64,000 bases of DNA, taken from the NCBI GenBank assembly GCA_025617375.2, contig JAMYGW020000010.1, forward strand, positions 1,426,001 to 1,490,000, in the 5' to 3' direction. This document shows positions 1 through 64,000 of this stretch, piece after piece. Within the stretch, counting starts at the first letter, position 1. Every line of letters starts with the position of its first letter. A model generated the notes under the pieces. That model did not search any database. It was not told the origin of the DNA and saw only the letters and a list, made by a program, of their open reading frames with translations. Made by a program: the position numbers and the translations under genes. The DNA is from Acarospora socialis. Its lineage: Eukaryota > Ascomycota > Lecanoromycetes > Acarosporales > Acarosporaceae.

Positions 1-190
1 ACGCGTCTTGGTTGTAAGGTTACCCTAGTTGATGGGAAACGTTGATATATCGTCTCTTCTTTCAAACGCAATAAGCCTTTTCTGTGGCACATCACTGTAC
101 AGCCTATCTCCTGTGAAGATATCCACCAATTGAACGTATCAGCTTCGTATCGCACGCGTGTCACAAGCAGGTCAGGTCATCCAAACCTAC

Positions 191-355
191 AAGAGTTAGT
201 AGAATCGTCCAGTCGTCCATTCCAAGGCGTTTTCTTGCCACGGTCATTCCCATCCGGACAACAAGAAAGAGGCCGGCAACAATGACCATAACCACGCTGA
301 GAATGTAAAGAGTCCAACCTCGCTGAACAGGCCCCCGCTGTGCCCCACCCAACAT
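191..355 (-). pseudogene. N-terminal fragment of a fungal rhodopsin-like integral membrane protein
   Basis: About 55 codons can be read. They give one hydrophobic helix (WTLYILSVVMVIVAGLFLVV) followed by a basic loop and a GMDDWTILLTL segment. The order 'first helix, R-rich loop, DDW-I-LL' is typical of the N-terminus of the large fungal rhodopsin-domain/Pth11-like membrane protein family (known family pattern). A good splice donor (GTAGGT, minus strand) follows at 190, so this could be a first exon. However, the 190 bases to the window edge contain no convincing second helix in any frame. The family has seven helices and about 350-400 residues, so this is either a decayed fragment or a gene whose remainder lies outside the window. 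It abuts the DUF1203-like fragment, which suggests a scrambled junction. Family call moderately sure; integrity doubtful. Confidence 0.45.
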
Positions 356-668
356 TGGGAGCCATAGATTGACTATAGCCGTTGTAGGACGGTGCTACCA
401 TCATGTGTCTCTCATCATACGCCCTCACTGACAGCAATCTCCTCATCTGTCTCTCCGGCAAAACGTCACCATCGAAGAGATTGCAGTCCTCGACGTGAAT
501 AAATATAGGGCCCGTGCCGCGGTAGGGTGTGACACTGTCGGCTGGGAAAGGGTCGTAGGCAATGAGGTTGAGTAAGTTGCCGGGGCTTGCGTGGAGAAGG
601 CAGCGGCGGAGGAGGTCGGCGGCTAAGGCAAGGGCTAGGGAGGAAGTGGTGAGGATCTTGGAGAGTCA
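352..668 (-). pseudogene. DUF1203-like fragment
   Basis: One minus-strand frame reads about 100 residues with the hallmarks of the DUF1203 family: a CLLHASPGN stretch where family members have a CR-x-CL-x-A-x-x-GE segment, then LIAYDPFP, then TPYRGTGPIFIHVEDC, then VRAYDER. The core 'PY-x-x-TGPIF-x-H-x-x-x-C' is what I use to identify it. The function of DUF1203 proteins is unknown to me. Upstream the frame is closed by a stop just before KILTTS and the expected N-terminal third is not visible. Downstream the expected last 30-40 residues are replaced by the rhodopsin-like start. No splice sites rescue the ends. I read it as a broken remnant. The long plus-strand reading frame covering 562-798 is its antisense shadow. 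Confidence 0.5.
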
Positions 669-1778
669 TGGCACTGAGGACGTGCCGGTCGTCACGCACG
701 AGAGGGACGATTGGAAACTGTCGCCGGGTGGGTGGCGTTGGGCGCGGCCGAAGTTGTGGGAGAATGTCGATCGGTTGGTTGAGCAGTCAGCGGTTTGAAT
801 CCGGGACGGCTTCGGCTTGACGTCCCTTGGGTTGAAAGTGATGGATGAGCGTCGAATGGGGTGATGGAGTTATTGTGGTTGGGTCTCACAATGTGGTCTT
901 TTGGGCTGCTTGCCTCGTCCATGTTCTTGGGCTCTGTAAACCTCTTTATATCTATCGGCGGATGTTTATGTGTATCATGCCTATCATATACTTAGGCTAG
1001 TATATGTATTACTGCACACATATCTTTGATCCCGCCCTACCAGGACATAACTTACCCGTAGGAAGCTTTATGTCTTCGCTTACTAAGCAATTCCCGCCCG
1101 ACTCCGGCAGAACCTGCCCGACGACATGTTCATCTCTGGCCCCTTCCTGTTCGTTCTCTTGCCCATCTAGTTCATTGGTAGTTCTACTTTCGGCATGCGA
1201 GATGTCGAGGATGAAGTTCTGATGAGTCATAACCAGCTTTCATGTGATGGGATATTAGATGGGCGCGAAGGGGGTGCAGATAGAGGTAAGGGGCCAAATA
1301 TGTAGAAGCCTGGAGCGAAGCGTGACGAGTATCTACGAAAGATGCGAGGCAGCACTCATGAGTAGTGTATGACGAGAAGGTGAGGGAGGCATAATCGCAC
1401 GCTTCCCTAGGGTTCACCATCAGCGTGAGAGAAGTCTCACATGCTCACCGCACGTGCCCATCTTCCATTTCAACATAAACTGACGCTTGCATTGATTTCC
1501 TGACTGCCTAAACGACTACTTGATAGAAGAAAGAAACCTCACCGCCTCTTTCCTTTCATACAAGCAACTGTTCTTTTCCTACACAGTTCTGAAATCCTGA
1601 CAAGACTTACGCAGTAATACAGACCCTTGAAAAGCGATGCGGGTTAGACAGGACGGAAGAAGAGAGGGCCATACTAAGTACAGTACTGGGTAGACAATGA
1701 GAGTTGCGTGAACATGGCTGATAATGCTCTCAATGATACCCGGCCGCTCTTCCAAGCCGCCTGCTCAAGACTGGACTC
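669..1778. other. Intergenic, no supported gene
   Basis: Short reading frames occur on both strands but none shows a domain, a splice pattern or biased composition. The right part should contain the 3' untranslated region of the large minus-strand gene that ends at 1779. I see no RNA gene or repeat here. Confidence 0.5.
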
Positions 1779-4700
1779 TCACATGAGAGGGAACTGCGCC
1801 TTGTACTTCGCAATCTCCGCACGTTCTTCCTCACGGATGGTGTTGAAGAACTTGTCGACAGCTTCGTAATGGACGCCTTCGGAAGTCGGAAAGCGACGGA
1901 CTGGCTCATAGAAGAAAGATGGGGCCGCAGCGTTCATGGGTCCCTTCGAGCCAGCCTGGGTTCCGGCGCCAGTCACTTGCCCAGAAGAACGCCTACTGCT
2001 CGCCTCACTGCTCGCTTCGGTGCTAGCAGGAGCGTTTGAAGAGACCGAATCCATCGCGCCATCGTACTGAGGAACGTAGCCATGGCCACGAGCTTGATGA
2101 AGGGGAGCAGCGACAGAAGGCCCTGCTTTATAGACGCGGGTATCCTTGTATCCACCGAAGTGCGGCATCCCACCGATACGTTCTCCCTCTCTTGCCATCA
2201 CGTTGTGGTTTTGGAACTGTTGCATATTCGAATACGGTCCGCCGAATTGCGGCATCCCACCGATACGTTCTCCCTCTCGTCCCATCACGTTCTGGAACGG
2301 TTGCGTATCTGAATAAGAACCGCTCCTCTGGTTCTCCTTGTTGACAAAGCTCGAAGCGGGGGGGTAGTGGATTGGCAATCCAGCTGCGTTCAACTCAAGT
2401 CGACGGAGCTCTTTAGTATGCTCTTCATAAGGCTTTGTCTGACTATCAGTCGAAGAATGGCGAGGATCCCTCAGCATTGTGCGCAAAAACTCCTTCTGAT
2501 CATTCTGACCGCTAGAAGAGGTATTAGTGTCAGCAATTCACTCCCATGCAGGTTTTGTTCGAGGCGGCGTCAGCGTACTTCACTGTGTTCTTCTGCGCAA
2601 GCTCCTTGGCAGCGCGCTCTTGGGCAAAGAAGTGCTCCCTCTCTTCCTCTTGAGTCACTTCCTTTCCATCTATCTCGAATCTCCACTTGACCCGCATGTA
2701 TTCTGGTTGATGACTTGGTGCTGAATTAGCTTGTGGAGGTCATGACTATCCAGTCACTCATGAGAAACTTACTCCGACTTGGTGGCCCAAGAATCGACAG
2801 AGTTGGCCTTGGAACCCTTGGACTTCCCTTGGATTTCACACTCATCCAATGTCGGCAAACTCCATGTATTCGTTACTGCAGGATATGGTTGGCTGGTACC
2901 AGACCTACCGCTCAGCGATCCGTGGTTGAATCCATAACGAGCTGGTGTCTCCGGCGCATCTTCGACATAGGCATGCTTCGATTGGCGAGTCAATTCACCG
3001 TTACCGTTCCCGGCCCACGTCGTCTGATTGCTTGCTGGGTTCACGGGTCCGCTACCTGAAGCTGTCGTCTCCTGGGCATATGTTGCCTTGTACTGATTTG
3101 CACGAGCTACGGTAGCTTCCCACTTAGCTTTTTCCCACTGAGCTTTCTTCCACCTAATCTCACGATCGACCTTCTCCAAGCTCACTCCACTATTCTTGAG
3201 ATCGTCGAAGAACTTCTGGTATTGAGCCTCAAAGTCATACGGCTGTGGATTGGTAACGTAATCAGGCACGGCCTTTGCCAACGGGATGCGTCTAAAATCT
3301 AGCATCGCCCAGCGAATATCCTCCTCAGCATCATCTTGATCGTCATTTGGAGACCAGCCGACACGTCCATGAAGCCTTGCATGATCGCGAGCTTGTTGCA
3401 TGACCGCTGCGAACTCTGCAGGTGTCGAGCAAAACCTCTTGGGCTCGTTAGGTGGGTTAATCCCCAGTTTCGTCGCATAGCTTGCTTGATCTTCCCAGAC
3501 GTACGGGAGTTGACCAGCTTGTCCTTGAGCCAGACCATAGCTTGCGTGGTAAGTGGGATACTCGTTGTGAGTCACATCGTGGCCTTGCCCATTGGCATTG
3601 GATGACTGCTGGAACGGAACGTGACCATGACTCCAGGTCGCTCCAGACAGGTAGTCGGTTGTGGTCGGTTCATATCCAGTGCCTTGCACATTACCAGGGA
3701 AGGCCTGCCCATTGTACTCCTTGGCATTCCAATCATCTTTACCATATTCAAGCCCCGCAGGAATCGATTGCGTCGCAGAGTGATTGCTATGGAATACCGG
3801 ATTGGTTGTACCAGACGAGTGCTGCTGCCAGGATTGAGCGTCGATATTGGGGTTAGTCTGTTGAGCTTTCCAACCATCACTATCGATTTCATGGCTAGGT
3901 GGGAAATGTGCGACAATGTTTTGCACGGGTGGACCTGCATGAACCGGAAAGCCAGCGCCATACATGTGTGGACATCCTGCGAGTGCTGGCAGACCAATGA
4001 CAGGAAAATGTTGGCCTTGGATGTTAGGAGCAGTGCTTCCCATGCCAAACCCCTGCGTAGCTTGCGACATCTGCGCGTTGGATGGGTGAGAGTTCATCTG
4101 AGTCGGTTTATCCAGATTTTCCTTGATAACTCGAGTCTCATCGATCTGCACAACTAGCTGTCGTCGTTGAGCAACCACAGCGGATAGCGCAAGTTGACCA
4201 ATCTGAGCGCGATTCAGTGCGACATATTTGTCTAGTTGGTCAAGCTCTGCACGCAAACCATCCAGCTGTTTTTGGAGGGCCTGTCGCTGTACTTCCACCG
4301 CAGGTTGATTGAACGCGATAGGCATGTTGTTGGTCACGTTCATGAGCGGCATAGGCTGCATCGAAGCTAGCGGCATTGGTGCGACCATCGGCATTGGTGA
4401 GACCATGGGAAATGCTGGAGGAATCGGCGGCGGAGCTAGCTGTGGACCCTGTTGAAATCCGTGCAGTTGCGCAAGGATAGTGTTCGGTCCGTCAGAAATC
4501 GCCTCGTACAGGACACCGTTATTCGCCACAACTGTTGGACCATGAGCTAACTTCATGAGCACTTGAGTTCCGAATGGGAGCGGTGTTGGGAAGCCAGGGA
4601 CCAAGACATTAGCCTGGCTCTTGTTTCCTTGGGCGGTGACAAAGTTGGCTTCTGACTGCTGAGGATTGCCTTGGCTTTCATGGTGAGATGACGCGATGGG

Positions 4701-5739
4701 AACGTTCTCCGTGACAGGCGATGTATGTCCTTTGCCATGTTCTTTGCCATCGTTGGAAGCACTTGCTACCTGTTGGGTACTTGTCGCTTGTGCTGGAGCT
4801 TGCGAGTGGATGACATTGGCAATGCTGCTGAGGTTGAAAGAAGGAGGCGGTGATCCGTGTGGAACCACAGGGACGATGCGCCCACCAGCAGTGACTCGAC
4901 TATGGGGTGGCGAAGCATGTTCTTTGAGAAACCTCCGAAAGCCAGCATGAATCTGGGCCAGAGGAGTATCGGGTGGCTGTTTAGGTTGGCGGCAAGGGTC
5001 CTTCGGCTCTTCTGGCTCCTTTGGTCCAATACGTTTGAAGAGTAACTCTTCCGCATCCGAGCCTGTTGACTCCTTCGAGATGTGGGACGATCCGCGAGCT
5101 TGAGGGTCTTTCTGTTTGCAAAGGGTTGACCCCTTCAAGATTTTCACTAAGTTCGGTAGGCTGTGAGCTCTCTGTACAGATACCAGTTGTGACACGGATA
5201 AGAAAGGGAGGATGGATTGACAACAGAGCTTTCGTTCCTGCGGAAAGCAAGCCGTGAAACAACTGGAACGACAATGGCCAATGATAACCTTGAAAGATGA
5301 AGCAGCGCGACCCAGTGAATGTTACGGATGTTCGAGAAACGTTACCAGTGCTCGGATAGAGGTTCAGAGAGGTGTGAGAAGATGAAAGGTACGTACGTTT
5401 GATAGCATCGTTGCTAAACTTCAATGGAAGCGGAGCTTTTGGTTCCTTCTTTCCAAGCTCGAGCAAGAAGCTGAGGTCGTAGGTTTTTTTCTCCAAGTTT
5501 GTTACTGGCTTCTGCTCGACGTGTATTTTGTTACCTTCCGTCTTCGAGTTTACCACTGCAGTTTCCATGTCATCGAAAACTTCGACGTAGATGCCGTCCA
5601 AAGTTAGAGTGGCTGGAGTGGCCGTGTGGGTGTTGAGCGCCGCCTTGAATGCGTTCCAAGCAGCTTGAAAACGGCTGCGTCCAACCTCAGGTGAAGACGA
5701 TGATGTGCTGTTGACACTGCTTCTACGGTTACTAGCCAT
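1779..5739 (-). CDS. Large low-complexity protein (about 1,194 aa), four exons, unknown function
   Basis: I do not recognise a known domain. Phase-consistent exons are 5739-5397, 5146-2773, 2713-2579 and 2511-1779. The introns begin GTACGT, GTAAGT and GTACGC. The second intron's acceptor (AAG) is the least certain; a CAG 8 bases further on breaks the frame. The N-terminal 110 residues are ordered-looking (RSRFQAAWNAFKAALNTH, then a charged LEKKTYDLSFLLELGKKEPK segment). A long Q/N/P/G-rich, probably disordered stretch follows, interrupted by a likely coiled coil (VEVQRQALQKQLDGLRAEL onwards) and by a Trp/Lys-rich helix (REIRWKKAQWEKAKWEATVA). The C-terminal exon holds two copies of a 29-residue repeat. 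The composition resembles prion-like or scaffold proteins, but that is only a compositional remark. It shares its upstream region only with the 3' end of the next minus-strand gene. Real gene: fairly sure; function: unknown. Confidence 0.75.
2161..2334 (-). repeat. 87-bp in-frame tandem duplication in the last exon
   Basis: Two copies start at 2161 and 2248. Each encodes a 29-residue unit containing REGERIGGMP followed by (Q/H)FGG. The spacing of 87 bp is a multiple of three, so the reading frame is kept. The two copies are nearly identical at DNA level over the first 40 bases, which suggests a fairly recent duplication. Confidence 0.8.
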
Positions 5740-6598
5740 CTTGACTGGTGCACGTTATGCTGTTTGAAAGAACTGAAGAAATAGTTCTGCTGCTCGCAGT
5801 GGGTGCGGTCTGGTGTTGTTGTGAGAGAAGGAGTGAAAGGGAGAACTTACGAGGAAAGGTGAGCAAATGTTAGGCAACGACGACCTAATGGGCCTTAGCG
5901 ACGAGCGAATAGCTTATGCGTGCGTAAAAGCTTGCGTGAAATTTGGGCGCGTCAAGGTGCAAATGCGTTGGCGGACGTGACCGACGTTGAAGCTCTGGAG
6001 TCGTGTTTTCGCTAGAAATATTGACCTTTAGGGCAGGCGCGCTCGTTCGGAGAAACGAAAAGGCCGGCCGGGACCGCCTCAACTTCTCTGGCTACTGCTA
6101 TTACCTTGTTGCATTATTGCACTTCTGGCTACAATTTACAGGCGATATTACTAGATAATTGCACGTACAGTGTCTTCAGATCAAGTGCAAGTCGCTGTCA
6201 TTGTTTGTAAGTCGTTGTTCGATGGTCAGGCTGTCAATGCTGCTGCATTGACAGATGGACACGACTGTTGATTCAAGCGTCATGTATAACAAAATTATGC
6301 TGCTCACTGGGCATGATTTTTTATCGACTTACACTTAGTGTTTGCTTTTTACAAAAGCTAATAGCCTCTTCGCATGAAAAGGATATCTCAAGATGTGGGA
6401 GGAATGCAGCTTGCTCTTTGAACCTGACAACTTGACCACTTCCAACAGTATCGACATTTATTTACCAAGGCTTTTGTTTCCGCAATAGGTGAGATACTGA
6501 GACCAAATGTAACATATATGTTATCATAGACCACGTTCACGACAAGCATAGGGTTCGTAAGCTTGAAAATTTGAAGCTCCTACATGGGTGCAAGTAAC
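5740..6598. other. Intergenic: promoter side of the large gene and 3' side of the phosphatase-like gene
   Basis: About 860 bp between two minus-strand genes. The bases next to 5740 should contain the promoter and leader of the low-complexity gene. The stretch near 6100-6500 is more AT-rich. No gene, tRNA or repeat is visible. Confidence 0.5.
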
Positions 6599-8314
6599 TT
6601 ACACGCGCTCGTCCGTTTTAACGGGCTCAGCGAGCGGATTGATACTCATATCGTCGGCGTCAAAGCCGGGCCTCACCGAACGCGGTCTCTCCGAGACCTC
6701 GAGCTTAGCAGCTCCAGTCTTGCTACTCTCGCCGAGCTCCCAACTGCCCACCCTCTCGCCCTTTCCGCCAGACGATGCAGGGCCATCTCTACCTCTCCCA
6801 GCTGGGAGATCCGGATCGGAAGCCAGCTTCTCGCCTCCTTTGAAGCCACCGAGCGCAGACCTTCGTTTCATCTTCAGCCGGTGGACTCGGAGACCTCCAA
6901 GTAGCATCACTAGAGCGACCAAAGACCCGACAACAGCTAAAGCAACGACGGCGCCGATGACACCAGCTATGGCGGGTCTTAAGCCACCACTGCCATCGCT
7001 GTTGCATGAGTGGCTGGGGCCGCGAGCGTTAGTATCGTTAGTGTACGCGGCGCAGAAGATACTGATGCTACCGCAAACCTTACACCAATCACCGACGGAC
7101 GGAAGCATGATGCCTTCCATCCCACGGAGAAAGTCCTCAAAGGTCATATCCGTTTCACTCCGGGCACGGCCAAACAATGGATAGGAGATGAGCTGTGACG
7201 TAGCATTTGTTCCGTTGCGGAAAAGGAAGCGTACGTTGAGCTTCTCAATACTAGGGTAGGTGCCCCTGCTGTCATTGTCGACGCTGAACATCTCGAAGAC
7301 CATGGATGAGCCAAAATCTGGCATACCGTAAAAGTTTGTGCTGACTGAGGGAAGGCGCGCCAAGGCGGCGAATGCAACAAAAGGTTCAAAGCCGCCAAAG
7401 AGGACATTGATTTTGTCGGTAACTCCGAGGGTCTCCATATTGTTGAAGAGTAGCCCCACCACTTCCGCCGCCAATGTCTGTCCGGCAATCGTACGAATAT
7501 GGTCTCCGGAGGCGTGCCCGCTTACCGAGATATTGCCATTTATCGCGTAGACCAGCTGATTCGCCAGTGTCCGCGCCTTTGTTAGATCTGAGGGAGACAG
7601 GCTGTTCTGAACAGTTCGATTGTGCGTGTAGCCATAGTTGAGATAGTCGAAGATGGTGTATGCACTGCGGTAGCCAACACTGGGTTGTGGGAATATGCCG
7701 TCGAGGACTGAAGCTGGGAGGTCCCGATAAAAGCCACCATTCGCGAAGGAGGTTTGCAAACAGTCGTCGCTACTCAGATACTCGGCACGTGAGTTCGCGT
7801 ACGCCGGGCAATTGGTCTGGCCAGCAAGCCAGATAGAATTAGGGTCCAAACCAGAGGTAGTGTATAGCTGAGGATACTGATAACCGCCCAGAGGAAAGTC
7901 GATGTTCGACCCATTGGTAAGAACGGACATGGAGTTCAGTATCGTACCATTGGAGGCACTCAGAGGAGGATAGAGGCCTTGGATAAAGGCTTGGGCCGAG
8001 GCGACGACAAAGTCGTCAACCGTTGACATGGCGTTGAGTTGTACATTGTTAATCTCGTATGTAGAGATCCCATGGATTGCCTTGAAGCTATTCGTTGGCG
8101 GATCGATATATCTCTTGCGAAAGCTGGAGCCGGCAGAGTAGAGTTGTTGAGCGCCGAGAGGTGTCAAGACATTCTGCTCAGGAAGAATAATCGGCGTGCG
8201 CTCGCCATATCTGGTGAAGATGACCGAACTCCAGACGGTCTCGTTGTATTGAACCTGGGCAACAACCGAATGTAGACAGAAGGCGACGACGGCGACAACA
8301 GCAACCACCGCCAT
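6599..8314 (-). CDS. Membrane-anchored histidine-acid-phosphatase-like protein lacking catalytic residues (pseudoenzyme)
   Basis: 571 residues from the chosen start, which puts a clean signal peptide first (MAVVAVVAVVAFCLHSVVA). An in-frame ATG 69 bases upstream would bury that signal behind 23 extra residues. The fold family is the histidine phosphatase superfamily, branch 2: SVIFTRYGERTP at about residues 30-41 lies where active enzymes have RHGxRxP, and LTPLGAQQLYSAGSSFRKRY follows as usual. The catalytic His is a Tyr here (residue 36). The C-terminal HD proton-donor motif is replaced by FGGFEPFVAFAAL. Several N-x-S/T sites suggest a lumenal or extracellular domain. One transmembrane helix (about 448-475) follows, then a basic stop-transfer (HRLKMKRR) and a roughly 95-residue disordered cytosolic tail. 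The reading frame is uninterrupted, so this looks like a retained non-catalytic receptor or binder rather than a decayed gene (inference). It is divergent with tbf1. Confidence 0.85.
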   Translation of the reverse strand: MAVVAVVAVVAFCLHSVVAQVQYNETVWSSVIFTRYGERTPIILPEQNVLTPLGAQQLYSAGSSFRKRYIDPPTNSFKAIHGISTYEINNVQLNAMSTVDDFVVASAQAFIQGLYPPLSASNGTILNSMSVLTNGSNIDFPLGGYQYPQLYTTSGLDPNSIWLAGQTNCPAYANSRAEYLSSDDCLQTSFANGGFYRDLPASVLDGIFPQPSVGYRSAYTIFDYLNYGYTHNRTVQNSLSPSDLTKARTLANQLVYAINGNISVSGHASGDHIRTIAGQTLAAEVVGLLFNNMETLGVTDKINVLFGGFEPFVAFAALARLPSVSTNFYGMPDFGSSMVFEMFSVDNDSRGTYPSIEKLNVRFLFRNGTNATSQLISYPLFGRARSETDMTFEDFLRGMEGIMLPSVGDWCKVCGSISIFCAAYTNDTNARGPSHSCNSDGSGGLRPAIAGVIGAVVALAVVGSLVALVMLLGGLRVHRLKMKRRSALGGFKGGEKLASDPDLPAGRGRDGPASSGGKGERVGSWELGESSKTGAAKLEVSERPRSVRPGFDADDMSINPLAEPVKTDERV

Positions 8315-9497
8315 TGTACCGATGTCGCTCAAGGCGGCCCAACTCGAAGAAGATCTTTGAAGCTGGATGTGAAGTACTAGCACCTAGCTATGTGTGGAGT
8401 AAGGAAGATAGATGAACAGATCAGTCAGGGCGTACAACTAAGCTTGACAGCTGATCAGCCAAGCCACCTAGTATTGCAATCAATGCCTACAGCCTTCGCT
8501 ACCACCACATTCGCAAGGCTACCTGCAGCTACTCTGAGCTCTCTCCATCCCGCTTGGCAATACCTTAAGGTACCTAAGGTATTAATGGAGGTGGGGGCGG
8601 AGGTGGAAGGCGGGGTTAGAGCTCCTAGATGACCATTGCACGGACCACACTAAAAGTAGGTAGATAGGTGAGGCAAGGCATTCACATTTCACTTTATGTA
8701 GAAAGCCTGTTGGTCAAAGACTTCCATTGCAAGCAAAAGAACTTCGAAATGGATATTCTGTACGTTGGATAAACCTGTTGATGTTTGAGGCCGCCATAAA
8801 GGCGGTCGCTTACATAATCTCAAGCCTCTCGCTCCAATGGATTACTCGTAGCATTTCTGCTACTAAGGTAGGTACGGAGCGTAGCTATCGGGGATACCTT
8901 ATAAGGCATTGGAAGGCCTTGCTCGAGAGTATCGTAGAGAGCATCGACATAATAACCTGGATATCTGAGTCTGCATATGTTGATGATCCTAATCGCTCAA
9001 ACCGCCTTCGCACCGCCGCTCCCAATCCTAAACCCATGTGAATCAATCAATGGATGTACAAGTGCCTTATGAGAAAGTGTTAAGGGCTGAAGCTGGGGTC
9101 TCCTAAGCCAAACATAGGTAGGCCGTGCGGGCAGCTTCCATGCTTGATTTGTTCTCCGTTTCAATGAATGCCAGTGCCACTCCCACAACAGACAGAAATT
9201 CCATGGCGGTGAGGGTAGAAGTGAATAATCTGAATCAATCCACATTTCAAGCCTTCTTTCGTGATAGAAAACAATGCTCGTTACATATACTTCTAGCCAG
9301 TCTTAGGGGTTGAAGTTTGGCTTATTATTGACTTCTTTGGGATGTGTGCCAAATCAAGCAAGAGACAACGACAAAGCTTGGCGAAGTTTCATTTTTAGGT
9401 TAGGTTAGGTCAGCAAATTTTAGGGCCCAGTATCAACAGGAGACGACACCGTCAGAGCAGCGTCAACCCCCAATAAAGGCAGTCAGCACCTCGCAAA
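8315..9497. other. Divergent intergenic region between the phosphatase-like gene and tbf1
   Basis: Just under 1.2 kb that must serve both promoters. At 8561-8572 there is a perfect 12-bp palindrome (TACCTTAAGGTA) overlapping a second, near-palindromic TACCTAAGGTA copy. Similar AAGGTA/GGTAGGT words recur near 8655 and 8870. A small GC-rich inverted repeat sits near 8790-8806. No convincing gene: the reading frame at 8727-9041 has no recognisable feature. Telomere-like repeats near the tbf1 start are listed separately. Confidence 0.55.
9395..9425 (+). promoter_or_regulatory. Telomere-like repeats (TTAGG)3 plus TTAGGG upstream of tbf1
   Basis: Three tandem TTAGG units at 9395-9409 are followed by TTTTAGGGCCC with TTAGGG at 9420-9425, about 73-103 bases before the tbf1 start codon. 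TTAGGG is the common fungal telomere unit and the target of telobox proteins such as Tbf1 (yeast Tbf1 sites contain CCCTAA). Position and sequence suggest autoregulation. Binding itself is inference. Confidence 0.5.
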
Positions 9498-11939
9498 ATG
9501 GTGACAACAAGAGGCTCGCAACAATCTAGTGCTAACACCGGTCCAACGGTGGTGGAAGCGGCAACTGCTGCGCCGTCAACGCGTAGTGTTGGTAAGTCGC
9601 CATACGTCTCCCTTTGGGCACCCTTCGGACCTCCCTCCTGGGGCAGCACTGAGCTGTGCTCTCCGTTGAGGTTGATGTTCAGGAATATAACACTAGATGG
9701 AGATGCTATGCTTTCGGATTAATGTTGGAGAAACGCCTAAACTAATGACATGCGTGAATCCAGAAACGGCTCACGACGCGGCACTCACTGCACCTCATGA
9801 AGACGAAGTTGGGACTATCGGATCAAGACTTCGGAAACGACGTCGCACCGGCTCATCACCTGTCGAGAGTACACCTTCGAAACGACCGAATACAAGGCAG
9901 ACAACGTCGCCTGACAGCAAAAGGAATACCCAGATCGAGATCCAACCTCGTGAATCCCCAGTGGCGCCACCGAACGCGACAATGAACGGAACACAGAAGC
10001 ATCTATCCGAGATCGAACATTATAGCCCCAAGCCTGCCATCGAAGCTGCTGAACCTACCACGCTCCCTCCAGCGTCTTCTTCTGCCCCCGACCTGGCTGC
10101 GGTTATCGCCAACATAATTGATCATGGAGAGCATGTGGATAATCATTGGGCGGCCCAAGGCTACGAGTACGATGGAATGGCGGTTGATACGGAGGACTGG
10201 CTGTCAGTTGATGCGAGTCTGCATCTCAAGATCCAGAGTCTACCGATTCTCGACAACTTGGTACGTTCCGAAGACTTGAGCTATTCGCAAACCTCACTGA
10301 CCTTACTTGGAAGTCTACCCAAATTTTGAACACGCTCGCAAAGACCAGCCATCAAGATATCATTACTATCATAACAGAGCCTGAGTCAGATGCCGGTCAG
10401 GCGTACGCTACACTCAAGTCTCTGTTTGACCACACCAAGAAGGTCTACTCGATCCACGGCGCTTTCCTCTCGGCGTACGACCTTGGTCTCACCGACCAGG
10501 CTCAAATTGACACCATTCGCAAGGCGAACCTTGCCACGTTTGTGTCGTCCGTCTTCGGCAGCCATGATGTCGGTTTCTACGATCTGAACGAACATTTCCT
10601 GGAAACCTTCGTTGCCGATGGTAATCGTCTTCTGAAGTCACAGGCGCAACTGTTGCTTGATTTGAAGACGCAAGCTTATATTTCGGCGATGGCGAATGGA
10701 GAACGCTCCAGGGATGAGATACTCGAAGACCTCTTTCCGGATAATCTGGAGCAACTTCTCCTTCAGCGTCGGCCCGGTGCAAAGGCACTAGCTCCCAGCG
10801 AAGCGGACTTTGTCATACGTGCTCGAAGTCGGAGAGATCGTTTGCTGGCCGACTCGAACGATGAGGAAGCTATCGCTGCATTGCCAGACAAGTACCTTTG
10901 GGAGGTCTTCTTGAGAGACGTTAGTGGCTATGTGAGCAAGAACTTTGATACTATCGTCGGCACTCCAGTAAGTGCTCTTCTCTTAGCTACTATCTTAGAC
11001 GTTCCTTTGCTGACATAGGTTTAGGCTCGTAAGCCGCTCAGAAGCCGCCCGTCCGCTTTGACTGCGGAGAACTTTCAGCAGCAGGAAGTGCCGGCCGTCG
11101 ATCACGAGCCACATGTGCAACCTATGGACGATCAAGATGCGAATAACGACATAGTAGAGAAGGCTGCACGTGCCGCGCAATACGCCCTGCAAGGTCTCGA
11201 CGGCACGCCCGAGCAAACACCAGGGCAAAACCAACCTCAGCAGTACGAACAATCGTATCAAGATCAGCGTGGTCCTGTGAATGAGTACCATTTTACCGCT
11301 CAACCGCAACAACTTGGCGATCAACAAGCAGAGATACCATATCACACTCAGACCGCACCCACTCAAGTTCTCTATGAGCGTGCCAGACTAGCCGCGACAG
11401 CCAAGGCTTCGCCGAGCAATCGTCGCGCAGGGCTGCCTAGCCAACGTCGGCCATGGACCACCGACGAAGAGAACGCATTGATGGCTGGCCTTGATAGAGT
11501 GAAGGGCCCGCACTGGAGTCAAATCCTGGCTATGTTCGGTCCGGGTGGCACGATCAACGAGTCTCTCAAGGACCGTAACCAAGTCCAACTCAAAGATAAA
11601 GCGAGAAACCTCAAGCTTTTCTTCCTCAAGAGTGGCATCGAAGTGCCGTATTATCTGCAATTCGTCACTGGCGAACTCAAAACCCGAGCGCCCGCTCAAG
11701 CTGCCAAGAATGAGGCCCGGGAGCGCGCGAAACAGCGAGGCGATGAAGATAGAGCACATATTGAAGGCGTGATGGCGCTTGCTGGTGGGCAACTGCAGAA
11801 TCTCCCTCAGGCAGAAACCAACGGAGAGGAAAATACGGTCGTTGCTGAAGGTGACCCTCAGCACCAAGGCGAGGACATGGAGGTGGACACACAGTCTAAG
11901 GAACTAGAAATCGCCCAGCTGAACGGTCAGGAGGCCTAA
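9498..11939 (+). CDS. tbf1: Telomere-repeat-binding factor of the Tbf1/TRF type, telobox Myb domain (719 aa)
   Basis: Exons are 9498-9591, 9764-10260, 10314-10967 and 11025-11939, and all junctions agree in phase. The N-terminus is basic and disordered, with RKRRR near residue 50. The middle part (about 165-400) is a helical region matching the place and character of the TRF-homology dimerisation domain. The telobox Myb lies at about 556-615: [16 protein letters not shown], then [17 protein letters not shown], then [20 protein letters not shown]. The VQLKDKARN segment is the form of the telobox seen in yeast Tbf1 (most TRF proteins have V-D-L-K-D-K-W-R). Known family role: binds duplex TTAGGG-type repeats at telomeres and at promoters such as those of ribosomal protein or snoRNA genes. 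The tail is acidic. The third-exon acceptor (GAAG) is the weakest splice call. A telomere-like repeat sits in its own promoter. Confidence 0.9.
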
Positions 11940-12438
11940 TCGGTTTCACGTGCTCTTAGCTTCTGTCTATTGGCATGAGGTGAGAGTGTTTGGAAGGTGT
12001 CACATATCTGCCTGGAATTTGCGGTACTTGGAGAGATGTACCGGGGCGTCTCTTGTGGTTGCTAAGTCTCTTATATGCTGGTATTGTCCGGTTCTCTCTG
12101 TGAAGGCGTCAGTGACACTGGCATAGCCCGGCGAATAGCTTGTTCTTTGCTTGTTGACTGAGAAGCGCTCTGTCAAGAGAGCGATGCTCTGAAGGTTGTG
12201 AGGATCAAGGATGGATACCTGTAATTACACGTAGCAAAATGGATTTAAATATGAAGCAGCCATTGGTATTGTAGGTCTTCCAAGCCGTTTGAACCCTAGA
12301 CGGCAATCGCCGTACCTGACATCTCACGACCTTGCAAACTTGACCGGGCTGTGACATACCACTCTCTCACTGTTACCATCTAAGAGGGTCATTCACCCGA
12401 ACAATTTCCCACTTATACACGTTCATTTCAATCTCAGC
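11940..12438. other. Intergenic between tbf1 and TAF10
   Basis: Contains the tbf1 3' region and the TAF10 promoter. Pyrimidine-rich sequence (about 12,360-12,435) precedes the TAF10 start codon. Nothing else is recognised. Confidence 0.5.
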
Positions 12439-13270
12439 ATGGCGGACTTCGACCTAACTCAATCCTCACAAGTCACCACAGAACCCGCGCCCCCAGACTC
12501 CCAACTCCTAAATCAGGAAGACGACATCGACGCCTCAATAGAAGCCGACATCGACATGACTTCCACCACGCACCCTTCCGCTCTCCACCTCGACGGCAGC
12601 AACGACATTGATGGCCCCTCGTCCTCCGATCCCCACCCCATAACCGCCGCCTCTGACCCGCGCGTCCCCACAAAGAAAGACGCCAGCCTCCGCGACTTCC
12701 TCAACAAAATGGACGACTACGCTCCCATCGTACGTTCTTCCCCTCTCTCCCTCAACATCACTCTCACCTCAGTCCCTCTCAGCCTACGAGGAAGTCGGAC
12801 TAACCGACGACGGACAACAGATCCCCGACGCCGTAACAAACTACTACCTCACCCTCGCCGGCCTCCCTCCGCCCCCCCAAACCTCCCCTCACCTCGCGCG
12901 CCTCCTGGCGCTCGCGACGCAGAAATTCATCGCCGACATCGCCGCCGACGCTTACCAGTACAGCCGGATCCGGTCGTCGAACACGACGTCGAATAATCCG
13001 ATGGGCTCGCTGGGGGCCGCGGCGGGGTTTTCGGCGACGGCGACGGGGGGCGCGGGACAGGCGCCTGGTGGTGGGGGGGTAGGTGCTGGAGGGGGAGGGG
13101 GAAAGGAGGAGAAGGGGAAGGGGGCGGCGAATTTAGGGGTGCAGAGGCCCGGGTTTGGCGGTGGGGGGCAGGGGGGTGGACAGGGGAGGACGGTGCTGAC
13201 GATGGAGGATTTGGGGATGGCGGTGGGGGAGTATGGGGTTAATATTAAGAGGGGGGAGTTTTATCGGTGA
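12439..13270 (+). CDS. TAF10: TFIID/SAGA subunit TAF10, histone-fold protein (262 aa)
   Basis: Two exons, 12439-12729 and 12773-13270, phase 0. After a roughly 85-residue acidic Ser/Thr/Asp-rich leader comes [14 protein letters not shown], the conserved start of the TAF10 domain. After the intron the protein reads [15 protein letters not shown], then [24 protein letters not shown], and finally [27 protein letters not shown] at the very end; these match the TAF10 histone-fold helices and the near-invariant C-terminus. Family role: shared subunit of TFIID and SAGA in RNA polymerase II transcription, nuclear. Between the second and last helices is a glycine-rich insertion of about 60 residues, encoded by very G-rich DNA. 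The first residues after the intron (SLSAYEEVG) are an extra segment before IPDAV; the splice acceptor fits the frame. It is convergent with RSM19, 284 bp apart. Confidence 0.92.
13040..13270 (+). other. G-rich tract with many GGG runs (potential G-quadruplex DNA) inside TAF10
   Basis: From about 13,040 the plus strand changes from C-rich (exon start, 12,440-12,980) to strongly G-rich, with many runs of three to seven G separated by short loops, encoding poly-Gly. G-richness runs on past the stop to about 13,420. This arrangement fits classical G-quadruplex motifs on the coding strand. Folding itself is inference. Confidence 0.6.
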
Positions 13271-13554
13271 GGGGTAGGTGAGTGTGGGTGGTGGGGCTGG
13301 GGTGAGGGGAGATGATACTGGATGGCATGGGCATGGGTGCGCGGTTGCGATATTGCACGGAGGGCGTTTGGATGGTAAGGTGTTTGTGGAGGTCGATCTG
13401 GGGCGTGATATTATGGTGTGGCATTTTTTAACAGGATGGGAAGAAGCTGTTGCACTTATACAACCCCCGACATGTACTGTACACTACGTCCACAATCTAA
13501 GCCTCCAATCACCAAACGCCTCCCAATGCACACCCCACCAAAACCGCATGCAAC

Positions 13555-14291
13555 CTATCTGTTCTTCGTCTGCTTATACGAAAACCTCTTCCTCGTCCTA
13601 CAAACACCCCATCGAAAGTCAGCACTCATCCCATCACATCCTCAACCCCACAACTCTCTCCCCGTAACCCGAAGCCCCGCCAAGTACCTCCACCCAATAT
13701 CCAATGCCCCACAATCACCTCAACGAAACAGCCCAAGAGACAGGCAAGAGGTGAACTCACGCGGAAAACTCCCCCAACTTATGCCCGACCATATCCTCCG
13801 TGATCGTCACCTCATTGTAGATCTTCCCGTTGTGCACCTGGAACTTCAGCCCGACGAAATTCGGCAGGATGGTGGCGGATCGGGCTTGCGTTTTGATGGC
13901 GGGCGTGCGTTGGCCAGGTTGGGGGCGGACGATGGGGAGTCTGGGTTCCTTGTTTAGTGTTTGACGAGCGAGCGGGACGGGTTGTGGAAAGTTAGGTGGT
14001 GAGGGTGAGGAAGGGTGGTTGGAGGCTGGAAACGTTGAGCGGGAAGGAATGAGAGCGGGGAGACGAGGTGAGAGGATTGAGCGTTGGGTTGGGTTGTGAG
14101 AGTGATGGTGGTGGTGGAGGGGGATGTGGAGATGAAGCCGGAGCGGAAGCGCGGAGAGGCCTTACGGGACGATGTGCGGGCCTGTGGCAGAGAGAGGATG
14201 TCAGTGGATTGCTGAGATGAGTGCAGAGGAGATGGATGGGAGGGCCACCTTTCCAGACGGAGCGCGCGAGAAGCGTTCGCGTTGGCAGCAT
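13555..14291 (-). CDS. RSM19: Mitochondrial ribosomal protein uS19m (93 aa), four exons including a 16-nt micro-exon
   Basis: Exons on the minus strand: 14291-14249 (43 nt), 14181-14166 (16 nt), 13940-13761 (180 nt), 13597-13555 (43 nt). Lengths add to 94 codons and every junction keeps phase. The product reads [20 protein letters not shown] at the N-terminus, then [20 protein letters not shown], then the uS19 core [22 protein letters not shown], ending [13 protein letters not shown]. This is the complete small uS19 fold at the usual mitochondrial length, with a short Arg-rich start fitting a mitochondrial targeting sequence. Role: head of the mitochondrial small ribosomal subunit. More than two thirds of the gene is intron. 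It is convergent with TAF10 and divergent from the MYND gene, with which it shares a 435-bp promoter region. Confidence 0.92.
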
Positions 14292-14726
14292 TGTTGGTGC
14301 TGGCGGCTGGTTGAAGATGCAGGTTCGGACGACGGTCTCGGAGTCGACTGGGGTGCATTCGCTAGAGCTGACTAAGCAGCTCTCCTTGTCAGCGTTGGTG
14401 GTTTTGGCAGGGCATGGTTTTGAGCAAAACATGATGTTATTCCTAGCTCTCAGAGTTCTTGAATTCTGAAGTTATGGGAGTCCTTTTCTATCAAGTTCGC
14501 TGAAACGTGTGGTGTTTAAGTTGCTGGTGGTGTGATTCGGAGACGTCACTGGTCATGCCCTAAAACGGGGTACCTCATGTGGTAACAAAACCTACGATGA
14601 TGTAACCTTCACACAGAATCATCGCCAAGCTTTTCTCTCCTTCTCTTTGAAGTCACAAGTAGCCATTAGGAGAAGTTCATACAATTCAAGTACCACGACT
14701 GTTTACTAGATACCAGCTCGAGCAAT
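14292..14726. promoter_or_regulatory. Bidirectional promoter region between RSM19 and the MYND gene
   Basis: 435 bp between two divergent start codons. Pyrimidine-rich sequence around 14,630-14,650 lies upstream of the MYND gene. I find no gene here, and the reading frames present are shadows of RSM19 intron and leader sequence. Confidence 0.45.
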
Positions 14727-15400
14727 ATGACAATTCCCACCAGCAACGCCAGCCTCACAGCAACTGTGCCGATCATCTACCTAGGATGCATTGGAAAACC
14801 CACCCCGGAAGGTTCCGCCTACCCCTTCGAGATGGCCGAACAAGCTCCTCTATCACTCTGCACTCATCATTGCTCCGTGCCTGACCACGGCGCTGACGCT
14901 GCTGGCCAATTCCTAACCTCACTCGTCGAGCGGCACAACACCAAGTTCCTCCTCTCGCGTGCTTGGCGCTGTCAAGTCTGCGACAAGCCCGCTCGAGAAC
15001 TGTACCATTCCGCCATCCCTCGCCTGGTAATGCCGGAGTTCCTCCCGTGGGTATGGGACACGATCATACCGATATGCAGATCGGGCGGTGCGTGTGATGT
15101 GAAAGCTGGCGAATGGGCGGCTGCGTTTGGGAAGGAAAGTTTTCCGACGCTGGAGGTGGGGAGAAAGTGCTGCGAGCTGTGTGGGAAGGTGACGGGCGTG
15201 AAGCTGTGCCGTGGATGTAGGGTTTTGGCGTACGTCTGACTTTGTCCCCTGATGTTCAGGTGGTGGTCAGATGGCAGTTGGTAATGCTGAGACCTAGGTA
15301 TTGCTCGAAAGATTGCCAAGCCAAGGACTGGCCGAATCATAAGATGAACTGCAGGCTTGCGCAAAGAGAGCGTGCGCAGATGATGCAAGGCATTTCCTGA
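14727..15400 (+). CDS. MYND-type zinc-finger protein (201 aa)
   Basis: Exons are 14727-15229 and 15298-15400; the intron (GTACGT...CTAG) keeps phase and restores the finger. The C-terminal MYND finger is complete: Cys149-x2-Cys152-x8-Cys161-x2-Cys164-x5-Cys170-x3-Cys174-x7-His182-x3-Cys186, followed by a short basic-acidic tail. Known role of MYND fingers: zinc-stabilised protein-protein interaction. The N-terminal 145 residues have Cys/His pairs (LCTHHC, CQVCDK) that could form a second small metal site, but I know no named domain there. No catalytic SET motifs are present, so it is not a SMYD methyltransferase. Partner and pathway unknown. Confidence 0.85.
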
Positions 15401-15974
15401 AAGGAGATGGGATGATATGCCTATAGGCGTCTTCGGATTGTTGCATTGCTTGGTTACAACGGGCTTTCGTTTGCAGACATTAGGCGCTGGGTGCTCACCG
15501 ATTGCATGTTACTCGCACTATCAAATGGGCAGGCTTTTCAGGGGTCTAGAACATAGCTGGACCAAGGCTCAAAACTGACGATAGAGACACTGACTCGAAC
15601 TGGTAGAATCTACCTCTCGTCCTGATGCGTCCTGCGCTGCTCTGAACTCGCTCTGCTCCAGCCTACTCGACAGTTAGTTTCACTACCTTGCTTCCTCTCG
15701 CAATAGTTAGATTGTGCAGCTGCGCCTATCGATGACTTGAGTCACTCACTATTAATCTTGACAGAGGAAAGCGTTCCATAACACCTTCTGCTGCGAGGTT
15801 CTTGGTGTGGTTTCTCCCCTCATCTCATGACTTTTCTCGTGTGCGCTATGAATGTAAACAGACCGTGGGCACGTAGACCTCTACCGTCGATGCTCTCAGG
15901 ACCTCTCCCTCACTTCTCCCTCCTCCTCTCCACCATTGGCAGCAGCCTTGAACTCAAGACTTGATACCGATTTG
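15401..15974. other. Intergenic, no supported gene
   Basis: Lies between the MYND gene 3' end and the C-terminal end of the minus-strand HET-type pseudogene. No domain, RNA gene or repeat is seen on either strand. Confidence 0.5.
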
Positions 15975-17223
15975 TCACTTTGGCATTTCTAATCTCCTGT
16001 AATTGCAATAGTCTTTCAGGGTGGCCCTCTGTTCCGGAAAGGTCGCGTGGATATGTGCGAGTCCCTGCCGCAAAGTCCATCCAAATTCCCACTTAAGATT
16101 TAAGAGAGGGTATAAAGCTCGGGCCTGGTCAGTATCGACGTCGGTATATCGATCCAGACACCCCTGGTAGATGTCGTCCATCGTTATCGGCCCTGCATCA
16201 GATCGCGGTCAAAGCCATACCATACGCTTCATCAAGCCATAATATCAGTGTTTGTCATCCCTGCAATTCTCAATGAGGAAATCGACGACATTGTGGAGGT
16301 CAACGAAGCCATTCTGGGTTCTGATAAAAGCTTGCTTTGCAAGACGAGCCTCTGGATACGTAAACATGCGTGTAATCCAGTATTCACAGGCCATAGTCAC
16401 GGCCACGTCGACAACACTGCCCGTTTGCAGCTGCAGGGCCATGCTCTCGAGGATAACGACCTTGTCTGCACGGTTATATCGTGAAGGCAGTTGATGACGC
16501 CCACACGCAACTTCTCCACCTCCTCTTGCTCACTACTGCTCATATCCTCGAGCACCTCCGGCATTGCAATGACATATACCCACAACCACTCCGCGTCGCA
16601 CCGCATAAAGAATCTTAAAAAGTGGTCGAGTAGATGCCCCTTTTCCTCAAACTCATATCCACAGGTCCAAAGCCCTTGGGCGCGTTCCAGCCCATCGTCT
16701 CCGCCCATACGTGCGACATGACTGCGTAACCGCCGGTCATGATCTTGTAGTTTCCATAGTTGTTAATGCAAAGCGCAGCTCTTTCCTCAACAGCCCTCCG
16801 CACCAGCTCCCGAGGCGTCTTCACGAACCGGGCTATTCTATGGCCCCATTGCCAAATCGCTATCGTCGGCTGTGGTAGCTCCGTCCAAATTATACGGAAC
16901 CGTCTGCGGAGCAGTAAAGTCACGAAGCCGACAATCTGAACTGGGAGTACGAGGACTCCACCTCCAAAGACACAGAGTGAGACGACAGGGTAGAGCCACC
17001 AGGGCCAAGACTCGCAAGAATTGAAGCAGGGCCCACACGGATCACGGCCTTTCGTCTTCCACTGGATCTGATTGAGGACTACTTCGACGTCCGCGGCGGG
17101 CCATTGGAGCAGGTCGGAGGAGGCAACCTTGCGAGCGTGTCTGTAGGGGATTTTATGGCGGAGGGCAAGCTCCTCGACGGCGCGGTTGATGGACATTGGG
17201 AGACTTCCGTCTTTCACTCGCAT
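15975..17223 (-). pseudogene. HET-type (heterokaryon-incompatibility-like) protein, frame-disrupted
   Basis: Collinear pieces in different frames make up one HET-like protein. The first piece (17,223 to about 16,630) has an Arg/Glu-rich start with VEELALRHKIP, a Cys pair (CGPC), one or two membrane helices (WWLYPVVSLCVFGGGVLVLP and neighbours) and the HET-like core start YAVMSHVWAETMGW. The next (16,700-16,480) reads DAEWLWVYVIAMPE. The next (16,480-16,245) reads ADKVVILESMALQLQTG and WITRMFTYPEARLAKQAFI. The last (16,181-15,975) reads DDIYQGCLDRY and WTLRQGLAHIHATFP. Neither frame change has splice sites at the join, and a stop lies between the third and fourth pieces. Neighbouring genes are intact, so sequencing error is less likely than decay. 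It is related along its length to the plus-strand pseudogene at 17,793. HET proteins mediate fungal non-self recognition; nothing here suggests it still works. Confidence 0.65.
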
Positions 17224-17792
17224 TGGATCACTCTTATTGTTTACGCTGCTGAGGGATCTCTGCAGAGGGGTTGGTCGTTAAACGAATTTCCGGGTGCGAG
17301 GCGTGCTCCGCTACAGTAAGATGTCAGCATCAAGACCGTCCTGTTAGCTGCAGAGCGTATTTGTAGGAGAAGTTCGGGCAGACCGTGAGACTGAGGCGGA
17401 ACCTTGCTGCGGCCTCGTCGTCAAAGCGGTCTATTGCATTAGCAGCGTACCATTATCGGAATCGAAACAATGCCATTGGTGGGTCAAGGTCTTGCTTCTC
17501 ATATCTCTTATTCGTGCCATCAGCCTCGTCCTTATCATATATCTAAGGGGGGGCTACTTCGAAGCCATCTCATCCTTCATCCAGTCCTTTTCCTTTACCG
17601 CGGGTACTTTACGTGGCAGTGCTCTGTATATGTTTTCCCAGCGTCATCGGTTCCAACTGCAGGTCTGCTTCTTACTACAAGGGTATGCAAAGTAACATGA
17701 GCTATACCTTCTGCCTTTGAAGAGCTCCTCGCAGACACAAAATACTTTAATCTCTTCGTCCCTTTATCTTTGGGGGTTGTACATCCAGGAGG
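17224..17792. other. Spacer between two divergent HET-type pseudogenes
   Basis: 569 bp that would have held both promoters. A hydrophobic reading frame at 17,492-17,695 has no recognisable family features, and I do not annotate it. No repeat is seen. Confidence 0.45.
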
Positions 17793-20302
17793 ATGGCCGT
17801 TCAAAACCGTGCCGCAAGCCAGGAGCTGCTTCTACGTCATGGAGTAGATCCAGCCACGGCGAATTATGCGGCTTTGAATGAGTTTGTGGGCTACAAGGTC
17901 ACCTGGCTGACGGAGTTCTGGAAGAGAATCAAACGGCCTCGTATGGACTTTTGCCCCTGTCGTGACTCACCCCCCCCCAAAGAAGCTCAGAAAGCAATCA
18001 CGAGACTCGAATAAACCTGCCGACATGGCTAACGAGTGGGATTTTGACTTTGAGTAATGGACATCGAGAATCTTCGAAAAGTCACCCACATGGATCAAGG
18101 CCCCGCGTCACCTTATGGAACAGGCAGTCAAAGAAGACAAGGCACTCTGCTTGAACGTACAAGGGAAGTGGTCACTCCGAAGTACGGGTTACATGCCCTC
18201 TCCCATGTCTGGATTGAAGGCATTCAGGGTGACCCGGAGGGCGGCGGGTTCCAACCAAAGCAGCTTGCCAGGATTTTGAAGTCATCAAGAAAACTGGAGC
18301 GGAGTGGATCTGGATGGATGTGCTTGCCATTCCAGGTGGAGGAGGTTCGACGTCGACTTTGAAAGACGAAATGCTCAAGATAGACATCTTCAACACCATG
18401 GCCAATGTCTATTCGAAAGCTGATACAGTTATAATTCTGGATGCCCTGGTGCTTCAGCTTTATCCACAGACCGCCCTTGACGTAGCAGTTGCGCTGCATT
18501 GTGGAAAGTGGGCTACGAGAATCTGAACGTATCAGGAGATCAAGCTGGCAACGCGAGCCCTTATCGTCACAGCTTAGGCTGTTTATGATTTTGCCGAGCT
18601 CATCAAAGGTTTCGAGAGTGTAATTCCGGACGCTCCTCATATGAAGGGGCTGCATAAATATCTTGGACGTCTACAGAGACGTGATGACCTAGGTGTTTCA
18701 ATTCCTGATATTGTCATAGCGTGCCAGACACGAAAAAGCTGGTTTCGGTCTTGACTACGCCCGAGCGTTTTTCCCGACTCTAGGGCTACTATGGGAAGAG
18801 GGTATGACCAGAAGGAAGCCATGCAGATGATTTACAGGTCTCAAAAGCTCCACGCAAGTCGTATCGTTGCTTTCCACGGTTGCCCTCGCCTCGCCCTCTG
18901 TCCTGCGTGGGCCCCTTCGTACTTTGTTGATTTGGAAGGTGTAGTAGGATACGGACAATCTTGGGAGGAGCGCGGCTTGCGTGGCGAGTGGCACGTACTC
19001 AAGGTTCATAAGGTCCTCCACACGTTTACGCAGTTCAAAAAACGCATCTTAGACCTTCAGCTCGACGGAAATCAAGGCAGGCATATTCAATGCGTCCTGG
19101 CGGATACCGAGAGCGAAGCGACCATACGGGGTATCGAAGCCGCTATCAATAGAGATCTTGTCTACATTCTATCCAACGAACCTTCCGCCGAGGCTATTAA
19201 GTTAGGCTTTGCAAGAATGGTACTGTTAGTGGAGCAAGCTCTAACCATTGAAGGTGTAGAATTTGAAGCGTTTGTCCGCGCCACCGCTGTTGTAACTACA
19301 GTCGAGGCGGATCCTGAAAAGCCCCGTTCTGTCCTTCTCCGTCACGAATGTGTTCTCGGAGACGAGGGCCCCTCCGACACGCCCAGGATAGATACGAGGC
19401 TAGCCAGCCAGCTTCGCTTCCGCCATTCAGTTCCACGATGAGGAGACCAATCTTCATGCAGCGGTTCGAGCGCATCAGCTGGATACAGTTCGAGAATTAG
19501 TGGAACAAGGAGCCTCTCTCGACGCAAGAGATTCAAAGGACAGGACCCCACTCCATGCTGCGGCAGCAGAAGGTGAATTAGAGATATTAGAGCTACTGCT
19601 CTCCAAGAACAGAGACTCGATGGCAGACCTGTTAAGCCAAAGCGGACAGAAAGAATATGGGTTTACTCTACTGTGGATTGCTGCAGAAAAGGGTCGCTTG
19701 AGTGTTGTTAAGCGTTTGTTGCAGGAGCAGCCGGATACCAATGTACTATTTACAATAGTCTGTTGGCGGCTGCGGACAAGTGCGAATGCGATGTTGTGCA
19801 AGAGCTTCTGGCGGCTGGAGCCAACCCAGACTTTGCAGATCCGGTCAGTCATACACCATTATGCCGCGAGTGACAGCTACGGGAATGGCGTGTCACCATA
19901 CAAGGTTTGCTGAATGCTGGAGCAAACGTCAACCACAGTCACTATGATGGCTCAACGCCACTATATCTTGCTGCCCAGAAAGTCACTGACGGCGAAGTAT
20001 CCTTACTGTTAGCCTTTGGCGCTGAAGTTGACGTGAATATGAAGACTCTGCCGCGCACTCCATTACGGAATGCTATTGTTGCTCATAAGGAGGACTCCGT
20101 GCGCTTACTCTTGGATAACGGCTGGACACCCCTACACAATGCTGCAGCAAGGGGAGCCAAGATTATGATCAGAATGCTCCTCAAGGCAGGAGCTGCGGTC
20201 AATATGAGGGACCACAAGGGAGTCACCGCTGTGGGGACTGCATACAAGTCGGGTCATGCAGATGTCGTTCGGATACTCCGCAGCGCTGGAGGGGTCGAGT
20301 GA
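17793..20302 (+). pseudogene. HET-type protein with C-terminal ankyrin repeats, frame-disrupted
   Basis: N-terminal part (17,793-18,014) reads ASQELLLRHGVDPATAN and ends in a CPC motif, matching the start of the minus-strand HET relative. Then come ALSHVWIEGIQGDPEGGG (about 18,190), WMDVLAIPGG, the segment MANVYSKADTVIILDALVLQ (18,400) and CGKWATR, all characteristic of the HET-type core. 18,791-19,440 gives a longer continuous middle section (EAMQMIYRSQKLHASRIVAFHG). From about 19,450 ankyrin repeats begin: TPLHAAAAEGELEILELLL, TLLWIAAEKGRLSVVKRLL, STPLYLAAQ, TPLHNAAARGAKIMIRMLL and a last GHADVVRILRSAGG. I count about six or seven repeats. The pieces lie in several frames with stops between them, and no introns reconcile them. 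Likely a pseudogene of a HET-ankyrin non-self-recognition protein. It lies head-to-head with its relative. Confidence 0.7.
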
Positions 20303-21636
20303 ATGAGAACGCCACAGGGAACGGAGGATTCCAAATCTTAAGCTGTGAAGCTTTCGTCCGGCTCCGCCCCCCAGAGAACCCTGACTTTCCCTGACCGAAA
20401 ATGGATTCATGCAACCTAGAATGTGTTCATCTCGTTAGACGCCATCGTCAAGTATCGATCTACGGGCTCAATTAGCCACATACGACCATAGACTGTGGAA
20501 ACCTGGGCATCCCGTCCGCTCTGCCATACATAAGCCACAGATCGGCGGATTAGTAGTTGGGTCGGTGACGACCAGCGAATACCCGCTGTTGTATGTTTTG
20601 TTTTTTGCTTGCCATCTATCATATGGGCCAGGGAAATGAGGCTCTTGCTTATCTTAGGGTATACGGGAGTACATTGGGTCGCGGCGAGGTGTCACTCTGC
20701 TGACATTCAGGGCTTGTGCCACACGGCAGTGGGTATTGTGGGAGGTCATTTGTTTATATTTTCAGAGATCCCCCTAGCATTATTCATCCAGCCAGATGTC
20801 TGGGGACCTATATCTTGCAATGACATAATATTCTGAAGGCCTTCGCATGGCTCAGAGATCTGTACTTGTAGTCATGCTCAGTTTGCATCTTGGTGTAACA
20901 GAGTGCTCCCGATCAAAGAATGCACGATGTTCTATGACATAGATCTACAAGAGTATAACAACCATTTCTCACGATATACCGTGCAAAAAAAGCACCTCAC
21001 TAACGGTGCCTTGTCCACGATTCGAAGTCATAATTGCATGCCTTCACATCAAACACGAGTACAAGGAGTGAACCTCAACCCATACCCTAGTGGCTTTGAA
21101 CGCTTTCTTCCTAGTAACAAGCTTCTCCTTCCTAGCAACAAGCTTCCCCTTCATAACACAGAACTCCCCGTGTCCATCAACAGTGCTGCCTCGTAGAGTT
21201 CGATGAGTTATCGGATACTCAGATGTTGTCCTTCGGGCTAATACTTCTGACTGTTAATGTCGAGATAATTGCGAAGCATCTGAATGCGCCGGAGACATCG
21301 AATGAGCGTGGAGTGGAGTAGCGGAGAAGAAGGGTACTGAGTTGGGCATGATGAGTAAGGGCACAGGACGTAGGGCAGTGGAATGACTGGGGAAGCGCTA
21401 AGCTTTGCTGAGTAAGCAGCAATAGCAACAACACTGCATTGGTGCCTGCAACAACAACAGTGTCCAACTTCGAGAAAATCAAAGATAAATCAAAGATAAT
21501 TCAAAGGCATTCTGAGATGTGTACTTGGTTATCAAGCACAAAGTATGAGACTGTAGGCTGTTCAGAGGAGATTCTACCGCTCAGGGAAATGTAATAGATA
21601 GCTTGGCGTCCACAACCTCTCAATATAGCAAACATC
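20303..21636. other. 1.3-kb intergenic region upstream of MRE11
   Basis: No supported gene. A short imperfect tandem repeat of about 22-24 bp (CCTAGYAACAAGCTTC core) is seen twice at about 21,110-21,150. A CAA/CAG-rich stretch near 21,415-21,465 gives a Leu-rich antisense reading frame that I do not trust. The bases before 21,637 are the MRE11 promoter and leader. Confidence 0.5.
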
Positions 21637-24172
21637 ATGCCCGGCCTAACAGGTATGACCTACGCAGCCCTATTTTCACTTCCAATGCTCCTTACACCCA
21701 CCTATCTATCACGTCTTTAAATCCACGCTGACCTCCCCGAGCAGCCGCGGACACGATCCGTATACTGGTAGCAACAGACAGCCATGTCGGGTACAACGAG
21801 CGGGACCCCATCCGCGGCGACGACAGCTGGAAGAGCTTCCACGAAGTCATGTGCCTGGCACGAGAGCGAGACGTGGACATGGTGCTGCTGGCCGGTGACC
21901 TCTTCCACGACAACAAGCCGTCGCGCAAATCGATGTATCAGGTTATGAGGTCTTTACGGATGAATTGCTATGGGGAGAAACCGTGCGAGTTGGAGATGCT
22001 GAGTGATGCGAGTGAGAATTTCCAGGGGTAGGTGAGGGACAAGTAGGAGACCTAGATAGAGTGGGGGGCTAATGGGTGGGTGTAGGGCGTTCAATCATGT
22101 CAATTATGAGGATCCGGATATTAATGTCGCGATACCTGTGTTTTCGATCCATGGCAATCATGATGATCCGTCAGGAGTACGCTGGGGAGCTCGTGGAGTG
22201 TCTATGAGATCGTATGACTGACACGTGCTAGGAAGGCCATCTTGCAGCTCTCGACTTGCTCCAGATATCTGGGTTGGTGAACTACTACGGACGGACACCT
22301 GAGTCTGACAACATCCTCGTCAAGCCTGTGCTGCTACAGAAGGGGCACACGAAACTCGCGCTCTATGGAATGAGTAATGTCAGGGATGAAAGGCTCTTTC
22401 GAACGTTCAGAGATGGCAAGGTTAAGTTCTTCCAACCTGGGATGCAGAAGAATGACTGGTTTAACCTTATGAGCGTACATCAAAATCAGTAACGTAACCT
22501 CTGTTACTTCTTAGCTCAAGATGGTCTTTACTAATGAAATCGCAGTCACGCATACACCGAAACAGGCTACTTACCGGAGAATTTTCTTCCTGAGTTCTTG
22601 GACCTTGTAGTGTGGGGCCACGAACATGAGTGCCTGATAGACCCCCGCTACAATCCTGAGATGAATTTCCACGTCATGCAGCCTGGCTCTTCAGTGGCAA
22701 CCTCGCTGGTACCGGGAGAGTCAGTTCCGAAACACGTCGCTGTACTGAGCATCACCGGAAGAGAGTTCAAATGCGAGCCAATACGACTGAAGAGCGTTAG
22801 ACCATTCATCATGAAGGAGATAGTATTGCACGAGGAGAAGGAAGTGAAAGGTTTAGCGAAGAAGGAGAACAATCGGACACAACTGACACAATATCTCATG
22901 CGAGTGGTGGATGAGTTGATCCAGGAGGCAAAAGCAGACTGGGCAGAAGCGCAAGAAGGTGCAGATGAAGACGAAGAACTGGAAGCCCCACTTCCCCTGA
23001 TCAGACTCAGAGTAGAATACTCCGCACCCGACGGCGGCAGCTTCGACTGCGAGAACCCGCAACGCTTCTCCAACCGCTTCGTCGGCAAAGTCGCCAACGT
23101 CAACGACGTTGTCCAATTCTACCGCAAGAAGACCGGCGTAACCCGAAAAGCCAAGGACGGCGCAGAACTACCAGAAGAGTCAGTGCTAGCCCAGCTCTCT
23201 CTCGACAACGTCAAAGTTGAGAAACTCGTGCGAGAGTTCCTAACCGCCCAATCCCTCACCATCCTCCCGCAGAACTCCTTCGGCGACGCCGTCAGCCAGT
23301 TCGTCGACAAAGACGACAAGCACGCCATGGAAATGTTCGTCAACGAGAGCTTGGCCAATCAGATCAAGCACCTCATGGACGTCGACGAGGCAGACGAGGA
23401 CGAACTCACCAACGCCATGGACCAGTACAAATCCAAACTGGAAGAATTGTTCGCAGCCGGTCATCTCAAGAAGGCAAAGAAAGCGAAACTCAAACCGCGA
23501 CCGGATAACTGGGACTCAGATCTCGACGGCGAGTGGGGCGATCAACCTGGCGCTCTCATCCATTCGGACAACGACGACGCAGACGGTAATGACGACGCAG
23601 TGTCCTTGCGCTCGACGACACCCGCAGCCCGCGGCCGCGGCAGAGCAGCAGCAGCATCGACCAGAACGAAACAGACGACAGCCGCGAAAAAAGCACCCCC
23701 GGCGAAGAAAGCGGCACCGGCACCGGCGCGCGGAGGCAGAGGCAAGAAGAAAGTCGTGGAAGAGGAAAGTGAAGAGGAAGAAGAAGCTATCCAAGACGAA
23801 GACGACAACGAAGAGGACAACGACGTAGTAATGGTTTCCGACTCCGACAAAGACGACGACAACTCCCTCTTCGTCAAACAATCGCCACCGAAACGCACTT
23901 CAGCAACGGCGAAAAAGGTAACAGCTGCCAAGAAGACCGCTGCTGCGTCGCCGGCGAAACGCACACCGGCGGCAGCGGCGGGGCGGACGTCGGCTCGGCA
24001 GACGAGGCTGAATTTCTCGCAGCCGCAGGCGAGCCAGAGCCAGGTCAATGCGAATGGGAGTAGTAAGGTGAGAGGGAAAAAGGCGTACGATGAGATTTCT
24101 GATGATGATGAGGACGATGAAGATGCGTTCGAGCCGGCGCCTGCGGCGAGGGCGACGAGAAGTCGGCGGTGA
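21637..24172 (+). CDS. MRE11: Mre11 double-strand-break repair nuclease (757 aa), five exons
   Basis: Exons are 21637-21652 (16 nt), 21745-22027, 22086-22176, 22232-22488 and 22546-24172; all phases agree. The Mre11 phosphoesterase motifs are present: Asp17-x-His19 in [21 protein letters not shown] (Asp57), GNHDDPSG (Asn124-His125-Asp126), VHQNHHAYTE (about 212-221) and VVWGHEHEC (His241, His243). The capping domain follows up to about residue 480. The C-terminal 250 residues are disordered, first acidic, then Ala/Lys/Arg-rich with RGRGRAAA and RGGRGKKK (glycine-arginine-like), then acidic patches and a basic RATRSRR end, as in other fungal Mre11 proteins. Role: nuclease of the Mre11-Rad50-Nbs1/Xrs2 complex in break resection, checkpoint signalling and telomere maintenance, in the nucleus. 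It is the last intact gene before the mutated AT-rich block, which begins about 1-2 kb downstream. Confidence 0.95.
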
Positions 24173-24492
24173 GGTGTTTCGAAAGCAGGTAGGTGGGTAT
24201 GTAGCTAAGGAGTCTTCTGGCTTTGAGCGGTGGAGATTGGGATATGGTTCGCTCGTAAGATGGATATTCGCTAGCTTCGGTGTCACAGCGGTGTGTATAT
24301 TAGGCGTGCTTGCGTGGCTGCTATATATCTGCCTTACCCACTCGTCCAACTATGGAAATGAGGATCATATGTATCTGTTCCCCCCACGTATGTAACCTCC
24401 AACTCTTACCTACCTTGGCCCTCACTGCGAGTCTACAGCAACCCAACCGAAACACCATCCCAACACCCAAAACAGTCCAAAACCCTACTCAA

Positions 24493-24750
24493 CTACAACC
24501 TCCCCCTGTCCAGATACCTCCTCGGCACATCCACCCACCGCGCTCTCAAAAACTCCGCCACATTCTTGCCCAGAAAGTCATACGTGCTGCTACAACTGAC
24601 GCCCCGATCCAGATGATCGTGCAGCAGGAAATGCACACCGAAGAGGTTCGGGAGCTCGAATCGATCCTGTAAAGCCTCAACGAGACATGCGCTGGTGAGC
24701 CGCCAATTGACCGGTTTTCGCGTTGACTGGAAGACCTATTCAGCCTGTCT
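24493..24750 (-). pseudogene. C-terminal fragment resembling AtuA/DUF1446 (acyclic terpene utilisation-like) protein
   Basis: A minus-strand frame of about 80 residues ends at the stop 24,493-24,495. It reads NWRLTSACLVEALQDRFELP, then NLFGVHFLLHDHLDRGVS, then TYDFLGKNVAEFLRARWVDV. The pattern 'ELPNL-x-x-x-HF-L-x-x-x-L-x-x-GV ... D-x-LGK-x-x-AE-LR' resembles the C-terminal region of AtuA/DUF1446 proteins as I remember it; this is a family judgement without a search. The full family has about 450-600 residues. Upstream (24,750-25,300) I find neither a start codon in frame nor further exons, and the mutated AT-rich block begins there. It is most likely the surviving 3' end of a truncated gene; an incomplete exon model is the alternative. 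Confidence 0.45.
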
Positions 24751-26130
24751 GGCTTTTGGTACTTAGTCTCATAGTAGGCGGAGTAGATTTAAGTCATCTT
24801 TCGCCATCTTGGAAATCTCGACCGTAGGAGCATCTTCAGCCTCCCCAAATCGTCCATGTCGGCGCTCAATCTGATTTCCGTCACGTGTGGGGATATGCTA
24901 CGCTTACGGCGTGAATATTTCGAGCGCCACAAGTACTCACATCATCTTAACTTCACTTAGTAATCTACTGATTACTCATCCCATTTCCAGCACGACCCTT
25001 TCACTCACGTGCGCCAGTCCAAGTAGTGCAGGTAGCTCAAACCCCTTTCAAGTTCTCATCCTCCCTTCTTTCCGTATAATATTCACAAGATACTGAAGTG
25101 GTTCAAAAAGTTGTGCTGTTACATGCAAGTTCTAGTCTGTATCAGTACAGCAGTGTCCTTCTGTAGGTGTAATTGACTGAGCTTTGTAATGTTGGTTTGT
25201 GGTGTTTCTCTTGCCGGTAATCAATATCAGTTGTAGATCAAATCCCTAGCTTCAGCCGGGACTAGGAGCATTAACACTTGGGTGTTTGCATCTTTCCTCT
25301 GCCTCAGTCTTGTATGGTCTCTTCTGCTTTCATAGATGAGTTGTAGCTGTCATCATCACATGATTGTGAGGCAGCATTGTATGTAAGGTTGGATGAGCAA
25401 GGTGATGGATGTATCTTTTAGAGCTGGCGGCTTTTCAAGCACTGTACATAGGTGACTGAACATTTTCCTACTCTGCATTCTATGTTGTATTCTTGTCTGA
25501 TCCTGAAATATGATTTATCAATTGTATAGGTTCCCTTGCTTTGCTGATGTCAAGTGGGTGCTGAAAACACAGAATATACTGAGCTCAGTATTGTTTCATC
25601 TCTCAACTTGAGCAACTTCTCCCAACAGTACTCTCATCATGATACTTCTGTGCCCTTGCAGATTCTTTACTGATCATCTCTGTCTTGAATTCTGCAAACT
25701 TTCTTCTTTGCTGACTTTCTCTAGTGATGATATATTCTGTTCTTAGGTATGCTTGTGTGTGGCTGTGACATGTTTCATCCTATTGGTATGGGGGTGAATT
25801 GCTCAACAAGATAATCATGAAATATCAATGATGGTTTTTGACTTAGTCATTCCACCTCAGCATGAATTTTAATTGTACCCTCTTCTACCTGATCATTGCT
25901 GAACTTTTCAATTTTGAAGATTGATGAGATGCTCATGCCAGTAATTTCAGATCCTCTTCATCATCAAGTCAGACAGATATCTGAGTAGAGTATTTCACCA
26001 AGAAGTAGTCTGATATATTCAGTTTAGATGTGTTGTTCTTCTCTTCATCTGAGGTGTTTTCAGCTCACTTTCATTCTCTCTTGATGATCATCACATACTA
26101 TCACTGATGCTCAATCTCAGTTTCTCACCA
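24751..26130. other. Transition zone into the AT-rich mutated block
   Basis: From about 25,100 base composition falls. The last CG dinucleotide I can find is at 25,428-25,429. CC and GG persist for about 700 bases more and become rare after about 26,130. No gene is recognised on either strand. Confidence 0.7.
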
Positions 26131-29100
26131 ATAGCTATCAATAACTTCTAGTCTCTGTTTTTAACATATATTCTATTCATGAAACAAACAACTTGACATC
26201 ATTGACATAGTTCTTGCTTCTAATCTTCACAGAGAGTATAGTGAGTCTGTCAGAGTTGTCTTGCTGTGCACTGCAACTCTCATCATTCTGCATGAATCTT
26301 CTGAGTGTATTTCTAGTCTGTGACTTTTCTGACTTGTCAGATTTAAACTTTGCAGTGATATGAGATTCTTTTTCTATGATGAGTTGATCATCTTATTCAC
26401 TTACTCTTTTCATCTCATCTGCTCTCTCAGTTATCTCTGAAGTGTCTTTGTTCAAATCTTGTTGAGTGCTGTGATTGTGCTGTGTGTGCTGCTTGTTTCA
26501 TCATGTAAGTTTTGTTTTTCAGAATATCTGCACTTTTGACTATCAACTATTTTTGCTTGTCTGAGTTGACAAGATCTTGTGACATGATGTTTCAAAGTAG
26601 CTATACTAGCTTATGACTATGAGATCAGACTATTCTCATGAACAGATTTTAGTCAATGTTAAGACTCAACTCATGTGATGAGAATGCTCTCACTGATCTT
26701 AGCTCAAAGTCTGAAGTTGAAGATGATGACAGAGCAGTAAGTGACAATCACATCAAAATGTCTCTTTCTGTTCTATCATGAACTTTGTTGTCAAGTATTG
26801 ACTAGATATACACTGATGACACACTGCACATATTGCAAAACTCACTACTGAACAAGTCTTCAAACAGAAACTGAGAGAAACAATCATCAGTGATGATGAT
26901 AAACTGAGCTTCACTTTTACAGTTTGTGAGAAGAATCATCTGTAGTTTTATTCTAAGATGATTTTTAACTGTAGTTATAAGAATTGTTGAAGCTCTAGTG
27001 TAAAATGAAGTGATCTAAATAGTTGGTAGTTGATACACAATCTGCTGTATACAGTGACTTCTTGTAAGTCATTGAAACTGTACTTAAACTTTGTTGAAAG
27101 ATGATATTCTGTGCAAAGTGATCAGACATGTTTGCAGTCATTTGAGCAATCTTCTCACTGTTTTCAGATGTAATTATCTGACAAGTGTTTTCAAGCACTT
27201 TCATTTCATTAGTTGTTTTCTCTCACCATTCACTAGCATGAACATCTTTGCTCAAGTGATCACAAAGTTTCTTTTTAGAGTTACTTAAAATGAATGCTGA
27301 CATTAATTCTTCTTCAATTTTCAGCTCTATCTTTCTGTACTATGAATTCTCTTAAGTTACTTGCTTCATTCTGCTCATCAAGTAAACATTATGTTGTTTT
27401 ACTTCTCTTGTGAGTTGTACAACTCTCAATGACACTTTTTTCTTCTTGATTCTTCTCAACTATTCTCAGTTTGAAATTCTGAACTGACAAATTTTTCTGT
27501 TTCTTTTCAGTACTTGAGACAAATCTCATTTCTCAAGTCAGATCAAGTTATCTATGATCACTGCTTTTCTTCTGACACATGCTATATCTTTAAATAATAT
27601 TTGAAAACTTACATTTGTTAACATACTGTTCTTTCTCTGATCAGCTTGCTCACTGTGTAATTACTAGAGTTTAGTGATTAGTGCACAGTTTTGTTGATAG
27701 AGAATGAGCTCATGACTATTCATCAAACTGCTTTTAAGCATTTGAGTATTGTGAGTGTCTCACATGAGACTGAGTTTGTATCAAGATGAACATGAATCAA
27801 AGAAATATTACTTTCATTAAGTTGCTGCAGACTTATCATAATCTTAGTGACTGTCTTCTTAATTTAATAACACTCTGTCTGCTTCATCAGAAATGCATTA
27901 ATTCTTATATGATACTGCTGAGTGATCTGCTTCATGTGAAATTGTATTTTATGAAAATGCTTTTTCTTCTGTATTGAAGAATGACTGTTGCTATGAATCA
28001 CACTTAAAGTTCACAAGTGTCTTGAATTTTCTTTTCTTTTCTTGCCACAGATATTCTAGACATCAGCTCACATATAATTACTTACATTGTGATTAGTATG
28101 AAATCAGATTGTTCTGAAATAAAGACTTGAGAATGATAGTATGTCAGTAAAGTTCATTAACTTTTTTTTAATGATAAAGATTGAACTATTTGTGAGATAC
28201 AGCTTGTTCATTTTCAAAAGAGAAATTCTATAATTATTCTGTTCAAAACCTAAAACATTTATTCTGTTAACAGAGAAATGAAACTACTCTGTGTTTAGAG
28301 CAAGTCTGATCAACATTAATGATGAGAACAGCAATAGTGCAGATACTTCACTAGTGTCTTAAAGATGATGATTTTTTCTCACTTTGTCATTCAGAAATTG
28401 CTAAAACATGAGATGCACTCAGTCTATATCAGACAATGCAGATTCTGAACTTGATAGAATTTTTTTTGTGATGTTGTTTTTATTTAAAGTGAGTAGCTGG
28501 TGTCTCAGTCAGACATTGTTTCAACTGCAGACAACAAAATTAATTTATGAGAAAGTGCAATCTTGTAAGCATGTATTCAGTACAATAGAACTATTCAGAA
28601 TTCATTAAATGCATCTGAATGCTGAAGAAGTTTTGCATGTAATTGTGTAACTTGTTGATGAATTCATTCATTTGATGCATAGAACAGTCAGATTTTGATG
28701 TTTGTGTTGTGTTGAGACAAACACATCAATTATATGCAGCTTTTCACTATATTTCATAAAGATTCTGTTCTGACACTTCACAGACTTTTACTTTCTAACA
28801 GTAGTGTCACAATGCTTTGATAGTATTTGAGCTTTTTGCTGCTTAAAGATGAGACTTGATGATTGTGAAATTCATACTTTGATAGATAGAAATTTTGTGC
28901 TTTATCAAATCAACTCAATATGTAAAAAAATAATTCACAAACAAATCTTTCACAAGTGCAGAAGTCATATCACAATCACTTTCTTGACTTGAGTATCAGT
29001 TAGTGACTCTATCAAATTAGAATGTTGTTAAGCAGTTCAATGAACTCTAAACTACTGATCATAAGTATATTCTCTGTGATTGCTTGAAAGTTGACACTCT

Positions 29101-30481
29101 GTTGAGTATCATAGTTGTTTGACTTCAAGGTTGTTTTCACTTCAGTACATTCTCACTTAGTACACTTTCACTTAATGCTGTATCTGTGATTGACCACTGC
29201 TTCAAATAATATTCAACTGCTTTTTCTCATGATGAGTTATCTTGTTTATATTCATCTTTTTAATTCTATTCATGTCTTACAGTTTATTACAGAATCATTG
29301 TTGATAACATGAGTTCTTTCTTCTTTTGATGACTAAGACATGTCTACTGTATAAATATTGTATTTTGTTACAGCATTTAATTCTGTTTATGATCTTGTGT
29401 TATGACAAATAGTTATATACAAAGACTATTTGTGATTCAGAATAGTGAGATGAAATGAGTTTCATCTATTTTATGTCACTCTCTGCAGCATTGATTTTGA
29501 CTGTATAATTTAGATGACAAACTTTCTCTGATTGCTTGCATCATCTTAAGTATGTAGTTTACTCATAAGTTTTCTGTCTTCTTGAACTACACTGTCTTTG
29601 TTGTTGATTTTGCATCTCTTTCTCAGACATTACTTGTGTCTCTGCATTCTGATCAGTGTGTTGCATTAGTAAAGTTCAGATTTTTAGAACATGAGCTGTT
29701 TGAATATGCTTTGTGCTTCAAATCAGTTTTCTTCTTCTTATTCTCTACTGTCTCTTTCTCTACTTGCTTGATAATTTCTTTTAAAATCTTCTCTGTGCAC
29801 AAGTTCTGATGACTTTCAATGTGTAGTGGCATGTTTTCATCAACTCACATGCAACTTAAGTTAACATCTTCACTAAATGATAAAATAGTCACTTTCATGA
29901 TAGAGACTAAAATGATTGTATTTCTAAGATGACTCACTGCAGTCTGTAGTGATTAATCTAACTCTACTTGACAGTCTCAATACTCTGATCATTGTTGAAT
30001 CATTTGAAGAACTTTTGAGTACAGATCTCTCATTATTGAATTTTATCTTTTCAGCACTTCTTCTATCAGCAATGATGTAAAGTTTTCTTGAAGTCTTAGT
30101 TATCATGCATGTATTTCTGAAAAAGCTTTTGTTAATTGTTCAATTTCAGATTCTCTCATCTCTCAATTGTCTGATGATGACTTGAGAATCAATATTGTGC
30201 TGCTTCTGTCAATGTAGTTATTGCTGCTTGTGAAAATAGTTCATCACTTTTTATCATGTTTCTCACTCTTTACTGATAGTGCATATTTGTTTGATGACTC
30301 TTTTCTGACTTTTACTGAATCTGCTGCAGAAGCTGATGAGTTAGATATAAAATGCTTTGATAACTGAATTGACAGCAAAATAAACAGACAATATTAACTG
30401 TAGCTGAAGCAGATATCATGCTTTCTGTGACTGTAAGAAGCAAGTTTATTCAGTACTTCTTTCAAAACTGTACAAGCTAAC
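26131..30481. other. Mutated sequence without recognisable gene, left of element B
   Basis: All reading frames are short and lack Gly, Pro and Trp because of the mutation pattern. A minus-strand stretch at 26,995-27,204 has coiled-coil-like composition (SENSEKIAQMTANMSDHF), so ancient coding sequence may lie here, but I cannot name a family. No LTR, terminal inverted repeat or tandem array was found by eye. Confidence 0.5.
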
Positions 30482-30829
30482 TGTTACATTCTAACTGAAG
30501 TGTAATGTTCAACCTGAGATTTCTTGAGTAAGTTAGAACTAAAAGTTTGATCTTGTAAATATAAGAGTTTTTTCATACAGTAATTGTCTGATAACTCTTA
30601 GATTGTAACTAGAAGTTGAACATGATTGATTCTCTAAAAGAATCAATTCTACTATATAGAACTGACATGTTCATCATGTTCTGCAAAACTTCATGTTCTT
30701 TGTTTTGATAGTGTCTCAGCACTATTGCATGCTTTGTTAAGTTTTGTGCTTGTCATCTCATGTTCTCACATATATCTCTCTGATCATATGTCTGAGACTG
30801 TTTATATCTTTTTCAGTATAATTATAACA
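30482..30829 (-). repeat. LTR of element B (3' LTR in element orientation)
   Basis: Begins TGTTACATTC and ends TATAACA on the plus strand. It matches 42,426-42,773 over its full 348 bp with scattered transitions. Confidence 0.8.
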
Positions 30830-30911
30830 TCATTTTTCTCTTCTCAGACATCTAGTCTTTAGTGTTTATTTAAACAAGAGTATATATTTCAGCTGCTGTT
30901 CATCATTCAGA

Positions 30912-31335
30912 TTGCTTGACAAATTCAAAAATTGTTTTGTGCTCATTAAAATCATCACTCAGTGTGATGTTGTTTCTTCACTTGTCTGCAAGCATTGCTG
31001 TCACTGTGATATTCTTTGTGTTTGTATGATTGATACTTTTAAGTGCACTGAATATACTCACTGTGATTATTTCTGTATTTTGATGTTTCTTGAGTTATTG
31101 AACTGAGTTCACAAGAAACTTGAGTTTTAGTTCAATAAGACTGAGACTGAGCACACTGCTCAACTTAAAATTCTTTAAAATTTAAACTTTAAGATTTTGC
31201 ATCTTCATGCTACAATAAAACAGAATAAATTTCAAATCTCTCAAAAAGTTCAGTGTGTTGTTGCTGAGCTTGACAGTAATAATGATGAAACAAAGAATGA
31301 AACAAATTCTTCTGCTGAATCAAACATGAATTAAC
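30912..31335 (+). other. Antisense cysteine-rich frame of element B
   Basis: Runs opposite to the element's gag-pol, just inside its 3' LTR. A Cys-rich block (CKHCCHCDILC) gives C-x2-C-x6-C, followed by a second Cys group and a region of helical, Lys/Gln/Glu-rich composition, then an acidic end. The same frame exists in A, C and D. Fossil, decayed. Confidence 0.5.
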
Positions 31336-34300
31336 TTTTAAACTCAATGTCATTATTCTTCTGAAATTCTATTGCTGTCTTTTTTTAAAACATTGAAGTC
31401 TTCTTGTGCAGTTCTTGAGATTTTTCTTGAGTTCTCAGATATTTTCTGAGATATTATAATCTTTTTATTTCACAAGATAGTGAACTTTGTCACTAATCAT
31501 TCTTCTTTTTAAAATGTTTTCAATTTCATATTCTTTATTGAGTTTAACAGACATTTCAGTGATCTGAAGTAATATGAACTGATTGCAGTGCTGTAGCATG
31601 AATGCATAAAATACTGAGTGTATTCTCATTTTTTTGAGTAAATCTAACTCATAACTTAATTCTTTGATGTTTTATACAATCTTAAATGATTCAATGCTCT
31701 TGTTTTTCAGTTTCTTGCTTCTTTTCTTGATTCTTATGTTGTCTGTTTTTAAATATATTTTCTTTTCTTCTTCAAATAATTTTGTCTTTATTATTTGTTC
31801 TGTCTGCTGTTCAATCTGTTTTATTAAATCTTAATGCAGTTTTTTCATTTATGCAATATTTAAAATTATCTTTTAACTCTGTAATCTGTGTCTTTTAGAA
31901 TTTTGTTATATCTTTAAGTTATAATTATAGTTCACAAAGAAAGATGTCTTTTCTGTAATCTCATTCTTCATATTGTTGTATGTAAACTGTATCATTAACA
32001 ACAATTGTACTCAGTTATTCTGATTCTTGTTGACATAGTGTTTTAAGTATGTTTTTATTGTTTAATTTATTCATTTACTCTGTTCATCTATCTGTGAGTG
32101 ATATGCTGTGAACATCTTATGTTTAACTTTGAGTTCTGCTGTAAGCATTTTTCAAAACTTATTTGTAAACAGTTTGTCTCTGTCAGTGATGAATTCTTTT
32201 AATAGTTTATGATTGTTAATCAATTTTTACAGTATAGTATATGTCAACACTGATGCTGTTGTAGTTTCTTTGAATGAAATGAACATTGTGTACTTAATTA
32301 ATCTGTTCACTATGATCAATATATTATTCAATTTTATCTTTCATGTCAAATTCTTTGATGATGATAACTTCATAATGAAGTTCATAGTAACTGACTTTCA
32401 TAATGCATTCAGTGCATTTAGTTATATTACTTTGTCATACTATCTGTCTCAGTTGATCTTATTTCTTTGACATAAGTTGTATACAGTGATCATTTTGATG
32501 ATTCAGTTTCTAAAATCATCAATATTGCATTTTCTTCACATTAAATTCTCTATGTGTTTAACTTTTAGATATTTTCTGACTCTGCTGTGATAACACATCT
32601 TGATGAGTTCTTTATTTATTAAGAAAGTTTGCTTCATCTTATACATTACTGCTAAGTCTTTTGTGAGAATTTTGTTTCTGTCTTTGCTGAGAATTCTGAC
32701 ATGAACTCATTTCATTTTCTCATGATTAAATTGTTTACTCAGAGTGTTTACTTCATTATTCTCATTACTTTTCTTGTAATGAATCTGAAATTCAAAGTTT
32801 AATAATTGCTTCATTCAACAAATCTGTTGTCAGTTAAGCTGCTTTGTTGTTGCAAAGTTTCTCAAGTTCTTATGATTTATATAGATCTGAATTGACTTGC
32901 TTGTTTTTGTAAAATAAAATCTTCAGTTTTATAGTGCTTTCACTATTACAAGAAGTTTTTTATCATGAATCTCATATCTTTTCTTGAATTCTGATAATTT
33001 TCTAGATCAAAACACTATGAGTTCTTGTCATTCATCTTCAATTTAATATAAATATGCATTTACTGTGAAGTCTGAAGCATTGATTTTCAGTAATTTTTCA
33101 TATACTGATTGAAGTATTGTAAGATGTGCTGTTTCACTAAGACTTTTCTTTAATATGTGAATCACTTTTTTCTGTTTCTCATCTCAATATTATTTCTTGT
33201 TTTTTTACATTAGCTGCATGAGAAATTCTGTGATTCTTGTATAGTTTGATACAAACTTTTGATAATAGTTCATTAATTTTAAGAAAATCTGTATCTCTTT
33301 AATCTTTATTAATGTTAATCAGTATTTAACTGTCACTGTTTTTTTTGAGTTCTTCTTAATATATTTAAATCAAATCACATAGTCTAGAAACACAACTTTC
33401 TGAGTTTCAAATCTGCTTTTTAATTCTTTTATGTATAAAGTTCTCTCTTTAAGCTTTTTTAATATTTTGTGCATATGTTTTTAATGCTTCTTAAGATTCT
33501 CTGAATATATCAGAATATTGTTAAGATATATAATTATAAAGTCATTAAGATATTCTCATAATATGTCATTGATTAGTCTCTGAAAGATGATAGATGCATT
33601 TTTTAACTTAAATGACATAATAATATACTCATAATGTTCATATCACATTCAGAATGTCATTTTTCATTCTTTGTTCTTTTTCATTCTGACTCAGTAGTAA
33701 ACATTTTCAAGATTTAAGCTTGTGAATCACTTAATCTTGTTTAATTGATTTTGCAGTTTCTCTATCAACAGTAGTGAGTAACTGTTTTATCTGATTATGT
33801 TGTTCAGCTGTTAATAATCAACATATAATCTTTTGCTGTCATTCTTTTTTAATACAAACAGAATCAGATATTTTGCTGATGACTTTGATAATTTGATGAA
33901 TTCTCTCTTTAGATTCTCATCAAGATAGTTTTAAACTATCTTGAGTTGATCTTTGCTCATTGAGTATATTGATATTCACTTAGATTGTTTCTTTTTCAAT
34001 AGTGATATTTTATGATCTCATGACTTATATTTCAATAAGTATATTTTTGATATCTTCAAGATCTCATATATGTGTTTCATGACACATATTTTTTCTGTAC
34101 TTCAGTCAATTTGTGAATTTTAATTTCTTAGATATGACATTTCAAGTATCATGTTGTACTTGTCTGTTTTGAGTACATTAAATGTTATTTCTTAATGTTA
34201 TTCACTGACATTCATCATCACATGTACTTTTTCATTAACATGTTCAATGACTTCATTTGTCATATGTATCTTCACTAAATACAGTGTTCATATAGTTCTG

Positions 34301-34739
34301 AGTTCTAGTTTTTCAACTAGTTTCTTTAAAATATAGTTGTTTATTGCTTTTAAATCTATCAGAGCATCAATGATTTTTAACAATTAATTTTCTTAATTAA
34401 TATTTGCTTAAATCATAAGTCTATCTTCTTCATTTACTTCATGAAATATATAAAGCTTCTTTTTCTTTAGTCTCATTAAGAAAGCTCATAGTTTTTTAAC
34501 TTACTCAATCATTCAGTTCATCTTCAAAGCTCTTGAAATTATCTAAGTTTTCTTTTAACTATCAGATTCACATACTTTAGACTGTGCTGTTCAATGTGTT
34601 TTTTAGATGAAGTTAAGATTTATACTGATTGTACTTTATCTGTAACTGATTCTCAAAGACTTTTACTCTTTGCAGAAATTTAAGTAATATATACTCTTCA
34701 CTGAAAATTTATCTATTCTCATTCTGCATAATATATTCT

Positions 34740-35091
34740 TGTTATGATCAAGTCAGAATAAACTTAGAACAAACTGATGTGTACATGTAAAAGATGTACA
34801 TTCAGAAAAATGTTTAGACAGCAGTTATGTGATATCTCAACATGCTTAATAATGAACTTGACAAGCAAGCTCAACAGATTGCATAAACAAGTCATCTCAA
34901 CAGACTTAACAACAAGATCAGCAAGCAGACTCACTATATAGTAGAATCATTTCTTTTATGAAAATAATCATATTCAACTTAAATAACTATCTAAGAGTTA
35001 AAGATCAGAATCATTTCAGATTAGTTGTTATATCAATAAGCACAAACTCTTAGCTCTACATACTTGAGAAATCTCAGATTAGAATGTTACA
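34740..35091 (+). repeat. 5' LTR of element A
   Basis: 352 bp, starts TGTTATGATC, ends AATGTTACA. It pairs with 40,547-40,898 at equal length. Confidence 0.88.
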
Positions 35092-38000
35092 CTTTGAACA
35101 TTCTTATGATATAATAAATATGATGTTTGACACACAGAAGAACATCTCAACTTTGTTCTTGAAACAAGTTCAGACAAATTCATCTCTATCATTTATTTTA
35201 AATAGAATGATGACACAATCAGCAATGTCAGTCTTGATAATACAACTATCTGTGAATGCATCAAAGATATAGATATCAGATATCTTTGATGAAGAAAGAA
35301 AAAAACTGTGAGTTTTTGTGACAAAACTCAATCTATACATTGAATTCAATCAACTGAAGTTTCAAACTGATCAAGAAAAGACATTGTTTGTGATGATCTA
35401 TCTCATGAATGCAGTCTTTAATTGAGTTAATCTCAAGCTGCATGAGTTTTTAGAAAAAGAATATGAAGAATGCAACACAGACATGAAGTCTATGTTCAAT
35501 AACTATGAACAGTTTAAAGAGAAACTCAAAAAAGTCTTCAGAATAATTGACAAAAAAAGAGCAGCAGAGAAATAAGTTTATATTTTGCAACAGAATGAAT
35601 CAGCAGCAGTATACATCACAGAGTTTCAGTAATTAACAGTATTTATCAGATGAGACAACAAAACACTTATCTATCAGTACTATTGTGAGTTGAGAGAGTT
35701 TATCAAAGATGAAATAGTCTGAGCAAAACAATCAGACAATCTTCAGAAAATGATTGATCTGAGTATCAACATTGATAGTTATTAATGAGAATGACAAATG
35801 AAACAAAAAGAATATTAAATGTCATCTATAATAAAAGATCAAGAAGAAAGCTTCTGATTGTGAATGAAGCAATATGTTTTATTAATAAGACATAGAGAGA
35901 CAGACTCTATGAATCTTGATGTGATTGAGAAGTGTTGTCAAAAGTCATAAAAGACTAGATAAGTGAAGCATGAATGTCAGTCAGAGTGATTCACTAAGTC
36001 TCAGATAATACTGCAAAACAAAATATGAATGTGTTACAACTGTAAGAAACTCAAACATCTTGTTTAAGAATGCAATAGATCTCAGATAAAAAGAAAAAAT
36101 GTTGCAGTGATAGTTAAGAAAAATATATGTGTAGTGCATGACACTCTCAACTGAACAGTCTGTTACAATGACATGTGCAGAGTATACATGAACACAAAAA
36201 ATAAAGCTGAATAGTACTCTCAGAAACTGCACAAAGATGTGAAAAATAAATATGACATGATGAGTTAATCAATCTACAAGAAAAAATTAACTATTCTTAT
36301 CAAGAAAAGAGTTCTTAATGTCAAGAAAGAAGATAATATTCTTGAAGATGACATTGAAGAAACTGATGATCATGAATTTCAGATTGATGAATCTTGAATA
36401 TTTCTTAATAATGACATATTTGCAGAAGAAAGTTTAGATGATGCTGAGACAGAATTCTTGAGAAAATATTAAACAAAAATTGAGAGAGATCTAAGTGTTC
36501 AAAGAAAAGCAACATCAATCAGCAAGAAGATGCTGAAGAAGAAAGTAAAGATATATAAATAATTTGATGATTTAATGAGAGATGTACAAACAATTATGAG
36601 AGAACTGATGTCAAAACTTCTTGTGTGAAAAATCAAGAGTCACAAGATTGAAATATGTTTATCTGAAGAATATATCATGCAGAATGAAGATAGATGAATC
36701 TTCAGTGAAGAATATATATCATTAGAATTTCTGTAAAGAGTAAAAGTCATTGAGAGTCAGTTGCAGATAAAATATAATCAGTATGAATTCTGACTACATT
36801 CAGAAAGATATATTGAGCAATATAGTTTAAAGTATGTGAATCTTATGATTGAAAGAGAATTAAGATAATTTTAAGAACTTTGAAGACAAGCTGAACAATT
36901 AAGTGAGTCAAAAAATAAAAAGCTTTCTCAACAAGACTAGAGAACAAGAAGCTAGTGATGTTTCAAAGACAAAACAATGATCATCAATTATGAATCAAAA
37001 TTATGATCAATGAACATCAGATCAATGCATTGATGAATTTTGAAGTGAATGATAATATCATAAGTCAATGAATAATCAACATGTTGAAATTAGTGACACA
37101 GCAAGTGTGCTGTTCATTTAACATATGAATGATAAATGAAGTTATTGAAAGAATCAATGAGAAAATTTGTGTGAAAGTCTCAATTCTTGAAAATTCACAA
37201 GAGATAATGTTTAATGTTATGAAATTAATCAGATATGATGCAATACTAAAGATATCTTAACTGCATAAAAAGAATCTGAAAATCAATTGAGTCACAAAAG
37301 AGATATATGCAGTCAAAGATGCATATAAGATTTCTGAACAATCAGAAATGAGCTTATTAGAGTATAAGTCATGAAATCATGAAATACTGCTATTGAATGA
37401 GAAGCAATTTAAGTGAATGCTGTTATACTCAATGAGCAAGAATCAACTTAAGAAAGTTAAAACTTATCTTGATGAGAATCTCAGAAAAGAATTCATAAAA
37501 TCATTAAAGTCATTAATAAAATATCTGATTCTGTTTGTATCAAAGAAGAACAGTAAGAAATAACTATGTGTTGATTACAGACAACTTAATGAAATAACTC
37601 ATCAGAATAATTATTCTCTACTGTTGATAGAAGAGTTGCAAGATCAGTTAAATAAGACTAAATGATTCACAAGTTTAGATCTTAAGAATGTCTACTATCA
37701 AGTTAAAATGAAAGAAGATAAAAAGTGAAAGACAGCATTCTGAACAAAATATAAACATTAAAAATACACTGTTATGCTGTTTGAACTGAAGAATGTTTCA
37801 GTCATCTTTCAAAGATTAATTGATGACATATTGAGAAAATATCTTGATGATTTTGTGATCATGTATCTTAATGATATTCTGATATACTCAGAGAATCTTG
37901 AAGAGTATTGAGAGCATATACACAAGATATTGACAAAGTTCAATGAGAAAGTTCTGTATGTGAAAAAGTCAAAAAGCAGATTTGAAATCAGAGAAGTTGA

Positions 38001-39999
38001 GTTTCTGAACTATGTAATTTGATTTGAACAAATTGAGAAGAATTTAAAAAAGATAAATGCAGTCAGAAACTAATCAACATCAAAATGAATCAAGAAAGTA
38101 CAGATCTTTCTAGAATTAACAAACTATTATTGAAAGTTTGTATCAAACTATGCAAGAATTGCAGAATCACTAACACATTTAACACACAAAAGTGAAGAAT
38201 AACATTGAGATAAAGAGCAGAAGAATGCATTTCACATATTAAAGAAAAGTTTTAATGAAATGACACATCTGAGAATACTCAATTCAACATATGAAAAGAC
38301 ACTGAAAACTAATGCTTCAGATTTTACAGTAAAAACATATTTATATCAGATTGAGAATGAGTAACAGAGACTCATAGCATATCAATTTAGAAAGTTATCA
38401 GAACTCAAGAAAAAATATAAAATTCATGACAAAAAACTTCTTGCAATAGTAGAAACACTACAAGACTGAAAATCTTATCTTATAAGAATGAACAAGTCAA
38501 TTCAGATCTATACAAATCATAGAAACTTGAGAAACTTTGCAATGACAAAACAACTTAATCAACAACAGATTTGTTGAACAGAACAGTTGACAGATTATGA
38601 ATTTCAGATTCATTACAAGAAAAATAATGAAAATGATGAAGCAGATGTTTTGAACAGATAATCTGATCATGAAGATGTACAGATGATATATGTTGAAATT
38701 CTCAGCAAAAACAACAAAGAAATTCTCACAAAGAACTTAGCAGTGATGTATAAGATGAAGCAAGCTCTCTTGATAAACAAAGAACTCATTGAAATGTGTT
38801 ACTACAACAGAGTCAGTGAACATTTAGAAATCAAGCACACTGAGAATTTAATGTGAAGAAAATACAACATTAGTAATTTTCAGAATTGAATCATTAAGAT
38901 GATCACTGTGTGCAACTCATGTTAAAGAAATAAGATTAATTAAGATAAATAATATAATGAAATAATGTGACTCAACACATCAAATGCACTGTGAAAGTCA
39001 GTCATCATGAATTTCATTACAAAGCTATCATCATCTAAGAACTCAGCATGAAAAATGAAATTCAATAGTATATTAATTATAGTGAACAGATTGATCAAGT
39101 ACACAATGTTCATTTCATTTAAAAAAACTGCAACAGCATCAATATTGACATATATGATACTAAGAGAATTAATTAGCAATTATGAACTATCAAAAGAGTT
39201 TATCATCAACAGAAACAAGCTGTTTACAAGTAAGTTTTGAGAAATGTTCACAACAGAACTCAAAATAAAGCATAAGATATTGATGACATATCATTTACAG
39301 ATAGATGAACAGAGTAAATGAATGAATCAGACAGTAAAAACATATTTGAAACACTATGTCAACAGAAATCAGAATGACTGAATATGACTGTTGTCAACAA
39401 CACAGTTTGCATACAACAATGCAAAAAATAAAATCACAGAAGAGACATCTTTCTATGTGAATTATGATTACAATTCAAAGATATAACAAAATCTCAAAGA
39501 ACACAGATCACAGAGTCAAAAAGTGATTCTGAATATTGCATAGATGAAGAAACTGCATTGAAATTTAATAAAATAAATTAAACAGCAGACAGAATGAACA
39601 ACAGAGACAAGATCATTTAAAAAAGAAGAAAAAATATATTTGAAAACAAACAACATATAAATTAAAAAGAAAAGCAAAAAGCTGAAAAACAAGAGCATTA
39701 AATCATTCAAGATCACACAGAACATCAAAGAATTAAGTTATGAGTTAAACTTATTTAAGAAAATGAGAATACATTCAATATTTCATGCATTCATGTTACA
39801 GCATTGCAATCAGTTCATATCACTTCAAATCATCAAAATATTTGTTAAATTCAAAAAAGAATATGAAGTCAAGAACATTTTAGAGAAGAAAATGATTAGT
39901 GAGAAAGTTCACTATCTCATAAAATGAAAAAATTACAATATCTCAGAGAATATCTGAAAATTCAGAGAGAATCTTGAGAACTGTGTGAGAATGCTTCAA

Positions 40000-40468
40000 T
40001 GTTTTAAAAAAAAAAGTCAATATTAATTCAGAAGAATGATGATATTGAGTTAATAAGTTATGACATTGTTTGAGAATTTTTATTCTCAATTTCATCATTA
40101 TCACTATCAAGTTCAACAGCAAGACAGTCAGTCTTCTGTGAAGCACAGCAGTTTGTTTGATTCAGTGTTTTTTAAAGATATATGACTTTTGAGAAAAGTG
40201 CAGCAAGCTCAGTGTGCTTGATTGTCAATTCATCATTTATTTTACTTATTTTCTTCTGAAGCAAAAGACAAGTTCTATTGAGAGACTCTTACAATACATC
40301 AACACATGAATGATCATGACAAGTACACTTATCACATTTTGATCAAGATTTCATTACAAAACAGTCAATGTTGCAATGAGCACAATAGTCACAAGAGAAC
40401 AGAACAGACACATCATCAATCTGAATTTTCTTTGCAATTCTTAGATGATTGAAATTTTTAGAAAACAT
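40000..40468 (-). other. Antisense cysteine-rich frame of element A with Zn2Cys6-like spacing
   Basis: Lies between the chromodomain and the 3' LTR, opposite to gag-pol. The Cys spacing is C-x2-C-x6-C-x8-C-x2-C-x6-C, which fits the fungal Zn(II)2Cys6 consensus. A helical region and an acidic Ser/Asp/Glu stretch follow. Counterparts occur in B, C and D at the same place. Decayed. Confidence 0.55.
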
Positions 40469-40546
40469 TGTCACTGATGATGAACAATGTAAATATTCTT
40501 GCTTATATAGATTCTAGAAAATTAACATCTGAAGAGAAAAAAATAA

Positions 40547-40898
40547 TGTTATGATTAAGTTAGAATGAACTTAGAACAAACTGATGTATATATGCAGAAG
40601 ATGTACATTCAGAAAGATATTTAGACAGTAATTATGTAATATCTTGATATGCTCAACAGTGAGCTTGATGAGCAAGCTTGACAAGTTGCATGAACAAGTC
40701 ATCTTGATGAGCTCAATGATGAGATCAGCAAGTAGACTCACTATATAGTAGAATCATTTCTCTTATGAAAATGATCATGTTTAACTTAAATAACTATTTA
40801 AAAGTTAAAGATCAGAATCATTTCAGATCAGTTATTATATCAATAAGCACAAACTCTTAGTTCTACATATTCAAGAAATCTCAGATTAGAATGTTACA
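40547..40898 (+). repeat. 3' LTR of element A
   Basis: 352 bp, starts TGTTATGATT, ends AATGTTACA, followed directly by the ATTCT target duplicate and resumed element B sequence. Confidence 0.88.
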
Positions 40899-42425
40899 AT
40901 TCTTCAGATAAGTATATTTCAATTTTGTGACTCTTTTTTTTTTAAACAAGAGATTTTAACATTAATTCATTGTTAATAATTGTTCATACATCTTTCATCA
41001 GATCATCAAATTTCTTGTATGTTTTTGCTTTCTGTTCTTGAGCTTGTAACTTTTTAAGCTTTTTCTTCAGCATTATCTTGCTGTATTGTGCTGTTTTTCT
41101 TTGAGTATTTAAATTCTTATTGATCTTAATTCAGTATTTCTTTGAGAACTCAGTCTCAGCATTGTTCAAATTTTCTTTTGTGAGTATATCACTATTAAAA
41201 AATATTCATGATTTGTCAATCTGAAATTCACAATCATTAATTTCTTTAATGTTATTGTCAAGAATGCTGTCTTTTTTCTTGACATTAAGATCACTTTTCT
41301 TAATATATTTTTTCATAAGAATAGCTAGTTCTTTCTTGTTGATCAGTCAATCTGTTGTGTTGTATTCATCTTTGATGTCTTTGTGCAGTTTCTTTGAGTA
41401 TTATTTGACTTCATCTTTACTGCTGATATGTATTCAATACATATTATTGTAACAGACTGTTTAACTGAGAATGTTGTACTCTATGTGTATATTTTTCTTA
41501 ATTATCACTGTTGTGTCTTTTCTTTCTGCTCAAGATTTCTGACAGTTTATTGTTATATGTTTGAGTTTTCAACAATTATAACATGTTTGTGTCTTGTTTC
41601 ACAGTATTTAAAACTCATAAAATCATTTCTTCTGATATTCAAACTTCACTTATTTAGTTTTTCATAACTTCTGACAACACTTCTTAATTATGTTGAGATT
41701 CATGAAATTGTTTTTTCAGCATGATTGAGTGAGCTTTTTTTTTTCATTTTATTTTAAATGATACTTGTTGTTTCATATGTTTCATTCATTGTTCTCATTG
41801 TTGACTATCTATACTAATGAATACATCAATCATTTCTTGTAGAGTTTCAGATCAATTCATTCAAGCTATTTTGTCTTTAATAGACTTGTGAAGTCTTCAG
41901 TAATAATGTGATGCAAGAAAATCATCATTTTAATTCATTAAAATCACAATTCTCTGAAACTCTGCTGCATACTTGATTGTTAATTTCTTTATATGAATTA
42001 TTTGCAGTTATTTTTTCATCACTTATTTTTCATTAACTATCTTAAAGACTCTTCTGAGCTCTTTCTTGAATCTTTTGTAGTCAGAAAATATAAATTTTCT
42101 GTTTATCTGTTGTTCTGCTGTTGTTATTGCAAGAAACTTGTGCAGCTTGAAGTTAACTCAGTTGAAGACTGCATTCTTCATGTATAATATAATGAATAAA
42201 TTCTTATTCATCTTGAACTTGAACTTGTTCTGATTAAATTCAATATATAACTTAAGTTTAATTAAGAATGTTCACAGCTTTTCTCTCTTGTTGATGAACA
42301 CATTGAGTAACAAAATCTTTGATGCATCAATCATCATCAATAAACTCTGAACATTGACTTAACTTATTAAAGCTGACTTCTGTGCTGTAAAAGTGATAAT
42401 TTTTATATTGTAAGAGTGTTTAAAA

Positions 42426-42773
42426 TGTTACATTCTAACTAAAGTGTGACATTTAATCTGAGATTTCTTGAGTAAGTTAAAACTAAGAGTTTGATCTTGT
42501 AAATATAAGAGTTTTTTCATACAGCAATTGTTTAATAACTCTTAGATTGTAACTAGAAGTTGAACATGATCAATTTTCTAAAAAAATCAATTCTACTATA
42601 TAAAACTGACATACTCATCATACTCTGCACAACTTTGTGTTCTTTGTTCTGATAGTGTCTCAGTATTATTATATGCTTTGTTAAGTTTTATGCTCATCAT
42701 TTCATACTCTTATATACACTTCTCTGATCATATGTCTAAAACTATTTATACTTTTTTCAGTATAGTTGTAACA
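42426..42773 (-). repeat. LTR of element B (5' LTR in element orientation)
   Basis: 348 bp, pairs with 30,482-30,829. It is followed by CTGAC, the partner of CTAAC at 30,477-30,481. Confidence 0.8.
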
Positions 42774-43363
42774 CTGACAATCTGATTTTGATACATGAAA
42801 CTATGATGTATAGTTAAAGCTCATTCATTAAGCTTTAAATCAAACAAATCTTTCATTAACAGATATTATGCTATGTGTCTGTGTCTTTTGAAGTGATATC
42901 TGTTTCTTGATCACTTAAATTATACAAGATTTCAGACTTGAATCTTGATATCTGTTCTCTTTCTTTTCTTGTTTGACTTGAATTTTCTTTCATTTCACTT
43001 GACATTTATTGCTGCTTTAAGAATCTAATTCTTGTTCTTTTTTAACATTTCTTTCATAACTCTTATAATCATCTTGCTAGTCAGATTGTTTCTGATTCTG
43101 AGTTGAAATATTTTATATAAGTTTGCAGTGAATCTTCACAGCATCTTCAACAAAGTTATTCAAAATCAAGCTTGCTGCTTCAAATTCAATATGTTATTTC
43201 AGATTAATATCTTTCTGATTTTTGCTTTTTTCACTTTTGAGATCTTTTGATAACTCTGTACAAGCATTTCAAACTGCATGATGCTGCTTCATCATTCAGT
43301 TATGAGCAAATTGTATTGTGTTTAACTGTAGAATATATGTCTTGAGTTCATCTTTTAAATCAG
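42774..43363. other. 590-bp mutated spacer between elements B and C
   Basis: No gene or repeat recognised. Same dinucleotide depletion as the elements. Together with 49,484 onward it is the pre-insertion sequence of element C. Confidence 0.6.
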
Positions 43364-43737
43364 TGTTACAATTAAGTCAGAACAAGCTTAAAACAAACTG
43401 ATGCATATATGTATAAAGTGCATATCTGAGAGATATCTAGACAGTAGTCATGTAATATTTCAATATGCTTAACAGTAAACTTAACAAGTAAGTTCAACAA
43501 ATGCATGAGCAAGTTAGCTTAACAAGCTCAACAGTGAGATCAGTAAGAGACTCAGTATATAGTCATGATCATTTTTCTTATGAAAAAAATTGTGTTCAAC
43601 TCAATCTTAATTATAATAAAGTGTTTACTCAACATCACTGTATCAAAGAACTCTTATATTAACAAGATTAAACATCTTAGTTCTAGTATATCTGAGAAAT
43701 CTCAGATTGAACATCACACTTCAGTTAAAACATAACA
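43364..43737 (+). repeat. 5' LTR of element C
   Basis: 374 bp, starts TGTTACAATT and ends CATAACA; the end matches the inverted LTR end of element B. Confidence 0.78.
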
Positions 43738-46700
43738 CTTTGAATATTTTTATCATATAAAAATGATCACTTCTACAGCACAGAAGTCAGCTTTAATGAG
43801 TTAAGTTAATTTTCAGAATTTACTGATGATGATTAATGCATTAAAGATTTCATTATCTGATGCATTCATTGACAAAAAAGAAAAGCTGCAAGCATTCTTA
43901 ATCAAACTCAAATTATACATTGAATTCAATCAGAACAAGTTCAAGTCTGAGATGAACAAGAATTTATTTATCATGTTGTACATGAAGAATGCAGTTTTCA
44001 ACTAAGTTAACTTCAAACTATACAAGTTTCTTACAATAACAACAGCAGAACAGCAGATAAACAGAAAATTTATATTTTCTGACTATAAGAGATTCAAGAA
44101 AGAGTTTAAAAAAGTCTTTAGAGTAATTGATGAGAAGTGAATGACAGAAAGATGATTGTAAGTGATTTAAATGAAGAAATCAACAATTAAGTATGCAGTG
44201 AAGTTTCAGAGAATTGTGATCTTAATAGATTGAAATGATGATTTTCTTGCATCACATTATTACTGAAGACTTCACAAGTCTATTAAGAATAAGATAGCTC
44301 AAATGAATTAATTCAAAATTTTACAAAAAATGATTGATATATTCATCAGTATAAACAGTTAACAATAAAAACAATGAATAAAATGTACAGAACAACAAGT
44401 GTCATCTAAAATAAAATGAGAAAAAAAGCTTGCTTAACTGTACTGAAGAAACAATTCAATGAATTTTAACATAATTGAGAAGTGTTGTCAGAAGTCATAA
44501 AAGATTAAATAAGTGAAGTTTGAACATCAGAAAAAATGATTCTATGAGTTTTAAACACTGTGAAATGAGACACAAACATGTTATAACTGTTAAAAATTCA
44601 AACATATAACAATAAACTGCAAAAAATCTTGAGCAGAGATAAAAAACACAGCAGTAACAGTTAAAAAGAATGCAAGTATAGTGTATGATGTTCTCAGCTA
44701 AATAGTCTGTTACAATGATATGTGCTGAACACATATAAACAGTAAAGATAAAGTTAAATGATATTTGAAGAAACTATACAAAGATGTTAAAGATAGATAT
44801 GACACAATAGATTGATTAACTTATGAGAAAGAATTAATTATTCTTATGAAAGAAGATATTAAGAAAGATAATCTTGATATTGAGAATAAAGATAGTATTC
44901 TTAAGAATGACATTGAAGAAACTGATGATTATGAATTTCAGATTGACAAATCATGAATATTTTTCAATAATAATATATTCACAGAAGAAAGTTCAAATGA
45001 TACTGAGACTGAGTTCTTAAAGAAATATCAAATCAAGATCAATAAAAATTTAAACACTCAAAGAAAAATGATGCAGTACAGCAAAGCAATACTGAAAAGA
45101 AAGTTTAAAAAGTTACAAGCTTAAGAACAGAAAGTGAAGATATGTGAGAAATTTAATAATTTAATGAAAGACAAATGAACAGTCACTAATGATGAACTGA
45201 TGCTAAAATCTCTTGTTTGAAGAACAAAAAGTTACAAAATCAAGATACACTTATCTGAAGAATATATCATTCAAAATGAAGATTGATGAATTTTCAGCAA
45301 AAAGTATATATCACTTAAATTTCTGCAAAGAGTAAAAGTCTTTGAAAGTCAGTTGCAAATGAAGTATAATCAGTATAAATCTCAACTTCACTCAGAAAAA
45401 CACATTGAGCAGTATAGTCTAGAGTATGCAAATCTTATAGTTAAAAGAAAACTCAAATAATTTCAAGAACTTTGAAGATGAGCTGAACAATTAAGTGAGT
45501 CAAAAAACTACAGACTTTTTCAACAAAACTAAAAAATAAAAAACTTTATACATCTCATAAAGAAGACAGAAGAAACAGACTTATAATTTAGATGAATATT
45601 GATTAAGAAAATCAATTATTAAAAATCATCAACACTCTAATAAATTTAGAAGTCACAAACAACTATATTTTAAAAAGACTAGTTCAAGAACTAAAACTCA
45701 AGACTATATGAGCACTGTATTCAGTGAAAGTACATATGATGAATGAAATTGTTGAGAATGTTAATGAAGAAGTACACACAATGATGAATGTTGATGAACA
45801 ATGTTGAAAGATAACATTAAACATACTTAAGACAGACAAGTATAGCATGATACTTGAAATGTCATGCTTAAAAAATTAAAACTTATGAATTAACTGAAGT
45901 ACAGAAGAAATATACACTATAAAACACACATACAAGATTTCAAAGATATCAGAGATGTGCTTATCAGAACATAAGTCATGAAATCATGAGATACTGCTAT
46001 TGAAAAAAGATCAATTTAAGTGAATATTAATATACTCAATGAGTAAAGATCAACTCAAGATGATTCAGAACTATTTTGATAAGAATTTAAAAAGAAAGTT
46101 CATTAAATCATCAAGATCATCAACAAAATACTCAATTCTGTTTGTGCTGAAGAAGAATGATAGCAAAAAATTATATGTCAATTACTGATAGCTGAACAAC
46201 ATAATCAGACAAGACAGTTATTCTTTATTGTTGATAGAAGAACTGCAAGATTAATTAAATAAAATTAAAGTAATTTATGAACTTAAATCTTAAAAATGTC
46301 TATTATCAAGTCAGAATGAAAAAAGACAAAGAATGAAAGATAACATTCTGAACACAATACAAACATTATAAGTATATTATCATGTCATTTGAGCTGAAAA
46401 ATGCACTCATTATCTTTTAAAGATTGATTAATGATATATTATGAGAGTATCTTGATGACTTTGTAGTCATATATTTCAACAATAGTCTGATATACTCAGA
46501 AGATCTTGAAAAGCACTAAGAACATATGCACAAAATACTAGAGAAGCTCAAGAAAAAAACTTTGTATATGAAAGAATCAAAGAGCAGATTCAAAACTCAG
46601 AAAGTTACATTTTTAAATTATGTGATTCAATCTGAATATATTAAAAAGAATTCAGAAAAAACAGTAATAATTAAACACTGATTAACATCAATGTAAGTCA

Positions 46701-48599
46701 AGAAAGTGCAGATCTTTCTAGAACTAACAAACTATTATTGAAAGTTTGTATTAAATTATGCAAGAATTATGAAATCTCTCATGCAGCTGACACAAAAGAA
46801 TAAAAATTAATGTTGAGATGAAGAACAAAAAGATGCATTTCACATATTGAAGAAAAGTTTTAGTGAAATGACTCATTTGAGAATACTTAACTCAGTATGT
46901 AAGAAGATATTGAAAATTAACACTTTGAATTTCACAATAAATGTATGCTTATATCAGATTAAGAATGAGCAACAAAAATTTATAACATTTTGATTTAGAA
47001 AATTATCAGAACTCAAGAAAAGATATGAGATTCATAATAAGAAACTTCTTGCAATAGTGAAAGCACTACAAGATTAAAGATTTTATTTTGCAGAAACAAG
47101 CAAGTCAATTTAAATTTACATGAATCACAAGAATTTGAGAAACTTTGCAACAACAAAGCAACTCAATCAGCAACAAATTCATTGAGTGAAACAGTTGACA
47201 GACTTTGAATTTCAGATTCATTACAAGAAAAATAATGAGAATAATGAAGTAGATACTTTGAGTAAACAGCTCAATCACAAAAATGTACAAACAGTATGTG
47301 TTGAGATTCTGAGCAAAAATAATAAGAAAATTCTCATGAAAAGCTTAGCAGCAATATATAAGATGAAGTAAGCTTTCTTAATAAATAAAGAACTCATTAA
47401 AATGTGTCACTACAACAAAATTAAAGAATATTTGAGAGTTAAATGCACAGAAGATTTAGTGCAAAGAAAACACAATGTTAACAATTTTAGAGAATGAGTC
47501 ATCAGAATAATTGCTGTGTGCAATTTATGTTAAAGAAACAAAATCAATCAAAATAGACAGTACAACAAAGTAACACAACTAAATGCATTAGATGCATCAT
47601 GAAAGTCAGTTACTATAAACTTCATTACAAAGTTATTATTATCAAAAGATTCAGCATGAAGAATGAAATTCAATAATATATTAATTATAGTGAACAGATT
47701 AATTAAGTACACAATGTTCATTTTATTCAAAGAAACTGCAACAGCATCAGTATTGATGTATATCATACTGCAAGAATTGATTAACAATTACAGATTATTA
47801 AAGAAGTTTATTACTGACAGAAACAAACTGTTTATAAGTAAATTTTGAAAAATACTTACAGCAGAACTCAGAATTAAATATAAGATGTTAACAACATATT
47901 ATTCACAAATAAATAAACAAAGTGAGCAAATGAATCAGACAGTGAAAACATACTTAAAACATTATGTCAACAAAAATCAAAATAACTGAGTATGACTGTT
48001 GCTGATGACATAGTTTGCATACAATAATGTAAAGAATGAAATCACAAAAAAAACATCTTTCTATGTAAACTATGACTATAACTCAGAAATATGATGAAAT
48101 CTCAGAAAATACAGATCACAGAGTCAAAAAGTGATTCTAAATATTACACAAATAAAGAAACTGCATTAAGATTTAACAGAATAAATTAAACAACAAACAG
48201 AATAAACAACAAGAACAAAACTATTTGAAGAGAAAGAGAAGATATATTTAAGAACAAACAATATAAAAACTAAAAAAAAAAACAAAAAATTGAAAAACAA
48301 AAACATTAAATCATTCAGAATTATACAGAACATCAAAAAATTAAGTTATGAGTTAAATTTACTCAAGAAAATGAAAATACACTCAGTATTTCATGCATTC
48401 ATGTTACAGCATTACAATCAGTTCATATCATTTCAAATCACAGAAACATCTGTCAAACTCAATGAAGAATATAAAGTTGAAAATATTTTAAAGAAGAAAA
48501 TGATTAAAAAGAAAGTTTACTATCTTATAAAATGAAAAGATTACAATATCTCAGAAAATATCTGAGAACTCAAAGAAAATCTCAAGAACTGTGCAAAAA

Positions 48600-49075
48600 C
48601 ACTTTAATATTTTTAAAAAAAAGATCAATATTAATTCAGAAGAATAAAGACATTGAGTTGATAAGTTGCAATATTGTTTAAGAATTTTCATTCTCAATCT
48701 CATCATTATCACTATCAAGTTCAACAGCAAGACAGTCAGTCTTCTGTGAAGCACAGCAGTTCATTTAATTCAATATTTTTAAAGATGTATAACTCTTGAG
48801 AAAAGTGCAGCAAGCTCAGTGTGCTTAACTGTCAGTTTGTTGTTTACTTTACTTATTTTCTTTCAGAGCAAAAGATAAGTTCTATTGAGAAACTTTTATA
48901 ACACATCAATATATGAGTGATTACAGCAAGTACACTTATCACATTTAGATCAAGATTTCATTACAAAACAATCAATGCTGCAACTGACACAATAGTCACA
49001 AGAAAACAAGATAAACATGTTATCAATCTGAATTTTCTTTGCAATTCTTAGACAATTGAAATTTTTAGAAAGCAT
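48600..49075 (-). other. Antisense cysteine-rich frame of element C
   Basis: Same position and strand relation as in A. The first Cys group keeps C-x2-C-x6-C (CDYCVSCSIDC) and a second Cys group follows. Fossil. Confidence 0.5.
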
Positions 49076-49153
49076 TGTCACTGATGATGAACAATGTGAA
49101 TATTCTCACTTATGTAAACTTTAAAGAACTAGCATCTGAGAAGAGAAAAATGA

Positions 49154-49483
49154 TGTTATGATTAAGTCAGAACAAACTTAAAATGAACTGATGCATGTAT
49201 GCATGAAATGCATATCTGAAAAATATCTAAATAGCAATCTCAACAGATGCATAAGCAAGTCAACTCAACAGACTTAACAGTGAGATTGACAAGAAGCTCA
49301 GTATATAGTCATGATCATTTTTCTTATGAAAAGAATTGTGTTCAACTCAATTTTAATTACAATAAAGTGTTTACTCAACATCACTGTATTAAAGAACTCT
49401 TATATCAACAAGATTAAACATCTTAGTTCTAGTATACTCAAGAAATCTCAGATTGAATGTTACACTTCAGTTAGAATATAATA
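49154..49483 (+). repeat. 3' LTR of element C (shortened)
   Basis: Starts TGTTATGATT. It aligns with 43,364-43,737 on both sides of a missing internal segment. Confidence 0.75.
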
Positions 49484-52400
49484 GTCAGCACTATCTGACT
49501 TAATTTCTTCAATTAAACATTTAATGATCATAGATGCATGATCAATCATCTGATTTGTCTCAACATTATTGTTTTTCACTTTGATGAGACACAAAATCTG
49601 AAATTTCAGCATGATTGTGACTTGTGTCATAATTGATGATGTTGTTTATTGCATATACTGATGTTTGAGATGATGATCTTTACAGAACATGAATAATATC
49701 TCAGTTAAGAAGATCAATGTTGTTGATTTTCTTGTTAAGACTTATTGAGACTTGTAGACTTGATTGTGAGATCAATAAAAATTGTGTTCACTTCAGTTGT
49801 AAATGTACTCTGTCTGAACAAAGTTACTGAATTAATAAGTTTTAACTGTATCAGAATAGATTTTAACAGAGTTGTTGATTGTCTGAGAAATATCAATTGA
49901 TTATGTCATTTACATTGAGTAATCTTGCAGCTGATCTTTCAGTACAGTTGTTTCTTTTTTCTTAAGTAACTATCTACTGCAATCTTTCACAATCTGCTTT
50001 GTTTAATAACTAGTTTTTTGCAAACTGACTGTTCTTGAGATCTCTTATTTCAAGAAGAAATTGATGTATGATTTTTTTCTTAAATACACATTCATCAACT
50101 TCTCTGCTAATCACTGCTGTATTAATAAAAAAAAGTTTTACAGCAGCAGAAATATGTGTTGAAGCTAAAAGCTACTGTGTCTTTGCTGTCACAAAACTTG
50201 TAAAAGATATTCAAGTATTGATATAGTTTCTGAATAGTGTATCTTTGATATCTTCTTATATTTGAAGATTTTTACTGTTATTTTTTACTTAGTGCAAAGA
50301 CAACAGCAATATACAATCTCTGATTCTAGAATGAGTTAGATGTTGAGCTTGACAGTTAAAAAATAAGCTCAAGAACAACAAAAAAGTATCTATTCAAAGA
50401 TACATAAATATTCTATATAATAATATCAGATGCTTTAGAATCAGAGAGAAGAACTACTGAATTGAAACTTTGTATCACACATGCAATACTCAAAACACTG
50501 TAAGTTTTTCTTGTCTGTATTGCTAGACAAGAAAAGTCAACAGATATCTAACTTATTAACATTGTGATCATATACAATACTTGTACTATATTTACTAAAA
50601 TTAAGATTCTTTCTATGCAGAAAGAAAAGAATTGCTTATATAAGAATAAGAAGTTCTATATATAAGAAAGTGCTTATATAAGAGACTGCTCATATTTAAC
50701 ATGTCAGTTTTTTTTACTTTAAACTTTTGATTCTCTGCAGAGAACTATGAAAGTGAGAATTTCTTTGAAGTACTTAAGATGAAATTTACATATGTCATGA
50801 AGATCAGTGCTTCAAAGCTGTCTGTTGCTAGATGATATGACTTTGTATTGCTGTGAATAACTGAGCAAAGATTTCTTTACTTAACTTGTTATATGTGCAG
50901 CACTTTGAGTCTGATGTCACCTCAGTTGCAATAATCAATGTTGTTGTTGCATAAGCTTATCTCTGAATAAAATTGAGATCAATAAGTCTTTACACTTGAC
51001 TGCAAATATTTTCATATATTCTGTAACAACTTCTACTCTTTAACTTAATAAGTTATAATTTGAAGCTCTTTCTGCACTCAAGTTTTCATATTTACTTTCT
51101 TTTGACAATTTCTGTCTTCATCTTTTCTCTTTCATTTGTACTTCTATCAGTGATAGTCATGCTTATTATATTAACTTTAAGTGTAATCAGCATGAAAGCT
51201 GTCATTGCAGTCTGCATGAGTTCACTTAAGATTTAGAAGACACTCTTTGAATGATAAATTATGTCTTAAATAATGAGTTTAATTTGAAGAAGATATCAAT
51301 GTGTTCATTAATCATCTGTTGAAGATTCAAGACAAAACTGAAAAGCTCAGTACAAAATAGACACACTGTGACTTGACAGACACAAGAATGATGTTGTAGA
51401 CTTTAAACATAAAGTTATAAAAGCAATATCAATCTCTTTACTCTTTCTTTTCTGTAGTAGATGTTCTCTTTACTCAACTTTCACAATATTGTCAGTCTTT
51501 AAAGTCTTTAATCAGTTGCTACTGACTTGTTTCTGTACTATAGTACTTGATTTTATATCAATAGTGTGTCTTTATATGAAACAACTGAGTGAAGCTTAAA
51601 AACTGTAACATTGTAGTGTTTCAGCAAATCTCAACTGAAATCAAATTCTTGGTCAAAAAGTCATTCTTGAGATACTACAACTGAAAATAATGTAGTTAAT
51701 GTGCAAACAGCTTCTTGAGAAGAAGCTATGTTGATTATGATTAAATGAGCTTGAAGAGCTCTGCTTATACTGTGATTCTAATTATTTTAAGTGATTTGAA
51801 TGAGCAACAAACTTTAACACATGATCATCAGCTTCTTCAACTTTCTTTATACTATTTTTATGTTTATTCTCTCATGCATGATGAGCTGCAGTTCTGTGAA
51901 CATATAGTTTTTTGCTTTGATGTTCTTTTCATGAGAAACTTCTTAAAGTTTCTTATTGTCTTCATGACATTCATTGTTTTTGTCATGAAAAAAAAAGTAA
52001 CAACACAAATTTATAGTAAGTCATCTGTCACAGTATCTGATCAGTAAATACATTAAGAAGAATTTCATTTGACTAAATATTACTTACTGTTGTTGATCAA
52101 GTGAACTCTGATGATTCTTAGCTTATAATTGGTATTGCTATTGAAATCTTGAAGAATGTTGATGACAAAGATCTTACTAATCTGACAATGGTTGATGAAA
52201 GTAATGACAACAAAGTGATGAGTATGAATGTTGTTGAGAAGATTAAGTGAAGTGTTGAATACAGCTAGCTTCATCAATGTGTTTAGAAATGAAAAGTTTC
52301 AAGTTGTAAGTAATATTTAAGATATTTGCATATTTACAGACTCACACTTCAGTGAGACTGAAGATGTACTGAATTTTCATATAATTAATCTCTTGAAATG

Positions 52401-55121
52401 CAGTGCTTTTTGATGTCACAAGTCTAAGTTGAATTGAACTTGTTTTGTGTTGCATGTAAAACAAACTCACATTCAACTATCACTAATGCAAATCAGACAA
52501 AGATTAAACTTAAAAAATTGATCAGATTAACTTACAGCAGCATACAGATTAGAAAAATCTGAAGAATGTAAAGTACAAGCAGCTTTATCAGCTGAACTAA
52601 GTCATAAAGTTGTGAGTGAAGCATGCAAACTTAATAAACACTTTAAATGACTGTGACAGCACTCTGAATCTTGATTGTGCAGTTGTGTCAAAAGAAAAGA
52701 GACTTAATCTTCTTGAAATCTTACTCTGATAAAATATCTGATTGTTGATTATAATTAGTTAACTTGTAATCTGTTTCTTTTGATAATCAATGATTGTTTC
52801 TTGACATAATGTGAACAATGTTGCAACTTTGCTTGTCAAACAAACTTAATTGTTACTGAATAAAACAACAACTCTCTCATTACAACAACAGCATTGATGT
52901 TAGTCTGTGATAGTTTTTCAAGTTTGATGATTTTATTTAATTAACTCAGTTATCTGTCAGTGCAGCAAGACTGAGTGTTTCAATGATGCTATTAAGTTAT
53001 CACAGTCACTAAAGTTATCATTTTATCTACTGTAGCACAATCACAGAAGTGACTTCACATCATAACAAAGAAATCTTGTTATTAACAAAACAAATAAATA
53101 ACAGTTTAGTCTAGACATCTCTCTAAAAGCAACATGCTTAAGATGATTGATTCATTGTAGTTTTTATTGACATTGACAACTTGTCTGTTATCTAGATGAC
53201 ATTATGTTCTTGTGAGATTTCTCAAGATATTCAAAGAACATTATCTGAACTTAAGTACTCTAACATTGTTATTTAATCACTCTTTCACTCTATTTCTATT
53301 TGTATGCAGATCTCAAGTGACTGCTTTAATTATTAATTCATTTTTTTCAAAGCATTAGTGTTACAATTGAAGATGACAGTCATTCTTGTTGACATAATGT
53401 CTTTTATGACAGTGAAAAGATAACATTAACAATATATATGCAACAGAAGCAGAGCAAAAACAGACAGTGATAAGACATCAGTTTAAAGTTCAATCAGCAA
53501 AGTAACAACAGCAAGAACAGTTTCTGAGTGTCACTTAACAGAAAAAGATGATGATGCAGTTAAAATGTACAATAAAGATGTTAATTATAGAGCAGAAAAA
53601 TCAGTACTGAATAATAAGAACTGAGAGTGTGTCAGAAGATGTAGTAGCACATTGTGGTATTTTCTAGAAAATGAGTGCTATGCTCATAATGATGATAATC
53701 TTTTAAAATGAATTAACTCTTTAGTGTCATTGATCATGAAAAGACAGCAAAATAGTAGGTGAATTGTGATTCTGTATGTCATTGTTTGATATAACTGTTT
53801 TGATTTATTTTTGACAAAGTATCACTACTCAATGAAGATAACATACTATTAACATAATCAGCAGCAGTCAATCATACATTTAAATAACTCAGTCTCAGCA
53901 TTATCATTTGAAGTCTACTGACAGCTGAGAACTTAGTTTACTCTGTCATATAAGATAATTGTGAATTTAACTGTTTGCTCAATTATTTTGAAATCAACTC
54001 TATTTAAGTGCTTAACTATCACACATTTAAACAAGTCATGATACAGATCATCAATCACTGATCTATTTATTTAAATAATGATTTAACTTTTTAATATTTT
54101 GCAGAGATATAAAGAACAAGTAATGACTAACTTGCACACAAAATGATTTCAAAAGATCATACAAGAAGAAATCTGCATGTCACTCTGCAAGTTCTTGCAC
54201 TATTGCAAGAAGAAATAAGCTATCAATTTAAAATCTACATCAAATTCAATTCTAGAACTCAGCAACACATGATTTTTATTTTTGTTTTGTGATGTACTTG
54301 TTGATTAAGATATAGAACACACTCATTATGATATTAATGATGGTGAAAAAAGAACATTGACAAGAAAAAAAAATTAATAATCAATTCTTCACAGATTAGT
54401 AAAAGATATCAGAAGTCAGTTTAAACAAGAAACTACTGTTGATGTGAAAGAAATGTTGATGAGAAAAAAAAATCAATAATTAATTCTTCACAAATTAATA
54501 AAAAATATCAGAAGCTGACTTGAACAAGAAACTGCTGTTGATGTAAAAAAGATGTTGATGAGAAAAAAAGATAAACAGTTAATTCTTTACAGATCAGTAA
54601 AAGATATTAGAAGTCAGCTTAAATGAGAAACTGCTGTTGATGTAAAAGAAATGTTGACAAGAAAAAAAAAATAAACAACTAATTCTTTACAAATTAATAA
54701 AAGATATCAGAAGCTGACTTGAATGAGAAACTGTTGTTAATGTGAAAGAAATGTTAACAAGAAAAAAAAGTAAATAACTAATTCTTTACAGATCAATATA
54801 AGATATCAGAAGCTGACTTGAATGAGAAACTGCTGTTGATGTAAAAGAAATGTTGATGAAAATAAGATATTAAAAGTCTCTGCTGAACAGATTGATAGTT
54901 TATTTTCTTGAAGATAATTGATTTATCATCAGGTTTGTGAAAGCAGACATATGCTTGTTGAGTGAAGACTTATACTACATTAGCTGCTATGAAATTCAAA
55001 GAACAAGCTACTTATCAGTGATGTTTCTTGAATACTTCATGACTGCACATGAAAATCTTGATCAACTTGCTTAAGATATATAACATCAATTAAGATATAA
55101 CTGTGATTATTTCTTACATTG
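49484..55121. other. 5.6-kb mutated sequence without recognisable gene
   Basis: No LTR or named domain was found. Short frames only. A few more GG/CC survive here (51,651-55,400) than in the elements. It contains the 99-bp tandem repeat, whose period and composition suggest a former coding region. Confidence 0.55.
54352..54855 (+). repeat. 99-bp tandem repeat, about five copies
   Basis: The anchor word ATGTTGAY/ATGTTAAC recurs at about 54,453, 54,552, 54,651, 54,751 and 54,850, with a related start at about 54,354, so the period is 99-100 bp. 99 is a multiple of three, and one frame gives a 33-residue helical, charged unit (for example ETAVDVKEMLTRKKK) in successive copies. Confidence 0.75.
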
Positions 55122-55473
55122 TGTTATGATCAAAGTCAGAATGAACTTAAAGCAAACTAATGTATACACACAGAAAGTGTACATTCAGAAGAATGTTTAA
55201 ACAGTAGTCATGTAATATCTAACATGCTTGACAGTGAGCTTGACAAGCAAGCTCAACAGACTGCATAAGTGAGTCATCTTAACAAACTCAATGACAAGAT
55301 CAGCAAGCAGACTCATTATATAGTAGAGTCATTTCTCTTATGAAAACAATCATATTTAACTTAAATAACAATCTAAAAATTAAAGACCAAAATCATTTCA
55401 GATCAGTTGTTATATCAATAAGCACAAACTCTTAGTTCTACATATCTGAGAAATCTCAGATTAGAATGTTACA
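55122..55473 (+). repeat. 5' LTR of element D
   Basis: 352 bp, starts TGTTATGATC, ends AATGTTACA. Same length and layout as the element A LTRs. Confidence 0.88.
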
Positions 55474-58400
55474 CTTTGAACATTCTTACAATATAATGAG
55501 TATGATGTCTGACACACAAAAGAATGTTTCAATCTTGTTCTTGAAACAAGTTCAAGCAAACTCATCTCTATCATCTACTTCAGATAGAACAGCAACACAA
55601 TCAGTGATGTTAGCTCAGATAATACAACTATTTGTGAATGCATTGAAGATTCAGATATTCAATATTTTTGGTGAAGAATGAGAAAAATTGCAAGTCTTTG
55701 TGACTAAGCTCAATCTGTATATTGAATTCAATCAATTGAAGTTTTATACTGATCAAGAAAAGACATTGTTTGCAGTAATCTATCTAGTAAACACAGCTTT
55801 CAATTGAGTTGATCTCAAGCTGCACAAATTTCTAGAGAAGAGTTACAATGAACACAATGTTGACATGAAGTTCATGTTCAATGACTTCAGCAAGTTCAAA
55901 AAAAAACTTAAGAAAATCTTCAGAATAATCAACAAAGAGAAAACAGCAGAAAGACAAGTTCATATCTTGCAACAGAGTGAATCAGCAGCAGTATATGTCA
56001 CAGAGTTTCAGCAATTAGTGACACTTATTAGATAAAATAATGAAGCACTTATCTATCAGTACTATTGTAAGTTAAGAGAGTTCATCAAAAACAAGATAAT
56101 CTGAGCAAAACAATCAGATGATCTTCAGAAAATGATTAATCTGAGTATTAACATTGATAGTTGTCAGTGAGAATGACAGATAAAACAAAAAAAATATTGA
56201 ATGTCATTTATGATAAAAGATCAAGAAGAAAGCTTCTGACTGTGAATGAAGCAATATATTTTATTGATAAGACATAGAAAAACAAACTTTATGAATCTCA
56301 ATACAATTGAAAAACATCATCAGAAGTCATAAAAGACTAAATGAACAGAGTATAAATGTCAGTCAGAGTGATTCACTAAGTCTCAGATAACACTGCAAAA
56401 CAAAATGTGAATGTATTATAACTGTGAGAAATCTGAACATCTTGCTTGAGAATGCAACAGATCTCAGATGAAAAGAAAAAATATTGTAGTGACAGTCAAA
56501 AAAAATACATGCATAGTGCACAACATTCTTAGCTGAACAGTCTGTTACAATGACATGTGCAGAGTACATATAAACATGAAAAATAAAGCTAAATGATATC
56601 TTCAGAGACTGCACAAAGATGTGAAGAACAGATACAATGCAATGAGTTAATCAATTTACAAGAAAGAATTAGTTATTCTTATCAAGAAAAGAGTTCTTGA
56701 TGTCAAGAAAGAAAACAATGTTTTTGAAGATGACATTGAAGAGACTGATGATCATGAATTTCAGATTGATGAATCTTAAATATTTCTTGATAACAATATA
56801 CTTGCAGAAGAAAGTTTGAACAATGTTGAGACAGAGTTCTCAAAAAAGTACTGAGCAAAGATTGAGAAAGATTTAAGTGTCAAGAAAGAAACAGCATCAA
56901 ACTGCAATACAATGCAGAAGAAAAAGCAAAAGACTTGAAATCAGAAAGTGAAAATATACAAAGAATTCAATGATCTAATGAGAAACATACAAACAGTCAC
57001 AAGAGAATCAATATCAGAATCTCTTGTGTAAAAGATCAAAGATCACAAAATTGAGATATACTTATCTGAAGAATATATCATGCAGAATAAAAATAGATGA
57101 ATTTTCAGTGAAGAATATATATCATCTGAATTTCTGCAAAGAGTAAGAGTCTTTGAGAGTTAATTGCAGATAAAGTACAATCAGTATGAATCTCAATTAC
57201 ATCTTAAAAGATGCATTGAGCAACACAGTCTAAAGTATGCAAATCTTATAATTAAAAGAAAATCAGAATGATTTCAAGAGCTTTGAAAATAAGCTGAATG
57301 ACTGAGTGAGTCAAAAAATGAAAAGCTTTCTTGACAAGACTAGAGAACAAGAAGCTAGTGATGTCTCAAAGATAAAATAATAATCATTGAATATGAATCA
57401 AGATTATGATCAATAAACATTAAATCAACACATTAATGAATTTTGAAGCAGACAGTAATATTATAAGTTGAAAAACAGTCAACATGTTGAAATTAAAAAC
57501 ACAGTGAGTGTGCTGTTCATTTAACATACAAATGACAAATGAAGTTATTGAAAGAATTGATGAGAAAATCTGTGTGAAAGTCTCAATTCTTGAAAATTCA
57601 CAAGAGATAACATTTAATGTTATGAAATCAATTAAATACAATGCAGTGCTAAAGATGTTCTGATTGTGCAGAAAAAATCTGAAGATTGATTGAGTTACAA
57701 AAAAGATATGTGCAATCAAAAACACATATAAAATTTCTGAACAATCAAAGATGAACTTATCAGAGCATAAATCATGAAATCACAAGATATCACTATTGAA
57801 TGAAAAGCAACTTAAGTGAATGTCATTATACTCAATGAGCAAGAATCAACTCAAGAAAGTTAGAACTTATCTTGACAAAAATCTTAAGAGAGAATTCATA
57901 AAATCATCAAAATCATCAACAGAATATTCAATTCTGTTTGTATCAAAAAAGAATGATAAAAAATGACTATGTGTCAATTACAAACAATTCAATGAGATAA
58001 CTCATCAAGATAATTATTCTCTATCACTGATAGAAGAGTTGCAAGATTAATTAGACAAAACTAAGTGATTCATGAACTTAGATCTTAAAAACATCTATTA
58101 TCAAGTCAGAATGAAAGAAGATAAAGAATGAAAGATGACATTCTGAACAAGATATGAACATTATGAATATATTATTATGTCATTTGAATTGAAAAATGTC
58201 TCAGCAATTTTTCAGAGATTGATCAATGACATATTAAGAGAATATCTCAATGATTTTGTGATCACATATCTTAATGATATTCTAATATACTCAGAAGATC
58301 TTGAGAAGCACTGTGAGCATATGCACAAGATATTGACAAAGCTTAATGAGAAAGTCTTGTATATGAAAAAGTCAAAAAGCAGATTCAAGATCAAGAAAGT

Positions 58401-60419
58401 TAAATTTCTAGACTATGTGATTTGATCTGAACAAATTGAGAAAAATTTAAAAAAGACAAAAGTAGTCAGAAATTGACTGACATCAAAATGAATCAAGAAA
58501 GTACAGGTCTTTCTAGAACTAATGAACTATTATTGAAAGTTTGTATTAAACTATGCAAGAATTATGAAATTGTTAATGTGTTTGATGTGCAAAAGCAAAA
58601 AATAGCATTGAGATCAAAAACAGAAGAATGCATTTCACATATTAAAGAAAAGTTTTAGTGAAATGACACATCTGAGAATACTCAATTCAACATACAAGAA
58701 AACACTGAAAACTGATGCTTCAGATTTCACAATAAAAACATGTTTGTATCAGATTGAGAATGAGCAGCAGAAACTCATAGCATATTGATTTAAAAAACTA
58801 TCAGAACTCAAGAAAAGATATGAGATTCATGATAAGAAACTTCTTGCAATAGTGAAAACACTACAAAATTGAAGATTTTATTTTACAGAAACAAGCAAGC
58901 TAATTCAGATCTATATAAATCACAAGAATCTGAGAAACTTCACAATGACAAAACAACTCAATTAACAACAGATTTGTTGAGTGAAGCAGTTGACAGACTA
59001 TGAATTTCAAATTCATTACAAAAAAAATAATGAGAATGACAGAGCAGATATCTTGAGTAGACAACTTGATCATGAAGATGTACAAACAATACACACTGAA
59101 ATTTTGAGCAAAGATAACAAAGAAATTCTCATGAAGAGCTTGACAGCAATGTACAAGATGAAGTAAACTTTCTTAACAAACAAAGAACTCATCAAAATAT
59201 ATCATTACAGCAGAGCTGAAGAACATCTAAAAGTTAAATGCACTGAGAATTTAGTGTGAAGAAGATACAACATTAGTAATTTCAGAAATTAAGTCATCAA
59301 AATGATTGCTGTATGTGATTCATGCTGAAGAAACAAGATTAACTGAAATAAATAATATGACAAAGTAATGCAACTAAATGCACTGAATGCATCATGAAAG
59401 TCAGTTATCATGAACTTCATTACAAAGTTATTATCATCAAAGAACTCAACATGAGAAGTGAAATTCAACAGTATATTGATCATAGTAAACAGATTAATCA
59501 AGTACACAATGTTCATTTCATTCAAAGAAACTGTGACAGCATCAATATTGACATATATGATATTAAGAGAATTGATTAGCAATTATGAACTATTAAAAGA
59601 GTTTATCACTGACAGAGACAAACTGTTTACAAACAAATTTTGAAAAATGTTTACAGCAGAACTTGAGATAAAGTATAAGATATCAATGACATATCATTCA
59701 CAGATAAATGAACAAAGCAAATGAATGAATTAAACAGTGAAAACTTACTTAAAACACTATGTCAACAAAAATCAGAACAACTAAGTATGACTACTGTTAA
59801 TGATACAGTTTGTGTACAACAATATGAGAAATGAAATCATGAGAAAGACATCTTTCTATATGAACTATAACTACAACTCAGAGATATAACAAGATCTCAA
59901 AGAACACAGATCATAGAGTCAAAAAGTGATTCTAGATATTGCTTAAATAAAGAAACTGCATTAAAATTTAACAAAATGAATTGAACAGCAGACAGAATGA
60001 GTAATAGAGACAAAACTGTTTAAAGAAGAAAAGAAGATATATTTAAGAACAGACAACATACAAATCAAAGAAAAAAGCAAGAAATTGAAAAACAAAAACA
60101 TTAAATCATTCAAGATTATACAGAACATCAAGAAATTAAGTTATGAGTTAAATTTATTTAAGAAGATGAGAATACACTCAGTATTTCATGCATTCATGTT
60201 ACAACATTGCAATCAATTCATATTACTTCAAATTATCAAAACATCTATCAAACTCAAAGAAGAATATGAAGTTGAAAATATTCTAAAAAAGAGAATGATT
60301 AATGAGAAAGTTTACTATCTCATAAAATAAAAAAATTACAATATCTCAGAAAGTATCTGAAAACTCAGAGAGAATCTCAAGAACTGTGCAAGAATACTTC
60401 AATGTTTTGAGAAAAAAAA

Positions 60420-60871
60420 TCAATATTAATTCAGAAGAATGACAACATAAAGTCAACAAGTTATGACATTGTTTGAGAATCTTCATTCTCAGTTTCATCA
60501 TTATCATTATTAAGTTCAGCAACAAGACAGTCAGTCTTTTGCAAAACACAGTAATCTGTTTGATTCAGTGTTTTCTGAAGACACACAACTTTCAAAAAAA
60601 GTGCAGCAAATTCAACATGTTTAACTGTCAGTTCACTGTTCACTTTACTTATTTTTTTTCAAAGCAAAAAACAAGTTCTATCAAGAGACTCTCACAATAC
60701 ATTGACACACAGATGATCATGATGAGTATATTTATTACATTTTGATCAAGATTTCATTACAAAACAATTGATGTCACAATGAACACAATAGTCACAAGAG
60801 AACAAAGCAGATACATCACTGATCTGAATTTTCTTTGCAATTTTTAAACAATTGAAATTTTTAAAAAGCAT
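60420..60871 (-). other. Antisense cysteine-rich frame of element D
   Basis: Opposite to gag-pol, ending just inside the 3' LTR. Begins MLFKNFNCLKIAKKIQI and has C-x2-C-x6-C (CDYCVHCDINC) as in A and C. Fossil. Confidence 0.5.
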
Positions 60872-60950
60872 TGTCACTGAAGAACAAACAATGTGAATAT
60901 TTTCATTTATATAGATTTTAAAAAATTAACATCTGAGAAAAAAAGAATAA

Positions 60951-61303
60951 TGTTACAACTGAAGTCAGAATGAACTTAGAACAGATTGATGCATATATGT
61001 GAAAAGTATATATTCAGAAAGATGTTTAGACAGTAGTTATGTGATATCTCAATATGCTTGATGATGAGCTTGATGAGCAAACTTGATGAACTGCATGAAT
61101 GAGTCATCTCAATGAACTTGACAGCAAGATCAGTGAGCAGACTCACTATATAGTAGAGTCATTTTTCTTATGAAAACAATCATGTTCAACTTAAGTAACA
61201 ATCTAAGAGTTAAAGATCAGAATCATTTCAAATCAGCTGTTATATCAATAAGCACAAACTCTTAGTTCTACATACCTGAGAAATCTCAGGTTAGAACATT
61301 ACA
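60951..61303 (+). repeat. 3' LTR of element D
   Basis: 353 bp, starts TGTTACAACT, ends CATTACA, followed by the CATTG target duplicate. It keeps CC at 61,276 and GG near 61,290 where the 5' LTR has lost them. Confidence 0.88.
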
Positions 61304-64000
61304 CATTGTTGCATTTTAAAAAATCACAGCTATCTTTATATACATTTGCAGAATTACTGTACAAAGTAAAAAATGCTCTTCTTATATGTACAGAGTGCAG
61401 TATGAACAAGAATTCAAAACACTTTGAAGCACTGAGCACATCAGATTCACAAATCAGATTATGCAAGAAATCAACAGTTAGCTAAGAAAGTAACTGCAGA
61501 ATTCTCAGGTTCAGATGCAATTATAGTTTAATTATGCAAGAAAAAAGTCATGCACAACAATACTCAAGTCACTTCATCATCACATATTGTTGCAGCAAAA
61601 GTCATCAACTGAGAATATCATCTAAGTCTGATCAGATTACTGAAGTACTCAATATTCTGCTGAGAACTAAGCTGTGACAGACTTTCTTGAATGCAAGAAG
61701 AAAAATCAATAAGTATCAAACTTTTAAAATCTATCTTGATAACTGCAGATTCTTTTATTGAGAGAACTATTGATCTTGACTATGAATCAATATTGAATCA
61801 AGAGCAGTTGAGTTGAGAAGATCTGAAACAGCTTGAATTTTATGTTATCTTTGACTATATCACTATATCAAAGCTCTTGTTTAGATCATACTGATTGAGA
61901 AAGATATGAAAGTATCAAGAAAAAGATGCTTCATAAACATCAAGACAGAAAATTAAATCATCAAGCATGTTCATACATCAGCAGTACTACTCTCTAATCA
62001 ACTATGACAATGCAAGTAAAACTGAAATTGCACAGAGCTTGAACTCAATACAACTGAGTAAAAAGAACTTGAAATTACTGATGTAATCTTTTGTTTCAGT
62101 TACAGATCTTTTATCTTGTCACAATTACAATAAGAAAAATTATCTGTCTCAATAGCAAGCTGCAATAACTGACTCAGAGAATTGATTCATTGAGTTTTCA
62201 CAGTCTGAAAAATTTCTTCAACTTTCTCACTTCAAGACTTCTTATTTCATAACAACATTATCTGTGATGATTTCTAGTTGATGAGTGTGAACAACAAGTA
62301 TAGTCAAGTGAGTGACACTTCATATTGCTCATCTAACATTCTTCAAGTCAATTGATGAGTTTGACTTTAATCAGTTTGATCACTTTCATTCAGTCATGTC
62401 ACATATAACTTTAATGTCAGTCTTTTATTCTTCAACAGTGAAACACATTTTGTTGTAAAATCATTTTCTGACAACATACAAATTTCATATCTGTGTCTGA
62501 AAAGCAAAGCTTAAGTGAGTTAGACTATCATGATGCTTGAGTTTTGAATTGAATCATCATCATATGCATTTCTCACTGCTGCACAAATATTCACATGATG
62601 TTATCAGCTGTCAGTTAAGAAATGAAGAAAAAGATAATGCTGAATATCTTTGCTGAAGAAACTGTGATTCTATATGATGATAGTTCAGTTTTAAGTAATT
62701 CTGTTAATAGTTCAAGAATATGTCAGAATACTAGTTCTGACAGACAACAGAACTCAGAGTTATTGTGAGAACAGAGTTACTTTCAATTGCTTGACACTGA
62801 CTGTCAGATTGATAAGTCTTGAAAAAGAACATTCTGTTGTTGTGAGATTCTTATAATGTTCACTGAGAAGTTACAGTGTTGTCATCATAATTCATGCTTA
62901 CTTCTCAAAGCTTGCAATAATCTCATTCATCACACTGTTGTGAACTAATCAGAATCTTGTATTTGAGAAACATTGTCAAGTGTCAACTGAATTGTGTCAC
63001 TGCTTTCACAAGAATGTGTACTTGCTTGTTCAATGAAGTAACTCAACTATCAGTAAATCAACAACATCAACTAGTAACTCACTCTACAACAAAGCTGTGC
63101 CTATTAAAAAAGAAGACTTTGACAGAGAAAGAACTTGATGAGAATAAGAGAGTATATAGATTTATGAATGAAAAGACTGCTTAGACTTGTTTCATAAGTT
63201 TATTTTAGTGCTCAATAGTGAACATCTAGTCATTTCTTTTGATTGATTTGAGAAACTTGATTATCTTTTTTCACACAACATTTAAAAGAGTGTCAATGCA
63301 GCAACAAGAGACAATGCAGCAAACAGAATGATCATCAGTCATCAATAGTAAAAAGTTGAGCAGATTTCACAAACAAAAGTCAGTGTATCAGAAAGTTCAT
63401 ACAATGATTATTTCAAAGTTGAGCTTCAAGAACATGCTCATAATTGTTAAGATCAATATTCAAAGACATATTGAAGATCATATCAACAAGAGATCATGTT
63501 CATCTCAGCATTCTCACATCAATCACTGTGTTTTTTCTTTTCTTCACTACACAAAGACACTGCAACACTCTTTTGAAGACAACAAAGATTCATCTTGAAG
63601 ACATGACATCTTGCTGAATCAACATTGTCATATTGCTCTTTGCAGAACTCTGAAGAGTTAGTGACTAATGTTGAGACATAATATTCTTGATTCTTGCTCA
63701 TCTCATAACACTGAGCAGCTTTCATTCAAAAGTTCTTCTGATGGTTCTTTCTTCATGATCTTGCTATATCATCTTTTTGAATTAATCACTTGTTGAGATT
63801 TCTGATTTCTTCAATCATCAGCAAGTGTTGCTGATTGCAGAGTATACTTGCATTGATATTCAGACAGAAGATTGTGATTGAACATGTTGTGAAAGATTAA
63901 GACTTGACTTTCACAAGCAGTTGCAGTTCTATCAAAGATTTTCTGACCACTCTTGTAACTAATGTACATGAGTGTATGATTACACAAATCTGAACTCTAA
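61304..64000. other. 2.7-kb mutated sequence right of element D
   Basis: No gene, LTR or tandem repeat recognised up to the window end. Plus-strand frames at 62,957-63,184 and 63,356-63,598 are open and charged but match nothing I know, and their openness is partly a product of biased composition. Confidence 0.5.

Follow-up and report, generated by a model that had tools for sequence, protein, structure and literature searches.

The question raised by this locus is how some 38 kb of DNA beside ordinary fungal genes could come to be almost without C followed by C or G (CpS) on either strand. Within the window (the whole stretch of 64,000 nucleotides analysed here), positions 26,131-64,000 (37,870 bp, 28.5% GC) contain 0 CG, 10 CC and 16 GG, and the near-erasure of CpG, CpC and GpG claimed in an earlier sequence-only reading is thus borne out. 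At the density of the left flank (positions 1-24,000, 52.0% GC) the block should hold 2302 CpG, 2241 CpC and 2533 GpG, about 7000 in all, of which 26 are left; the minima over 200 mononucleotide shuffles of the block are 704 CG, 678 CC and 749 GG. That reading had also forecast observed/expected ratios below 0.05 for these dinucleotides and near or above 1 for CA, TG and GC, and the counts agree, with 0.014 for CC, 0.020 for GG, 1.53 for CA, 1.56 for TG and 1.04 for GC (the others being 1.25 for both CT and AG, 1.39 for TC, 1.38 for GA and 0.62 for TA). The flank has 0.90 for CG, 0.93 for both CC and GG, 1.10 for CA and 1.13 for TG. A run of 38,573 bp free of CG begins at 25,428 and lasts to the end of the window, the longest such run in 1-24,900 being 120 bp, and 20,407 bp from 30,514 lack any CG, CC or GG. 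The erased block continues past the right end of the window. Its components and left-hand neighbours are as follows.

22538-24172, plus strand: 3' part of an MRE11 gene (Pfam Mre11_DNA_bind, 1.1e-62; the best solved chains are MRE11 proteins)
24950-26150, no strand: gradient from ordinary DNA to the erased block (CpG disappears ahead of CpC; CpA/TpG raised)
26131-64000, no strand: CpS-erased block (counts and GC content as above)
26131-30478, no strand: inter-element segment 1, erased (CC+GG 1.84 per kb, CG 0; no Pfam match)
30479-42773, minus strand: Ty3/Gypsy element BE, from self-comparison, interrupted by element A
About 30479-30829 and 42423-42773: LTRs of element BE (45 transitions, 2 transversions between them)
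34740-40898, plus strand: Ty3/Gypsy element A, from self-comparison, nested in BE (LTR pair 50 transitions, 1 transversion)
43364-49464, plus strand: Ty3/Gypsy element C of the BE subfamily, from self-comparison (LTR pair 41 transitions, 0 transversions)
49468-55121, no strand: inter-element segment 3, erased (CC+GG 1.41 per kb; no Pfam match)
54363-54859: tandem array in segment 3 (99-bp unit, about 5 copies)
55122-61303, plus strand: Ty3/Gypsy element D, with Pfam domains broken by stops (LTR pair 63 transitions, 0 transversions)
61309-64000, no strand: inter-element segment 4, erased (CC+GG 1.49 per kb; no Pfam match)

The block thus consists of four Ty3/Gypsy retrotransposons (26-29% GC), one nested in another, and of DNA of no recognised origin. 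Perfect 5-bp target-site duplications flank element A (ATTCT, 34735-34739 and 40899-40903) and element D (CATTG, 55117-55121 and 61304-61308); no clean duplication was found in the letters flanking element C, one of whose two LTRs carries a deletion. Parts of BE resemble element C on the opposite strand (654 transitions and 54 transversions between B and C, 294 and 28 between C and E). Element D matches RVT_1 (3e-17), RT_RNaseH_2 (1.4e-17), RT_RNaseH (3e-16), SH3_Tf2-1 (3.7e-11) and the zinc-binding Integrase_H2C2 (9.9e-06), along with, below the curated cut-offs, Chromo (5.2e-05; 23.5 against 25.1 bits) and Retrotrans_gag (0.00098); its Pfam scan listed no match to the integrase core. Judged by LTRs, 5-bp duplication, reverse transcriptase-RNase H-integrase order and C-terminal chromodomain, elements A, BE, C and D would be classed as Ty3/Gypsy chromoviruses.

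Some 13 kb of the block (26,131-30,478, 42,774-43,363, 49,465-55,121 and 61,304-64,000) is unrepeated within the window save for the tandem array, yet equally erased, and that this window-unique DNA was also targeted as repeats is an assumption on our part. A search for relics of host genes in three of these four segments (26,131-30,478, 49,468-55,121 and 61,309-64,000), all six frames being translated with stops written as X, gave no Pfam match at E 0.1; 10 of the 72 listed open reading frame fragments of at least 60 amino acids in the block were scanned singly. Of the recognised host genes MRE11 lies closest, about 0.8 kb to the left of the gradient, and the window also carries genes for a TRF telomere-binding protein, a histidine phosphatase, ankyrin proteins and 5S rRNA, a gene content that points to a filamentous ascomycete. 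A tRNA scan of the window in bacterial setting found none, nor was the telomere repeat TTAGGGTTAGGG found with up to one mismatch allowed.

The copies record how the erasure came about. Summed over the four LTR pairs, there are 199 transitions and 3 transversions in 1373 positions, which argues for fast hypermutation and against slow decay; the units of the tandem array, all pairs compared, differ by 153 transitions and 10 transversions. Elements A and D differ by 1028 transitions and 42 transversions over 6159 aligned positions. Sorted by context (gapped columns and transversion-bearing pair classes being excluded here and in the fits below), the A-D differences comprise 367 CT/TT, 260 CA/TA, 4 CC/TC and 0 CG/TG. 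The sequence-only reading had named changes lying mainly at CpA as evidence against itself, and taken literally the tally goes half that way, CpT and CpA both being prominent. This is an artefact of saturation: as every copy has lost its CpG, such a naive tally points to CpT and CpA. The right signal is in the 149 paired sites with TG in one copy and CA in the other, an arrangement that implies an original CG. At these sites the third copy, C, reads CA at 51, TG at 46, TA at 29 and CG at 0 of 143, and copy B reads CG at 0 of 76.

Simulations with one C-to-T dose per 3' base, fitted to the table of A-D dinucleotide pairs, give doses of 0.13-0.14 for CpA, 0.25-0.29 for CpT, 5.5-6.9 for CpC and 3.5-11.5 for CpG, the last being at least 3.5 and poorly bounded above; the fitted starting GC of 0.51-0.55 compares with 0.52 in the flank. 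The older pairs C-B and C-E give 0.23 for CpA and 0.25-0.37 for CpT. Neither CpA nor CpT is depleted in the block, but the nonzero doses, like the 260 CA/TA and 367 CT/TT differences, correct the claim that the two were kept: both were also hit, if weakly. The rule based on the 3' base (negative log-likelihood 19810) is preferred over one that targets the second C of CC (20062) and over CpG plus uniform CpH (20453). Methylation-linked mutation with CpG alone preferred and the other contexts alike does not describe the block, since CC and GG are erased too and the last-named fit is worse by about 640 log units. A fit restricted to CpS came close with coarse time steps (19890 against 19810, with a starting GC of 0.775), an artefact of letting a single step mutate a CpG on both its strands; fine steps put it at 20554 against 19817 for the full model (25 and 60 evaluations, respectively). 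The full model predicts 384 identical TA/TA pairs where 310 are observed, the probable cause being that the simulations did not start from the low TpA of real DNA. Effects of the 5' base are weak (relative to T, 0.76 for A, 0.38 for C and 0.83 for G, the three added parameters gaining about 5 log units). The 26 surviving CC/GG contrast with this, 23 being ACC and 3 GCC, with no TCC or CCC.

The left edge of the block provides evidence on the order of preference that is independent of the element copies. The erasure does extend throughout 26,131-64,000 as first described, but it has no sharp start: ordinary DNA passes into the block along a gradient some 1.1 kb long. In successive 250-bp bins CG falls to 0.26, 0.20, 0, 0 and 0 of its level in the flank and CC+GG to 0.60, 0.67, 0.38, 0.48 and 0.13, with CA+TG at 1.15-1.33. 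Against expectations from flank density, positions 25,101-26,130 retain 6 of 125 CpG cytosines (5%) and 55 of 130 CpC cytosines (42%), from which CpG would have been lost about 3.5 times faster than CpC; neither CpA (187, with 143 expected) nor CpT (155, with 138 expected) is depleted. The order of preference is CpG > CpC >> CpT > CpA, the reverse of that of classical RIP. Counts and fits alike support the earlier proposals of C-to-T change before C or G on both strands and of a preference opposite to the CpA type, CpA having the lowest dose of all.

It therefore seems probable that a Ty3/Gypsy cluster in a filamentous ascomycete was inactivated by a RIP-type process preferring C before C or G. 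A C-to-T mutator, guided by homology or heterochromatin, would act on both strands with a preference that depends on the base following the target C, proceed until its preferred sites are exhausted and spill about 1 kb into unique DNA. The retrotransposons and the tandem array would supply the repeat targets. Such a process may be premeiotic and triggered by repeats, and the enzyme responsible may be of C5-methyltransferase type (RID or DIM-2 class) with altered recognition of the 3' base; in vitro activity of RID has not been detected (PMC13297926).

The alternative that survives best, unlikely as we consider it, is a layering of two processes, complete removal of CpG and CpC being joined by ordinary low-level RIP or methylation-linked hits at CpT and CpA. 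One group of doses does lie at about 6 or higher and the other, far below, at 0.14-0.26; hits at CpA and CpT are somewhat more numerous in C-B and C-E, the older pairs; and differences at CpA and CpT could partly come from a second process. A single enzyme of graded preference, however, fits with four rates and the sequence needs no second, and the undepleted CpA and CpT of the gradient leave no sign of a separate CpA process outside the block.

A slow loss through spontaneous deamination of 5-methylcytosine, given heterochromatin that carries methylation at CpG and CpC and no active mutator, seems more doubtful still. CpG is the most depleted context, the same C-to-T change would result, and fungal CpG-type footprints have been tied to methylation and deamination (PMC4352252). 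The LTRs of each pair, identical at insertion, nevertheless have no CpG left at about 0.1% transversion per lineage, which several hits per CpG site exceed by a factor in the thousands. In vertebrates the mutation rate of methylated CpG is only about ten times that of other sites. In Zymoseptoria, moreover, methylated sites are mostly CG and the Dim2-dependent mutations lie at CA (PMC8016269).

That reverse-transcription or replication intermediates were edited by a single-strand cytidine deaminase of APOBEC type is very hard to credit. Enzymes of the APOBEC3G type prefer CC, and retrotransposons would be fitting targets, but the second-C-of-CC rule is worse by about 250 log units and the two strands are hit without runs (67 runs among the 149 A-D sites where 73.9 are expected, P 0.14; none significant in seven copy pairs, P 0.14-0.92), the one of six event-run tests to stand out (z 2.17) tending toward more alternation, away from runs. 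Editing of a retrotransposon intermediate also fits poorly with a gradient outside recognised elements and with an erasure that reaches non-LTR DNA, the tandem array included. Equally implausible is a misreading of classical CpA-type RIP or of plain AT-rich DNA, for although alignment tools would call the naive A-D tally CpT plus CpA type, CpA is undepleted, TpA is low, a site class without survivors cannot differ between copies, and the CA/TG pairs expose the lost CpG.

The RIP-type process with reversed preference matters first for detection, which relies on indices designed for CpA. The block scores 0.694 for TpA/ApT, 1.552 for (CpA+TpG)/(ApC+GpT) and -0.859 for the composite, and is un-RIPped both by the two usual thresholds as quoted in PMC3562529 and by the stricter set quoted in PMC7882544, as the sequence-only reading had predicted of the usual indices. 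An index suited to the footprint, (CC+GG+2CG)/(TC+GA+TG+CA), falls from 0.88 in the flank to 0.0023 in the block. Genome surveys relying on the usual indices alone would count species of this kind as lacking RIP, and once a target class is exhausted the differences between copies name the wrong target. We would suggest, tentatively, that there is a separate class, 'CpS-RIP', in which an enzyme reading a 3' G or C (a re-set RID/DIM-2-type protein or some other) runs to exhaustion; it could have been overlooked so far because alignment tallies and all three indices (product, substrate, composite) score it as negative or as CpT/CpA, and some published verdicts of 'CpT-type' or 'no RIP' could be saturated cases of it. 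With the preference reversed and a dose series at hand (unmutated flank, gradient, saturated block), the origin of the 3'-base preference of RIP becomes testable.

Contexts of RIP were reportedly surveyed by Clutterbuck in 2011. Classical RIP, as in Neurospora crassa and Leptosphaeria maculans, shares with this locus the conversion of C to T in both strands of repeated DNA, copies that diverge by transitions only, blocks of AT-rich retrotransposons and leakage into adjoining DNA; in Dothideomycetes the RIP index is reported to have decayed at a distance of about 2000 bp from repeats (PMC3516569). It differs in raising TpA/ApT and in preferring CpA (90% of sites in L. maculans transposable elements, PMC4352252), whereas here CpA is least affected and CpG and CpC are exhausted. 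The Dim2-dependent mitotic mutation of Zymoseptoria tritici is similar as methyltransferase-linked C-to-T change in repeats, but more than 98% of its transitions are at CA (PMC8016269). CpG is preferred, as here, in the RIP-like mutation of basidiomycetes and truffles (PMC4352252), unlike here without a CpC signature being named in the accessible part of that source; the term CpC is absent from the paper. The GC-poor isochores of Blastomyces, sharply bounded tracts of 30% GC full of Gypsy elements, resemble the block in GC and Gypsy content, the accessible part of their description stating no dinucleotide preference (PMC4595289). Targeting of CpG and CpC has some precedent: a search covering few subscription papers found one, a review according to which repeat-induced mutation in Coccidioides hits 'especially' CpG and CpC and Gypsy elements dominate (PMC9409882). 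Transposable elements there have 28-39% GC, with a mean of 33-34% for Gypsy (PMC5872316), above the 26-29% of the elements described here. The likeness is one of description, its precedent a single sentence of that review, and it lies in the preference itself, CpG and CpC in repeats being the combination found at this locus.

From 26,131 to the end of the window, the DNA has a GC content of 28.5% and holds 0 CG, 10 CC and 16 GG dinucleotides, where 2302, 2241 and 2533 would be expected at the density of the ordinary flank (1-24,000), which confirms the near-erasure of CpG, CpC and GpG claimed in the sequence-only reading. When the bases of the block were shuffled 200 times, the lowest CG count was 704, and CG is absent from 9/9 sub-segments from 26,131 onward. 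The longest CG-free run measures 38,573 bp (120 bp in the flank), and one stretch of 20,407 bp is without any CG, CC or GG. The density of CC plus GG declines from 1.84 per kb at the block edge to 0 in two retrotransposons, A and C. The 26 survivors lie in ACC (23) and GCC (3) but never in TCC or CCC, a distribution of 5' contexts that differs from that of the flank (chi-square P 3e-13); the excess of ACC suggests an effect of the 5' base, which the simulation fit (see below) captured weakly.

Self-comparison of the block recognised four LTR retrotransposons, listed here with a tandem array:

30,479-42,773, minus strand: element BE, split by A into parts B and E
34,740-40,898: element A, with a perfect 5-bp target-site duplication
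43,364-49,464: element C, without a clean target-site duplication
54363-54859: tandem array in erased DNA, 99-bp unit, ~5 copies, not a retrotransposon
55,122-61,303: element D, with a perfect 5-bp target-site duplication

Element D, translated with X at each stop, matches the Pfam reverse transcriptase, RNase H, integrase zinc-binding and Tf2-1 SH3 domains over the cut-off and the chromodomain and gag under it, and on these domain matches is a Ty3/Gypsy element of chromovirus type. Two Gypsy subfamilies are present, A/D and BE/C (351 transversions for A-C, 42 for A-D, 54 for C-B); the nesting of A in BE makes the A/D type the more recent arrival here. In six-frame translation, three of the four inter-element segments were without a Pfam match.

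Both LTRs of an element are identical at insertion. The pairs now differ by 50 transitions and 1 transversion in A, 41 and 0 in C, 63 and 0 in D, and 45 and 2 in BE, or 199 and 3 over 1373 aligned positions. Differences between A and D (1028 transitions, 42 transversions) and among all pairs of the five array units (153 and 10) are likewise mainly transitions. As every CpG has gone while transversions touched ~0.1% of sites per lineage, an active mutator is needed.

Read from the end state, the target is a C before C or G. The A-D differences (CT/TT 367, CA/TA 260, CC/TC 4, CG/TG 0) would at face value suggest a preference for CpT and CpA, but such plain counts are misleading because CpC and CpG sites are exhausted. 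Lost CpG sites reveal themselves where one copy has CA and the other TG, which occurs 149 times in A-D; at 143 of these sites C carries CA (51), TG (46), TA (29) or another dinucleotide (17) and never CG, and B has CG at 0/76. When random evolution of a sequence, with one rate for each of the four possible 3' bases, was fitted to the A-D pair table and reproduced it, the C-to-T doses (fitted load per context) were ~0.14 for CpA, ~0.26 for CpT, ~6 for CpC and at least 3.5 for CpG, the last with a poor upper bound. The fit put the starting GC at 0.51-0.55, near the 0.52 of the flank, a value not supplied to it, and pairs C-B and C-E gave an identical order of context groups with a higher CpA dose (0.23). 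Identical TA pairs are fewer (310) than the model predicts (384). Other rules did worse: by ~250 log units for a rule targeting the second C of CC, by ~640 for CpG plus uniform CpH, and by ~740 for CpG and CpC alone in fine steps, a run whose optimisation was short. By the fitted doses, CpA and CpT were also hit, at some 20- to 40-fold lower strength than CpC. The core of the earlier interpretation, C-to-T erasure at C before C or G, in reverse of classical RIP, is right, but it has to accommodate this weak mutation of CpA and CpT and the existence of a precedent.

From 1 to ~24,900 lies ordinary nuclear DNA (GC 52%), whose genes include:

9697-11939: TRF/Myb telomere-binding protein gene (Pfam: TRF, E 4.8e-72; Myb-like just under the cut-off)
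20,478-20,597: complete 5S rRNA gene, alone between protein genes

Isolated 5S genes are the arrangement of fungi with dispersed 5S genes. Further genes encode a histidine phosphatase, an ankyrin protein and MRE11, the closest solved-structure relatives of the last being MRE11 chains, among them that of Chaetomium. This gene content points most probably to a filamentous ascomycete as host. The TRF-type gene is ~11 kb away from the MRE11 gene, and the G-rich kilobase 13001-14000 has 164 GG dinucleotides, the maximum among the 64 one-kb bins of the window.

The block grades into normal DNA over ~24,950-26,150, and this gradient is a dose series independent of the copy comparison. Within 25,101-26,130, the CpG cytosines number 6 against ~125 expected and the CpC cytosines 55 against ~130, without depletion of CpA (187 vs 143 expected) or CpT (155 vs 138); from these remaining fractions, CpG was lost ~3.5 times faster than CpC. 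CpC survival is again best for ACC (21/~31 vs 34/~99 in the other three contexts). The spread of ~1 kb is consistent with the RIP leakage described in Dothideomycetes, which extends as far as ~2000 bp (PMC3516569).

The choice of strand at the lost CpG sites is not clustered in A-D (67 runs vs 73.9 expected, P 0.14) or in the six other pairs (P 0.20-0.92), which makes a single processive sweep by a single-strand deaminase less likely. Many independent hits on duplex DNA, in one or more rounds, fit this unclustered choice. A RIP-type mutator preferring a 3' C or G is the best-supported explanation; we infer that it would act premeiotically, depend on repeats in this host and be the work of a C5-methyltransferase-type enzyme (RID or DIM-2 class).

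The expectation that the usual indices would miss the block was borne out. TpA/ApT is 0.694, the substrate index 1.552 and the composite -0.859, un-RIPped on every index and by both threshold sets, those quoted in PMC3562529 (TpA/ApT >0.89, substrate <1.03) and PMC7882544 (TpA/ApT >1.15, substrate <=0.75, composite >0). Classical RIP prefers CpA (PMC2621366, PMC4352252), and the Dim2-dependent mutator of Zymoseptoria hits CA in >98% of cases (PMC8016269). Dnmt1 subclasses are tied to CpG, CpT and CpA signatures in PMC4352252, a paper in which CpC is unmentioned. The block is an extreme, new form of a known process, and would be largely known already if the host were Coccidioides, in which, according to a review (PMC9409882), repeat-induced mutation falls 'especially' at CpG and CpC.
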